Shown piece by piece: positions 1 to 64,000 of a stretch of DNA of 64,000 nucleotides. This DNA comes from Glomus cerebriforme (taxonomy: Eukaryota > Glomeromycota > Glomeromycetes > Glomerales > Glomeraceae): positions 1-64,000 of the forward strand of contig QKYT01000585.1 in assembly GCA_003550305.1 (NCBI GenBank), read 5' to 3'. Under the pieces are notes generated by a model. It did not search any database. It had not been told where the DNA came from and saw nothing but the letters and a program-made list of their open reading frames with translations. The number at the start of each line of letters is the position of its first letter. Positions within the stretch are counted from its first letter, which is position 1. Both the position numbers and the translations under genes were made by a program.

Positions 1-408
1 CATGATCATGGTGATCTTAATGATAGTAGTGATATTAATGATCTTAGTGATAGTTAGAATAGTTAAGATATTTAATATATTTATTTTCTTTATTATATTT
101 ATTATATTTAATATATTTATTATATTAGTTATATTTATGATAGTTAATAACTTTTTATTATATTTTATTTTTGTATAAAATATCCTGAGAATTTTCTTAA
201 GTTATCTTTAGTTTTTGTAACTTTAATTGAATAATAAAATAACTTTTACCTTAAAAATCCTATACCATTTACCAATTAAAGAGTGAACTGAAACTTAAAA
301 ACATAAATTATTATTACCTTTATCATTATAAACTTGATTAATTTTTCATTTTGAACTTAAAAAATCAAAGTTAAAATAAAGGAATCAAGAGAACAATTAG
401 ATGTAACA
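1..408 (+). repeat. 5' LTR, left end missing
   Basis: Positions 1-408 align with the 3' LTR from about 10352 onward once the two insertions there are removed. The LTR ends in TAACA at 404-408. By comparison with the 3' copy about 67 bp are missing to the left of the window, giving a full LTR near 475 bp. The bases just after 408 (agtggtgattcctg) are where a tRNA primer site should lie. I could not match them to a specific tRNA. Confidence 0.82.
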
Positions 409-726
409 AGTGGTGATTCCTGTCAGATTATCTTTTTAATTGATAGTATAGCAAAGAAAGAATTAAGAAACTAGAAATGCCTTAAGAAGTGCATAAATTT
501 TGAAGAGATCAAGATAAATATAGCAATACATATTCTGAAACACTATTCAAATTTCCCGCTAAATAAAGACCATTCCTGTTATTTTTACTATCCAGTATTA
601 CCATTATACTCTATTAACAGTACATTTGAAAATTTCTGGAGTTGGATTAATCATACTTTTAGTACAGAGACTTATACAACTTATACCATTACCGCCTTTA
701 ATTTATTTAAATACTTAGTTTCAACC

Positions 727-2250
727 ATGTTATCAGAACAACAAAGTGATCGGCTACCTTATGTACTTATACTATTACTTACTAGTATCCATTATTTAAG
801 AAACCCTTTTTTTTCAGAAATTTTATATAATTATACATTAAGAATAGCTGTTAGGACTAACTGTTTTGAACAACCTATTAATATATATATTTTTGATGAA
901 GCATATCAGGAATTATTAGATTAAATTCTTGTATCTATACAGCATTATTAATATCTATTAGGACAAATAAGAATAACTCCAGTATTATCAGTAAATTCAA
1001 CAGACTCAACAGAATCAACTAATGCAGCACATATGACGCCAAATCTTGTTCAAATACCTACATCACCAAATCTTGTACAAACACTGACATCACTGAATCT
1101 TACACGTACACCAACACCTATACTACCAAATACTTCACCAAACATAAATATGGGAGTTACTGCTGATGAATTAAGAGCTTTTTATAACAGAATCTTTGGA
1201 ACAGATGGAGCTAGATTAGATGCTATTGCAAATGCAAATCAAAATGCTGAATAAATAATAGCTAAAGTTAATAATTTTAGTAGAGCAGAAGGAGAAGATC
1301 CAGTAAAATGGCTTAAAACTTTTAATAGAGCTATTATAACTAACTGCTAAAATACAGAAATCAGAAAGAAAGCTGTAGCTAGAATCTTTATAAAAGAAGC
1401 AGCTGCTGATTAGTTTGAAAACATTTCTGCAGAAATGGGTAATAATTTTAATACTGGAATTAATAGAAAAGCTAATTTTACTGACCTTTTTAACTGACAG
1501 TTTGTAAGTGAAATCTGGAAGAACTAATGGTATCAGGAATTAACATTCTTATGCTAACAAAATGATAAATCAGTTGATTCATATGCCAATAAGTTCAAGA
1601 AGTTAGCAGATCAAGTAGGTTTAATTAATGCTAACCAAAAGAAATGGATATTTATAATGGGATTAAACCCTGCCTATATCCTCTTGTATATTCTTGTGAT
1701 TTTAATGATCTCAATACCGCTATTGGATATGCAAAAACAGTAGAAATCAGATTTAACTTTGCTTCTGAAACTACTTCTAAGGCCCAAGAATCTACTTCTG
1801 CCTTTAGTTCTAAAGCTAAAATTTTTGAGAGTAAAATTGATGAACTTACTAAAAAGTTAGAACAATTCACAATTAACTACACAAATCTTACAATGGCATT
1901 ATTAGCTTAGTCATAAAAAATGAGAAGTCGCCCATCAGCTAATCAAGAAAGCCTCTCAGAAATAATAACTTTAGCGTATCAAGAGCAACCAGATCTAATT
2001 TTAAGTGTTATAACTGCAATTAACTAGGATATATAACTAGAGATTGTTCATATTCTGATCAAAAGTTTAATCATCAATCTAGACCAACCACAGTACCTAG
2101 AACTCCCAGATATAAAATTAGAGATGTAAACTATCTAGATAACTTTGAATATGATGAAGAATATAAAAAAGATGATGGAGAAGAGTACGAAGTCTATTTG
2201 AATACTCGCTTAGGATCTTATTCTTAAAATCCAGTTTCAAAGAATAGGAA
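727..2250 (+). pseudogene. gag remnant of the gypsy element
   Basis: Broken reading frames encode a capsid-like region (about 1150-1900) rich in charged helices, then a zinc-knuckle region at about 2006-2050. The knuckle keeps three cysteines in CX2C...C spacing. The expected histidine is read as tyrosine and one position is a stop, each explainable by one C-to-T change. Other stops lie at, for example, the TAA in the NC*NTE context and the TGA in the FN*QF context. The product would package element RNA in virus-like particles. This copy cannot make it. Confidence 0.7.
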
Positions 2251-2754
2251 AGTTCAGAAAAGTGAATTTAGAAGAGAGAAAATTTTAAAAAAAACTTCTT
2301 GTTTTAACATATCTGTATCTAGCAAAAAAATGAAAGATGTTAAAGTGTAACCACCAGTAACTACCACCACTACTTTTTCAATAAAAGCTACTAAAACTCC
2401 AAGAAGAAGGCTATTACTAGCATCTATTGAACAGTTAATTGAGTTTAATGTCACCACATATTTGCAAAATCTACCATGTGAACTTTTAGTAAGACAAGCT
2501 GCCTACATCATTCCAACTTACCATTCTGAACTATCAAGAATAGTAAGGAGATCAAGGAAAAAAGCTCAACAAGATACGCAAAAAGCCAATTTAGCTAATA
2601 GTGATAAAGAACCAATCACTGCTACCAAATGTACTCTAAAAATATGATAAAAAGTACAAACTGCCATAGTAGATAGTGGAGCTGCCACTAGCATCATGAC
2701 TAAAGCTCTCTTGAATAAGTTAGGATATGAGATTGATAGACCATCAAAAATATA

Positions 2755-3922
2755 AGGTTGCTTGTCAAAACCCATCTGATCCAATATGAAATGCTGAAAC
2801 TCTTATATAGTGTCAAAATTGCGAAACTGCAAAACTGCCAAACTGCCAAAACTTATGAAATTGCCAAAATTTGTAAACCCTTTATAATAAGTTTATCCAT
2901 AGTTTTGGCACAACAAGTAGTAATATTTTATATGAGTTTTGGCATAATTTCACCATTTTAATCTTTTTTACCAATTTTTTTTAATTTTAAAATAATTCAA
3001 TAAATTTATATGTAATTGAATAATTTATTGTAATTTTTATGTTTATTTAATATCATAATAAAAGATTATATTTCTTTGAAGTAAACTCCCCATCCATATC
3101 ATCTCTGAGTTTAGTTTGTCTGAGGAGATTTGGCAACCTAGAAAAATAAAGAAATGTTAGTAACATTTTTTTAATATTAAAAAACTCTTCCCCCTATTTT
3201 CAACTTACATTTCAAGTCCATTTCACCCAAGAAGTTTGGTAACCTAAAAAAAATAGAAAAAGAAACATTAGTAACATTTCTTTAATATTAAAAAAAATAT
3301 TCTCTCTTTTCAACTTACATTCCAAGTTCATTTCGCCTAAGAAGTTTGGTAACCTAAAAAAAATAGAAAAAGAAATGTTAGTAACGTTTCTTTAATATTA
3401 AAAAAATATTTCCCCTTTCCAACTTACATTCCAAGTTCAGTTCATCCAAAGAGTCCGGTAACCTAAAAAAAATAGAAAAAGAAATGTTAGTAACATTTCT
3501 TTAATATTAAAAAAAGTCTCTCCTTCTTTCAACTTACATTCAAGCTGCCTAAGAAGTCTGATAACCTAAAAAAAAATAAAGAAACATTAGTAATGTTTCT
3601 TTAATATTAAAAAAATTTCCCCCTTACAACTTACATTCCAAATCCAAAATTTGACAAACCTAAAAAATAAACAAAAAAAATATAAAAAATTTTTTAATAA
3701 AAAAATTTTTTTAATTATAGATTATCAAATGATTATCAAATGATTATTAAAATGCTAAAACTGTATGTATGTCATATGATATACTATGCTGAACTACTGA
3801 AACAGTTTCAATAGTTTTGGTAGTTTCAGCAGTTTCAGCATTTTAGGTGATTTTGTGAAACTAATTTTGACAGTTTCACATATGTCATTTCACTAAAATC
3901 TCCTAGTTTTGGCAAGCAACCT
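2755..3922. mobile_element. TA-flanked inverted-repeat element carrying intron-like array A
   Basis: The ends are AGGTTGCTTGTCAAAAC and the inverse of AGGTTGCTTGCCAAAAC, and each end is flanked by TA (2753-2754 and 3923-3924). A TA target duplication fits Tc1/mariner-type elements. The 1,168 bp interior has no transposase ORF. It holds runs of short repeats resembling gaaactgccaaaact near both ends, an AT-rich part, and five tandem intron-like units on the minus strand (3128-3665). It sits in the protease region of the gypsy element. Confidence 0.8.
3128..3665 (-). repeat. Intron-like tandem array A (5 units)
   Basis: Read on the minus strand, each unit has a GTAAGTTG donor (plus-strand acttac at 3203, 3313, 3422, 3532 and 3629), an AT-rich body, TACTAAC or TACTAAT, a U-rich tract and TTTTAG, then a 28-35 nt exon-like spacer. 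The period is 97-110 bp. The branch-site motif lies in an inverted repeat of the form GAAATGTTAGTAACATTTC. In the unit near 3580-3600 both arms are changed together (GAAACATTAGTAATGTTTC), so pairing is kept. No long reading frame runs through the spacers. Confidence 0.8.
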
Positions 3923-4499
3923 TACAAAAATGATTGTAGTCATGACAAACGGAGCGTGAACCAGATCTTTAAGAATAGTGGATAACATTTTCATTATCAT
4001 AAGAAAAATTAAAATCCCACTTCTTTTCAAATTTTAGATTCTAAGGATAACTTATTCTAGGCAATAACTAGTTGAAAGAAGCCAATGCTACCATGAGTTG
4101 GAAACAATTAACTCTAACTATTCACAAATATAATATTACTGTCAGAATCTGCATCATATTTACCAAGACAGCTAAAGTTACCACTTAAGAACTGGACTAT
4201 AACTCTGATGATGATTACTATGAAGATAAACTTTTGGATGAGTATTATATCTATTATTTAGACATGACATGAAGAGAAAGTCTCTGAGAATGAAATGACT
4301 TAAAACCCTTTAAGTGATGTATATTTACCATATAATTTGAAAGAAGAATCTGAAGAAGAAGACACCTCAAATAACAATAACCCTGCAATTTTTTTTGCAA
4401 AAAGTGCTCAAATAAGCAAAAAAGAAAAAACCCTAGAAGATTAACATGTAGGACCATTAGATTATTACCAACAACAAGCATTCCAATACTTTTTGGAAG

Positions 4500-5870
4500 A
4501 ATATGCTGATATCTGTGTGAAAGGACAAACAGAAATTGGTAAAACTACTATTGTAAAGTATAGAATTCACACCGCTCAAAAACCATACTGAACAAATCCT
4601 GAAAACACTCAATTTTTAAAGAAAGAGATTAAAAAAATGGAAGCAAATGGAATCATTCATCATTCACATAGCCTCTGGGCCTTACCAGTTGTTATAGTAG
4701 GAAAGAAAGGAGAAGACAAAAGACTATGCATTGATTATCACAAGTTGAATACCCTCACAAAAATTGATGCCTATCCTCTATCAAGAATCGATGACTTATT
4801 AGATTCTTTAGGAGGATTCCAATAAGTTTATTACCTTAGACTTATTAGCCAGTAGATATTAGTAAGTATCCATACAACCTGAAGACATAGAAAAGATAGC
4901 TTTTATTACACCTTCAGACCTCTATAAATTCTTAGTTATGCCTTTTGGTTTTAATAATATTTTAGGAACCTTCTAAAGATTCATGAATTGAATCCTAAAG
5001 AACTATCTTGGACTTTTTGTAGTAGTTTACTTAGATAACATTATCATCTATTCAAAAGGATCCCTAGAATTGCATCTAGATTACATAAAACAAATCTTTC
5101 AAACCTTAAGAGAAGCATAGCTTTGCATCAAGTTGAAAGAGTATCACTTCTGTTACCCTTTTTTAGCTTTCTTAGGTCACATAGTAAGATAAGAAGGTAT
5201 CCATCCAGACCCAGAAAAGATCAAAAAAATCAAAAGTTTTCCTATTCCTAAGACCTTAATAACTCAATTAAGAGTAGCTTTAGAATTATTTGGATACTAT
5301 CGCAAGTTCATCAAGGATTTTGCTTAACATACTAAACCTCTAACCATATTATTTAAAAAGGAAATGCCTTTTCAATAGACAGAAAAATAACAAGTCGCCT
5401 TCGATAGACTTAAGAAAAGACTCATCAAATCTCCTATTCTATAATATTCAGACTTCGAACAACCTTTTATCCTATACATTGATGTTTGTAAATTTGGACT
5501 TAAAGCAGTACTATCTCAGAAAATTAATGAACAAGAGTGTGTAGTTGTATATGCCAGTTGAATTACCAACAAAGTTAAAGAAAATTACTTCATAACTGAT
5601 CTAAAATATCTTGCTATAGTATGGGTTGTTAAATATTTTCACCACTATTTAAGTCATTTCTTTTCAATTGTTACAGACCACTTAGCACTTAAGTGGTTAA
5701 AAACTTCAAAGATGCCTAAAGAATGTAGAGCATGTTGGATTATAGAACTACAACAATACAATTTTACCATTGAACATCACTTAGGAAAACATAATGCTAA
5801 TGCAGATGTGCTATCTAGAATGTATGAGAATAGTGACCCTACCCAACTTGAAGAAGAGAATGAGTGCTTC
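4500..5870 (+). pseudogene. Reverse transcriptase and RNase H remnant
   Basis: Recognisable gypsy-type motifs appear in order: the finger region with LCIDYHKLN (about 4725-4755), TPSDLYKFLVMPFGFNN (about 4910-4960), the catalytic box YLDN at 5028-5039, LGHIV (about 5170), and RNase H with ILYIDVCKFG (about 5470) and a late DHLALKW (about 5680). The second catalytic aspartate of the YXDD box is asparagine, a G-to-A change, so the polymerase would be dead. About a dozen stops interrupt the frame, and nearly all are explicable as C-to-T or G-to-A transitions. Confidence 0.82.
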
Positions 5871-6650
5871 CTAATCATAACTTATAATGCAAACATTGAA
5901 GAAGAAGAAGAACCTGAAGTTGAGTCTTTGTCTATAGCCCTTACCAGAAGCAATAAAAGGAGAAGACTAACACCATATCAAAAGTTTTCTTATGAGAGTA
6001 AAAGTGAATTTCCTGAAGAAAGTGAAAGCAAAATTTCTAAAGTAAAAAGTGAAAAATCTATGCCCTTGACCATTTCTAAACTATACCCATGCTGTGAACA
6101 TATTATTTGTACCTGTGAACCAGAAAGTTCTTTTATTAATACAAAGGAGAGAAAAATGAAAGTGAAATTGAATAGGAATACTATTCTAATGATGGCGTCT
6201 CTAATTCTGAAAAAAGTGAAAGCATGGAAATGTACGATATGAAAACTTCTGCTTATAACTTTACAAAAAAAAATATTGAGCAAATTTATCGTACAAGTAT
6301 TCAAGTTAAGCAAATTATCGCAAGCTAACCAATAACTAGAAGAGAAAGTAAGTACATCTGGGAATGTGACACTGAAAACCACCATATCCACACTTACTGT
6401 AAAGCATGTAAAAAGAATTTACCAGCCTATGGAACTATTGTTTATCATTGTATTTGGAGTTTCTTCCCTAGACAATTCCATTCCAATATGAACTCCAGTA
6501 TTTTAGTAAATATACCATTGTGAAAAGAACCCATCTTAGTTCAATGTAAGAATACCGTAGTATATTTAAGACTCTTAGAATGTTTCTACAATAATTTACT
6601 TATTCATACTACCTCCCTTGAACCTATCGTTGCAGAGTTAGATTAGATTT
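5870..6650 (+). pseudogene. RNase H-integrase connector with Cys/His cluster
   Basis: After the RNase H/connection end (ADVLSR at about 5800) there is an acidic Glu/Ser-rich stretch, then about 300 bp (6340-6640) that still reads as a Cys/His-rich segment (ENHHIHTYCKACKKN, then CIWSFFP). The segment is longer than the usual linker of gypsy elements. It could be an extra zinc-binding module peculiar to this family or a remnant of a separate domain. I do not recognise it. Confidence 0.4.
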
Positions 6651-6719
6651 TTTCAAATATTTTTGTTTTTAGTTAACATTTCTTTATGGTAAAAGCAAAA
6701 GTGTTTACATTGTGATGAA

Positions 6720-7990
6720 TGGCCAATTAAAATGGATACCCAACATTATTATAATTTATTAAATTTTATTAGTAATTATATATATCCTTCAGAATTTAGT
6801 AAAGTACAGCAAAAGCAATTACAAAACCAATCAAAATATTATATAGTCAGAAACAATTTACTCTATAAGAAAGATTAAAACAATCAAAATAATTTAATTA
6901 AAGTAGTACAAAAATATGAAATGAAACCAGTACTCTATATGTTCCATAATGATCCTATAGCAGTATACACCTTTAAAGATAGAATAATGAATAAGATGAA
7001 GAAATGATTCTTTTGGCCTCAAATGTTTCAATAGTACCTACGTAGAGTTATGTGATGCATGTCAAAGAAGGGAAAAATCAAAGTGATAGGAACCTTTACA
7101 TCCAATTCCAGTTGGATTATTTTTTTATCAAATTGGAATTGATTACATGAGACCTTTGAATGTAACATCTTAAGAAAATAAATATATAATTGTCACAATG
7201 GATTACATGACCAAGTGGTTAGAAGTAAAACCTGTGAAAGAAGCTATCACATAAGAAACTGTAATATTTGTTTATGAAAGTATTATTTGTCATCATGGTT
7301 GCTCTGAAAAAATCCTGACTGATAGAGAAACTCATTTTAATAATCAGCTCTTGAAAGAATTATTAAAGAAATTTGAAATTACATACTTAATGTTAACTCC
7401 TTACCATTCTCAGATTAATGAACTTATATAAAGATTTAATAGGATATTAATAAAAGCCTTATTATGAACAGCCATGAATCACTTAAATAATTGGGATAAG
7501 TTTATAGTTTCTGTACTCTTTGCTTATCATACTAGTTCTCATTCAACCACAAAGATATTACCATTTTTCCTTGTGTATGGAAGAGAAGTAAAATTGCCAA
7601 CTGATAGTACAGAAATAGAGGAGGAATCTAACCTAATTGAATACATAGATCATTAAGTGAGTACCTATCAGATGTTAAAAATGATATGCAACAGCAGATC
7701 AAGGCTGAGCAATAAAAACAAAAGGATTCCCATGATAAGAAATTAAAAAAGGAAATTAGATTTAAGATTGGTGATCAAGTTTTATACTATTATGCTACTC
7801 TAGATAAGCAATAGTAAGAAAAATAAGTTCCAAATGGAAAGGACTATATTACATACATAATGTAATTGGAAATAGCGCTTATAAACTAAGAGAATTATTG
7901 GAAAAAGTCCTAAAAATTCCTGTGAATAGAAGTTTTCTGAAAATATATAAAAACAGAAGTAACTGGCAACCCCTAATTATAGTTTCTTGA
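6720..7990 (+). pseudogene. Integrase remnant with GPY-like C-terminal region
   Basis: Broken frames hold the N-terminal HHCC-type zinc region (about 6940-7080), core segments around TMDYMTKWLEVKPVKEA (about 7195-7245), a better preserved stretch at 7474-7656 with AYHTSSH and FFLVYGREVKLP typical of the integrase core end, and a later FKIGDQVLYYY (about 7765-7795) resembling the GPY/F module. Multiple stops make it non-functional. It would have joined element cDNA to chromosomal DNA. Confidence 0.75.
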
Positions 7991-8374
7991 ATCAAAAATA
8001 AACAATTACGACTGTATACTTAAAGACCTCTAAAGAAATAACATTGTTACAAACCTAAATATTATGCTATAAAATGAAGATGAACCTCCTAATCAACAAA
8101 TAAATTCTCTTTTTTGACAATTGAGAAGAGCTGTTAGTAAAAGAAATTGAGTAGAAACTCTCTTAAATGCTTGGTATATTGAAGAAGTCATAGAAACTAA
8201 GACTTTTACTTTAATGGAAAGAACTCTCTATATAAAACTATTTTCATCCTATTACCAAGAAGTAGTAGTTTAGACTTATTATATATTTGAATTCTTGAGA
8301 ATGAAATAAATTAACCACTCTAGAAATATTACTTTAACAATAATCTCAAGAATTGGAATTACACAATACCTATA

Positions 8375-10214
8375 GGTGCTGGCAAAATTCCATAATTACA
8401 TCATTTCAGTATTTCAACATATGTTATAATTAATTCCGTAACCGTAATAAAATGCCGTAAATCATAAATGCCATAATGCCGTAATGCTGTAATGCCATAA
8501 TGCCATAATTTAATTTAATGCCATAATGCCGCAAATCTACATGCCATAAATAGGTGACTTTTTTTTAAAAAAAACTAACATTTGTAAATAAAAAAAGGAA
8601 ATTTTTTTTTAATAAAAGCATTTTAATAAAATATTTTTTAAATATAATAAAAAAATTTTAGAAATAATAAAAATTTTCTTAAAAAAATTATAAATCATTA
8701 TAAATTCTACCATTCTGGTAAGTAGGGAAAGGTTTTTTTTTGATATTTATGTTCAATAAATGACATTAACTTCGTTTCTATTTTCTTTTTTTTTAGGAAT
8801 GGTTCTTGCAGATTCTTGATAAGTGAAAGAGAGATTTCTCTGACATTTATTTTAAGAAATGGTATTAACTTCATTTCTATTTTTCTTTTTTTTTAGGAAT
8901 AGTTCTCGTGGACTTAGTTTTTGGACTTTTCTGGTAAGTAGAGGAGAGTTTCTTTAACATTTACTTTTAAGAAATGACATTAACTTCATTTCTTTTTTTA
9001 TTTTTTTTAGGAATGATTCTAGCTGACTTTCTGGACTTTCTGGTAAGTGGAAAGGAATTTTTTTGACATTTACTTTTAAGAAACAATTATGAAATGATCC
9101 TAACTTCATTTCTTTTTTTCTTTTTTTTTAGAAATGGTTTTTGCAGACTTTTTGGACTTTCTNGTAAGTGGAGGAGGGTTTTCTTTGACATTTACTTTTA
9201 AGAAACAATACTAACTTCATTTCTTTTTTCTTTTTTTTCAGGAATAGTTCTTGTGGGCTTTTTGGACATTCTGGACTTCCTGAACTGTTCCTAAAAAGAA
9301 AGAAAAATAGAAATGAAGTTAATGTCATTTCTTGAACATAAACGTCAAAAAAAAACCTTCCCCTACTTACCAGAACAGTAGAGCCTGCCAGAACTATTCA
9401 TCTGTTCCTAAAAAAATGAAAAAAAAAGAATTAATAAAAAAGTCACCTATTTACAGCATGTAGATTTATGGCATTACGGCGTCAAATTAAATTATAGCAT
9501 TACGGCATTACGGCATTTATGATTTATGGCATTTTATTATAGCGTTACGGCTAAACCTAGTCCTGAAACTGAAATATTTCAGATTTGCCAAAATTCTGAA
9601 ACTGAAATCTGAAACAGAAAATATTTTTGAAATCTGAAATTCTGAAATCCAAAATTCATACCGAAATGCTGATATTCTAATTGGCCAGCATTATGGAATT
9701 TTCAGCCGAAATTATTAAATTTTCTAAAAAGGATATTTTATGTTATACAATTATCAAAACTATTTTTACCAAATTTGATTTTTTGTGAAATAATATCACC
9801 TAAAAAGGAAATGATCTATATGTGAGCTTAATCTGACAATTTTTTGGCATTTTGGCCTAATTTTGGATTTAGTAATTCTGGCTGATAATAATCACGTGAT
9901 TTTTACTATTTGCTAATTATTTAATATAAATAAAAACTTTAGCAATAAATATCTTGGCAACCAGTGATCACAGAAAGATGATCTTATTACCATTAGACTC
10001 ATCTAATCGAGAGAAATCCAATTAACTATAAATCATCTTTCTAGAATTAATAAATGGAAAGATAAAATTTTTATTATTTCAGCTAATCAGAATTTCAAAA
10101 TAATTTCAGATTTCAGTTTCAGAATTTCAGATTTCAGATTTTGGGTAAATTAATTTTGGAGCCATCCTTAATTACGGCACATACTGTAACCGTAAAAATA
10201 ATTCTGACGGCACC
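8375..10214. mobile_element. Inverted-repeat element with intron-like array B, nested in the gypsy 3' region
   Basis: The ends read GGTGCTGGCAAAATT and the inverse of GGTGCCGTCAGAATT and are flanked on both sides by TATA (8371-8374, 10215-10218). A second, inner inverted repeat rich in ATGCCGTAA motifs lies at about 8435-8535 and 9465-9552. Between these arms is the intron-like array (8718-9370). From about 9560 to 10150 there is a further inverted-repeat segment made of gaaatctgaaac-like motifs, probably another nested insertion. No protein-coding gene is visible. Confidence 0.68.
8705..9372. repeat. Intron-like tandem array B (5 plus-strand units and 1 inverted unit)
   Basis: Plus-strand donors GTAAGT lie at 8718, 8934, 9043 and 9164, with a degenerate one near 8819. 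Acceptors of the form T(n)AG follow each. The spacers resemble gaatggttcttgcagac. Before each acceptor is a hairpin such as GAAATGA, loop cattaact, TCATTTC, with the branch-site-like TTAAC or CTAAC in the loop. The last unit (9291-9370) is inverted, so on the minus strand it again reads donor to acceptor. One ambiguous base is present at 9163. Confidence 0.78.
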
Positions 10215-10425
10215 TATAACAATACCAGGCTTTACTTGAAGAAACTATGACCATTGCAAGAGCTCAGTTATAGGAGAAGGAAGTTGTTAATATGAAATAT
10301 TACTGCGCTGATCTACTGTACAGTACTGTATTATTCTATGATCGTGATTTCTATGATCATGGTAATCTTAATAATAGTAGTGATATTAATAATCTTAGTA
10401 ATAATTAGGATAGTTAAGATATTTA

Positions 10426-11023
10426 TTGCAGTTTTCGAATTAGTGTGATCAGCAATTAATTTTCTATAAATAAAAAATCAATTTCAAGACTACAAAAATA
10501 AAATCACATTTTACTATAAAAAATATAAATATTATTTGATCTATATAATGCTAAGCCACTATTGCATAATATTATTAATTTTTTTTTATTGTTCGCTTTT
10601 GCTTTTGCTACAGCTTATAAACCGATTTCAATACTGATTTCAATTCCTAAACGATTCCTAAAGTTCATACCAATTTTTACCATAGTAGCAGGTAATATTT
10701 TTTTATTTATTTTACTAATTGTTTTCCTTTTTTTTATTTCTAACTATTTTTTTTATTTCGATCTTTGGTTCTTAGGCGGAAGGCTTGGAAAAAGTAGCGC
10801 TTCTTTATTAGTTCTTTTTTGTATTAGTCTCTTATTTTTTAAAGGGAGATTTTATTTTTTTTAAAATAAAAATTATGAAACAGTTTCTTTTTTTGTATTT
10901 TGGACTTTTGGTAGTATAAATAAATGGTATTTTTTTAATGTTTTCAGTTGTTTTCAATATTTTTGGTGTATTAATTTTAATTGATTGACAAATCACCTGA
11001 CCATACCAATTCGAAAACTGCAA
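10426..11023. mobile_element. 598 bp TA-flanked MITE inside the 3' LTR
   Basis: The terminal inverted repeats begin TTGCAGTTTTCGAATT (16 bp identical), and similarity continues for about 11 more bp with three mismatches. TA flanks both ends (10424-10425, 11024-11025), and the intact 5' LTR has a single TA at this point. This pattern fits a non-autonomous Tc1/mariner-type element. Open frames inside it are hydrophobic or lysine-rich by composition and show no transposase motif. Confidence 0.88.
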
Positions 11024-11066
11024 TAATATATTTATTTTCTTTATTATATTTATTATATTAATATAT

Positions 11067-11452
11067 TGAAAATTTCTAAGTTTACACAGGATGTCTGGAT
11101 ATGAGTCACGTGATTTTTACTATATGATAATTTATCACCCCTGTATTACATCTTCTGTTTTCATTTTTTCTATTTATTCTAGGGACAGAATTTTTCAAGT
11201 GTGAAATCCTATTTATTACATTTTATTTGTCACATTCCTAATTTTGGCCAGATTTCATAATGCCAGCCAGAGTATCCTTTTTTGGAATATTATACTACAT
11301 TACACAATCCAAAAAGGCAATTTTATTTCTCTCAAAAATCAAATTTTAGGTTACACTAAATTTACAAAAGGTAATTTAATTGCAGATCATTTAATTCTGG
11401 CTGGAATTATGACCCCCATATTCAGACACCCTGTGTACAAATAGAAATTGCC
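11067..11452. mobile_element. 386 bp MITE with 8 bp target duplication inside the 3' LTR
   Basis: It is flanked by direct repeats taatatat (11059-11066 and 11453-11460), and the intact LTR has this site once. The ends are imperfect inverted repeats containing TACACAGGATGTCTGG on the left and its near-inverse on the right, followed inward by TCACGTGA. The interior shares sequence with segments near 13565, 14171, 30835 and 40140 (on various strands), including gacagaatttttcaagtg and tggccagaattat motifs. It is a non-autonomous DNA transposon. The 8 bp duplication suggests a hAT-like mechanism. Confidence 0.8.
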
Positions 11453-11744
11453 TAATATATTTATTATATTAGTTATATTTATGATAGTTAATATCTTTTT
11501 ATTATATTTTATTTTTGTAAATATTCTGAGAATTTTCTTATCTTTAGTTCTTATAACTTTAATTGAATAATAAAATAACTTTTACTTTAAAAATCCTATA
11601 TCATTTACTAATTAAAGAGCAAACTGAAACTTAAAAACATAAATTATTATTACCTTTATCATTATAAACTTAATTAATTTTTTATTTCATACTTAAAAAA
11701 TCAAAGTTAAGATAAAGGAATCAAGAGAACAATTAAACATAACA

Positions 11745-12004
11745 GCATACATGTTTCACTTCATTCTGCAACTCTGTAAATATGTATACTTTCTGAATTT
11801 GCCTCATATTTTTGCATGTTCTTCCCTTTGGTCAGGTTTTTTTTTGAAAAAAAAAAATTTTCGTAAAAAAATTTAAACTCTTTATTTAAAGTACTTTAGT
11901 GAGTATTGTTTGTAATACATAAAAATGTTGGTATGTGAATACATTCTTTACCAAAATGGAAAAATATTATTTATCACACTTACACAATATGAGTCCTTAG
12001 AGTA
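11745..12004. other. Intergenic, no gene seen
   Basis: AT-rich sequence just outside the 3' LTR. A short motif tcctttggtcaggtttt-like occurs here (about 11825) and again near 16518, suggesting a dispersed repeat fragment. No ORF or RNA gene is supported. Confidence 0.5.
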
Positions 12005-12365
12005 TACATGTGGCCAAAATATCTATAGTTTCAGTAGAGTTTCAGTTTCAGAGTTTCATTCAGTTTTAGCTTAAAGATCCTCTTTCTGAAACTAGTTTCA
12101 GATTTTTTTTAATTTAAACCAGCATTATAATTTTGGTCAGCATTATAAATTTATGTTAAAGTTTTAAGTTGACAATTTTTTAGATTTAAAATATATTACA
12201 CAAAATTTTATTGCTTAAGTGTAATATTACATAAATCCAATAATGTCAGCTGGATTAAGAGTTTTTTGACTTTTGACTAGAGTTACAGATTTTAGCCAAG
12301 TTTCAGTTTTAGGATTTGGACTTTCAGATTCAAACTTTATTATTAGGAAGTTTTGGCTACATGTA
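12005..12365. mobile_element. 361 bp TA-flanked MITE
   Basis: Terminal repeats TACATGTGGCCAAAA and the inverse of TACATGTAGCCAAAA are flanked by TA on each side (12003-12004 and 12366-12367). The interior contains many agtttcag-type motifs and no ORF. It is a non-autonomous element, Tc1/mariner-like by its TA duplication. Confidence 0.72.
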
Positions 12366-13564
12366 TATTTCAGAGTGAAAACTGAAATAAGACCCTCCTT
12401 AGATATTATTATGCTTTGATTTTTTCTTATATCCTAATATTAGCACCAAAATAATCCTTTTAACCAGTCCTTCTGAATTCCCCTTCAAGATAAATATCCT
12501 TTATCCAGTTCATCTGAATTTCTCTTAATATACCTAAGTCTTCAAACTAATATAAAACATTAGTGAATTTTTAAAGATCAGATATTAGTGCTAATCTTCA
12601 GGATTAAGGATACTAATACTCTAATATATAATGGATTTTCAAACTAGTACAAAATATTAAAAGAAGATTTATAGAAGCCAGCTATTAGTACTAACCTTCA
12701 GAAAGAAAAGACTATCTAAAATACTAAAACTAAAAGATATAAAAAAGAAATAAAAACCTAAAATACCTCTAATTACTTTCAGTTTCTAGTTACCCTAATG
12801 GATGCTTCAGATAAATTGAAATGATTGCTTATACTGTTTCATCCAAAAGCCATTACCAAAAATCCTGTCATCTATACCTTCCTACCCAATAGGTTTTCTC
12901 TTCAAAATAGGCCAATTCTTAATTATACAAAAGTGCATATTCACAGAATCAAGACAACTACTTATGTAAAATTATAGTTAATTTTTCCATTTCTTTTTTA
13001 GAATCTTGATTCTTAATATATCTATTGCAAAAAGAAAATTGATCTTGTTTCTATCATCCAAACTGATTCTACTTACACAATATATTCAACACAGTCCTAT
13101 ATTCTCTAAACCTTTTAAACTTTTTTTTAAAAATTTTCTAATACTACCAAATATGATGTAACTTTAAGAGGCAAAAAGCAAAAATAGGGATCACTGCTGT
13201 AAAACTAAAACCTAAGGAATGTATTTAGAATGGGGATGACTCTGTCAGTTCAGTTTTGGTTCACAAAACTGAAATGGATGGGAATGAACTAAACTGATGG
13301 AATTGGTTCTAGAACTGGAGTTCAAAACTGAACTAACTGAAAATGGTTCTAATATTTTAATTCTATAATAATAATTCATGATATTCTTTATTAATTTATT
13401 AATAACAATTCTCTATATAAATTTTATAAATAGAGGTTAGAACTGAATGCACCAAACTGGTTTTAGACCCAGTTCCAATTGGATTTCTCATAATTTGGAT
13501 TAACTAGTTTCAGATCATAAAAACCAGTTTGTATTTAAACTGGGTGCAACCAGATGCTTGAATT
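12366..13564. other. Gene-free AT-rich stretch with degenerate repeat near 13230-13560
   Basis: No coding frame is supported. From about 13230 to 13560 there is a segment rich in cagttcagttttgg and aactggttttagaccc motifs in both orientations, the look of a decayed inverted-repeat transposon. I could not fix its ends or a target duplication. Confidence 0.35.
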
Positions 13565-13785
13565 GATAAGGATATTTTGGCCAGTGTTATAAAATTTGGG
13601 CAAAATTAAACATATGATAAATAATATGTGACAAATAGTATTTATCATACTAAAAAAATTATAAGTTTCTAGAATAAATAATAAAAATGGAAAACTATGG
13701 TATGATACAGGGATGACAAATTATTATATAATATAAGTCATGTGATATATTATGTCACGTAATAGAGTGGTGATACATCACCATG
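13565..13785 (+). repeat. Copy of the dispersed small-transposon interior
   Basis: This segment (ttttggccagtgttat ... gataaataat ... atggaaaactatgg ... gatacagggatgacaaatta) matches, with substitutions, the interiors of the elements at 11067-11452, 30802-30984 and 40025-40428. It ends in atgtcacgtaatag, a degenerate version of the TCACGTGA subterminal motif. Ends are not resolved. Confidence 0.5.
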
Positions 13786-14170
13786 ACAATAAATTACTTT
13801 TTCTTAATTTTTTTAGTTTTTAATTTTTTTTTTTTTTTGTAAAGATTTATTTTTATTTTATTTAAATTTGATTTAATTTTTAGTTTTTTATATACTATAT
13901 ATTTAATAAAAGTTTGTATTATTATTTTCTTGATATCTAAATAAACATTTTTGGCCAGATTATTTAATGATTGTTGATCAGATAATTTAATGGAATTTAA
14001 ACATACTATAACCATCTAAAATTTATGACATGGATGTATGGTAACAGAAAATAAAATACTTGATTTTCCTGTTACTAACTATCTATATATCTAATTTAAT
14101 TAAAAAAAAACTAAACTAATATAATATATGTAATTAAAAATAAAACTCTATATATATAACAAGATCTTAA

Positions 14171-14715
14171 GTAATATTACACAATCCAAAAAAGGCAATT
14201 TTGTTTCTCTCAGAAATTGAAATTTTGGATTACTCAAGATTCTTAAAAAGGAGGACGTCTAAAATAAAGGCAAATCACGTGACTTTAAAAAAAATTTGCT
14301 TATCCAAATAAAAGTTTCTCCTACTTATATGACTTCCTAAAATACATATTATAAATATATTTTAGCCTGCTCTGCAAGTTTACTTGGAGTGTAAAATGAG
14401 GTTATGAATATCACTTTTGATTTATTTGACTTTTTTTTATTTTCATCAAAATTAATTTATCCATTTTTGAATATGATTGGCAAAGTTCGTTCATTCATAT
14501 GTAAAGTTAAAACCAGTATTTTTAATCTACTTTATTTTCTTAAGTAAATTTACAGAGCAGGCTAAAATACACTTACTCTAAAATTTTTAATAATTAGTTT
14601 CAAAAATAATTTATAAATTTGTATTTTTGTTAATCACGTGATTTGTCTACGCTTTAGATGATCTTCTAAAAAGGCAATTTTATTGCAGATTATTTAATTT
14701 TGGCCAGAATTATAA
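14171..14715. repeat. Older repeat copy split by a nested element
   Basis: Positions 14171-14250 and 14674-14715 together match 11279-11413 (motifs ttacacaatccaaaaa, ggcaattttattt, ttttggccagaattat) and, in reverse, about 40080-40195. The match is broken exactly at 14251-14666 by another element, which gives the order of insertion. Confidence 0.65.
14251..14666. mobile_element. 416 bp inverted-repeat element nested in an older repeat
   Basis: The ends carry GACGTCTAAA / ATCATCTAAA followed inward by CAAATCACGTGA on both sides. Direct repeats taaaaag flank it (14244-14250, 14667-14673). A homologous repeat elsewhere (11279-11413) lacks the insertion. The termini resemble those of the 183 bp element at 30802-30984, so they probably belong to one family. 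No ORF is visible. Confidence 0.68.
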
Positions 14716-14839
14716 ATCACGTGATACTGACGATGCATTGCCATTGGCAATAAATTACAAAATCCAAAAATTAAATCTTTGTTAAAATTAAAACAAAAAA
14801 CTATAATCTTAAAAAAAACTAATTGTTTTCTTTTTTTTT

Positions 14840-15180
14840 ATTTTTTTAGGAACTCAGATTGTTTGAAATGTTGGGTTCTTTGAAGGTAAAATAGAAAAAA
14901 GGAATTAAATGTACTATTTTACAGAAAAGAAATTAATTTTTTTCTTTTTTTTTATAGGAAACCTTCCTGAGATAATAAGGGTGTGTGAATTTTTTTTTTT
15001 ATTAATAACTTAAAGAAAGAAACCTAATTTTTTTTTTTATTTTTTTTTTTTAGAAGCGTGAACTATTTGGACTCTTTAGAGGTAAATGGAAGAGAGAGAG
15101 AAGGGTTTATTAAATCTTAAAGAAAAATCCAAATTGTTTCTTTTTTTTTATTTTTTAAAAACACAGACTTTTGATAATTA
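14840..15180 (+). repeat. Intron-like tandem array E (about 3 units)
   Basis: Acceptor-like T-rich tracts ending in AG occur at 14849, about 14957 and about 15052. Donor-like GTAAAA and GTAAAT follow short spacers such as aactcagattgtttgaaa and agcgtgaactatttgg. The period is about 95-110 bp. Donors are weaker than in arrays A-C and I see no clear branch-site hairpin, so this is the least certain array. It lies in gene-free DNA. Confidence 0.5.
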
Positions 15181-17389
15181 TAATAGTTAGATTTAATTTG
15201 ATTAGATTTTTGTAAACATTAATATTGGCTTTAAGATTTTTTTTATTACAATTTTTTTTATTTCTTTTAAGAAATAATATTAATTACAGAAAACTGAATT
15301 GATCATATGGCATGTTGAAGGAATTTTTATGATTCATAAAAATTTTGTCAACTTAATAAAATTTTTCAAAATATTTAGTGAATTGTAATAAACATATTAT
15401 AAATTAATAAATAATATAAAATTTTAGTCTAAAAAAATAATATAATGTATTTTATTGATGTATTAAAAAATATTCAACAATTTAATTGAACTATTGTAAT
15501 AAAATATTCATTATAATAAAACAATTATTGTAATAATATATTATAATAATAGTAAAAATATAGGGTTATAGTAAATAAAGACAATTATTGTTTAATAAAT
15601 TAAATGTTAATTATTGATGGTTAGATCTGCTAAGAAAAATCCATATGGATTTTTCTTGATTAAAAATGCATATTTCTTTAAATAAATAATACTAATTAAA
15701 CCAGTTCTAAACTGAATTGGAATTAAACTAACTATTTCACTTGAGCTGTTTGGTTCAACTCAAAAATGAATCAACATTCAGCTCAAGAATTGATTCTGAG
15801 TTGCTCGATTTGAAATTTTTTCCATTTTTAAATGTATTATAAAAAGAAAACTAATCACTAACAGTAATTAGCTATCAATCAAAATTTCCAGTACCCTCCT
15901 ATCCCATCAGAGGAACTGCTCTGCAGTAGTTCTGAAAAATCTTAAGCTAAGGAGAAAAGGACCTTCTATAGTGATATATGAAAAATCCAAAGCCAGTTTC
16001 ATATTTTTCTTCTCGAGCCTGAAAACCTTGATGTCCTTCCACCTTTTTACCACCAAATACAATTATAAAATTATAATAAAAGGGTAATTTCACTAAACTT
16101 ATACACCAAAAAAGACTTTCTCTACTGTGCTAAGCCTATGCGTCAACTTTGCAAAAAGTTGTTTACTTTTAAAATATCTCTACGCTAGGCCCACTTCTGG
16201 GTTCATCAGAAGTAGCCACAAGTCCAATCTGTCTGTCTTGTACTTGTAGAAGGTGCCTTAGAATACCAAATGACCCTTCATGTAGGTGACTGAAAGTTAT
16301 CATGAATATCTATTTCTCTAAAGATGTTTTGGAAAGAAAAGTTGCTCTTTTTGCCATTTTGCACTGAGAAAATGGTCTGTTAGTCTTAGGAAAAGTTACT
16401 CTACGCTGCTGGAGTTAACTAGAAAAGTTTAGAAAGTTTGGACTATAGTTTCCAGCTTATCAAATTTCTTTGCAAGTCAGATAGGGATTAGCAAGGAGAG
16501 TTGCCCCAGACTTATTCCTTTGGTCAGGTTTTATTTGATTGCCTCTTTTTTATACAAACAGATTAGAAGAATCATCCACAAGCTCTCCAAATAGTTTGCC
16601 TCTTTTTGCAATCCTAATTAGTGTAAAAATATGTTTCATATTGTATATCTTTTGCTGATGCTACCCATCCAGGTCAGCATTTTTATATACATTTTTATTT
16701 ATTGTGTAGCATGCTATAGGATTATATTGTATATGAAAAATTTATGATATCCAGGTTGAAAACCAAATGGATTTCAGACTTGTTTATGCCAAAGTGAAAA
16801 TTTATTTTTACTAATAGGAAACAAATGTTTACAGAGCATATAACAAGTAAGAAAACAAATTTATTTACTTAAGTTTACAAGTATGATTATAGTGAGTTTA
16901 TGCTATATGATTTTTTTTTGGATATCCAGGACGACCTTCTGGGATCATTTGGACGAAATGTGCCAAAAAAGCTTATTTTCTTACTACTAATAAAAAATTT
17001 TGATACTCCTACAATAATTACTAATTTATTTTGTCATGAAAGTCAACTTCACGTTGAAGTTGAAGCTAAATTATAAATATAAACAATTTAGATGTAAATT
17101 ATATATTAAAAATATACATACAGTATATCAGATATGTCAACTAAAGTCAGATGGCTAATGCTGGCCAAATCTTCTTAGAAATTATAAAGATCAGCCCAAA
17201 TGGGCCCATAATTTAGGCCTGTTGACTCAAATTGATATTTGACACACAACATATTACTGTACATTGTGGTCAGAAAAAGATTTTAATGCTAAATATTGTT
17301 AAATTTTTAAATTATGATAAACTTTTCCAGAGTCACCAGTTCTGATTTTAAATAATTTTATTATGGAAAAGCAAATTTTCATTTTTCTT
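15181..17389. other. Gene-free stretch with unresolved higher-complexity segment
   Basis: Mostly AT-rich. It includes a perfect 26 bp palindrome at 15632-15657 (centre ccatatgg). From about 15860 to 16620 base composition is less AT-biased. On the minus strand near 16190-16310 there is a short open frame (HEGSFGILRHLLQVQ...) that stops soon on both sides. This may be a decayed gene or transposon. I could not identify it. Confidence 0.35.
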
Positions 17390-17502
17390 TTCGGTAACGT
17401 GACTTTTTGGCCCGCACATTAAAAATTAAACAAATAGTAATTCATTTACAAAACGAATAAATAGACATGAAGTGACAAATAAATGCAGGTCACGTTACCG
17501 AA
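17390..17502. mobile_element. 113 bp fold-back element
   Basis: Perfect 14 bp inverted repeats TTCGGTAACGTGAC / GTCACGTTACCGAA bound a 113 bp segment. It is too short to code for anything. It lies downstream of the cyclin-like gene's stop codon (17868), in its 3' flank. It could be a tiny MITE or a structured 3' element. Confidence 0.55.
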
Positions 17503-17867
17503 ATTTTTTTGGTGGGTAACCAAAATTTTTTTTTTAGAAAAAAACATGGTACTTATTTGGATTTTTCGCCGGTTAAGAAATATTAATGACAAAACTTTAT
17601 TTGTTACTTGACAAAATAAAAATTTATCATTATCGTTATTATTATTACGATCTACGACAACAATATTTTTTTATGATACATAAATTGGTTCATTTCAAAA
17701 ATAAAATAGAATAAAATAAAAAATAACTACGAAATTTACGTAAAAAAAAAAAAAAAAAAGGATAACTGGGCCTGCCAGTAATAATCTAATTTTGATTCCC
17801 GCTTATACTATTATTAAATTAATAAAAATCATTTCTCATAAAATAATGTTTTCAAATTATGATTGGC

Positions 17868-18231
17868 TTATTCAACAATTTTATCACAGATTTCACGAAT
17901 TTCACCATCCTCGAGCTCATCAACCAAAATTCCTCCTAATTCATTATTATGTAATAAAGAATTCGAAGTAATTAATGGATACGATAATTTATATTTTGAT
18001 AAGTTATTAATTATATCCTTATTATTATTATTAATATTAATTCGGTTTTCAATTTCTTTATCATAAATTAATTCTTTTTCCTCCTTCTTTTTAATTACAA
18101 GTGTAGATGTTTCATCTGAAAGAGTAGTTAAACTATCATGGTAATCATTTTTATCGAATATGATTGTAACGTTAGTTAAAGGATTATCATCATAAAGAAC
18201 ATTCTATAAAAAAAATATATATATAAAGTTA

Positions 18232-18279
<48 letters not shown>

Positions 18280-19072
18280 TAAATAAATAAATATATATAT
18301 ATTAACTTACATTAACTTTATTCAATCTGGGAGGAATTGGATAAGTATTAAATATATCACGGATACAATTATGAATAACAAATACGTCACAATCCATAAT
18401 TTCCCACCAAGTTGGACCTAATAAAGAATTTTCATTTAAATTCAAACCAATATATTTATAAGAAATATAAATGACAGAAATGGTAATATCTTTTGCAGTA
18501 TAAAAAAGACAAATTGGATGATTATAAGTTTGATTAAATATCAGACTTGATATTCTTATTATAATAATTTTTTTCTTTTCAGGAATAAAAGAAAATTTCT
18601 CAAGAAATTCAATAAGATGAAAATGGGGTAAATCTATAATAAAATCAAAACATAATTTTACTGCTAAAAATTTTTCTTTATGAATGATAACTTTAATCCA
18701 TCTAGTAAATTCATCTACATTATAATAATTTTTATCATTATATATTACACGAGCACAAGCAACAGCTATATAATCAATTTTACGAAATACTTCTGTAGTT
18801 TTTGTTGCCAAAAAAATTGCTGCAGCTCCAATTTCATATTTTGTATAATCTTTAAAACTACTACGCATAAAAAATCTATGAAAATAAATTACCGCCGTTG
18901 CAATCGTTGGATGTTGTAATTGAAGCCAAACGCTAATATCTTTAATAAATTGAATACCATCATTTCTCTTTTTATTTTCATCCTCTATTGAAATTCCATC
19001 ATAACGAGATGGTGTAAAGTTATTATATTGGTCTTTATTAAATTTCCACTGAGCTTGAATAATAGAATTCAT
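17868..19072 (-). CDS. Cyclin K/T-like (transcriptional cyclin) protein
   Basis: Two exons, 18311-19072 and 17868-18203, joined across a 107 bp phase-0 intron (18204-18310) with a GTAAGT donor and ATAG acceptor, give 365 residues. Residues 20-26 read TPSRYDG, a hallmark of cyclin K/T-type N-termini. The first cyclin box spans about 35-135, with TIATAVIYFHRFFMRSSF and GAAAIFLATKTTE. A second, more divergent box follows at about 145-245. Such cyclins bind CDK9/CDK12-type kinases that phosphorylate RNA polymerase II, so a nuclear role in elongation is inferred. The second exon encodes an Asn/Lys/Glu-rich tail. The intron's polypyrimidine stretch is a 43 bp A run on the plus strand (18233-18275). 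The start is the first ATG of the frame. Confidence 0.85.
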
Positions 19073-20220
19073 ATTTTATATATATATATATATTATTATT
19101 AAGAAATTTATTTTCTTTCTTTTTTTTAAAAAAAAAAAAAATTAAATAAAAAAAAAAGAAAAAATGAAAAAGAAATTTTTATAAAATTTTTATATTAAAA
19201 AATTATATTGGATGTTTTTTATATTCTGATCTATTCCTTCGATATTACTTTAATTATTAAGAATAAATTTCCTGATAAGTAAACCAGCATGTTAAAAAAG
19301 ATCATACGGTACGGTGTCAAATCCATTAGATTTGCGAAATTATACATGAGACAAATATAAATTTTATGTACGAGCCGCAGAAAAACGAATTTGATTTCAT
19401 TCCGATAATTACAGAACCAATCAATTGAAATAAATTTCTATAATAACAATTGTTCAAAGTAATACACGATGATGTAATTGTAAGATTTACTTTGCATTGT
19501 AATTTACCAGCAAAAAAAGTGCGGATATTGATTCAAAACAATTTATTAAATTCTGTTTTTGTGTAACATCATGATTTTCTCGAAATCATTTCTTTTATTT
19601 CTTTTATAATTTTTTTTTTACCAATAAAATATCATTATCTACATAACAACAATGGAATTTTGTATTACAATAATAATTATTTTAAATGGAGTTGAAACAA
19701 AAAATATATAATATACATATGCAACATTACTATCTTGCGTAATATTATTTTAATATACTGTATATATATATTATAATAACGTCATCCAAACTAATTGTAC
19801 TCCATATGACATTATTTCACAAAGTAACACGATCTACAATTCAATGTATGATTCCGGCCGGAATTAAAAAAAATTACTTTTTTAGGTTTCTTATTTCCGT
19901 TATTTTACGGAGTTTAATTAATAATTTTTTTACTAATCGGTGATGATTTGGAATCACATTTATTCTTTTCACTCCCTGAAATCCCCCCTTTTTAGTGCGG
20001 TAATTATTACGGACTAATCTTCATGTTATTCTAAATCTGGTTAAATTATTTACTCAATGAGGTAAACCTTTGATAATGTTATTTATGATGATCAAAATAA
20101 ACGTAAACAATTTTAATTATATCCAAAAATAAATTTTATTTTTATATATATATATATAGTTTTAAACCACCCTTATTTTTTTAAAAAAAAATTAAATTCC
20201 TTCCTTATCAACTTCAAAAT
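19073..20220. other. Divergent intergenic region between cyclin-like and calpain-like genes
   Basis: This 1.1 kb holds the upstream regions of both genes, which point away from each other. It is AT-rich with T/A runs close to each start codon. No ORF or RNA gene is supported. Single GC-richer motifs such as ccggccgg (about 19854) stand out but I cannot assign them. Confidence 0.5.
20142..20158 (+). promoter_or_regulatory. TATA-like run upstream of calpain-like gene
   Basis: An alternating TA run ends about 60 bp before the ATG at 20221. Position and composition allow a TATA box, but such runs are common in this DNA, so this is weak. Confidence 0.25.
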
Positions 20221-22566
20221 ATGTCACCAAAGTATCGCAAATTATTTGGACAAAATTATAAAAAAATATTTTTAGAATGCGCAAGAACTGGAATAAATTT
20301 TCATGATGAATATTTTCCAACTAATGATAGTTCGTTATATAAAAATACAAGAAAAGAAGCAAATATTTACAGAAATAAAGTTGAATGGATAAGATGTAAA
20401 GATTTAACAAATAATCCACATTTATTCATTTTTGATAATGAAAGTAAAATTAATACGGATGTAGTTCAAGGTGCTGTTGGAAATTGTTGGTTGATTAGTG
20501 CAATAGGTGTATTAGCAACTCATCCAAAATTATTAAATAAGGTTATACCAAAAGCGTCGGATCAAGATTGGTATCATAGTCATGAACCTGGTAAAAAAAT
20601 GGGTGTATATCATTTTCGTGATACTGAACGTCATCCTGGTGTATTTAGATTTAGATTTTATAGGTTTGGTGAATGGATTGAAATTGTAGTTGATGATTAT
20701 TTACCTACTAGCAATGATAAAATAATTTATGCTCAATCAAGAAATCCAAATGAAATGTGGGTTTCATTACTTGAAAAAGCTTATGCTAAATTATGTAGAT
20801 GTTATGAATCTTTAGAAGCTGGTACTGCTTCTGATGCTTTAGTTGATTTAACTGGAACAATTCCTGATACTATTGAATTACCAAATTTTTCAAAAATTGA
20901 TGATGTTCCTCATAGTCCTGATCAATGTAGTTCTACTGGTGTAACTGTTAGTAAAAATATAGTTGAACAAATGGGTTTAAAAAATTTTATTATGATGATA
21001 CAAATAGCTAATAAAAAAGGTGCATTAATGAGTTGTAGTATAAATGCTTTAGAAGGTGAAATAGAACAAGAACGTTTACCAAATGGTTTAGTAATAGGTC
21101 ATGCGTATGGTATAGTTGATGTTCAAACAATTCAAGTTCCAGTTTGGAAAAGAGTTTGGAAAAGAAATTGTAAACAAATTATTTTAATTCGTTTACATAA
21201 TCCATGGGGTGAAATTGAATGGAATGGAGCGTGGAGTGATAAATCTGAAGAATGGAAAAAAATTAATAAATCTAAACGTAAAAAATTGGGTTTTAAAATT
21301 GCTGATGATGGAGAATTTTGGATGTCCTTTGAAGATTGGTTATCAAATTTTACTACTTTAATTATTTGTAGACATTTAAATACTTCAATATTTTCATTTG
21401 AAAAAAGATGGTATGGTATAACATTTAAAGGTGATTGGTCAATAGAAAATTTAACAGCAGGTGGTTGTGTTAATAATAAAAAAACATTTGATCAAAATCC
21501 ACAATATCGTATTATAACTTATAAACCAACTACTTTAATTATTGGGTTAATGCAAGAAGATCGTCGTGCTGATATTAATCGTGAAAATCTTACTATTGGT
21601 TTTATTGTATATAGAGTTGAAGAAAATCGAAAATATCGTGTTCATAAATCAACTTATGATGTGGCTGGTCGAGTTACTTATATTAATACAAGAGAAGTTA
21701 CTGCTAGAATTACATTAAAAAGTGGTACTTATGTTCTTATACCAAGTACTTTTAAACCTAATCAAGAAGGAAATTATTTTATGAGAATATTTTCTGGTAA
21801 TAAAATTGATATTATGAGATTAGAAAAAGATAAACCAAAGAAAAAATGGTGGTATCCTATTATTTATTGGGGAAAAAAGAGTTATTTTGTTGGTACTATT
21901 AGAATAAAATTGATGAATATTAATTTAAAAAAATTCATTGGAAAAACAACTTATATTAAAACAATTTTTGCTGATTTAAATGGTAGAATTAAACAAAAAA
22001 TTTCAACTCCTAAATTTATTATTAAAGAAGATAAAAATAATTCTGAAATTAGAACTGAAATTGGTGTTGAATATGTATTTTATACTAGAGATCCATCTAC
22101 TTGTGGTTTATTATTTCAATTATATCAAAAGAATAATTTTTCAAAAGATAAATTATTGGGTGAAATGCGTTTATTAATTGATCCTTACTCAAAAGAAAAT
22201 AAACAGGGTAAAATGTGGGAAGTTACTAAAACTTTTACAAAAACTATTAAAGTACCTAAAAATTATTCAACGAGTACTACGAAAGAAAGTGAAGATGAAA
22301 TTTCTCCGAATGAATGTGATAACGTTGATAAGAAATCGGAAAAAACTGTTACAAAAATTAGTGGAATATTTAATAATAAAGAAAATAATGGTCGTAATGT
22401 TCAAGAAAATCCACTAAATGGTAATAGACGAGGAAAGAAAATTGTAAATAGAAATAGGAGAAATAAGAAAGCTATTAATAGTAAAGATTTCATATCTCAA
22501 CTTGTTGATGCTAATATAGGTGAAATATCAGTAAGAATAACTTATTTTCCAGATCTTAACTCATGA
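20221..22566 (+). CDS. Calpain-type cysteine protease
   Basis: Single-exon protein of 781 residues. The papain-like calpain domain runs from about residue 25 to 385. The oxyanion Gln83 and nucleophile Cys89 lie in VQGAVGNCWLISAI, His294 in GHAYGI, and Asn327 in HNPWG, so the full triad is present. DGEFWMSFEDW (about 363-373) is the usual end of the domain. Domain III-like beta sandwich follows (about 395-550, KRWYGITFKGDWSIENLTAGGC). A further beta-rich, C2-like segment lies at about 560-690. The last 100 residues are Asn/Lys-rich with a short conserved-looking end (ISVRITYFPDL). No EF-hand (penta-EF) or MIT domain is seen, which separates it from classical calpains and from PalB/Rim13. Calcium dependence is inferred. 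Nothing suggests inactivation. Confidence 0.92.
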   Translation: MSPKYRKLFGQNYKKIFLECARTGINFHDEYFPTNDSSLYKNTRKEANIYRNKVEWIRCKDLTNNPHLFIFDNESKINTDVVQGAVGNCWLISAIGVLATHPKLLNKVIPKASDQDWYHSHEPGKKMGVYHFRDTERHPGVFRFRFYRFGEWIEIVVDDYLPTSNDKIIYAQSRNPNEMWVSLLEKAYAKLCRCYESLEAGTASDALVDLTGTIPDTIELPNFSKIDDVPHSPDQCSSTGVTVSKNIVEQMGLKNFIMMIQIANKKGALMSCSINALEGEIEQERLPNGLVIGHAYGIVDVQTIQVPVWKRVWKRNCKQIILIRLHNPWGEIEWNGAWSDKSEEWKKINKSKRKKLGFKIADDGEFWMSFEDWLSNFTTLIICRHLNTSIFSFEKRWYGITFKGDWSIENLTAGGCVNNKKTFDQNPQYRIITYKPTTLIIGLMQEDRRADINRENLTIGFIVYRVEENRKYRVHKSTYDVAGRVTYINTREVTARITLKSGTYVLIPSTFKPNQEGNYFMRIFSGNKIDIMRLEKDKPKKKWWYPIIYWGKKSYFVGTIRIKLMNINLKKFIGKTTYIKTIFADLNGRIKQKISTPKFIIKEDKNNSEIRTEIGVEYVFYTRDPSTCGLLFQLYQKNNFSKDKLLGEMRLLIDPYSKENKQGKMWEVTKTFTKTIKVPKNYSTSTTKESEDEISPNECDNVDKKSEKTVTKISGIFNNKENNGRNVQENPLNGNRRGKKIVNRNRRNKKAINSKDFISQLVDANIGEISVRITYFPDLNS

Positions 22567-22706
22567 AAAATATACATATATTTATACATATACATATATA
22601 TTTTTATTCTTAATTTTGTGTACAATAAATAAGTTAAAATTATATTTTTAAAATTAATAAATATTACAACGAAGACTTAACTTGTTTTTAACTATAAAAT
22701 TTTTGT

Positions 22707-23353
22707 CTATGAACAATCTTTACATTCTTCAGTTGTCTTATTCTCACTATTGTCGTTATTATTATTGTTCGTGGTATTATTAGTGGTAGTTTTGTTATCG
22801 GTTTCATCTTTTTTGTTTGCTTCACTATGACCAAGATTCATATCAGGAGAAACTTTATTTCTAATAAGCGTTTTCTATAAAATCAAAATTAAAATAAAAA
22901 TTTACGACATAAAATACGATAAATTCATATTTTATCTTACCAATTCTTTTAATTCTGGAAATCTTCCTGCTTGTTTACGATCCCAAATAAGTTCTATTTG
23001 TTGTAAATTGAAAAATTATTTATAAATATTAATATATATATATACTGATATATTTTTTAAGAAATACTTTCTTGCATTACCTCCATCGAGATGAACTTTG
23101 AAAACAGCGCTAGAACCAGGAATTAAAGCTACTTCACCAAGAAGTGTACTAAATGTAACTAATAATTCCTGTGCCATCCATCCTGCACGTAATACCCTAT
23201 AAACAAAAAAGAAAAATTTGATATATATGTACACTAAAAAAACTGTTTTTTTTTGACCTACCAACGACATTGGGTACAATATTCGATTGAGACACGTGGT
23301 AAATGAGGTTTAGCTGCATCTTCAATGGTCTGAGTTGATTGGGTTGTGGCCAT
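22707..23353 (-). CDS. Rdx/SelW-like thioredoxin-fold protein
   Basis: Four exons (23262-23353, 23081-23196, 22941-22993, 22707-22874) with GT-AG introns keep one frame and give 142 residues. Residues 25-31 read YCTQCRW, so the redox motif is Cys26-x-x-Cys29 with cysteine rather than selenocysteine. WMAQELLVTF, LGEVALIPG, FKVHLDG and IWDRKQAGRFPELKEL follow, the pattern of the Rdx (SelT/SelW/SelH) family. A thiol-redox role in the cytosol or a secretory compartment is known for relatives. The partner here is unknown. The C-terminal 50 residues are Asn/Thr-rich and end in CKDCS, a second CxxC. It is convergent with the calpain-like gene, with 140 bp between the stop codons. Confidence 0.85.
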
Positions 23354-24011
23354 TTTTTTTTTTTTAAATAGCTTTTTTTTTCTTTAAAACGAAGATTATA
23401 AAAAAAAAAAATAATTTCTTTCTTGGAACAATTAAATTTATATTAAATTAAGTGACACATGTACAACATAAGATAACAGATAATCAGTTTCCGGTTAGAA
23501 TTAAAAGCGCTATGTAAATCGGTCTCATTTTATCAAACATTTTACTCACAAGGATCGCGTGGATAAATGTGACTTTTTTTCGACTGAAGAATATAAAAAT
23601 TTTTTATGACGGTGCCAAGGTGGCATTTTTGGATAGAATTATAATGATAAACGTTAGAGACTAATAGTTAGTAATTATATATAAAATCCACAAAAATGAA
23701 AATTATAATCCTATTAGCTGTTAAAAAAAAGGAACAACGAAAAAGTGAGAAAGGTATCATAAATTTGGCTTGAAGGTTATTATTAACAGTAGTTCCCGTT
23801 CAGTCATTGTTATGAAATTTTTTTAAATAAATAAAATATAGAAGAAAAAAAGTTATATATATTTAAGAATTTTCATTAAATAAACTCTATATATAAACAT
23901 TGAAAAAGTTAAAATCATGCAATTAAGCCTTGAATTATTAAATTATATATACTGTAATTATAAATTCTATTGTAGTAAATATATATATATATCTGATATT
24001 TGGCAATTAAC
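23354..24011. other. Intergenic region upstream of the Rdx-like gene
   Basis: AT-rich, with no ORF. It holds the promoter of the Rdx-like gene and the 3' flank of the seven-exon gene, both on the minus strand. Poly-A/T runs lie next to the Rdx start. Confidence 0.5.
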
Positions 24012-26187
24012 TTATTCGTCGATGTTCACGGCTAAGTTAATTAAGTTAGTCCAATGAATACTCCATTCAGACACTAGTAATTGATTATTTGTTCTACTGC
24101 ATATACAATGAACTAATTCATCTGGTATTTTTAAAATGTTCTTTTGTACAATTATTCTTATATTACGTACTCTTTCTTCATAATTTATTTCTCCTATCTT
24201 ACTGTTCTCTTGTTGTTCCATAAAATTATCAGAATATGGACATTGTTGCCAATTCTCCATTACAAACATCCATACTTCATATAATATTTTATATATATCT
24301 TTCGTATTCAAATACGCTAACACTCTTCCAACTTCTGTCATAGGAGGTCGAATATCTTTAGCCTATCATAAAAAAGATATATTAATAAATTAATAAATAG
24401 GAAAATACATTAGATTTAAACTTACCTTTCGCATTGAATCTATTAATCTGACAGCAGCATCTAATTCTAAACAACATTCTTGTGGATTTGATTTTTGAGT
24501 TAAATACCAAAATTGTATATTTTGTGCAAAAAGTGCTCGAATCAACACATCGTGTAACTCTCTATATTTTTCGTGATCCACTGTAATGATGAAAAATATA
24601 TTATCTTTAAAAAAATTATTTTAAAGAATTTATTATAGAAAGAAAATAATGTACCGTTAGACAGGTAGTCAAGTAAAATCCAATATTGAGGGTGAGATTT
24701 GAAGACTTCATTCAATATCCAGTCGCTTTAATTTCAAAAATACAGTAAATTGATAAAAATTATTTTTATAATAATAGATCATGGGATAGATGTATTACCG
24801 AGATTTTACTAATCTAGTTCCCTTTGGTATAATCGCATGTGTTTCCACTGAGGTTGGAGGTTCCACAGTTGTAAGTTTGTCTATAAGTAACCGGATCAAC
24901 TTTCTGGCCCTCTCATTATCAAATGTCAGTAAATCTAAAACAAAGTTGTTTTAGTTTACATAAATATCCTTTTAAAAAATTTATATAAAAAAATCGCTCA
25001 CCTGATCTCATGCAACACATATTAATTAATTCTCCTGTATTTATTGCATTCGATATATAGCATCTATCTAAAGGACTTCAAAAAAAAAAATAGTCAGTAG
25101 GAGATTTTTTTTTTCTTTTAAATAAATATATATATATATATTTTAAAAACCTTGTTACGTTATAGTTGGCAAAGTGAAATTGCCAAGAATTCTTATTTCT
25201 TATTTCATTTGTCACTTGTTTCTTGGATGTCCAATTTTTACGATAAAGTTTAAGTCTAGGTCGATAAACTACCTTACGATCTACGAATGATTTGTTCTTA
25301 TCAACGATCATTTCAGTTGTCTTCAGCACTGACAATTCTCTTTGTGCATTCATTTGCAATTCTGAAGTAATTTTCGGTGATGATTTTACCGGAACCCAGT
25401 AACGTTCTCTTTCAGGGTTAGTCCAAATTTCATTCATTATTAAATTTGATATGAATAAGAACGAGTCTGAATCTTTTGATAAAGTCGTGGCTATCATTTG
25501 TAAACAAGATATAATCTTATTCCATTGAATATTTTGTCGATTATTTTTTGTAAATTGAACTTGTTTCTCCATCAAAAGGAACCAGATGCTGACCAATTCA
25601 TCATAACATTTTACTAAATTACCTGCTGTCATTTTTTGCGCAAACTGTGAACTGTATAGTAAAAGTGCTAGAACCCATTGTAAATCTGTTTCTAGATTAT
25701 CACCGTTGTGTGAATTTAAAATATAATATAAATTTTCCAGCAGAATATGAAATGACTGTCCAAGAGTGTCCAATATGATTTTAGAAATATCACTTGTCTC
25801 AAGTGAAGATTTGATGAATTCTGATAATCGAAGATTTGAAATTTCCGGATCCGAAATAATTATATAAACTAGCGATTGACACATTTTCGTAAACCGTGTA
25901 TCATTTTCATTGGTAATTTTGGTCTTTTTTATTACATTTTCCACAGACGTTCTGACATTTTAAATAAATAAATAAATAAATGATCAATGTAACGTATTAA
26001 TTTTTTAACTTTATACTTACTTTACTATGTCATTCCATTTATTGTAGAAAAACGTTAATATTTCGTGTATCTGATCAATTCGTTTAATAACAGAATTATC
26101 AAACATAGGAATTTTTGAAAAGTCCATTCTAATAAGTAATTGCTCTATTTTTTCAATTGCAACTTGCTTTTCCTGAAAATCTATCAT
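24012..26187 (-). CDS. Unrecognised 584-residue helical protein, seven exons
   Basis: Exons 26021-26187, 25151-25951, 25002-25075, 24799-24934, 24655-24725, 24426-24580 and 24012-24362 join in frame through GT-AG introns to give 584 residues. Six donor/acceptor pairs keep phase exactly, which argues for a functioning gene. The donor at 25150 (GTTTTT) is weak. The alternative GTAACA six bases upstream breaks the frame. The sequence is leucine-rich and predicted by eye to be almost wholly helical, with no catalytic motif, signal peptide or membrane segment. Helical repeats of a scaffold protein are possible. Segments such as SPLDRCYISNAINTGELI and DWILNEVFKSHPQYWILLDY look conserved but I cannot name the family. 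Divergent with the armadillo-type gene across 1.0 kb. Confidence 0.75.
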
Positions 26188-27222
26188 TTTTTTTCATAGA
26201 AAAAATTTTACAAAGTTTATTATAATATCGAAATAAAATAAAAAAAAAAAGTCCATGTAAATCAACAATATTTATAAATGTTCAAGATCAATCACGTGAA
26301 TATCTTAAATGCATACTAAATCGATCAATTTGTCACATATATGCATAATATAAAAAATATTCTAAGTTTCAATCAAGGATGACAAACTATGCAGTGATAT
26401 TTAAAAATTTTTCGATTAATATATATATAAACCTCACGAACCTTTTTTACTATAAAAAAATTTTTTCTGTTCCTTCATTGTTAATGAAGTAGATTGAGGT
26501 TGAAGGGCTAGTTTTCAATATAAATTTAGCAGCAGCTGTTTTATGTTATATTTGATTGATCCTGTATAAGTTTAAGAAAACGTAGTAACTGAAAAGTCAA
26601 ACGAAAATCTAGTTTATTAGTAAGTTATCGTTGTAATAAATTTTTGTATTGCTTTAATAGTGTTATTTTACACTTGAGAATTCTTTTTATAGTCAATTTT
26701 GGTAGGCTATTAAACTTAAAAATAAACGAAATTAGAAGTGAGAACTTCTGAGATAATAGGTATCGAAAAGGTGCAGTTTTTTTTACTTTTGAAAAAAAAA
26801 CTTTATCAGAATTAATTTGGTGGCATGATTTTAGATTTCCAGATCAGAAATTTATAAGTTCATCACTGTAGAAGTATCACAGGTGATTATAGATTTAAAG
26901 ACCTCTTTTTGGGGAGTAATATTCCATAAATTAGGCTCGTAGTTAAAACAACAAGAACATTTATTATAGTTTTAGAACAACTGCGGTAGGAATTTTTTAT
27001 TTATTTTATCAGGTAATTTATTAATTTAATTAAGTTATTATTTTAGAATTTAAAATTATTCGTTTAACCAAGGTTATAACTTTACTTCTTAATATCATTT
27101 GGTTTAATCAAAATTTTTTTCTACGGGTATATTTAATAGGTTTACGCGAATTTTCAAGAATATTTTATGATTTTCGATATTTAATTAATTAAAGATCAGG
27201 TACAGTATTGGTTTAAAAAGAA
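26188..27222. other. Shared upstream region of two divergent genes
   Basis: It separates the seven-exon gene (minus) from the armadillo-type gene (plus). No ORF is supported. It contains one AATCACGTGA palindrome (about 26291-26300) and a short inverted repeat cttcattgttaatgaag (about 26475). Either could be regulatory. This is speculation. Confidence 0.45.
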
Positions 27223-30200
27223 ATGGATAGGAGATCTTGGCGAAGAAGCAGCACTCATTCATCATCATCATCATCAAGATCATCAGAGTATGATATCTTA
27301 CTTACTGCAATATTATGTCCCCAAGATAAGCGCCTTATAGCAAATTTTATTTTATTTTATTTTTTTCTTTCTTTTTTTTAGCGTACATCATCGACGTATT
27401 ACTAGATCTCTCGCTAATTCAAGTCAGCAAGCAAATCAAGAAATAGGTGAAAACGTACCCGATCATTTAAGATATTTTTATCGAAGTAGACATATAAATA
27501 TGAGTAATGCTATTGAAAATGCTATTGAAAATGCCATTGATAATGCCATTGATAATTACGAAGCTATGGATATTGATGGACCAGAACAAATGGAAATATC
27601 TTCAGAAATTATGAGTAGGGATAATGCGGATACTGGTGAGTTTTTACGATTTGATATTAAGAATTGATTAGTTTCAATGAAAAAAATGGAAATTTTTAAT
27701 AAGCAATTTGCGCGAATGCGAATATATTATAAATAATGTTCAATAATTGTATATAATATCATTACTTTTTGAAATCTCATATTTTTAACATAGTTTAAAC
27801 GTCTGATATTTCATAGAGTCCAATATTATGAGTATAGACCAACCTCTTGATGTGGAATTTAATTCAGATGGAAATGAAATCGAGCAAGATATTCATTATG
27901 ATGGAGAAGAGAATGACAGTGATACTGGAGATGAAAATATTCGTGATCATAACGAAACAACACACGAAAATGAGCCACAGATTATAAACCCAAATGTTTT
28001 TTTACCTCCTGATATCAAAGAACTTTTAAAATCGTTGTCTCGAGCGGAATGCAACAGCGATCAATTGGGCAGGCTTGCAGGTTTTTTCTTAATACTTGAT
28101 AGATCTGTACTTAATAATTGGAATCTCGATTTATTAGTACAAAAATTGTTAGCTATAGTTCAAAAAACTACAAATAGTGATTCTATTCCTTCGATTGAAG
28201 CTTTAATGTTACAACAATTTGAACCGGAAATTTTACGCCAATTTTTGGATCCAAATATGTTTCAAAGTACGCAAACGGGAAATGATCCGAATGTTATAAC
28301 GATGGCAAGTCGTTGTTTGGGAAATTTGGTGTTAACCTTGGGTGATAGCTCTGAACGTATGGTTGGTCGTGCTATTAGAGAGGAGGCCATTCCCGTGTTA
28401 TGTAATATTTTAACGGAAGGACCGCGCACTTATGATTCGGAATATTTAAAAGATATAATAATGGTATGTTATTATTCAGAATGGTAATAAACGATGATAT
28501 TAATGATCATTTTAATTTATTTATATTCAAATCTTTTATTTATTGGGATTAGGCATTGTATAATTTTTCAAAACCAACTTTTATCGATTGTACAGAAAGT
28601 ATCGTTAAGAAAGATGTTTTCAGAAATATAATGGATAGTATCCTTCCCTTCTTAATTGATGAAGATCGGGTTTTACCATTAAAGCTATTAGCAAATTGTA
28701 CTTGTAAAGCTCCTCGACGTTATATTAAAAAATTATTGTCCGAAGTTTTCAATACAATGGACTTTCAGGCATTATTTGCCGATCATGAAATGCCTGAGGT
28801 TACTAAATGGTGCTGTGTTAGTTTAAGTTCTTTAATAAGCCGATATAGCGATGATGTTGAATCTTTATCGGTGTTATCAAACCCAGATGTGATTAAGAAT
28901 ATTACTCATCGTATAAAACTATTTGAGTAAGTGGCGACTTTTTTTAATTAAAAAAAAAATTTTTAATTTATATAATTTATATGTCAACGTACACTTAATA
29001 TTTTCTCTTTTTTTTTTTAACACAACAAGTGAATATAATCAGTTGAGAATGTGGAAAATGTTCAATATATTAATAAATAAGTCTCGTAGAATAACAAATA
29101 CACTTATTGAAAATGGAATAGTTAAGGCCTTATTCGATGTGTTATCAAGAAAAAGCATAAATAATCCTGAAAGGGATCAAAATGAAAATGAATTTGTTAA
29201 TAATGTTAATCCTAATCCTAATGCCAACAATGTCAATGGAAATGGTAATCCAAATGGAAATGATAATGGTAATGGTACAGAACGACGTAGAAACATAGAA
29301 GATCTCTATTCTGAATTGCCGACTGATAGTACAATTAATGAAATAGTGACTGAGGTTAATGCGAAACTTCGCTATAGATATGTAAACATGGAACCGATCA
29401 AACTTTATATGCAAGTTTGTCAATTTATTTTGTCATTATTTCCTGACGTTCCGGATCCAGGAATGTTACATCTCATATTTCCGGACGGTAAAATTAATCA
29501 TCAATGGTCCTCTAAAGGTTTGTTAAATTTTTATTTCATTGGCTACAAATTTTAGTAATGTTCCCGTTTATATATTAAAGTTTTGAATTTATTAAAACCT
29601 TTAGTAGATTGGTTAACGGAAGATATTCATCATGACAACACAATAATCACGGTTGATTCTGATTCCGAAGGCAATAATACAACTTCGCAGCCAATATTGA
29701 ATAAACAAGCAAAACTTTTTGCGATTGTGATTTTACCATCATTATTTAAGGCTTATCGTGCTTCGGAATGTTGGGAATTACGTAAATTAATTATGATGTG
29801 TATATTAGCATTTTTGATTTATTATCCTGAAGATCTCATATGCAAAATTTTTGAGGTTTGTTATTTCGTAAATATTTATATTAAATGATTTCGATTTATA
29901 TCATTAAAATTGTTGGATAAGTCACAATATTTTTCCTTGCACAATTTAATTTAAAATTATTGATTTTTTATTTATTTATATTTTTGTTTGTACATAAATT
30001 TAGTATTCACACATCGAGAAGTTCCTTTCAAGTATTTTCTTTACTAATTCTAGTGTGAAACAAGAACATGAGGAACAAAATGAAGAGAAAAAAGATAATA
30101 TTTATATTCGTGATGTACGTACGTACGCCGAAGACTTGCTCATACAAATTATCCTTAGGTGGAATGATACTTTTGCAACAGCATTTGAAGAGGAATGTAT

Positions 30201-30303
30201 TTATGAGATATATGAAACAATTCTTGAAAAATATCAACGAGAGTCAAATATTAAGGAGCAAAATGACGAACCAGCTAAATTAGCGAATGGTATTATCGAA
30301 TAA
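27223..30303 (+). CDS. Armadillo/HEAT-repeat protein, seven exons
   Basis: Exons 27223-27287, 27382-27635, 27817-28463, 28553-28926, 29030-29517, 29581-29855 and 30004-30303 join in frame to 800 residues. The N-terminus is Arg/Ser-rich (RRSWRRSSTHSSSSSSR), followed by imperfect NAIENAIENAIDNAIDN repeats and an acidic stretch to about residue 165. From about 170 onward helical repeats typical of armadillo folds appear (TMASRCLGNLVLTLGDSS, PVLCNIL, LPLKLLANCTCKAPRRYIKK). An Asn/Gly-rich insert (NPNGNDNGNG type) lies at about 495-525. The repeat region faintly recalls the N-terminal part of UFD4/TRIP12-type ubiquitin ligases, but no HECT domain exists here. A protein-binding scaffold role is the safe reading. 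Confidence 0.8.
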
Positions 30304-30801
30304 TTTGATAAGTGTAAGTTAAGTAAAATCTATGATTTATTTTATTAAAGATAAGTAAAAAGATGCCTTTTGATTTGTTAGAAGGATCTTAGTTCTTTGT
30401 AAATATTTTTTACTTTTTTTCACGAGAAATGTTAAGAAAAAAGAGAACTTTATTAATTTACTAACTTCAAATTATTTATTAAATTGAATATACTCATTAT
30501 TATGTATGTTATGCGTAGCGCACACAACATAATTGTTCTAGTATTAAAAAAATGCATATCACGTGAATCACATGTAATTTATTTCGCGTATACAGTAAAT
30601 ATATTATATAATAAAGATTGTTTATAAATAAACTTTTTAGTTTTATTGCGTAATTTATTGGCTTAAAAATCAGACGATTTGATTGGCTAAAATTGAAATT
30701 TGACCAATATCTTGTGTATAATGAACCAAAAAAATCATGTAAATCTTTTCTTTTTTGGACAAATTCTGATAATGTCAGCCAGAAATTTATTACTTATTTT
30801 A
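30304..30801. other. 3' flank of the armadillo-type gene
   Basis: AT-rich, no ORF. Contains one TATCACGTGAATC motif (about 30558). The last 100 bp (gacaaattctgataatgtcagccag) resembles parts of the dispersed repeat family described at 11067-11452. Confidence 0.4.
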
Positions 30802-30984
30802 GGGTACGTCTAAAGCGGAGCAAAATCACGTGATTTTCGTAAAATTTTTGGCCGGAATTATGGTGATAAATAGGATTTCACCTATCGAAAAAATTCTGTC
30901 CCTAAAATACTTAGGAAAAATGGAAAATGAAAGTGACGTGGGATGACAGATAATCACTATGATCACGTGATTTTAGACGTTCCC
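30802..30984. mobile_element. 183 bp MITE with 8 bp target duplication
   Basis: Direct repeats ttatttta flank it (30794-30801, 30985-30992). The ends are GGGTACGTCTAAA and the inverse of GGGAACGTCTAAA, each followed inward by AATCACGTGAT. The interior matches the other copies of this family (gataaataggatttcac, gaaaaaattctgtccc). The duplication length suggests hAT-type integration. It is the cleanest copy in the window. Confidence 0.85.
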
Positions 30985-31118
30985 TTATTTTAGTAACTGA
31001 CTGATATTACTGTAATTTTGACCCTGAAAAAATGCATACAGCTAACAGTAAAATTTTTTTGGTTGGACCTGACCTCTGTATGCATATTTTGGGATCCACT
31101 TTAATTATTATAATATGA

Positions 31119-31798
31119 TAGAGTCTTGCAATGGGTTGGGTCTGGGCTCAAAATCTGACCCAGACCCGGCCCAGAATCTGGGTCCAGGCTGGCTGAAATT
31201 ATTCTAAATCCACCCAGGCCGGGTCCGAGCTGGCATTTAATTTTTCATAAATTTTCTGGGCCAGGTCTGAGTTCAAAATGTAAATCCAGATTTTTATAAC
31301 TCCTTAATTCTAGCCAAAATTTCACAGTTAAATTAAGCTGAAATTTAGATAGGCAGAAATTAAACAATTTTAATATTAAAATAATATATTATTTATTTAG
31401 AAAGTTTAATTTTATTAAATAAAAAAGAATTAAAAAATCTTATTATTTATTAGATTTAATTATTTGTAATAAGTTTTGGAACGTGATCATCAAATGCTAC
31501 ACCTTGTGGCACTAATTTTATTGCACAACAGATTGATTAATTGACATAAAAAGTCATTTCAAATTATAAAATAGCTATGGTTAAATTTATTTATTAAATA
31601 AATTACAAAACCATTATATTATATTAAGAAATCCAGTCCATGGGCTGGGCCAGATTTTCAATATATTAATGTAGGCCGGGTCAGGCTGGTATTTCATATA
31701 TAATTTTAAGTCTAGGTCAGACCGGACTGGAATTTTATATATTATTTAAAGTCTGGGCCAGGTTCAGATTATGAAATTAGAGCTAATGCAGGTCTCTA
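31119..31798. mobile_element. 680 bp hAT-like non-autonomous element
   Basis: The 8 bp duplication taatatga (31111-31118, 31799-31806) flanks ends TAGAGTCTTGCA and the inverse of TAGAGACCTGCA. The ends match the hAT pattern (T/CAGxG..., 8 bp duplication). The interior has GC-rich blocks of ggcccagaatctgggtcc and ccaggccgggtccgagc type in both halves, unlike the surrounding AT-rich DNA, and no ORF. Confidence 0.85.
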
Positions 31799-31806
31799 TA
31801 ATATGA

Positions 31807-33875
31807 TAATTACAAAAGTTCAACTTATTTTAGTCATTTTCTTTAAAGTTGCCTTTATTAGATATCAATCACAAATTTGTAATAATATTTAATTTAGTGC
31901 CAAATTACTGATCCAATAGAGTAAATTGGAATGAACATTATTTAAAGACCATCTGTAAATCAATAATATGATTAAAAATAATTAATTGTAGAGAAAGTAT
32001 AGAGTAAAATACCCATTTAACAATAACACATTATCATGGGTATTCTTGTTTAGCAGTTCACAATGATAAGTAAATAGTAGGTTTTATTTTATTTTTTTAT
32101 TTTCCATTTATAAACAATGTGGCAATATGCAATATATATAGACAAATTTAAAAAATAATGATTTATTAAAGCTTACTGGTAATTATAGACAAAAATAATA
32201 TATATTATTGATTCAAGTTCAGTATTCAAGAACTATAATAATGTAAAATAATGTAATAATTAAAAAGAAAAATAAAGAACAAAAAAAAACCAAATGTTAA
32301 TAAAAAAAATTTTGTATGAAACTGAAATTAATAATATTTAACAATAAAAATAGTACAAAGAAAAGTTATTTATTTGTTAGAATTTAAATTATAAAGTATA
32401 ATTACTTCACAATTTTTACCATTTAATGATAACTTAATTTGAAATTGTAAAGCAGAAATACTTCTTTTTTGCTTCCATTTTGACATTTTGGAATAGTATT
32501 ATCAAAACTATCATAACAATGGCATCACTTCTGAGTATTTAACAAATCACATCAACTGTATTACTAACACTGTCTATAACTAAAGAAGTAGAATCGGGAT
32601 CTGAATGGAGATTAAAGGTATCATAACTTAAACTATTATAAGTTATAACAATAGCATTACTAACAATTACTTCCAAATTTAAAACTTTAAACCAATTACA
32701 TAAATTACCTTATATGGATTCTTTAAGTGCCTCTTTTATTACTATTAAGTATTAGGTGTACTGTGTTTCATTTTTACTATCTTTATGGGAAATTATAGAC
32801 CTAAAATAGGAAAGAATGATAAGAAAGTTTTTGCCTGAATGAGTAGAATATAAAAAAATATAGAAAATGGAGATATTTGTAATTCTTAAAATAGTTATCT
32901 AATATTACAAACTTCATAATTATAATTATAATAAGTTGTTAAGGTATTTTTTTTAATAAAAATTATCAGTTGTGAAAATAACTATTATAGAAAAATTTTA
33001 GGTTAAATAAAGTTATTAAACTTTTAAAATTAAGTATTAGCTATTAATGACTTTATATCAAAACCTTTGCACTCTGAAGCCAATATAATACTTTGATCAA
33101 CTGTTACCTCATTCTCAGATTCTCTTCATTCCATATTAAAAATCTGAAATTCAATATCTACAGTACACCAAAGCAATATTTAGATTATATATTTGAGATA
33201 TATTCATAATCTTTAATTAAAAAACATTTTAATTATCTAGTATTAATTTTATGAAAGAAAAATTGAATAAAAGAAGAGATAAAAAATACATAAATGATAA
33301 TATACAATTTCATACTAAAAATTAAAAAAAAGGAATCATAAATTACTAGTTTTCTATATTTGCATAGATATTTTTGCTTTAACATAGTAATTGTTTATTT
33401 GTTTGTTTTATGTACAATATACATTTTAAAATAATAAAATTTAAATCTATTTGAATGATCATAATTTTAAACAAAGAAAAATTGAAAATAATAATAATAT
33501 TATTATTATTCCCAAATTAAAAGAGATAAAGTCCTTTTCCTTCCCTCAGCAACTTTAATTTTCTTTTGAACTAACTGAAATACTAAAACTTAACTTGTAG
33601 ATACATTAAACTTCTAAAAAACTATATTAAAAAGCAAAAAAGAAATATCTTTAAATGAAAAGAAATAAAAGAAAGAAAAAATATGAAATGTTAAAAAAAG
33701 ATTAAAGAAAAATCAAAGAATTATGAAGTTCAAGTTTGCTTTATAAATACAAAATCTTATGAATAGAATATAAATACACCAAAAAAGAGAAAATTATGGT
33801 AAGTTTGTGATATTAGAAATTTTCACATGATAACAATCATGTGATATAGTTTGATATCAAATTTCTTTTTAATAT
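31807..33875. other. 2 kb AT-rich region, no gene seen
   Basis: Very AT-rich with many stops in all frames. I see no repeats with defined ends, no RNA gene and no motif-bearing ORF. Confidence 0.5.
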
Positions 33876-33993
33876 AAAAAAAAGAATGCTGAAAAGTGAC
33901 AATCGCAAAAAAACTCTTTCTCACTTTTTACATTTTATTAGAAATACGCAGTAAATTTTACAAAATTTTTATCGCTTAATAAAATTGTTTAAA

Positions 33994-35569
33994 ATGGGAG
34001 TAACAGTATCTACCTATTCAGACAAACTCTTTAACGAATATATTCGCAACCTCGAGTGCAAAGACATAGGTAACAAACAGTTCGACGAAGTAACTGCCTT
34101 CACACAATGACATAACCTTTGGCATGAGTTGAAGTTTAAAGACGGCAGTACGAATAACCTCGGACGTTTTGTCAAAGGAGTTTCTGACTACACACAGTTT
34201 TTACCTACAATACTATTTCTTATCGGGGGAATAGTGAGTAAATTTTATGAAGATATATTGGACGCCAACTTACGAAGTCTTGACGAGGCCTTAGAGGAAA
34301 TAACTAGGTATGAAATTACCATCGATGAACTCAAAGCCAAACTTGCTGCGGCAGGTGCGGCGCCCCATCAGACTATCAGAATACAGCATCCCCAAAAATC
34401 TTTAGCAGAAAAAATAAAGAAATGGAACTTACCAATAACGGCAACATCCTTAGGATCGACATCAACAGTAAATACCAATAGCAAACAGTTGAGTACGCCG
34501 ATTGTTATACAGAATGATCCTCACATTCCACATTCACAAGAGATACCGCTTCAGGAGGACGATCACATGGAAATAGAGAAAACGATTTCCAAAACCGTCC
34601 CTTCACCACCTGAAAATACTTCACAGAATCAAACAAAGCCCACATCGAAAGCAGATGACTCTGCGAAACCTCCAAAGTCCCCTAAAAAGGCTAAGAAGGA
34701 GCGCCCTCCTCACATCATTACAGGATTCACGGTACTGCCTAAATTACAACCAAACGTGCATGATGTAATGTTATATGACATTCCGGGTAAATGGGATGCC
34801 GAGAAATTAACAGAGGAGATAAACAAACACCTAGGTTCTCTTGTGAAAACCACCCTATCGAAACAAGGCAAATACACCTGTGTAAGGGCCACAATAGTAC
34901 TGCGAACTTCAGTACTTAAAGCATTTGTAGAAGGTCAATGGCAAATATTATTAGGCAACACACTCGTCAGATGGTTCCCGGCGGACTGATCTTTGGTACA
35001 ATGCAAACAAAGAACGGTCTTCCAAGCCGTATTAACTGACTTTGGCAAAGACTTTGAAGAACATCTTATTTTCCAGGATAAGGAATTTATGAACCATCAT
35101 CGTCTTGCCGCTATCAAACTGGTGAAAGACCCCAAAGGTAAACAGAAACTAATAGGGTTCTTCCGAACCTCAGATGATCTTAACCAAGCCTGTCAAGCGG
35201 AATTTAAGATCCACGAACTCGTCGTCAAATAGAAGATAGATAAGGTCAGGAAGAAAACGTCTGACCCCTCCTACCTATCGGCAAAACTTTCCTCTTCAAA
35301 GAACAAGAACCACAAACCCTCCTCTAATAAATAGATCTGTCGCTGGAAAGAAAAATGACAAATGCACCGCCAACGATAAAAAATATGTTCATATTGAGAA
35401 ACAAATAGATCATTTATCCAGCATGGTAACTGATTTGCAGTCGCACTTCGAATACCTCGGCAGTATCCCTCCTTACCTGGCTTACGACAATAAGTTTCAC
35501 AAGATCACGAAAGGAAAATTCAAATCACTGGTCCCGAATGTTCATAGTTCCAATAATAAAGGTTCCTGA
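33994..35569 (+). pseudogene. ORF1-like RNA-binding/gag-type protein, nearly intact but interrupted
   Basis: From ATG 33994 one frame runs to 35232 with only two interruptions, TGA at 34108 and TGA at 34987. After the TAG at 35230 coding character continues, with a frameshift near 35300-35340, to a TGA at 35567. Features: a coiled-coil candidate at 34255-34350, a Pro/Lys/Ser-rich basic linker (about 34600-34710), then a compact domain (about 34735-35230) with VMLYDIPGKWDAEKL and RWFPAD that has the look of an RRM-like ORF1 domain. Both internal TGA codons could each arise from one transition. Family not named from memory. Confidence 0.65.
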
Positions 35570-36000
35570 TCTGGTTTTTTCTTCCTGTCCGTTCGGAACT
35601 GGTACATCTTTTGGCCCCTCGTGTAGTTGTCTTAGGGTAGATAAATGGTCTTTACCTGGATTTAGATAGGGTTTTTAATTTGATTTAAAATTTTTTTTCC
35701 AGCTTCTCTTTCCTTGCAGACGCGTCAGAACATGCAAGACCACCGCCATTTATGGGACTACATAGAGCGCCTAGTGTGTTTTTTTTTTTCTTTTTTCTCT
35801 ATTGGACTTTACCGTCGTCCTTCTTATTTTCCCTTAGTTTAGTTCCCCAGTGCGATAATTTTTCATGTTTTTTTCGTAGCTTGTCCAGTTCACCCATTTG
35901 GGGGGCTCAGTCACTCACTCATATAATTGTGTAGTTGTGTATTGCTTTAATAAAGTTTCCGCCAATATCACGTGAGTGGCAAAATCAGGCGTTACAAACA
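35570..36000 (+). other. 3' untranslated part of the half-LINE element
   Basis: No coding frame. It is T/C-rich in places, with a TATCACGTGAGT motif (about 35967) and an AATAAA signal before the A tail. Confidence 0.5.
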
Positions 36001-36030
36001 AAAAAAAAAAAGAATACTGAAAAGCTTGTT

Positions 36031-39000
36031 ATCAGGAAGTTTTGAAGGTGTTGATATACACCAAAAAACGTGTTGAATAACACTATCAGTTGTTTAACAT
36101 GTTGTAAAACATCTGTATACTGAAGTTTATCAATACATACAATTAACATACGCATTTTTTTATACCAACAGTTGTTAAACACATTATACACTATTGNGTA
36201 ATANCNATATATNAANACNACTTAATATTTTTTCAATATAATAAATAGTTATAATAAATAGTTATTATATAATTATAATTTTATTTATTTTAAATTTACT
36301 TATCTAATAAATATATTAAAAAATAATTTTTTTATAAATTAAAATAAAATTTTATTAAATTTATTAAAATCTTTAAAATCGGGATCCAGATTATTATATT
36401 GGCCAATATTAAATATAATTCTGGCCAAATTTGAAAATAATTCAGGCCAAAACTGTCTGATTAGTTTTAGAAAATTTTTTCTTTTAAAATATCTATCTTA
36501 CTACTGATATGTTTTCTTTTTGTCACTATGAATGGGTGGAGGAAGCAGCAATGACTCTTTCCCTGTAGGTACTAATGACCTCTACCCATCCATAGAGGAG
36601 GGGCTTTTCACAAGATTGATTAAAAAAAAATTCAAATTAAAAAAGAAAAAAAAAATAAAAAAAGGCTCATTATATACTTTTTTGTATCACATGTATGTAT
36701 CACATGATATGAGCTGCAGTTTATTTTAAAAAAAATAACTGCACATCATGCTTATTAATTAAGCTGCAGCCACAGTTTATTTTAGTTAATTATTTATTTA
36801 AACCTTAAATTGGCAACTTTTAATTGCCATTTTAACTTTGAACTTTATTTTAGAAATTGAGAAATGGTTAGTTTTTTTGCAAAATTTACTATTTTTTTTT
36901 AATTTTTTTTTAAAAAACATTTTTAACATTTCTTCTTTTTTCTTTTGTAGGTCTCTCAGTTTTTGGTTCAATATTGGAAAGTGGGAACCAGTAAGTTTTT
37001 TCATAAAACTTACCATTTTTTTTGTTTTTTTTTAGAAATGCTTATTAATGTTTCTTTTTTTTCTTGTAGATTCTTCGAGCTCTTTGGTTCAAAATGGAAA
37101 GGGAAATGGTAAGTTTCTTCATGAAACTTACCATTTTTTTTGTTTTTTTTAGAAATGCTTATTAATGTTTCTTTTTTTTTTGTAGATTCTCTGAGCTCTT
37201 CAGTCTGGAATGGGAAGAGAAACGGTAAGTTTTTTCGCAAAACTTACCTTTTTTTTTTGTTTTTTTTTTAGAAATGCTTATTAATATTTCTTTTTTTTTT
37301 TGTAGGTTCTCCAAGCTTTTCAGTCCAGAATGGAAAGGAAAATGGTAAGTTTCTTTGTGAAACTTATCATTTTTTTCATTTTTTTTTAAAGAAACATTTC
37401 TAATATTTCTTCTTTCTTTTCTTGTAGGTTTTCTATGCTTCGGTTTGATACTGAAATCAGAAACAGTAAGTTTCTCAAGTTTTTTTGGGAAACTTACTGC
37501 ATTTTTTATTTTTTTTTAGAAATGCTTATTAACATTTCTTTTTTTTTCTTGTAGGTTCCCCAAGCTCTTTGGTCCAGAATGGAAAGGAAAACGGTAAGTT
37601 TTTTCATGAAACTTATCATTTATTTTTTCATTTTTTTTTTAAAAAACATTCTAACATTTCTTCTTTCTTTTCTTGTAGATTCTCTGTGCTTTCAGTTCGA
37701 TACTAGAATCAGAAACGGTAAGTTTCTCAAGTTTCTTTGAGAAACTTACCATATTTTTTTTGGTTTTCTTTTATTAGAAACATTTTTAACATTTTCTTTC
37801 TTTTTCTTTTGTAGTTCTCTTTGCTTTCAGATTAGTATGTGAAATTGGGAATGAAAAGTTTTTTCGTAAAACTTGCCATTTTTTTTCTTTTTTTTTTAAA
37901 AATATTTTCTAACAGTTCTTTTTCTTTTTTTGTAGACTCTTTTTCAGTTTGGGCACTTGGAATTAGAAAATGGTAAGTTTTGTTATTCTTTTCTTGTAAA
38001 ATCTCCTTCAGTTTGGGCACTTAGAATTAGGAAATGGTAAGTTTCATAATGAAACTTACCATTCTTTTTTTTTATTTTTTTTTAAATAGAAACATTTTTA
38101 ACATTTCTTCTTTTTCTTCTTGTAGATTCTTGGATTTCATTTCAGGTATGGAAGTTTTTTCGAGAAATTCCCATCTGATATATTTACTTAAAGAATCATT
38201 AGTAGAAATGGTACTAACGTTTCTTTTTTTCATTTTTTTTTGTAGAATTAGGCTTTTTTTCGATTTCAGCTTGGAAATCTGGTAAGTTTCAAAGTTATAA
38301 TTTTAAAACTTTCTTTTCAGAATGTAAGTTTCATAATAAAACTTCATTTTTTTTGTTTTTTCTTTAAGAAATGTTCTAACTGAATGTTTCTTCTTTTTTT
38401 TTATAAATTCAGCTCTGGGAATTTGGAATTGGAAACATAAGTTTTGTAATATTCATTTTGTTACAAACTTCATTTTTCAGTTTTTTTTCTTTGTAAAGAA
38501 ACGTTCTCACTAAACATTTCTTCTTTTTTTGTAGGTTTGCTTCTGGATTTGGGATACCAAAATGTAAGTTTTATAATGAATGTTTAATTACGAAACTTCA
38601 TTTTTTCATTTTTTTCTTTATTAGAAACATTCTAACTGAATGTTTTTCTTTTTTTTGTAAATTTGGTTTGTTTCTTAAAATTTGGGTTTTTGGAAATTAG
38701 AAACATAAGTTTTGCAACTTAGCTGTGAAACTTAGTTACTTTTTTGTAGGTTCTGAGTTTAGAGATTAGAATTGAATAGTTAGTTAGTATAACATAGTTA
38801 GTATAGTATACTTAATATATCCAGGAAGAATTTGTAATTTAATACATTTTTAATAAATGAAAATAGTTTAAATATAATAAAATCAATTAACAATGCTTTT
38901 ATTTATTAAATGTAGTTAATATATGCTAAATTTGTATTGTTATATACATTTTTTAACTAACCTAGTGTTGTTATATACATTTTTAAACTGCTATTATTTT

Positions 39001-39150
39001 ACTGTATATTGTTATACACCTAAAAAAGTGTTGCGCAATGTATTTTTAATCACGTTGGTTGATAAAGGATTTGTTGCACAACATTTTTTTGGTGTTGAGT
39101 AATACATGGCGTATGTTTATACTTTATACACCTGTTTAAAACTTCCTGAT
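36031..39150. mobile_element. 3.1 kb inverted-repeat element carrying intron-like array C
   Basis: The ends are ATCAGGAAGTTTT and its inverse AAAACTTCCTGAT. Subterminal stretches on both sides share gtgttgaataacac- and cgtatgt-type motifs. I could not find a convincing target duplication, partly because the half-LINE element sits directly next to the left end. Several ambiguous bases occur at 36197-36220. The interior has no transposase, but a long tandem array of intron-like units (about 36940-38770). Confidence 0.6.
36940..38770 (+). repeat. Intron-like tandem array C (about 14 units)
   Basis: Units of about 100-130 bp each have a GTAAGTTT donor (for example 37109, 37466, 37594, 37720, 38037), a body, a GAAATG...CATTTC-type inverted repeat enclosing TTAAC or CTAAC, a long T tract and TGTAG, then a 30-45 nt spacer often starting ttctctgagctcttcag-like. 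The donor itself is paired: AATGGTAAGTTTCA with TGAAACTTACCATT (38033-38063, 14 bp). At 37464-37499 the stem is CAGTAAGTTTC with GAAACTTACTG, changed on both arms. Units toward 38.4-38.7 kb are degraded (ATAAGT donors). Confidence 0.82.
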
Positions 39151-39719
39151 GATATTGCTTGACCTTTTTAATAAATAGTTTGATTTTTTCCAAATTTTTT
39201 TAATGATCATACTAATCCAAAGTTTCAGTTTATGGTTAGATTAATTTTCAAATATAGATTAATCTTTTCTAGGATTTTTATAGCTTATTGTTTATGATTT
39301 ATAGCTTATTGCTTTATGCTTTATGCTAGCAATCAGCTTTTATAGAATAATGGTTCAATATATATAAAAAAAATTTTTTTAAAAAAAATTGATCAATATT
39401 TTGCAGCATTTTTTTTATGATGATTACTAATTATAAATAATTAGTTTTCTTTTTACAGTTAAATTGGAAGATTGAGAGGTTTTATTTTAAAAAAAAATTT
39501 TTTGAAAGAAAAAGAATAAAAAACTTTTATAAAAAGTAACTTTAAAATCTAGAAAATTACTTGGAATAGGAAAAGCTTGGGTTTCTAAAGAGGAAATATA
39601 AACCATAATAAAGAAGGAATCTTTCCATTATAAACATGAACATTTAGGTAAAGAATTAAGCTTTAGTAGAAGGAAATTTTGTTCTTCTATAAAATTTATT
39701 TTTATATTAAATTAAACAA
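39151..39719. other. AT-rich stretch with short coding-like remnant
   Basis: Mostly AT-rich. Around 39555-39715 a plus-strand frame without start codon reads LGIGKAWVSKEE, then one stop, then KKESFHYKHEHLGKELSFSRRKF. It may be the broken coding part of whatever carried array D. Not identified. Confidence 0.3.
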
Positions 39720-41545
39720 ATAAATATTTTTTTTTACTTTTTTTTATAAGTTCGACTCTCTCTTCAAAATGATGATAATAAATAACAACAGGTTAGTATT
39801 TTTAATTCTAATAATTAATATAAATTTGTTTTTATTGATTAAATAATTTATTTTTTACTTTTTTTCTAGCTTCAGTTTCTTACTTCGGGATGCAAATGCA
39901 TGAGCAGATTATTAATAAAGATGAACCTGTGAGAGATTAAGTGGATTTTGAATGAATAAGAAATATAGGTGGGATTATTTTATAGTTTATTATGTAATAT
40001 TAGTTTTTTTAAATATAAAATTTAGAAGTTTGCTATTTATTACTAGTGGTAATCATCACTGATGTTTTCAAATTTGGTAATTCCAGTAATTCCGGCCAAA
40101 ATTTAAGTGATCAACAAATAATTTCCTTTTTTGGAATCTTGTATAATACAAATTTCAATTTTGAAGAGAAATAAAATTACTTTTTTGGATCATGTAACAT
40201 TACCTAAGTATTCATAAAAGGAAATTCTGATCAGCGTTAAAGTTTTGGCCAAAATTAAGGATATGATGACTAACATGTGATGAATAGACTTTCACATCTT
40301 GAAAAAATTGTTTCTAAAATAAATAGTAAAAATTGAAAACTGGGGATGTAACACAGTGTGATAAATTATTACATATAAAGTTATATGATTACCAGTGATG
40401 ATCACTGGCAGTGATACATAGTAATTTTATAAAATTTATTAACTTTTTTTTTCTTATTTTTACAGGTTTGGTCCTCACTTTAGGATGCAGATACGTGAGC
40501 AGATTATTAATAAAGATGAATGCATAAGGGAATTAAGTGTATTTTGAATAAATAAGAAGTATAGGTAGAATTATTTTATAGTTTATGTAATATTAGTTTT
40601 TTTTAAATATAAAATTTATTAACTTTTTTTTCTTCTTATTTTTACAGGTTCAGGTCCTCACTTTGGAATACAGATGCTCAAATAAAGATGAACGCATGAT
40701 AATTAAGTGCATTGCAGATGAATAAGAAATATAAATGGGATTATTTTATTCATTTTATTAAGTAGATATTACTTTTTTTTAAAAATACAAATTTATTAAT
40801 TTTTTTTTCTTCTTTTTCAGGTTTGGGTTCTTGCTTCAAAATGCAGTGAATCATTATTAAATATGATTAGATTAATGGATTCTAAATAATTAAGAACTTA
40901 GGTAAGATTATTTTATTCAGTTTATTAAGTAATATTACTTTTTTTAAATAAAATATTTATTAACATTTTTTTTTTTATTTTTTTCTAAGTTTAGCCTCTC
41001 TCTTTGGCAAGTGAATTATAGATAATAATAATGATAAGTGATAGGTCTGTTTTAATTTATTTATTAAATAATAGCTTTTAATAAAATATTTATTAATTTT
41101 TTTTTTCTTCTTTTTTTTTACAGGTTTGATCTTTCACTTCAGAATGCAAATGCATGAGTGGATTCTTAATAAAGATGAATGCATGAGTGTATTAGTGGAT
41201 TATAGATGAATAAAACTTATAGGTGGGATTATTTTATTTGTTCAAGTAATATTACTTTTTTAAATATAAAATTTATTAACTTTATTTTTCTTTTTATTTT
41301 TACAGGTTTGGGTCCTCACTTCAGGATGTAGATGTTCGAATAAGGATGAATGCATGATAATTAAGTGGATTATGGATGAATAAGAAATATAGGTGGTTCA
41401 ATTTATTAAGTAATAATACTTTTTTAAATAAAACATTTATTAACATTTTTTTTATTTTTTTTTTCTTCTAGGTTTAATTCTCTTTTTGATAAGCAAATTA
41501 TAGATGATAATAATGATAAGTGATAGGTCTGTTTTAATTTATTTA
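39720..41545 (+). repeat. Intron-like tandem array D (about 8 units)
   Basis: Units of about 150-190 bp alternate a 60-110 nt exon-like part (gtttgggtcctcacttc ... gatgaatgcatgag ... gaataagaaatatag) with an intron-like part: donors AGGTGGGATT or AGGTAAGATT (for example 39968, 40566, 40913, 41222), attattaac-type branch region, T-rich tract and TTTTTACAG acceptors (about 40466, 40648, 40820, 41125, 41307). Sequence is unrelated to arrays A-C but the design is the same. One unit's intron part carries the insertion 40025-40428. Confidence 0.72.
40025..40428. mobile_element. 404 bp MITE inserted in an intron-like unit of array D
   Basis: The 10 bp direct repeat ataaaattta (40015-40024 and 40429-40438) flanks it. 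Other units of array D have this site uninterrupted. The ends show imperfect inverted repeats with ATCATCACT. The interior matches the dispersed family (ggccaaaattaagga, gaaaaaattgtttctaaaat) and, on the minus strand, the segment at 14171-14250. Confidence 0.75.
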
Positions 41546-43651
41546 TTAAAATGTTAAATTAATGAAATAATTAATAAAAATTAATATTTAAATTGTTCAA
41601 AACAAAACATGATTATAATACAAATACCAATCCTTTTGATATTCTTTTATAGTGTAGACTTAAATATATCATTATAAATAAACAATAAATAATAAATTTC
41701 CAATTTTACTTTTTTGTTTATTTCTTAATCTGACCTGAATTACAATATAAACTGAATTATAATTTTGGCTAAAATTTTGTTAATTCTGACCAAAATTATC
41801 ATTTTTTTTATTTTAACTAGATAGCTTTTCTAGCAATCTAATAAGTAATCATAATGACGCGAATTGCCAATTAATCCCATTTTTTGATTTCCACTTTTTT
41901 TTTAACAACATAACCATTAAAATTTCTTTTAAATTTTCATTTAAAATCATCAATTGATTAACCCAAAAATGAGATTAAAAAATGATTTGTATTACAAATA
42001 AATTAATTCAAGCGAACCAAATGAACCAAAAAAGCAACTCTCATAACCATATACATCAGATTTGTAGCACAATAAAAGCTTTATAAATTTATTTCTTTTT
42101 ATATAAATAGTTTTAGAAAATTAATTGCTCTGAAATTGATAATATCATTAAAGGATCCAAAAATAATTGGTTTTGTCTATTATAATCTGGACTTGTTATC
42201 ATTGAAAGATTTTATATTAAATAATTTAAACAAAAAATTTCATATCTATAAAATAAAATTTTCTTAGAATAGAAAAATATAGAAAAATAGTTATGTAGAT
42301 GTCTTCCTTGGATTTACGATTTTTAAGTCAAAAATAGATAATTCATTCCTATTTTAGGTTTTAATTTTATATATTTAATTATCACCTCTAATGGAGTATA
42401 TTATTTTTAAAATAATAAAATAATACAACTTTTAGTAGTGCTTTTTATCCAAAAAAAATTCGAAATTCCTTTTTAGTACATAATTATGATCATTAATTAA
42501 TTTATTTGTATAACATACGAAAAAATTTTCCATCTTTATTTACGCTTAAAAGTTACATATTAACTATAACTTTTATTCTTAAATAATATTGTTTAAACCT
42601 TGAAATATAATTTTTAAGTATTTTATGACCTCTACCTTTATAAATATTTAGTTATTGCACTTTAAATATTATGCAAATATGACCACTTATTTTAAAGATT
42701 CTTTTCAACTACAAAATATTATATTTTTAAATTTTTCACAGATATAAAGCTTATAAAAATACATCAGAAACAAATAAAAATAATGGATATTTAAAATGAA
42801 ATTATTTTTTTGTACACAAATGCAATTAATATTTTTGAATAATAGCTTAATATTTTTGAACCTCAAGCTTTTTTAAAAGCTTTTATAAAAAAAAATAATT
42901 AAAAATATGTTGGATAGTGAAAAATCATCATTTAATTACATGATTTTTATTTATACAAATTTAGGTAAGGATTTATCAGAAAAAATATTCTCTTATCCAA
43001 TAATAATTTGTGTGATTTTAACATAATTGCAAGTCATAAAATGGAGTTTAATGACAAATGTAGTTAATTTAGTGAAAATTGTAAGAATAATTATGGATTT
43101 TCCCCACACTTAATCAAATATGGTTAAGTGATAGATTGCGGGAGTAATTATTAAAGTTACTATTGTATTTTTTTTATTGTGATTGGATCAAATCACATGT
43201 TACTATGGACCAGAGATCTAATCATAGGATCCATAAAAAAAAATAAAGCTTGTAAACGAAAAAAAAAGTCCAACATCAAATCAAAAGTCTAAACTTACCA
43301 AGAATTTAATTTATTAATGCAATGCAATTCCCTTCTAAATAGTCTCACATAAATTTGAATACGGTCAACTGTATATCTGAAAAATTGCATAATAATAATA
43401 TTCATAAAAGAAATTATTTTTTTTTCGCATGAATTTTCACTGATAAATTCTTTTTTTTTACTATGTTTATTAATTTTTTTGAATTCTGTCATAATAAGCC
43501 ACCGAGAGTCTATCAATAGTCTAATTAATCATGATGTATTTAGAAAGGTATATATACCCTTAAACTTTTTCAGGTTTTCTTAAATTCTCTTTCTCTAAAA
43601 AAATACTTTCTCTAAAAAATTCATTTTATCACTTTACAGAATTATCTCTAA
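41546..43651. other. 2.1 kb AT-rich region, no gene seen
   Basis: No supported ORF. A lysine-rich frame on the minus strand (43295-43516) looks compositional. The region carries the upstream side of the Crinkler-type pseudogene. Confidence 0.45.
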
Positions 43652-46240
43652 AATGATAATGAATCTAAATTGTATATGCTTAGGAAAGATTTCTCTTTCT
43701 GATTCCTTTATGGTTTGCATTTGTTAATACAAACAATATTAATGAAAATAAAGTAGAGTTTGAAAGACTCAAAATTGGAAGCCTTAAGTATCTCATCTAT
43801 TGTAAGATAAAAGATGAAAATAATGAACCTAATATTAATAATTATAATGATCTAAAGCTTTGTAAAGCTGACATTGCTCTTGGTAATAAGCTTAAAAATA
43901 AAAATATTCCTAAAGAACAAATTAAAAATAAAGGTGAAGAATTAGTGCCTATTAACTATTTTACAAAATATTTTTCTGATCAAGATGCAGTTGACAAAAG
44001 TCTCATCTTATACAAGTGCCTGCCACCACTGGTAAGTGTCTCTCAATGTTTTATCTCTTGAACAAGAAAACTGCAGTAACAAAATTCTGAGTTTGGTCTG
44101 ATCTTTTTTTCATGTTAAAGCAGGTCCTTCGCGAGATATTACCAAGGTACTATCTGTATATATTATAACAATTCAACCTTCCTGCTTACTAAACTTTTTA
44201 TTGACTTTTGGTCATGCCTTTTGAAAGTCAGAAAGGTAATGGTCATTTATTGACTAGTTAATTGCTAGCATCATTTACTCATCCATTGTAATTTGCAGAG
44301 GTTGCGCAGTTTAAATAGACTTATAAGGAAGTTCTTTGAAGCAATCTTTTTTTTGTTACACACATGAATTTGTTCAGGCAATTGTCTTTTGCTTTGTCAA
44401 CCAAAACGTCATGGAAAAACCCTCCTATGTTCTCTAGCACTTTTATGATGTGATGAACAACCTCATTTTGGAAATATGTTTTCTGGCATAAATTCTACTC
44501 TTTTTAACCTCTTCCCTGTTCTTTCACTCAGTTTTGATGGACTTCAATCTGATATTACATCATTTAACTGTGGCTCTGATTTTGGCAAGAAATTTCAAAC
44601 TCGACTAAAGGACAATTTGATCTGTTTCTGTGTAAAATATGGATTGGAATTTTTATCATCATCATCAGAAAATGCTATTGTTTTGTTTGATCATGTAGTG
44701 GCCTTAGCAGAGATACTTAAAGTACTGGTAAGCATTATTAACTTAATATATGAAAAATGCAAATTTAACAATATAAAAAACAGATGATGATCATTGTCGA
44801 CGAGTATGATTTTTTGGTCAATACTGCCTGTTGTTTCCAGAAACAGAACAATTTTGAAAATACCTCCAATATTGAACCTCTTCATATTTCTCCTTTTTCA
44901 CATCTTAAGAAATTACTGGAAATTATAAATTGTTGGAGTTACTCCTCTAGCCATTGCTGATTTCACCAGTTGATTCAATATTGCCTATGATATAACATGG
45001 GAATCACAGTACCAGAATGTGTATGGTATCTCAGTTAATGATATCCAGCTAATTCTCTGGTGTATTGGACAAAAACATAGATAAAACAAAGATAAATGAA
45101 ATAGCTAGTTTGTTGCTTGATTTGTATGATAGTTACCATTTTGGCAGTAATTTGAGAGTTTTTAATGGTGGACGTTTTCAATGGTGGACAGCTGGTGAAT
45201 TATTTGCAGCAACTTCACAATAATAATGCATTTTCAATAAGGATAGTTGACATCAATACCAACCTCTCAGAGAGTATATTGCAATTTCTGTCAAAGGGTC
45301 AAAATGATAAGTTTTATCTGCTTCTCATGCAACTAATTGAAGGGCCAGTTTTATTTACGCTGTTCACATCCTTTGCTATTGATGAGGTGAGAAAGGATCT
45401 GGGTATTAGAAATATACTCTTCTCTTTAATGGTATACTATCAAGTAGTGATTTGGGCAAAATTAGTTTAGGAATTCGTCAGAAGGTTTAGCCCAAATAAT
45501 TATTATGGAGTACTGACAAGTGTCAAAATTAGTGAGGTGAGTAAAATATTTGTCATGCATAACTTGTCATGGTATTTATTCTCATAATGAAACTTTTATT
45601 TGGTGCTTGTGCAGGAATTTTATGCCAAAATTCCAAACAAAGTGGCTTACATAGTGTTTGTTGAGTGATTGTTGAAGAAACTGCAGGACAGATTCAATCC
45701 AGAAGAACAAATACAACTTTCTACTGCAGTGAACAACCCTATTTGTTAAGCTGCTTTCAAATAGCTCATTACTTTCTAAAGAGGATCATGGAGATGTTGT
45801 TCATTTTATAGAGTTAACCTTTAAAACTCACTTTCAAGTTCTTATCCTAGCTGGCCTCTCCAGTTATGAGAGAGATCGACTAGTTAATGAATTTTGCTTT
45901 GATCATTCCAACGTGTTTTTTTTTGGTCAAGCAGATGCTATAACATTTCCTAATGCTAATCAGAAGATAATATTTTTAATTGAATTCAAAATTTCTGCAT
46001 TTGTGATCTTCATTTTAAAATATGTCATTATCCCGGCAAGAACAAGTTAAGAAGTCTCAAGAGTTTCTTAATTATAATGAAAAACAACTTCTAGCTTTAA
46101 CACTAAAAATCAATAATTATAATAAATTCAATAACATTGGGAAGCAGTTTGATGAAACAATTGAAGAATTGCGAGAAAATGCCTGCAAGCTTAAAAATAA
46201 ATTTCCTCATACAAAAATTATTGGTTTTATGATATATTAG
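43652..46240 (+). pseudogene. Crinkler (CRN)-type protein remnant: CRN N-domain, NTPase, PD-(D/E)XK nuclease
   Basis: The 5' part (43652-44031) resembles the ubiquitin-like CRN N-terminal domain (start MIMNLNCICLG, later FERLKIGSLKYLIYCKIKD and ELVPI) with one frameshift near 43715. A GTAAGT donor at 44032 and an acceptor at 44123 suggest a real intron. Then come a degenerate Walker A-like PKRHGKT (44402-44422), an intron 44728-44783, a Walker B-like IIVDEYD (44790-44810), and a nuclease motif with Asp (45934) and EFK (45982-45990). Known CRN effectors combine exactly these modules and act in host nuclei. Several stops and at least two frameshifts make this copy non-functional. Crinkler-type effectors are toxic in relatives. 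Only the breaks are described here. Confidence 0.72.
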
Positions 46241-47701
46241 GTTGGCCTTTACCGAGTGGTTTTTAAACATTTTGATGACTTCCTTATTTAAATTACTTTT
46301 ATTAATCCAGAGCGTAGCGTAGGACTATTAAAGACCAGGATCGGTGATACAAAAATGTCCGTCTACACTCACGTGATGCGGCGTGATTGGTTGTATTAGA
46401 AACTCGTGTTCATGTATATTCTATTATTTGGAAAACTAATAATAAATTTTTACTATTTTATTTAAATTAAACATAAAAAAATTAATAATTATCTCGTTAT
46501 TCACTTCACTACTGTAATACTTAAGGTATCATGTGTAGATGTGTAGGGCCTGCCAAAGGCAGGCCCTACACATGATTATTAATGGTTTAAATTTATTTTG
46601 GTTAGATTAGAGTTATATCTTAAAATCATGTTAGGATGGGATTATGATTAGGATTTAGAGGGTTAGGAAATTTGCTTCTTATGTGTGGCAGCAAATGTTG
46701 ATCAAATATTAATCTCTCTGGACTTAATACTTTATTGTATTTTATCTTATCATTTATACTAAAAGTAAACAAATAATTTCACATTTAAGCATATTCCGAT
46801 GCTTCAATTGTTAAAATTTGTTTGATAAAAAAAATCTTTTTCAAAATTTTTTTATTTTCTATGCACCTGCATAAAATATTAAAAATAAAGCAATGCATAT
46901 CATATTTTTGTGTGCATCCCGTCTATTATGAATAAAAAATACATCATTTTAAAATTTTTAATACAATGCTATAATAAAAGGAGCTAGGCTTAAATTACTA
47001 CCGTAATTCAAGTTTCCTGTTTCCAAAAATAATAAAAAAGAAATAAAAATATCAACTTTAAAATTTATTAAATTTATTACATTTCAATATGCTTAATTAA
47101 TTTCAAAATGGATTGGATATACATACATGTAATTGGCATGAATTCTTTGATAATCAATCAATCACAATCATTGAAGTAAAAAATGGTACCAAAATTTCTT
47201 GGAAAAATATAATTCGAGTGAGTGGAAATCTGCTTATATTTATGGATAGATTTTTAAAAATGAGAGTATGAATTGTATAAAGAATATTATAGTTTATTCT
47301 ATCTCTTGGAACAAATTCATATTGTAATTGTAAAAAATTCATTTTAAAAAATCTAATTAGAGATAAATTTCTGTAGAAGAATATTAAGTATTACATCTGT
47401 GTAAGTTTTATGTATAACTCGTTTTATATAACTTACTAAATAATTAAAAAATATACTAATGTCAGTCTAATGCCTTCAAATAAATATTATAAAAATAAAA
47501 AATTTTTATTAATTGCTTTTGATCATCGGTTTAAGATTTCAAATTTCTATTTGCTAAAAGACAAAATTTCATCAAATTGTACATTTTAAACATTTACCAA
47601 AATAAAGGGCATGAATTTCTTCTATATATTTAAATAAAGAAAATGTTTATTAATTTCATATTAATCTAAACAATTAATTTATCATAATAGATTTATTACC
47701 T
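46241..47701. other. AT-rich region with one GC-rich hairpin
   Basis: Gene-free apart from the hairpin at 46539-46573. Minus-strand frames near 47154-47342 lack motifs. Confidence 0.4.
46539..46573. repeat. Perfect 16 bp hairpin with AAA loop
   Basis: The arms are ATGTGTAGGGCCTGCC and its exact complement GGCAGGCCCTACACAT, separated by AAA. The stem is GC-rich in a very AT-rich setting. Just outside, atgtgtag is repeated directly. It could be two transposon ends fused head to head, or an RNA hairpin. Confidence 0.8.
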
Positions 47702-47906
47702 GATTGTACTCGTATAATGCTTCTTGAAGATACAAATTCTTCTTGATTTTGGCAATTCACAGGTTCTGATAAATTTGGTAAATTGAAGAAGCTGGCTAGT
47801 GTACTGTATATTGCTTGAGAGTGTGTTTCAAATAATTTTATTATTGCTGATTCATCAATAAAATTATATGGTCTTTATAAGTTCTTGATATTGTTTTGTA
47901 TGAAAT
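47702..47906 (-). pseudogene. Isolated exon-like coding fragment, unknown protein
   Basis: On the minus strand an open frame (RPYNFIDESAIIKLFETH ... SSRSIIRVQS) ends at a GGTAATA donor near 47701. A short exon EEIHALYF after an AG acceptor near 47614 and a third piece ending in a stop near 47550 keep frame. Upstream coding sequence is missing or cannot be followed. It may be the 3' end of a real gene or a relic. The family is not recognised. Confidence 0.35.
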
Positions 47907-48399
47907 CATTTAATAAAGTAATAATTTCATAAGATTATTGGAAAATACAAGTTTTCATTTTAAAGAATTATCAGTTGAGTTTGTAAGGAATTATTGCAAT
48001 ATTTTTAATATTTGATGATTTTATTACTTTGCATGTCATAACTCATTTTGTAAAACATGTTTCTTAAATATAATATTTTAATATTAATCTATTACAATTT
48101 ATTATCAAATTTCTCTTGATAATAGAAGGAATTTATTTATTCAAATAAAGAAAATAAAAGTAAAATAAATCGTCCAGTTTTCATTTCTGCAGTTTTTTTT
48201 TTTTTTTTTTGTCTAAATAAATAAATTATCCTACAGCAGTTGATAGCAATTTTTTTTGGTAATTAGTAGAGTAGTACGAATTATTCATTAGGTTATCACA
48301 ATTCACAAAATTTAAAATTTTTTTATTTATTAAAAAAAAATATTCTTTAATACATATAATAAAAAATAAAAATAAAAAAATCTAATATTACTACTCTAT

Positions 48400-49440
48400 T
48401 TGTACCATTTTGTTGTATTTTTCCTATATTCCTTCATTATCCTTTCTATTTTATTTCTACTATTATTGTTTATTTTTGTTATTATATTTCATTTTTATAT
48501 CATTATTTCTTTTCTATTTTTGCTACCTTATTACATCTTTTATTCCCAACATTTTCCACAATCAAGTGACTGGCATTTTTCTAAGCCAGTATGCCTTTCT
48601 TTATTTGTTTATATGTTATTTTTTCTTCATATTGTTCTTTCAATCTTATCCCTTCTTTGACTTTGTCTTCTTTTTGAAAATGTCTGTTAATTTCTTCTTT
48701 ATCTGTTACCCATTTCTTTTATTATTCTTTTAAAGTCCAACACTTTATTATATTTTTTGTTGTCCTTCTATCTGGATAGCAAATATTTTCTCTTGCTTAA
48801 TATTTCTTTTAACTTGTTATCTGTCTTTTTTTTTCGTTTTCTTCCATTTTTTCTCTCTTTCTACATCTCTCTGTTATCTTGAGCTCATCTTTTATTTCTT
48901 TGTTGTATTATTTTTTTTTTTTACCCTGTTTTTAAGGTTTTGATTTTTCAGTTTCAACATGCTAAAATCTTTCTTAAAGTTGTTGCGTATTTCTTATTTT
49001 ATCTTGAAGTAATATATCTTCTTTTTTTCTTTATCTTTTTGCTGTTTGTTGATATTTCTCCAACACAGATCCCATTAGTCTTTAATATTGTTTTATGAGA
49101 ATAAATATAAGGAAATGAAAAAGAAAAGGGAATTCTAATCTAAACCAAACTGGCAAATAGGGAGGGAATACTCAACTTTCTGACTGGACCTTCCTTGCCT
49201 GATACGAGGAAAACCTCTATATACAGTATAAGGAAAGATAAAGAAGGAGTTTAATGGGTAGTTTATTTTTAAGAGGTTATAGAAGAAAATAATATTATGG
49301 AAAGAAATTAATTATGTAATATATGTAATATACTACTTAATTTAAATTTGTTTGTTCATTTTTTATTACCATTTTTAATAATGAGCTAATGTGCTAGCCA
49401 AGTTAAGTATAATTGTATACAAGTCACAATCCATATTTTT
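48400..49440. repeat. Long dispersed repeat, copy 1 (T/C-rich body plus conserved end)
   Basis: A T/C-rich 550 bp body is followed at 49120-49240 by a conserved block (gaattctaatctaaacca ... ccttccttgcctgatacgag ... cctctatatacagtataa) and at 49310-49430 by tgtaatatactacttaattt ... taataatgagctaatgtg. The same order recurs at about 52950-54700. On the minus strand the body reads as Lys/Glu-rich helical frames broken by stops, and the block contains a TATA-like ctgtatatagagg, so it may be a decayed transposon transcribed leftward. Confidence 0.55.
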
Positions 49441-49475
49441 TACGTGATAATGATAAATATGTACTATTTTTAATG

Positions 49476-49553
49476 GATATTGTACAGTGTGCATTTATAT
49501 AGGTTAACGTCACGAAGTGACATTAACCAATGAAATACCACCGTACAATATTG
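49476..49553. repeat. Long imperfect hairpin
   Basis: The inner stem GGTTAACGTCAC / GTGACATTAACC (one mismatch) has a GAA loop at about 49502-49528. The outer arms GATATTGTAC and GTACAATAT pair with bulges, giving nearly 80 nt of fold-back. It could be a small MITE or a small-RNA precursor. Confidence 0.6.
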
Positions 49554-49875
49554 ACTGATATATTATAAAGTAATATTAAACATAAAATAATCAGCCAAAA
49601 TTATTATAATCATAAACTATTGAATTTTTTTAAAGAAAATTTTTATTTGGTGCATCCAATGTTTTCACATGATCATTGCCGATCATTTAGAAAAAAATAA
49701 ACATATCAATAAAGCAAACGAAATTTTTATTTGGTAATCAATTATAAATTGCAATAAGCAATCTTTTTAATTAACTGAACATTTTACACAATTACAATCA
49801 AACTAAGAATTTACTGACGACCGAAGGGAGCCATTTCTCATCTTTATCATTAAACTTGAGCTTCATTAGAAAGTT

Positions 49876-50593
49876 TCATTTCACAACGCCTAATATTATG
49901 TCCTGATACTCTACAACCCATCCTGATTCATTATTCTTTTTGTCTAATAGACTGTTAAGAAGATTGAATGCATCTTTTTTCACTGGAACTTTTTCGTGTC
50001 GAATCATGTAAATTGCATTATACAGATCTTGTTTAACATATTGCTGATATTTGTTTATAAGCATTCGGTATTGCTTGCTTTCCTTAACATCACTACAAGC
50101 GTCCAAAAATGGATATCTACTAACATTTCTTTAGTTAATTTTCAAAATTGAGGTAAAAAGTTTACTGTTTGAAGGTTAGGATTTAAGAATATGTCCTTTG
50201 TGTTCACCAATAAAGGTTGTTACAATATAAACTCCATGCTTTTTACTGATATTTACGTGCCATGGACAATTGATCCTGCAGGAAGTTTTATTTCGCTGAT
50301 AATAAAGTTTCTTTGATTCATATATACCCGCATGATTACATAAAAATGTTCGCTTTATAATCTCTTCATTATTTCATTATCTTTCTTTGAGCGATCTTTC
50401 TGTATCCAAATCCCTTTTGTATACAATAATCATCAAGAAATCATGCTACTTCTTGCCATGATACAAATTGCTTACCAACATAAAGGTCATCTGTTTCAGC
50501 CGTTTTGTCTTCATCTTTGAACCAACCATCACTACATTCAATTTCACTCTTTATCACTTTGGATGTCATTAATTTTATTACTTTGTCATTCAT
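49876..50593 (-). pseudogene. FAR1-like DNA-binding domain fragment (MULE-derived family)
   Basis: From ATG 50593 the minus strand encodes a FAR1-type domain in two frames: WQEVA...FLDDYCIQKGFGYRK, then after a frameshift KRTFLCNHAGIYESKK, SCRINCPWHVNISKKHGVYIV and HKGHIL, with the Cys/His zinc ligands C, CPWH and H. A third segment (49876-50106) continues KYQQYVKQDLYNAIYMIRHE to a stop at 49876. FAR1 proteins derive from Mutator-like transposases. The transposase core normally following is absent. One TGA and two frameshifts mark it as dead. Confidence 0.72.
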
Positions 50594-52949
50594 GTTTCTT
50601 TTTTTAATCTATTTTGGGAAAGTCATGATTGGCGTTAACAAACTATTTAATTTATGAGCTTAGTGTAAGTCAAATTACATCATACACGTGATTAAACTTT
50701 GGGTGCACAAAATGCACAGGGGCACCATTTAAATTTTCCCTTTTTAAAAGTAATTCATCTTAAAGATTGTAAAAGGAATTTTAATAGATTTTTTATTACA
50801 AAAAAAAAAAATAATAATAATAATTTGATTCTTTTTTAATAATAGTCAAAAAAAAAACTTGATTTTTTAGTAAACTGTTTTTTTTTTTGCAATTTTAATT
50901 GTTCATTTTATTTATTATTTTAAATTTTAGTTACAACATTAAATTTATTTCTGTTTAAATAAATATTGAGCAGAAAATCTGATATTTATTTATATATTGC
51001 AACTATTCCAGTCTAAAAATATAACGAAGATTCAATAAAATATAGCAGAAAATAAATTAATTCGCGATCCTGCGAGTAAAGGAAACTGAAGATTGCTGTA
51101 ACAAACATTAAAATGCGAATTCTCGCCAAACATCCATCTAAATCATGCGATTTTTATACCATTGGATAGCTTGAATTAAGATCTTTTAAATTATGACTAA
51201 AATCGCATAAATCCAATCATTACAAGCTGAGATAATTCGTTCCAAAGATTTTATTCTAAAATTTTTATGGTATTTTATCATAATACCGAACTGATTTTTC
51301 ATTTTTTGACTTGTTATTAATCATTATTTATTTATTTTTTAATAATAATTTTTTTTTCAAAATTTCTTTCATTTAATACAGAATTTTTTCTAGAATCAAC
51401 TAATTAAATTTTTTTTTATATTTGAATTAAATGGGTTACATTTTACAAGTAAATAAATTCAACAATTCAATATATTATTTTTATAAATAAATATACAAAA
51501 CATAATCTTATTAAATTCAAATATGTGATCAATTTTTCGGGTATTTCATCCTCTATCATATATATATTTTTTATTATAAATTAAACAGGTTTATTTTTAT
51601 GTTTTTTTATTAGAAATAAATTATTAGAATTAAAAAAAAAATTTTACATTTAATTTTATTACCAACATTTGTATATTGTATGTGTTGATTAAATAACAAT
51701 ATAACCTAACACAAAAATCATAAAAATCTAAAAGATTAACTTCATAAATCATTTCGACCGGATAATTTAATGATCTTCATTATCATATACAGTAGATAGT
51801 CCATTAAATTACCCGGAATAAATGATTTACATTTGTTTTTTTTATAGTCTTAGGTTACTCTTAGGTTGTTTGCATTCTTTACATAAACATTTTTTTATTC
51901 ATAATGTGATATTTTACAGAAAGTTAGGTAATACGAATGATTCTTTCTAAGTTTTTAAATGGTTGACAAAAGATTTTTCTTTTTTTTAAAAAAAAAAATG
52001 AACAAAATAAACAATCGTAGAATTATGCTGGGCACAATACTAGAGTAACTGTCAAATCAGAAAGATTTACATGCGGGCCGTCATAAGTTATTTTCACATG
52101 CTTAAGAAATGCAAAGTGTCAGCTGGCATTATCTAAAAAAAGGAACGTTCAAATAAAGATTTATTTTTTTATTTATGATTTGATGTAAAAATAAAATTAC
52201 TAGTAATTTATGACCTGCATTATTAATCAAAAAAAATTGAAACAAATAAAATTCATTGTAAAATTAAACCCAATTAAATATAAAAAAGTAATAATTTTTT
52301 TCATTATAAACTTCCTCATTGTTGAAGTTTATAGATTTTTCTCAAAATTAATGTAATATATGAGATACACGTTTCGTTAGCGTTCATTTTCAATAGCTCA
52401 AATTTGGATTTGCTTTAATGCAACTCATTCTGAAGTAACTGTCAATATCCTGTATAATTCTAATAAACTATTTTTATTATTCGCTACCATGTTAGTGGCT
52501 TAATGAGGATCAAATGACCACTTCATGCAGTTACACCAACTTTTATTGTTCTTTATTGTTGGTAATTGCTAATACTATTTTTTCTTTCTTTAGAATTTTG
52601 GACTCTAACCCAGATCAGATGGCCATTTTGAATGAAATAGACAATTTTTTGTATTCCAATTAACATTTTTGGAAAAATTTTTCAACCAATTCATTTCTAT
52701 TTTTTAACATTTAGGGTCAAATTGAATTTATTAAATAAAAAAAACATTATATTACAATATTAAATTATCAATTACAAAAACTGAATGAATTATAATACTT
52801 TAAATATATCAAACAAAAATATAGGTCGCCATGCATAAGCTTTCATTAAGTTATCTGGCCGAAATGATTCACAAAATAATATTTAACATGATAATAGTGA
52901 CTAGAAATTAATATATTTATATTAAATATTTTAAAAGTAATTTAAATAA
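50594..52949. other. AT-rich intergenic region with inverted repeats
   Basis: No gene seen. Holds the inverted repeat at 51700-51870 and a pair of aatcatgcgattttta / aaaatcgcataaatcc motifs near 51137 and 51200 that may belong to another small repeat. Confidence 0.4.
51700..51872. repeat. Imperfect palindromic element
   Basis: Arms running inward from aacctaacacaaaaatcat on the left and aggttactcttaggttg on the right contain nested complementary blocks aaatcattt and gataatttaatg / cattaaattacc around a short centre (atatacagtagata). It looks like a fold-back or small inverted-repeat element. No target duplication was found. Confidence 0.5.
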
Positions 52950-54700
52950 AAAGAGTTTATTTTATTATTTTTCTTTTGTTTAAAAATACAGTAATAAATG
53001 TTTTTTTTCATAATTATTAATTTGTTCATTTGATTAATTTAAAATTAAAATAAAATTTAAAAAATGTCTCTAATCTATTCTATCTTAACAAATCTAAATT
53101 AATTTACTAATTGTTATCCAAATATTGTTTATTATTTTATCCAATTCTGTTAGAAAATTCATATAACTTTGTTAATACTTTTCTATTTTCTGATATTTTT
53201 TTCTATTTCTAACTCATTACATCTTTATTTTTCGTATGTTTTAATTAATATGATAGAAATAGATCTGATGTATCTTTATCAATAATTTTCACTTTTTTCC
53301 ACACTTCATAAGTAATCTCCGATAATCCTAGTATTTTCTCTTCATTTATTTACTTTTTCCTCAAATTGTTCATTTTGTTTCTGTGCATTTCTGTTTATAG
53401 CTTTCTTCTCATTTTTTTCTTATTGAAAATTTCATTTTCAATGATTTCTTTATCTTTAGTCTTCAACTCTTTATTCATCCATTTATTCTGCTTTCTTATT
53501 ATCACACAGTATATATTTGTGTTATCCACAGATTTTTTGTTATTGTTTAAAAGGTCTAACATGACCACTTCTGCACTGCACCTTCTACTTTATATAAATT
53601 GTTTCTCCATTTTCTGTTAATAAATTGTTATGTTTTAAGTAAAAAAACAAAGGTAGTATAGTAAAATATTATCATTTGTATTATTATTATGATCCAGATA
53701 AACATTGTGTTTGTTTTAATAGATTAAATCAAAATTTTCATGAAGTGTGATTTGAATATTTTTAGTCCTGTACAAAATATAGATGTCCAATCTATTAGTT
53801 TTTTTCAAATTTTGCTATTTTCCCGTTCTTTTCATCATTAATCAGTAATCCAATCTTAATCCAATTCGCCATATTTCAATAGTTTTTGTTGTTTATCTAA
53901 TTTCACTCATAACCAAATTTCCTTTCAAATATATATATATATAATAGTTTATATCCAACTTTTTAATTTATTCTCCAATCATATACTTTTTTTCCTTCAT
54001 CATCATCATCTCGAATTCCATAATATTTAATTATCTTCTTTTTAGGAGAGACAGGTTTCAACTTTCAGATTTTCGTATTTTACAGGTTTTCAAATGATAA
54101 TGGACTCTGGTAATAGACTTCTTGCTAACAGATGGTATCTTTAGAGTTACTGGATTTAAGTGAAGGGAATTCTAATCTAAACCAACCAGCCAGTTAGGAA
54201 ATTCTCAACTATCTGACCGGCTTTCCTTGCCTGATACGAGAAAGACCTCTATATACAGTATAAGGAAGAAAAGAGGCAGTTTAAAGGAATTTAAAAAAAA
54301 ACAAACCAGCTAGATAGGAAACTACCTGCTGGACCTTCCTTGCCTGATACGAGGAAGACCTCTATATACAGTATAAGGAAAGATAAAGAAGAAATTTAAA
54401 GGATTTGTTTATTTTTAAAAGGGTTATTATAGAGAGAAAATAAAATTATAGAAAGAAATTATAGAAAGAGAAGACTTTAAAGGGAAAATCCAGTGAATCT
54501 AAGTTTTTATTTTAAATTTAGAGAAAAAGAATTTTTGTTGGTATCTATATATATTTTTACCTTTGTAAAAATTTACAAAGGATGTGTCATTACAACTAAT
54601 TATGTAGTTTTATTATTAATTATGTAATGTACTACTTAATTTATTCATTTTTTATTACCATTTTTAATCATGGGCTAATGTACAAGTATAATTGTACATA
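52950..54700. repeat. Long dispersed repeat, copy 2, with duplicated end block
   Basis: The same order as copy 1 (48400-49440): T/C-rich body, conserved block, then tactacttaatttattcatt ... aatcatgggctaatgtac. Here the conserved block (ccttgcctgatacgag ... ctctatatacagtataagg) occurs twice in tandem, at about 54160-54270 and 54290-54390. The two locus copies lie about 5 kb apart in the same direction. Confidence 0.55.
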
Positions 54701-55019
54701 TGAGTCGTAATACGCGTTGTTTGTATATAATTATGTAATATTAGAAGATACTAGATAATAGCTTATTCAATTTTATTGTATTATCATGTCATCATGTCAT
54801 GCGAAATATCAGATCTAGTCATAATGAAATTTATTAAAGATATTTTTATAAAAGTCAATCATATGAATCTTTTACATAAATATGCTGAATGTACTACCAT
54901 TGATTGCATTGTGCGACTGAGAGATAATAATCTAACTCAAATAAATACATTTAAATCATATTTATTTTATTTTCAATTTCAATCTGTACATTAAAAAAAT
55001 TAGTGCGCAGTAGTAACGT

Positions 55020-56080
55020 AAAAGTCACGGGTGGGATCAGGTCTCACACGTGACCAAAATGTTGTCTAATTTGTGGGATTTGCACTATATGATATAACCC
55101 GTTTAATCTTATCCACTCCAATTTTTTGGAACAGCTTAAAAATCTTCATAGCCCTTTGAGTTTTTTTATGTAAAGTATCCTTGTTAAACCCACCTGGGAG
55201 ATATCATCATACACTTGTTTTCTTACTGATTGATCATTAACTCCTCTCTGAGCATTCTTAATTTCCTCAACTCTCTCTTCATATACCTTCCCATAGTAAT
55301 ACAAACGTGAAATTTCTTCTTGGTTTGTTTTTGTTACATGTGTCTCTGCTCTACAAGCTTTCTGGAATAGGTGAGCTAAAGTTTTCAGCATTGAAGTTCC
55401 CGAATCGTCCTCAGTCACATCATTATTCTTGATAGATTCTCCCTAATGGGTGTAGATAATTCTTGCAATAAGCCCTGCAACATATTGTGCTCACAGGTGT
55501 TTTTATCAGAAGTAACTGATTGTCTTGATGAATGCCTTGGCGAACGTCTTAATGGCCGAATTTGAGCAATGTTATTCTCATCATTCGTAACTGAATCCTG
55601 GGAATCATTTTCACTATTTTCATTGAGTGTATTCTCCAGATTATTTTATACATTGGCAGAGCAATTTGATGCATCTGGTGTCCTTTCATTATCATTATTG
55701 TCAGAAGCGTCATCCCAATTACGATGAGACTTGTAGCTTGATCCTGCATAGTGACTTGCTTCGATTGACTCGCTTGTCCAGCATGAGAGCCACCTTCTTT
55801 GAATCCTAGCAAATCATGAGCTCCTCATCATCCTATCCAGGGTCAGTTTGTTTTTTTCTGAATTTGATATTCTCCAGAGCAGTTCAATAGTGATGGGACA
55901 CGAAGGACATGATGGATACTTCATTTCTGCCCATATAATATGCTTCTCAAAATATTGGCAGTGGAAAGGGTGTTCATAATCCAACACAATGAACGATTGA
56001 AATTGGAAAGTTAGGATTGCTCTTTGGCAAATACTGCAAGGATTGAGTTTCGGAATTCTCCCTTTTTGTAAAAAAAACAT
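55020..56080 (-). pseudogene. RING-type zinc-finger protein remnant
   Basis: The minus strand from ATG 56080 has CSICQRAIL, then LDYEHPFHCQYFEKHI and CPSCP, a RING-type arrangement in which one ligand of the usual C3HC4 set seems lost. Frames then shift near 55814 and 55549, with a charged Asn/Asp/Ser-rich middle, and end with KACRAETHVTKTNQEEISRLYYYGKVYEERVEEI (about 55250-55370). I recall this combination of RING and QEEI...YY...VYEERV-like tail from a family expanded in Glomeromycotina, but cannot verify it here. If intact it would be an E3-ligase-like protein. Confidence 0.6.
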
Positions 56081-56109
56081 ATCCTTAAACCTTAAATTTT
56101 GATTGTCAA

Positions 56110-59100
56110 ATGAGTCAAGCGAGTGATACTTCCGTGCAAATTGATGATATTGATAAAATCAATATCAAAAAAAGTATTACCAAAAAATGATATACTGCAT
56201 AATGGTAAACTTATTACTAGGATAGAAATATCACCAAAAGGAACGTACCTTGTTACTGTTAGTGAAGATGACAATTCATTTATCGGTTGGAATGTTGAGA
56301 ATGTTGAAGATAAGGATGAGGTTCAACTTAAACCAGATTATCATTATACTAACCAAGATCATATTTACGGTTTAAACATGTATAAAATTTATGTTTTTGA
56401 TGATAAGAAAGTGGCGTATTATAGTTTGACGATTTAGATAAGTGACAATTATTTGATTATATATTCATTTAATTATGTTAACTGATAACTGATATTTTAT
56501 ATATTCTATTATATATAATCGATATGAACAATGACGGTGAAAGGATTAAACTAATTCCATTAATTCGCATTTTAATAAAGTAGAAAAGAAACTTACAATT
56601 GTTATTTATACTAATTCTTTATGATCAATATAGTACATCCTGAAATTGATTTCAATACTGAAGAGAAACGGAAATTGAAATACCTGAAATTCAGCAACAA
56701 ACTGAAAAAAAAGTTAAACTCCGGAGAGCAAACCAATGTTCAGACTTCCAGTTATAATTATCTATACACTATATGACTTCCTTTATTAAGTAATGAAATT
56801 TGTAATTCTAACATGTTAGACCATTGGAAAAAGAATGATCAATCAATTATCAGCAAAAGATTATCAAACTGAAAGTTTATCAGATGCTATTCAAAATTTT
56901 ACAACAAAATACGTATTTAGAATTCTAGATGGATATGTTTGGAAGATTAAACTTGAAGATAAATTACCAAAAATGAATTTTTATTCAAAATATATGAACA
57001 CTTAAATGTTCATTTACTTAATCTATATATGAATGATAGACATGCGTTTCTTCAAAATTATGAAGATAATTCAGGTGAAATTGATTCTGCCCATTTTGTA
57101 GTAGAAAATGATTCAATTAAATGGGAAATAAGAAGATTAAATTATTGTAGTAATTTGGAATTGCAAGCTTTTAAAAAAAGTAATGGATGGAAATCAGTTT
57201 GCACAAGAATGATGATTTGAAATTTAAAATCAATTTATACGGAATTATGTTATTTAAAAACAATGATGTTTTTATAAAAGCTAATGATGATGTTTTTATT
57301 TATCATTTTGATGAAAATAATGAATCTATTTCTTTAAACTACTTTTATTATATGTATGTTTACTGCGATAAAAATGCTCAGGAAAAATTGCAAAAATAAT
57401 TTATAACTTTTAAAATACGGAGTTGAATTATTATCATTCGCAATCAAAAAACATAACTTAGAATTAATAGATTATATCTATAAAAAATGTTTATTTTATT
57501 TTAAAGAAGATTTACGAAATAATAAAATGTTTTTAAGTGTTATTACTTCTACAATACCATTATATTATCCAGAGTATATTTTAAAATATTCATTAGAAAC
57601 AAGTATGATTATAGATTCTTATAATATAAAACATCAAAGACTTTTCCTATTTTACCCATTTTATGTGCTATATCTTATTTTATTAAAATGTCACTTTGTT
57701 AATGGATTTCGTAGTGAGGGTGAGTACTTTATTCGAATCTTTCAACTTATTGCATCCCAAAACCAACACCTGCACCAAAACCAACAATCACTTTCATGGT
57801 TGCTTATATTAAATTTGCTAATTATCCAAAAGATTATAATTGGCTTTTGGAATTATTTAAACCTCAATCTAGTCCTTTTGTTAAAATGGTGAATGAAGAT
57901 ATCTATAAAACATGGAATGGAGAAGCATTAATTAATTTTAAATGGAATGCATATGGAAAATATTATTATACAACAATTTGGATTTCATTTATTGCTTTGC
58001 TTGGATGTTTTACTGCTGTTGCAACAATTCCTCAGCAACATATTAATGAAGATACTCAAAAACAACTTTTGATTGCTTCAATTATACTTGGATTTATTCA
58101 TTTGAGTTTTGAAATTTGACAAATTATTTATGATTATATTAAATGGTTTAAAGACTTTTGGAATATTTTTGGTATGTAATTTTTAATTTAATTATATTAT
58201 CCAATATTCACTTCTATTTATTGGCTTCAGACAAATGATATGAATGGTCACATAATTCCATTACTTTCTTTTTCATGTTTATTTTTAAATATAAAATTTT
58301 TGTTATTTTTTAGAGCATTTGAACACTTTGATGTATATTTTTCAATAATTATCAGTGTTGCAAAACAGATTATTTTATTTCTTAGTACTCTTATTTATTA
58401 TTATAATAAGTTTTGCACATGCATTTTATATTTTATTATTTCCAAGATCTGGATTTTTTTAGAGCAACATACAAATAATAATGATCCAAATAATCCTTGG
58501 AATTTGGCTTCTACTTATAATAAAATACTTGATAATGGAACTATGGATCTTAATCCATTTATTATTTAACCACCAAATGAAAATACAAACATGTTTACAA
58601 ATTTTGGAACCGGACTTTTTGCAATGTATAAATTCTTAACAGGTATGTTAAAACAAATATTTATATTTCTAATATCCTCCGCTATGATCATTTAACTTTT
58701 TTAATCTATTTATTACTAAGTGATTCAGGTGCATTATCCAATTGATCATATTTAAATAATCCATCACTTATAATATTGATTGTCGTATATCTATGAATTT
58801 GTTTATTGGATTACTCAATATATCAATTGATAAAGATAATGATAGAGTTTCATATTTAATACAGAAGGCAAAGTAATTATAATAACATTATTATTTAAAA
58901 TAATTATTATTCCATTTTTCTTTGTAAAAATGAATTTAAAATTTTCTTTTTCCTTATAGATTTGTGCTGAGATTGAGTTATTTTATCTATTACCAAATCA
59001 GAGACGTTGGAAGCATGATTCCCTGAAGTAATGTATGTTAATTATTTTTATTTTATAAAAAAAAAAAAATTAATTCTCAATATTTCAATGCTAACATTTC

Positions 59101-59480
59101 AATAAATTTATTTTTTCAAGATATTACTATGCAAATGCTGATAAGGCTCAGGAAGAAATTCAAAGATTGATGAGTAAAGGCCAATGGGAAACTAATGAAA
59201 ATAAATTGTTAATTATGAAGAAAGATCTATCAAAAGAGCTCAAGATTAATAACATTGATAAGAGCAAGGCTGATTTACAGCAACTATTAGAAAAAAGATT
59301 AGAAAAGACTGTAACTAATTTGCTCACAGCAAGTATTAGATGAATTAAAAATGATGAAACAACAAGCTTTATAAATTAACTTAATGTTCAAAATGATGAT
59401 GAGGCAGAAGAAATGCAAAAAGCATTTTTGAAATTTACATTATTTATAATTTGATCATTGGATTATATAGTATTATTATT
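56110..59480 (+). pseudogene. Beta-propeller plus ion-transport-domain protein remnant
   Basis: ATG 56110 begins a short frame (MSQASDTSVQIDDIDKI) that shifts into a propeller-like stretch (LITRIEISPKGTYLVTVSEDDNSFIGWNVEN, 56200-56310). Decayed propeller blades follow (56820-57400), then a helical linker (57480-57640), transmembrane segments (57960-58130, 58240-58450), an intron-like 58171-58231, NNNDPNNPWNLAST (58475-58520), an exon end at TNFGTGLFAMYKFLTG, and C-terminal IELFYLLPNQRRW and coiled tail (59130-59340). The order (cytosolic propeller, six-helix channel, coiled tail) matches a family of TRP/polycystin-like proteins I associate with Glomeromycotina. Many stops and frameshifts make it dead. 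Confidence 0.7.
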
Positions 59481-60418
59481 ATATGATGAACCAATTTGTA
59501 ATCAATTATAAAATGATTTTATAATAAAATATATTTTAATTACTAAATAATATGGTAAAAGTTAAGCAAATTTTTACGTATTACAATTCCAAAATATGTC
59601 TTTAACTATGTTTTTATGAATGAACTAAATAATGAATACTGTATTATAACTTCCTAGGAGGGAACTAAAAGTTATAATTTAAACCATTTTAATAAAGTAA
59701 TATCATTATTAATTTCACCTACATCTCATTTACTTTCATTATATTTGGATCTATTTTAGAATTATTTGGAAGCTAATAATAGATAGCAACCGGTTCATAA
59801 GTGAAAAATAAATATTCTAATCACTTCTCGTATTAGATTAGCTGCCATATCATCATGCTTTTTACTCCTTCAGCGATGGCAACGCAATGGTCGGTCACGG
59901 TCAGTCATCGGTCGGTCATGACCGGTTATAAATCTTTAGTTGACCGACCGTCTTAACCGACCGGGAGTTACCCTGGATGAATTTAATTATTTGGTTGACC
60001 AATGCTGACAATGCAACAGGTTTTTACCAAACATTTAAATAAATTTTGTTCTTTTTATTTTCATAAGACAAATATTAGAGAGACTTGTATCGAAAAAAAA
60101 TAACCATGGATTTAAATATTTGTACCCAATAATATATAAATTTTATTCATAAAAATAAATAAATAAAATAAAAATAAATAAACTTGAACGAAAGGAAAAT
60201 TTAAATTGCACTTTTACATTTTGTTTTCTTTCCATATTTTATAAATAGGGATTAAAAATTAATAATGCAAAGTAAATATGTGAAAGAATGATCCATTTAT
60301 GCTAAAAATAACTTAATACTTTGATTATGTACTAGTGCCTTTTTAAATTATTTATAGTTGAACTTTAAAATGTAAAAGAAAAAATTTAAGATAAAATAAA
60401 AATACATTTTCTTGGACT
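59481..60418. other. Intergenic DNA with one palindromic GC-richer block
   Basis: No gene. At about 59868-60020 cggtcggtcatgaccgg and gaccgaccgtcttaaccg form overlapping inverted repeats, with caatggtcggtca on the left and the near-inverse ttggttgaccaatg on the right. Probably a small hAT-like MITE. Ends are uncertain. Confidence 0.45.
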
Positions 60419-60940
60419 TTATGAAGAATTCTGAAATCCCATATAGTCAGAAATGGCTCCGTTTGCTGATGTACTATAAGTATTATTATCCTGGAAAGTA
60501 GATTGAGGACTCATAGTATCGAAGGATTGTTGAATTGGATTTTGTTGATAAACAACAGGTTGTTGGGATTGTTGTTGAATCTGTTGTTGAATTAAGGATT
60601 GTATATTATAATGACATGGAAACTGATGATTTGGAATGTGAGATAAATTGATGCTATTATTCAGGAGTCGAGCATTTTCTAATGGATGTAATTCTATATA
60701 TTGATATGTAATATAATAGATACGTGAATCGAAAGGAAAATAAAATCCAAATGTGGCATTTTGAGGAGCAGGGATTGCAGTATTAATGATTGTATTAGGC
60801 ATTCCTACATTGTTGATTGAATTATGTTGAATTGTTTGTTCACTGTTATTATCAAGAATTTGTAAAGGTACAAAATTATTTTCAGTTTGATCAATCGGCA
60901 AGTTAGAATAACCCTGTGTAACATCGTTATTTGAATTCAT
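60419..60940 (-). CDS. Hypothetical Q/N-rich protein, 173 residues
   Basis: A single uninterrupted frame from ATG 60940. It starts MNSNNDVTQGYSNLPIDQTE, has a central ordered-looking block FGFYFPFDSRIYYITYQYIE (about residues 84-103), then a Gln-rich tract (SLIQQQIQQQSQQPVVYQQN) and an Asn/Ser-rich end. There is no signal peptide, membrane segment or catalytic motif. Low-complexity Q/N regions suggest a regulatory or assembly-prone protein, which is inference only. Codon composition and length in this AT-rich DNA argue for a real gene, but no homologue is recognised. Confidence 0.55.
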   Translation of the reverse strand: MNSNNDVTQGYSNLPIDQTENNFVPLQILDNNSEQTIQHNSINNVGMPNTIINTAIPAPQNATFGFYFPFDSRIYYITYQYIELHPLENARLLNNSINLSHIPNHQFPCHYNIQSLIQQQIQQQSQQPVVYQQNPIQQSFDTMSPQSTFQDNNTYSTSANGAISDYMGFQNSS

Positions 60941-61223
60941 TGTTTTCTAACAATTACTATCGTATATAAATATAATATTTGGGAAATTGAAATAAATTGA
61001 TTATTTTTAACCTTTACACCGTATGAAAACTGAAAAGTTGAGCTTTATATCAAAATTTTATGGACAAGATAAAAATAATTATTGAAAATCGGCATGTCAG
61101 TCACATTTTAATGTTGATTAACCAGATAAAGTAATCTTGCATTGTAATTGCAAGATTGACATTGGCGTTATTTGATAATAGGTATAAGTTTGTTGTACCA
61201 TAAATTTTACAACCATTATCAAC

Positions 61224-61505
61224 CACTCATGAGATCAAAGACACTAAACATATACAATATAGAAATCAAAACAATGAAGTCAAATAGTTTAATTAAAGTT
61301 CCAAAACGGGATCACATCAAATCTATTTATGGACGTTTAATTGTAAGTTTATCATTATTAATCACTCATGAGACCAAAGACACTAAACATATACAATATA
61401 GAAATCAAAACAATGAAGTCAAATAGTTTAATTAAAGTTCCAAAACGGGATCATCAAATCTATTTATGGATGTTTAATAGATGTTTAATTGTAAGATCAA
61501 CGTAC
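61224..61505 (+). repeat. Tandem duplication of a 139 bp unit
   Basis: The block from cactcatgagatcaaagac to about atctatttatgga occurs at 61224 and again at 61363 with only a few differences. A third, shortened and diverged copy starts near 61528. Frames through it (HKFYNHYQP..., EIKTMKSNSLIKVPKRD) repeat with the unit and do not look like a gene. Confidence 0.8.
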
Positions 61506-61569
61506 AGTAAGCTTTACCATTATCAAACACTCATGAGGCTAAACGCACTAAATCATATAAGTTTTTTCT

Positions 61570-62217
61570 AAAAAAAAATATAATATATTGAAATTCCAAA
61601 GCGGGAATCAAATACTTCATTACCGAATTATCATGTTCATGAGACCAAAAATCATTTGACTAATTAAAACTAACTAAATTATTATATTACCTATAATTAA
61701 TTTTATGTACTATTCATACAATTTTCAATTATGGAATTATGATTTTACACAAATATTTAAAAAAAAAGAATGATTTTTCAAATTTTTTCATTATTAAAAT
61801 TTAGTTTTCATGAATATGATAGTGAAGGTTTCGAATAGCACTGCGAACTAAGCCTTTTTTTTGCTAGAATTTATTTAAAGTAAATTAACTTTGATGTCTT
61901 CATTTCATATTTTTTTTTATAATAGTCAAATCATATTCATTTATTCATTCATTCATTTATTTTTTGCAGACATCTTATGATACTAATAATTTTTATTATA
62001 TGTTACAAATATTGAGTTTAATACACATTTATTTTCGATAACCCATTTCTTTATCTAATTTACTTAAATGAGTAATATTACTATCAAATATTCAGTAGTA
62101 TTTTATGATCGAAAAATAACTTTAATAATTATTTGAATGGAGATATAAATTCTTTCTATTAAAACCAATGGCGCAGTAAATACCATTTATAGTTATTAAG
62201 TGCCTATTTTGGTTTAT
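61570..62217. other. Gene-free AT-rich stretch
   Basis: No ORF, repeat boundary or RNA gene is supported. Confidence 0.45.
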
Positions 62218-62433
62218 CTATTTCCTATTTCCATTTTGTTTATGTGTAGCTTCAGCCTCAGCGATCGCCCTCCTTTCTGCAATATCATTGGTGTCTTCTG
62301 AGGATGATGATTCAGCCGAATCTAACTTTATTATGTACACTGCATCTATTGGCAATTTCTTTGAAGATGTCCCAGATTCAGTTAGTCTCACTATCTGAGG
62401 CTCTCCGCCATGAGTTCGTCGATTAATATTTTT
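62218..62433 (-). pseudogene. C-terminal coding fragment, unknown protein
   Basis: The minus strand reads RRTHGGEPQIVRLTESGTS, KKLPIDAVYIIKLDSAESSSS and DTNDIAERRAIAEAEATHKQ to a TAG at 62218. Base composition is much less AT-rich than around it, as in genes. Upstream the frame meets a stop with no AG acceptor between, so the rest is missing. It may be a detached last exon or a transposed fragment. Confidence 0.4.
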
Positions 62434-63252
62434 TGTTTATCAGTAAGTCTTTAGTATATAACATTTCTACTTAGCTTTGTGTACTCGGCATAATCTTGAC
62501 TATGCTGGTAACCATGTTAGGTTCTTTCTTACTGCTTTTTTGTTTGTAAAGTTCTACCCAAAAGGTGGTTATATTTTAAGTGACTGCAAAGAAAATAAGT
62601 TAAAGCCAACCGCTCTAGCTGGTTTAATATACTGTATTCCTCTTCTAAAGTATTTGCATATTTTGTAATATTTACTCATTATTTTCAAATTATTTATTTC
62701 GTAAAAATTTTATTTTTTCCTGTGTAATTTCTAATAAAATGAAAAATTTGGGAGAGAGTCATCATCACATGCATATATCATAATCCGATACATTAAAAAC
62801 AATTACTTGATTATTTTTTTTTCGTAACATAAATTATTATAATTCATTCTCTATATTTATCGAGGCTCAATGTTTTTGATTTTTTTATAACCAAATTTGG
62901 TACAAAAGATGACACTAACCGAATTTATCATCACTGAATTTACTGTGGCGAAAATTTCCCTGATTACCTATTTTTTTTATTTTTTTTTCTTTACTGTTAA
63001 TTAAATTTAATACAATTGATTAACAACTCGAATTGTAAATTCAAAAAACAATCCTTGACGATTATGTTGAGTTTCTTAAAGTTGAAAATGCACGCATATC
63101 GTAATTGGATTACTGGATTGTGTCATCTTGTGTTATATATTAAAGTTGCTAATTATTCATAACAAGATTTTAAGTTAACAAAATATGAATCGGGAAAATG
63201 AATATGTGTTATACTGTAGGTACTTATTTTTAATTCCAGCAGGAATTACAAA
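62434..63252. other. Intergenic, no gene seen
   Basis: A 63-residue plus-strand frame (62477-62668) has no motif and no support. The rest is AT-rich. Confidence 0.4.
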
Positions 63253-63539
63253 TAGGAATGTCAATCGGTTCAGATTAAGTTTGGCTCAATACACGCAATA
63301 TAGTCAGACTTTTACTTAATTTAAGTTCACTTATTTATTCTGTATTAAATAAATCCATATTTACTAAAAAAATTTATGAGGAAAGAAACTGATCTATTTT
63401 AATCAAACGCGCTTAAAAATGTGATCAAATTAGACTATATACTTTCGAAGCATAATTCAAGCCAGTTTGGAACACATATTAAAAAGCTTATGCTCAAACT
63501 CGATTTAAGCATGCTTTGTTAAAGCAATTTAACATCCTT
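63253..63539. mobile_element. 287 bp hAT-like MITE
   Basis: The direct repeat aattacaaa (63244-63252 and 63540-63548) flanks ends TAGGAATGTCAAT and the inverse of AAGGATGTTAAAT. An 8-9 bp duplication and GGATGTC-like ends fit non-autonomous hAT elements. The interior has no ORF. Confidence 0.72.
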
Positions 63540-63548
63540 AATTACAAA

Positions 63549-64000
63549 ACTGGGGGTTAATTACATTAACACCCTCCTATGTTATTTTTAATTTTTTTTT
63601 TTCGTTACAAAGAATTTAGAAAATCACGTGGGTTAATAGATCAACAAAATAAATATTATTGGCCCATAAAAAAATATATATTTATTACACAAAGATTGTC
63701 GGTATTACATTGCAGCCGAATTTAACTAACTAAAAATTTCTCGGAAAAAAAACAAATACAGAAAAAGTACAATGAAATGCATGGCGTATATTAACTGTTA
63801 CAATAATCGTATTTTCAAGTCCGAACAAATTCACTTATCATAATCTGCATGCTCGGATTTTTTTTTTTTACGGCACTTCATCACTTCATTAGCAAAATTA
63901 TTTAAGTTTATTAAAAGTAGGGAAAAGAATTTTCGGGTCCTCTCCGATTGATCTTGAATTTTGGTAGTAACAAGGTAGCTTATTTATTTATTTATTTATT
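63549..64000. other. Window end, no gene seen
   Basis: AT-rich with one AATCACGTGGG motif (about 63624). It ends in a ttta tandem run at 63980-64000. Confidence 0.45.

Follow-up and report, generated by a model that had tools for sequence, protein, structure and literature searches.

Introners are mobile sequences that carry spliceosomal splice sites, a property they share with the arrays described here (PMC9860276, PMC7789003). In the parts of these accounts considered here, TIRs and target duplications occur in many introner families (49/130 and 72/177; PMC9860276), and the introners of Amoebophrya contain inverted repeats able to form hairpins (PMC9860276/PMC7789003). As portrayed there, an introner is one element that becomes one intron in a gene, whereas a single element here carries 3–11 introns (in array A1) or more, together with mini-exons; since the ends of the element fall beyond the introns, splicing at these sites cannot remove the whole element. 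Within this portion of the literature, introners are the nearest known kind.

The stwintrons of Hypoxylaceae, nested introns, reportedly propagate and spread to gene positions. They resemble the present arrays in that similar spliceosomal introns have multiplied in a fungal genome, and differ in that the arrays consist of tandem introns with exons between them, inside transposons. Non-autonomous DNA transposons, fold-back elements among them, have TIRs, target duplications, variable internal repeats and no coding sequence; the arrays stand apart from these by a repeat unit that comprises an exon and a complete intron. SnoRNA clusters are tandem repeated non-coding units of exon and intron that host small RNAs, whereas the arrays are mobile and their introns are only ~70–100 nt long. 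A role as structural RNA or snoRNA host was rejected, since Rfam at gathering scores gave 0 matches in the window (the whole stretch of 64,000 nt of contig QKYT01000585.1 that was analysed), and no tRNA was found there. The window comes from Glomus (Rhizophagus) cerebriforme, an arbuscular mycorrhizal, root-symbiotic fungus. No description of the present design appears in the titles or abstract openings of the literature searched, mostly outside subscription journals.

Splice signals in the five arrays

The arrays and the features within or next to them are as follows.

3138..3646, minus strand: array A1, five introns of 69–75 nt and mini-exons of 28–35 nt (strict rule and unit profile)
8706..9247, plus strand: array A2, four strict introns of 77–89 nt (strict rule)
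about 9282–9400: inverted unit of A2, downstream of the array
14800..15170, plus strand: A3, degenerate repeats of T tract and AG acceptor with GTAAAA or GTAAAT donors (fails the strict rule)
36864..38740, plus strand: array A4, mini-exons mostly of 39 or 40 nt, introns of ~75–101 nt, donor in a hairpin (strict rule and profile)
39740..41540, plus strand: A5, repeats of exon (~85 nt) and intron (~83–100 nt) (strict rule and relative L075)
40009..40439, unstranded: high-copy short element inserted in A5, separate from the array

The strict rule demands a GTAAGT-class donor, a YTRAY branch site, a tract of at least 80% pyrimidine and the first AG, within 55–110 nt, and was run on the real letters of the window, on both strands, against 400 dinucleotide shuffles per array. 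Non-overlapping sense sets number five in A1, four in A2 and nine in A4, and the shuffle maximum is one for each of the five arrays. The antisense strand yields none in A1, A3, A4 and A5 and one in A2, which includes an inverted unit. A5 holds a single sense set, equalled by 11 of the 400 shuffles, and A3 holds none. Outside the arrays the rule finds a single set in the remaining 53,879 bp of the window, both strands included, and all TRF rows of the window with a period of at least 50 fall within A1, A2 or A4. The signal order of U2-type introns (GT donor, branch site, pyrimidine tract and AG at short-intron spacing) is present in A1, A2 and A4, weak in A5 and absent from A3, which includes the palindrome GTAAAATAG...CTATTTTAC. 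The tandem pattern of intron and mini-exon is real for A1, A2 and A4 and lies far above chance. The original prediction, which ascribed one design to all five arrays and proposed a comparison with shuffled sequence, stands for these three, fails for A3 and holds barely for A5.

Genome searches covered the 112.5-Mb assembly (1117 contigs), and each search scored 40 candidates, out of 312, 313, 692, 79 and 875, so that copy numbers are lower bounds. Six fetched loci of A2 gave 25 parsed introns; GTAAGT donors are present in 16 of these and branch stems of at least 6 bp in 9. For A5, one relative (L075) emerged among the 40 scored out of 692 candidates; its exon–intron layout is cleaner than that of A5, and it contains three sense strict sets against a shuffle maximum of one. 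Two more arrays of the intron/mini-exon design lie at L002, a biased find since the motif pattern led to it, and at L027:311–530, detected by TRF. The full set of signals is present in the consensi of seven out of seven intron-type units, hand-picked by us and including one (C210) from a motif search, with 0 to 28 of 3000 shuffles each containing it. Long-period arrays without the intron design also exist at the fetched loci, and in a subset of eight of these the consensus never contained the set.

Three introns of an intact host gene in the window, chosen by eye and with the reading frame open across all three, measure 89, 103 and 87 nt and have the donors GTATGT, GTAAGT and GTTTGT. The array introns look at least as near to consensus as these, which are too few for a profile. 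A calpain gene in the window is 74–75% identical to its relatives in Rhizophagus irregularis and R. clarus.

The carriers of A1, A2 and A4

2753..3924, unstranded: A1 carrier, TIR element TAAGGTTGCTTG..., with flanks CAAAAATA and CAAAAATG forming an 8-bp target duplication with one mismatch
8466..9534, unstranded: A2 carrier, fold-back element with outer arms at 8466–8569 and 9431–9534 (84% complementary)
8706–8794 and 9294–9382, unstranded: inner arms of the A2 carrier, fold-back structure
36030..39151, unstranded: A4 carrier, TIR element CATCAGGAAGTTTTG...CAAAACTTCCTGATG, its first base decayed to T in the window copy

A1 and A4 are internal cargo of non-autonomous DNA transposons, and A2 probably is as well; the predicted placing of complete, tandem intron-like units inside inverted-repeat elements was borne out. 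The A1 carrier is 1.17 kb long and reaches beyond the array on both sides. Both of its ends were found at 16 of 24 loci inspected, and 13 of these 16 copies are flanked by an in-register 8-bp target duplication that has no more than one mismatch; another shows a duplication after a shift of one base, and two show none. Mismatched flank pairs reached the same 8-bp criterion in 1/240. The short TIRs and 8-bp duplications of the A1 carrier fit hAT-type elements, and superfamilies other than hAT also make duplications of this length. Among 143 matches to PF05699 (hAT transposase), none lies inside a TIR pair among the 100 of 416 TIR sites compared by eye, and one (C184:123258–123413) lies 3 bp outside a TIR-like site. 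With up to two mismatches the A1 TIR pattern occurs 204 + 212 times genome-wide, against 0 for the reversed pattern, so further elements with such ends may be without an array. Introner identity was rejected for A1: several hundred bases separate its TIRs and duplications from the array, and what moves is the element as a whole and not a single intron.

The TIRs of the A4 carrier differ from those of A1 and have 91 + 89 matches in the genome against 0 for the reversed pattern; compared with CACTA/EnSpm-like elements, for which target duplications of 2–3 bp are expected, their start differs from CACTA. Flank repeats of 2 bp, judged by eye and without a control, fit seven copies with both ends (L041, L043, L045, L052, L058, L063 and L067) and do not fit the window copy. 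No ORF of at least 120 codons overlaps the A1 or the A4 element. The fold-back structure of A2 has relatives elsewhere in the genome. The anatomy of the units and the position of A1 and A4 within elements are direct observations. Judged by its letters, the repeat unit is a complete predicted U2-type intron of ~70–100 nt plus a mini-exon of 30–40 nt that does not appear to behave as coding sequence.

Relatedness of the arrays

The arrays had been taken for unrelated sequences that converged independently on one design, a view that alignment does not support. Among seven unit types, 10 of 21 intron pairs align at p ≤ 0.01 relative to dinucleotide shuffles, one of the ten being a pair within A4, and the A1 intron aligns at this level with each of the other six types. 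Local alignments of the exons gave 0/21 pairs at p < 0.1. When six exons were aligned globally, A5 being left out, 7 of 15 pairs reached p < 0.03 (uncorrected), the best of which, A4a–A4b, has 24/39 identities (p = 0.0005). Since the introns, and in global alignment the exons, align beyond shuffles, most arrays are more likely to share an ancestor than to have converged repeatedly. Their likely source would be one old exon–intron unit whose exons have drifted faster than its introns, and the membership of A5 in this common descent is doubtful.

Decay and conservation of the splice signals

A profile built on the window retrieved 284 matches to the A1 unit, 158 of which were kept, the remainder being partial or duplicate. 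Relative to the consensus, these units show 1464 transitions and 289 transversions, and 1222 of the 1753 changes are C>T or G>A, with CpG worst affected. Under such decay, the mutational bias by itself makes A/T sites look invariant, and conservation at single sites of A1 tells little. At the donor, G1 has decayed in 12% of cases against a context mean of 17%, and G5 in 7% against 10%; the branch-site C positions stand at 13% and 26% against 10% and 34%. The acceptor is perhaps protected, with AA in 3 of 149 parsed units, and GT and AG are both retained in 120/158 units under a stricter parse, which left 17 unparsed. Because C and G at the A1 splice sites decay about as they do elsewhere in the same context, protection after insertion is not clear. 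The number of units also changes between A1 copies: the 16 copies carry 3, 3, 4, 5 (five copies), 8, 8, 9, 9, 9, 10, 10 and 11.

In A4, 140 units were kept from 387 profile matches, the rest again partial or duplicate, and the splice core is conserved beyond the exons. The donor has a transversion fraction of 0.008, the branch site one of 0.000 and the 3′ arm of the donor hairpin one of 0.011, whereas exons reach 0.110, the T spacer 0.086 and the stretch immediately 5′ of the branch site 0.203; the difference between core and exons has p = 0.0013, for columns that are non-independent and a unit profile made from the window's own units. GTAAGT is absent from 39/140 units and the core donor hairpin from 50/140. 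With donor, branch site and hairpin arms so much better conserved than exons, the splicing signals of A4 look like an old constraint.

These two records bear on the strongest rival explanation, in which a transposon captured part of a host gene whose exons were short, an exon–intron pair from it multiplied into a minisatellite, and the inherited splice signals have no use for the element. Its standing as strongest rival derives from the A1 copies, which lack clear protection after insertion, and it accords with unit numbers that vary freely and with A5, which has few copies and resembles a gene among the candidates that were scored. Against it, A4 has retained its splice core and hairpin arms while its exons diverged, and A4a and A4b agree at only 24 of 39 exon positions, yet have much of the intron in common. 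We rate such a relic as a real though minority possibility. The reading that we prefer, in which the transposons carry arrays whose competence for splicing was kept, would place that constraint in the moving lineages.

Hairpins at donor and branch site

Ten real-letter introns, chosen by us, were folded (five from A4, two from A2 and three from A1). In A4 the donor lies inside a stem of 9–16 bp in all five, in A2 it pairs with a downstream stretch in both, and in A1 it is unpaired in all three. A branch-site hairpin forms in six of the ten, spread over part of A1, A2 and A4, and the folding z is −3 or lower in five of the ten. Stems that cover a donor are expected to hinder U1 binding. The inner arms of the A4 donor hairpin vary with unit type (CTCAA/TTGAG, CGCAAC/GTTGCG) and match their own partner, with a mean of 2.03 extra pairs; permuting the partners lowers this to 1.15, and none of 200 permutations exceeds 1.38 (n = 76 distinct segments). 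In unit consensi with CpG restored by us, 7/9 branch segments form stems of at least 7 bp, as against 1.2% of shuffles; the branch site of the A1 consensus lies in a near-perfect palindrome of 25 bp, and the consensi of A4b and A5 lack a branch palindrome. Mirtrons, in which one long hairpin takes up the whole intron, were considered and rejected: the A4 and A2 introns form separate short hairpins, and two of the three A1 introns form one irregular larger stem with z ~ −1.

Palindromes of this kind could act at the level of DNA, binding a transposase or a host protein, with the likeness to introns a by-product. The A1 palindrome, and A4 hairpin arms about as conserved as the donor, would fit such a function; the missing branch palindrome of A4b and A5 does not, and the ordered series of donor, branch site, T tract and AG, with 5, 4 and 9 sense sets against 0, 1 and 0 antisense sets in A1, A2 and A4, goes unexplained. 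We consider this account improbable. Hairpin-masked donors raise a further possibility, since stalled spliceosomes are known to feed RNAi in Cryptococcus: strong donors hidden in stems would stall the spliceosome, and the arrays would act as, or be marked by, sources of small RNA. The paired donors of the folded A4 and A2 introns agree with such a silencing trigger, the unpaired donors of A1 disagree, and we regard it as very unlikely.

Coding potential and public gene models

The spliced product of A4 matches two G. cerebriforme models only, P0121 (C1645_469271) and P0122, and one splice solution gives the first exactly.

36864..38251, plus strand: one splice solution giving P0121 (C1645_469271) exactly, through ten introns of A4
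36867–36950, 36991–37069, 37109–37185 and 37225–37305, plus strand: introns 1–4 of this solution
37345–37554 (skips a unit), 37594–37678 and 37718–37814, plus strand: introns 5–7
37835–37935, 37973–38125 and 38146–38245, plus strand: introns 8–10

All ten run from GT to AG and end in TGTAG, and seven start with GTAAGT; nine measure 77–153 nt and one, which skips a unit, measures 210 nt. The public gene model is consistent with the predicted splice points of A4. For P0122, no place was found on the fetched loci, and the spliced A1 product has no relative among the proteins searched. Two degenerate patterns for the junctions of joined exons without introns gave 0 matches in the genome, which says little since a step from RNA to DNA would be needed to produce them.

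The two listed proteins, and the window copy of A4 with its stop-free spliced frame, would suit ordinary protein genes built of many short, repeated exons. A protein-coding repeat gene was nevertheless rejected, its exon lengths not being multiples of three (35 nt in 82/89 A1 exons; among 83 A4 exons, 29 have 39 nt and 31 have 40 nt) and stops being present in 47 of the 48 spliced frames shown, from 16 arrays, where C>T decay adds stops and the window copy of A4 is the sole exception. Exon lengths and stops count against a conserved protein, as does the match of the A4 product to just two models and of the A1 product to none, and protein genes appear a most improbable explanation. We read P0121 and P0122 as probable gene-finder calls on real splice signals.

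Conclusions

As a whole, the explanation towards which we lean on balance is that non-autonomous transposons carry arrays of spliced introns and mini-exons as cargo and that competence for splicing has been kept. Most arrays would come from one old exon–intron unit that reached different transposon backbones. RNA in the sense of the array would be spliced by the host, at times with units skipped; units would be gained and lost by unequal exchange with the pattern unspoilt, and the moving lineages would have kept competence for splicing, not exon content. What an element might gain is a weaker and more tentative part of this reading: RNA that crosses it may be processed instead of being left long, unspliced and rich in hairpins and T. 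The benefits put forward in the original prediction, namely variable splicing, concealment of the element and the making of lariats or circular RNA, are hypothetical. A bolder version, "intron satellites", seems to us rather unlikely. Splicing of the array would itself be useful to the element, which would carry expandable, hairpin-framed introns for that end. Hairpins at donor and branch site would gate the spliceosome, leading to a variable choice of units or to delayed removal, and the gating would thereby shape silencing, or what becomes of transcripts crossing the element.

Where an introner becomes an intron, the elements described here, which belong to at least two TIR families of a single fungus, multiply introns within their own sequence. 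Should the arrays be spliced, they would represent another route by which mobile DNA exploits the spliceosome, and new introns and exons might arise from them. They also carry a warning for annotation, as exons of an array match two protein records of G. cerebriforme. According to the part of the source considered here, unclassified repeats make up 24% of the genome of R. irregularis (PMC8647823). Some of the unclassified repeats in these fungi could be elements like those described here.

Further tandem arrays in the genome

Two additional intron arrays, whose exons differ from those of the other arrays, are found at other loci of the genome (L002 and L027:311-530), and both contain a branch palindrome of the GGAAC...GTTCC type. 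Long-period arrays without the intron design are present as well:
L022:14-651, tandem array of 50-bp units
L070:3188-3576, tandem array of 71-bp units

Elements surrounding the arrays

The TIR transposon carrying array A1 seems to split a Gypsy-like element (window 2660-7900), which includes an RNase H domain at 5562-6239 and, by eye, protease-like letters before 2700. On another contig, an A1-type TIR site lies 3 bp from a match to the hAT transposase domain PF05699 (G000:C184:123258-123413). Array A5 is interrupted by a high-copy short element at window 40009-40439, and the A3 region likewise has one inserted at about 14245-14678; these insertions account for most match pieces in two genome DNA searches, with 40 candidates scored in each. 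Locus L075, a relative of A5, may be an empty site for the TIR element harbouring array A4, because, by eye, the sequence right of that element (window 39152 onward) continues there beside letters similar to its left flank.

Decay of the A1 family

In Gigaspora margarita, RIP signatures were not detected (PMC8647823). Among the A1 family copies (158 units from L001-L038 and window 3138-3646), 1222 of the 1753 differences are C>T or G>A, with CpG the hardest-struck context and other contexts affected too. This substitution pattern is one of deamination- or RIP-like decay.
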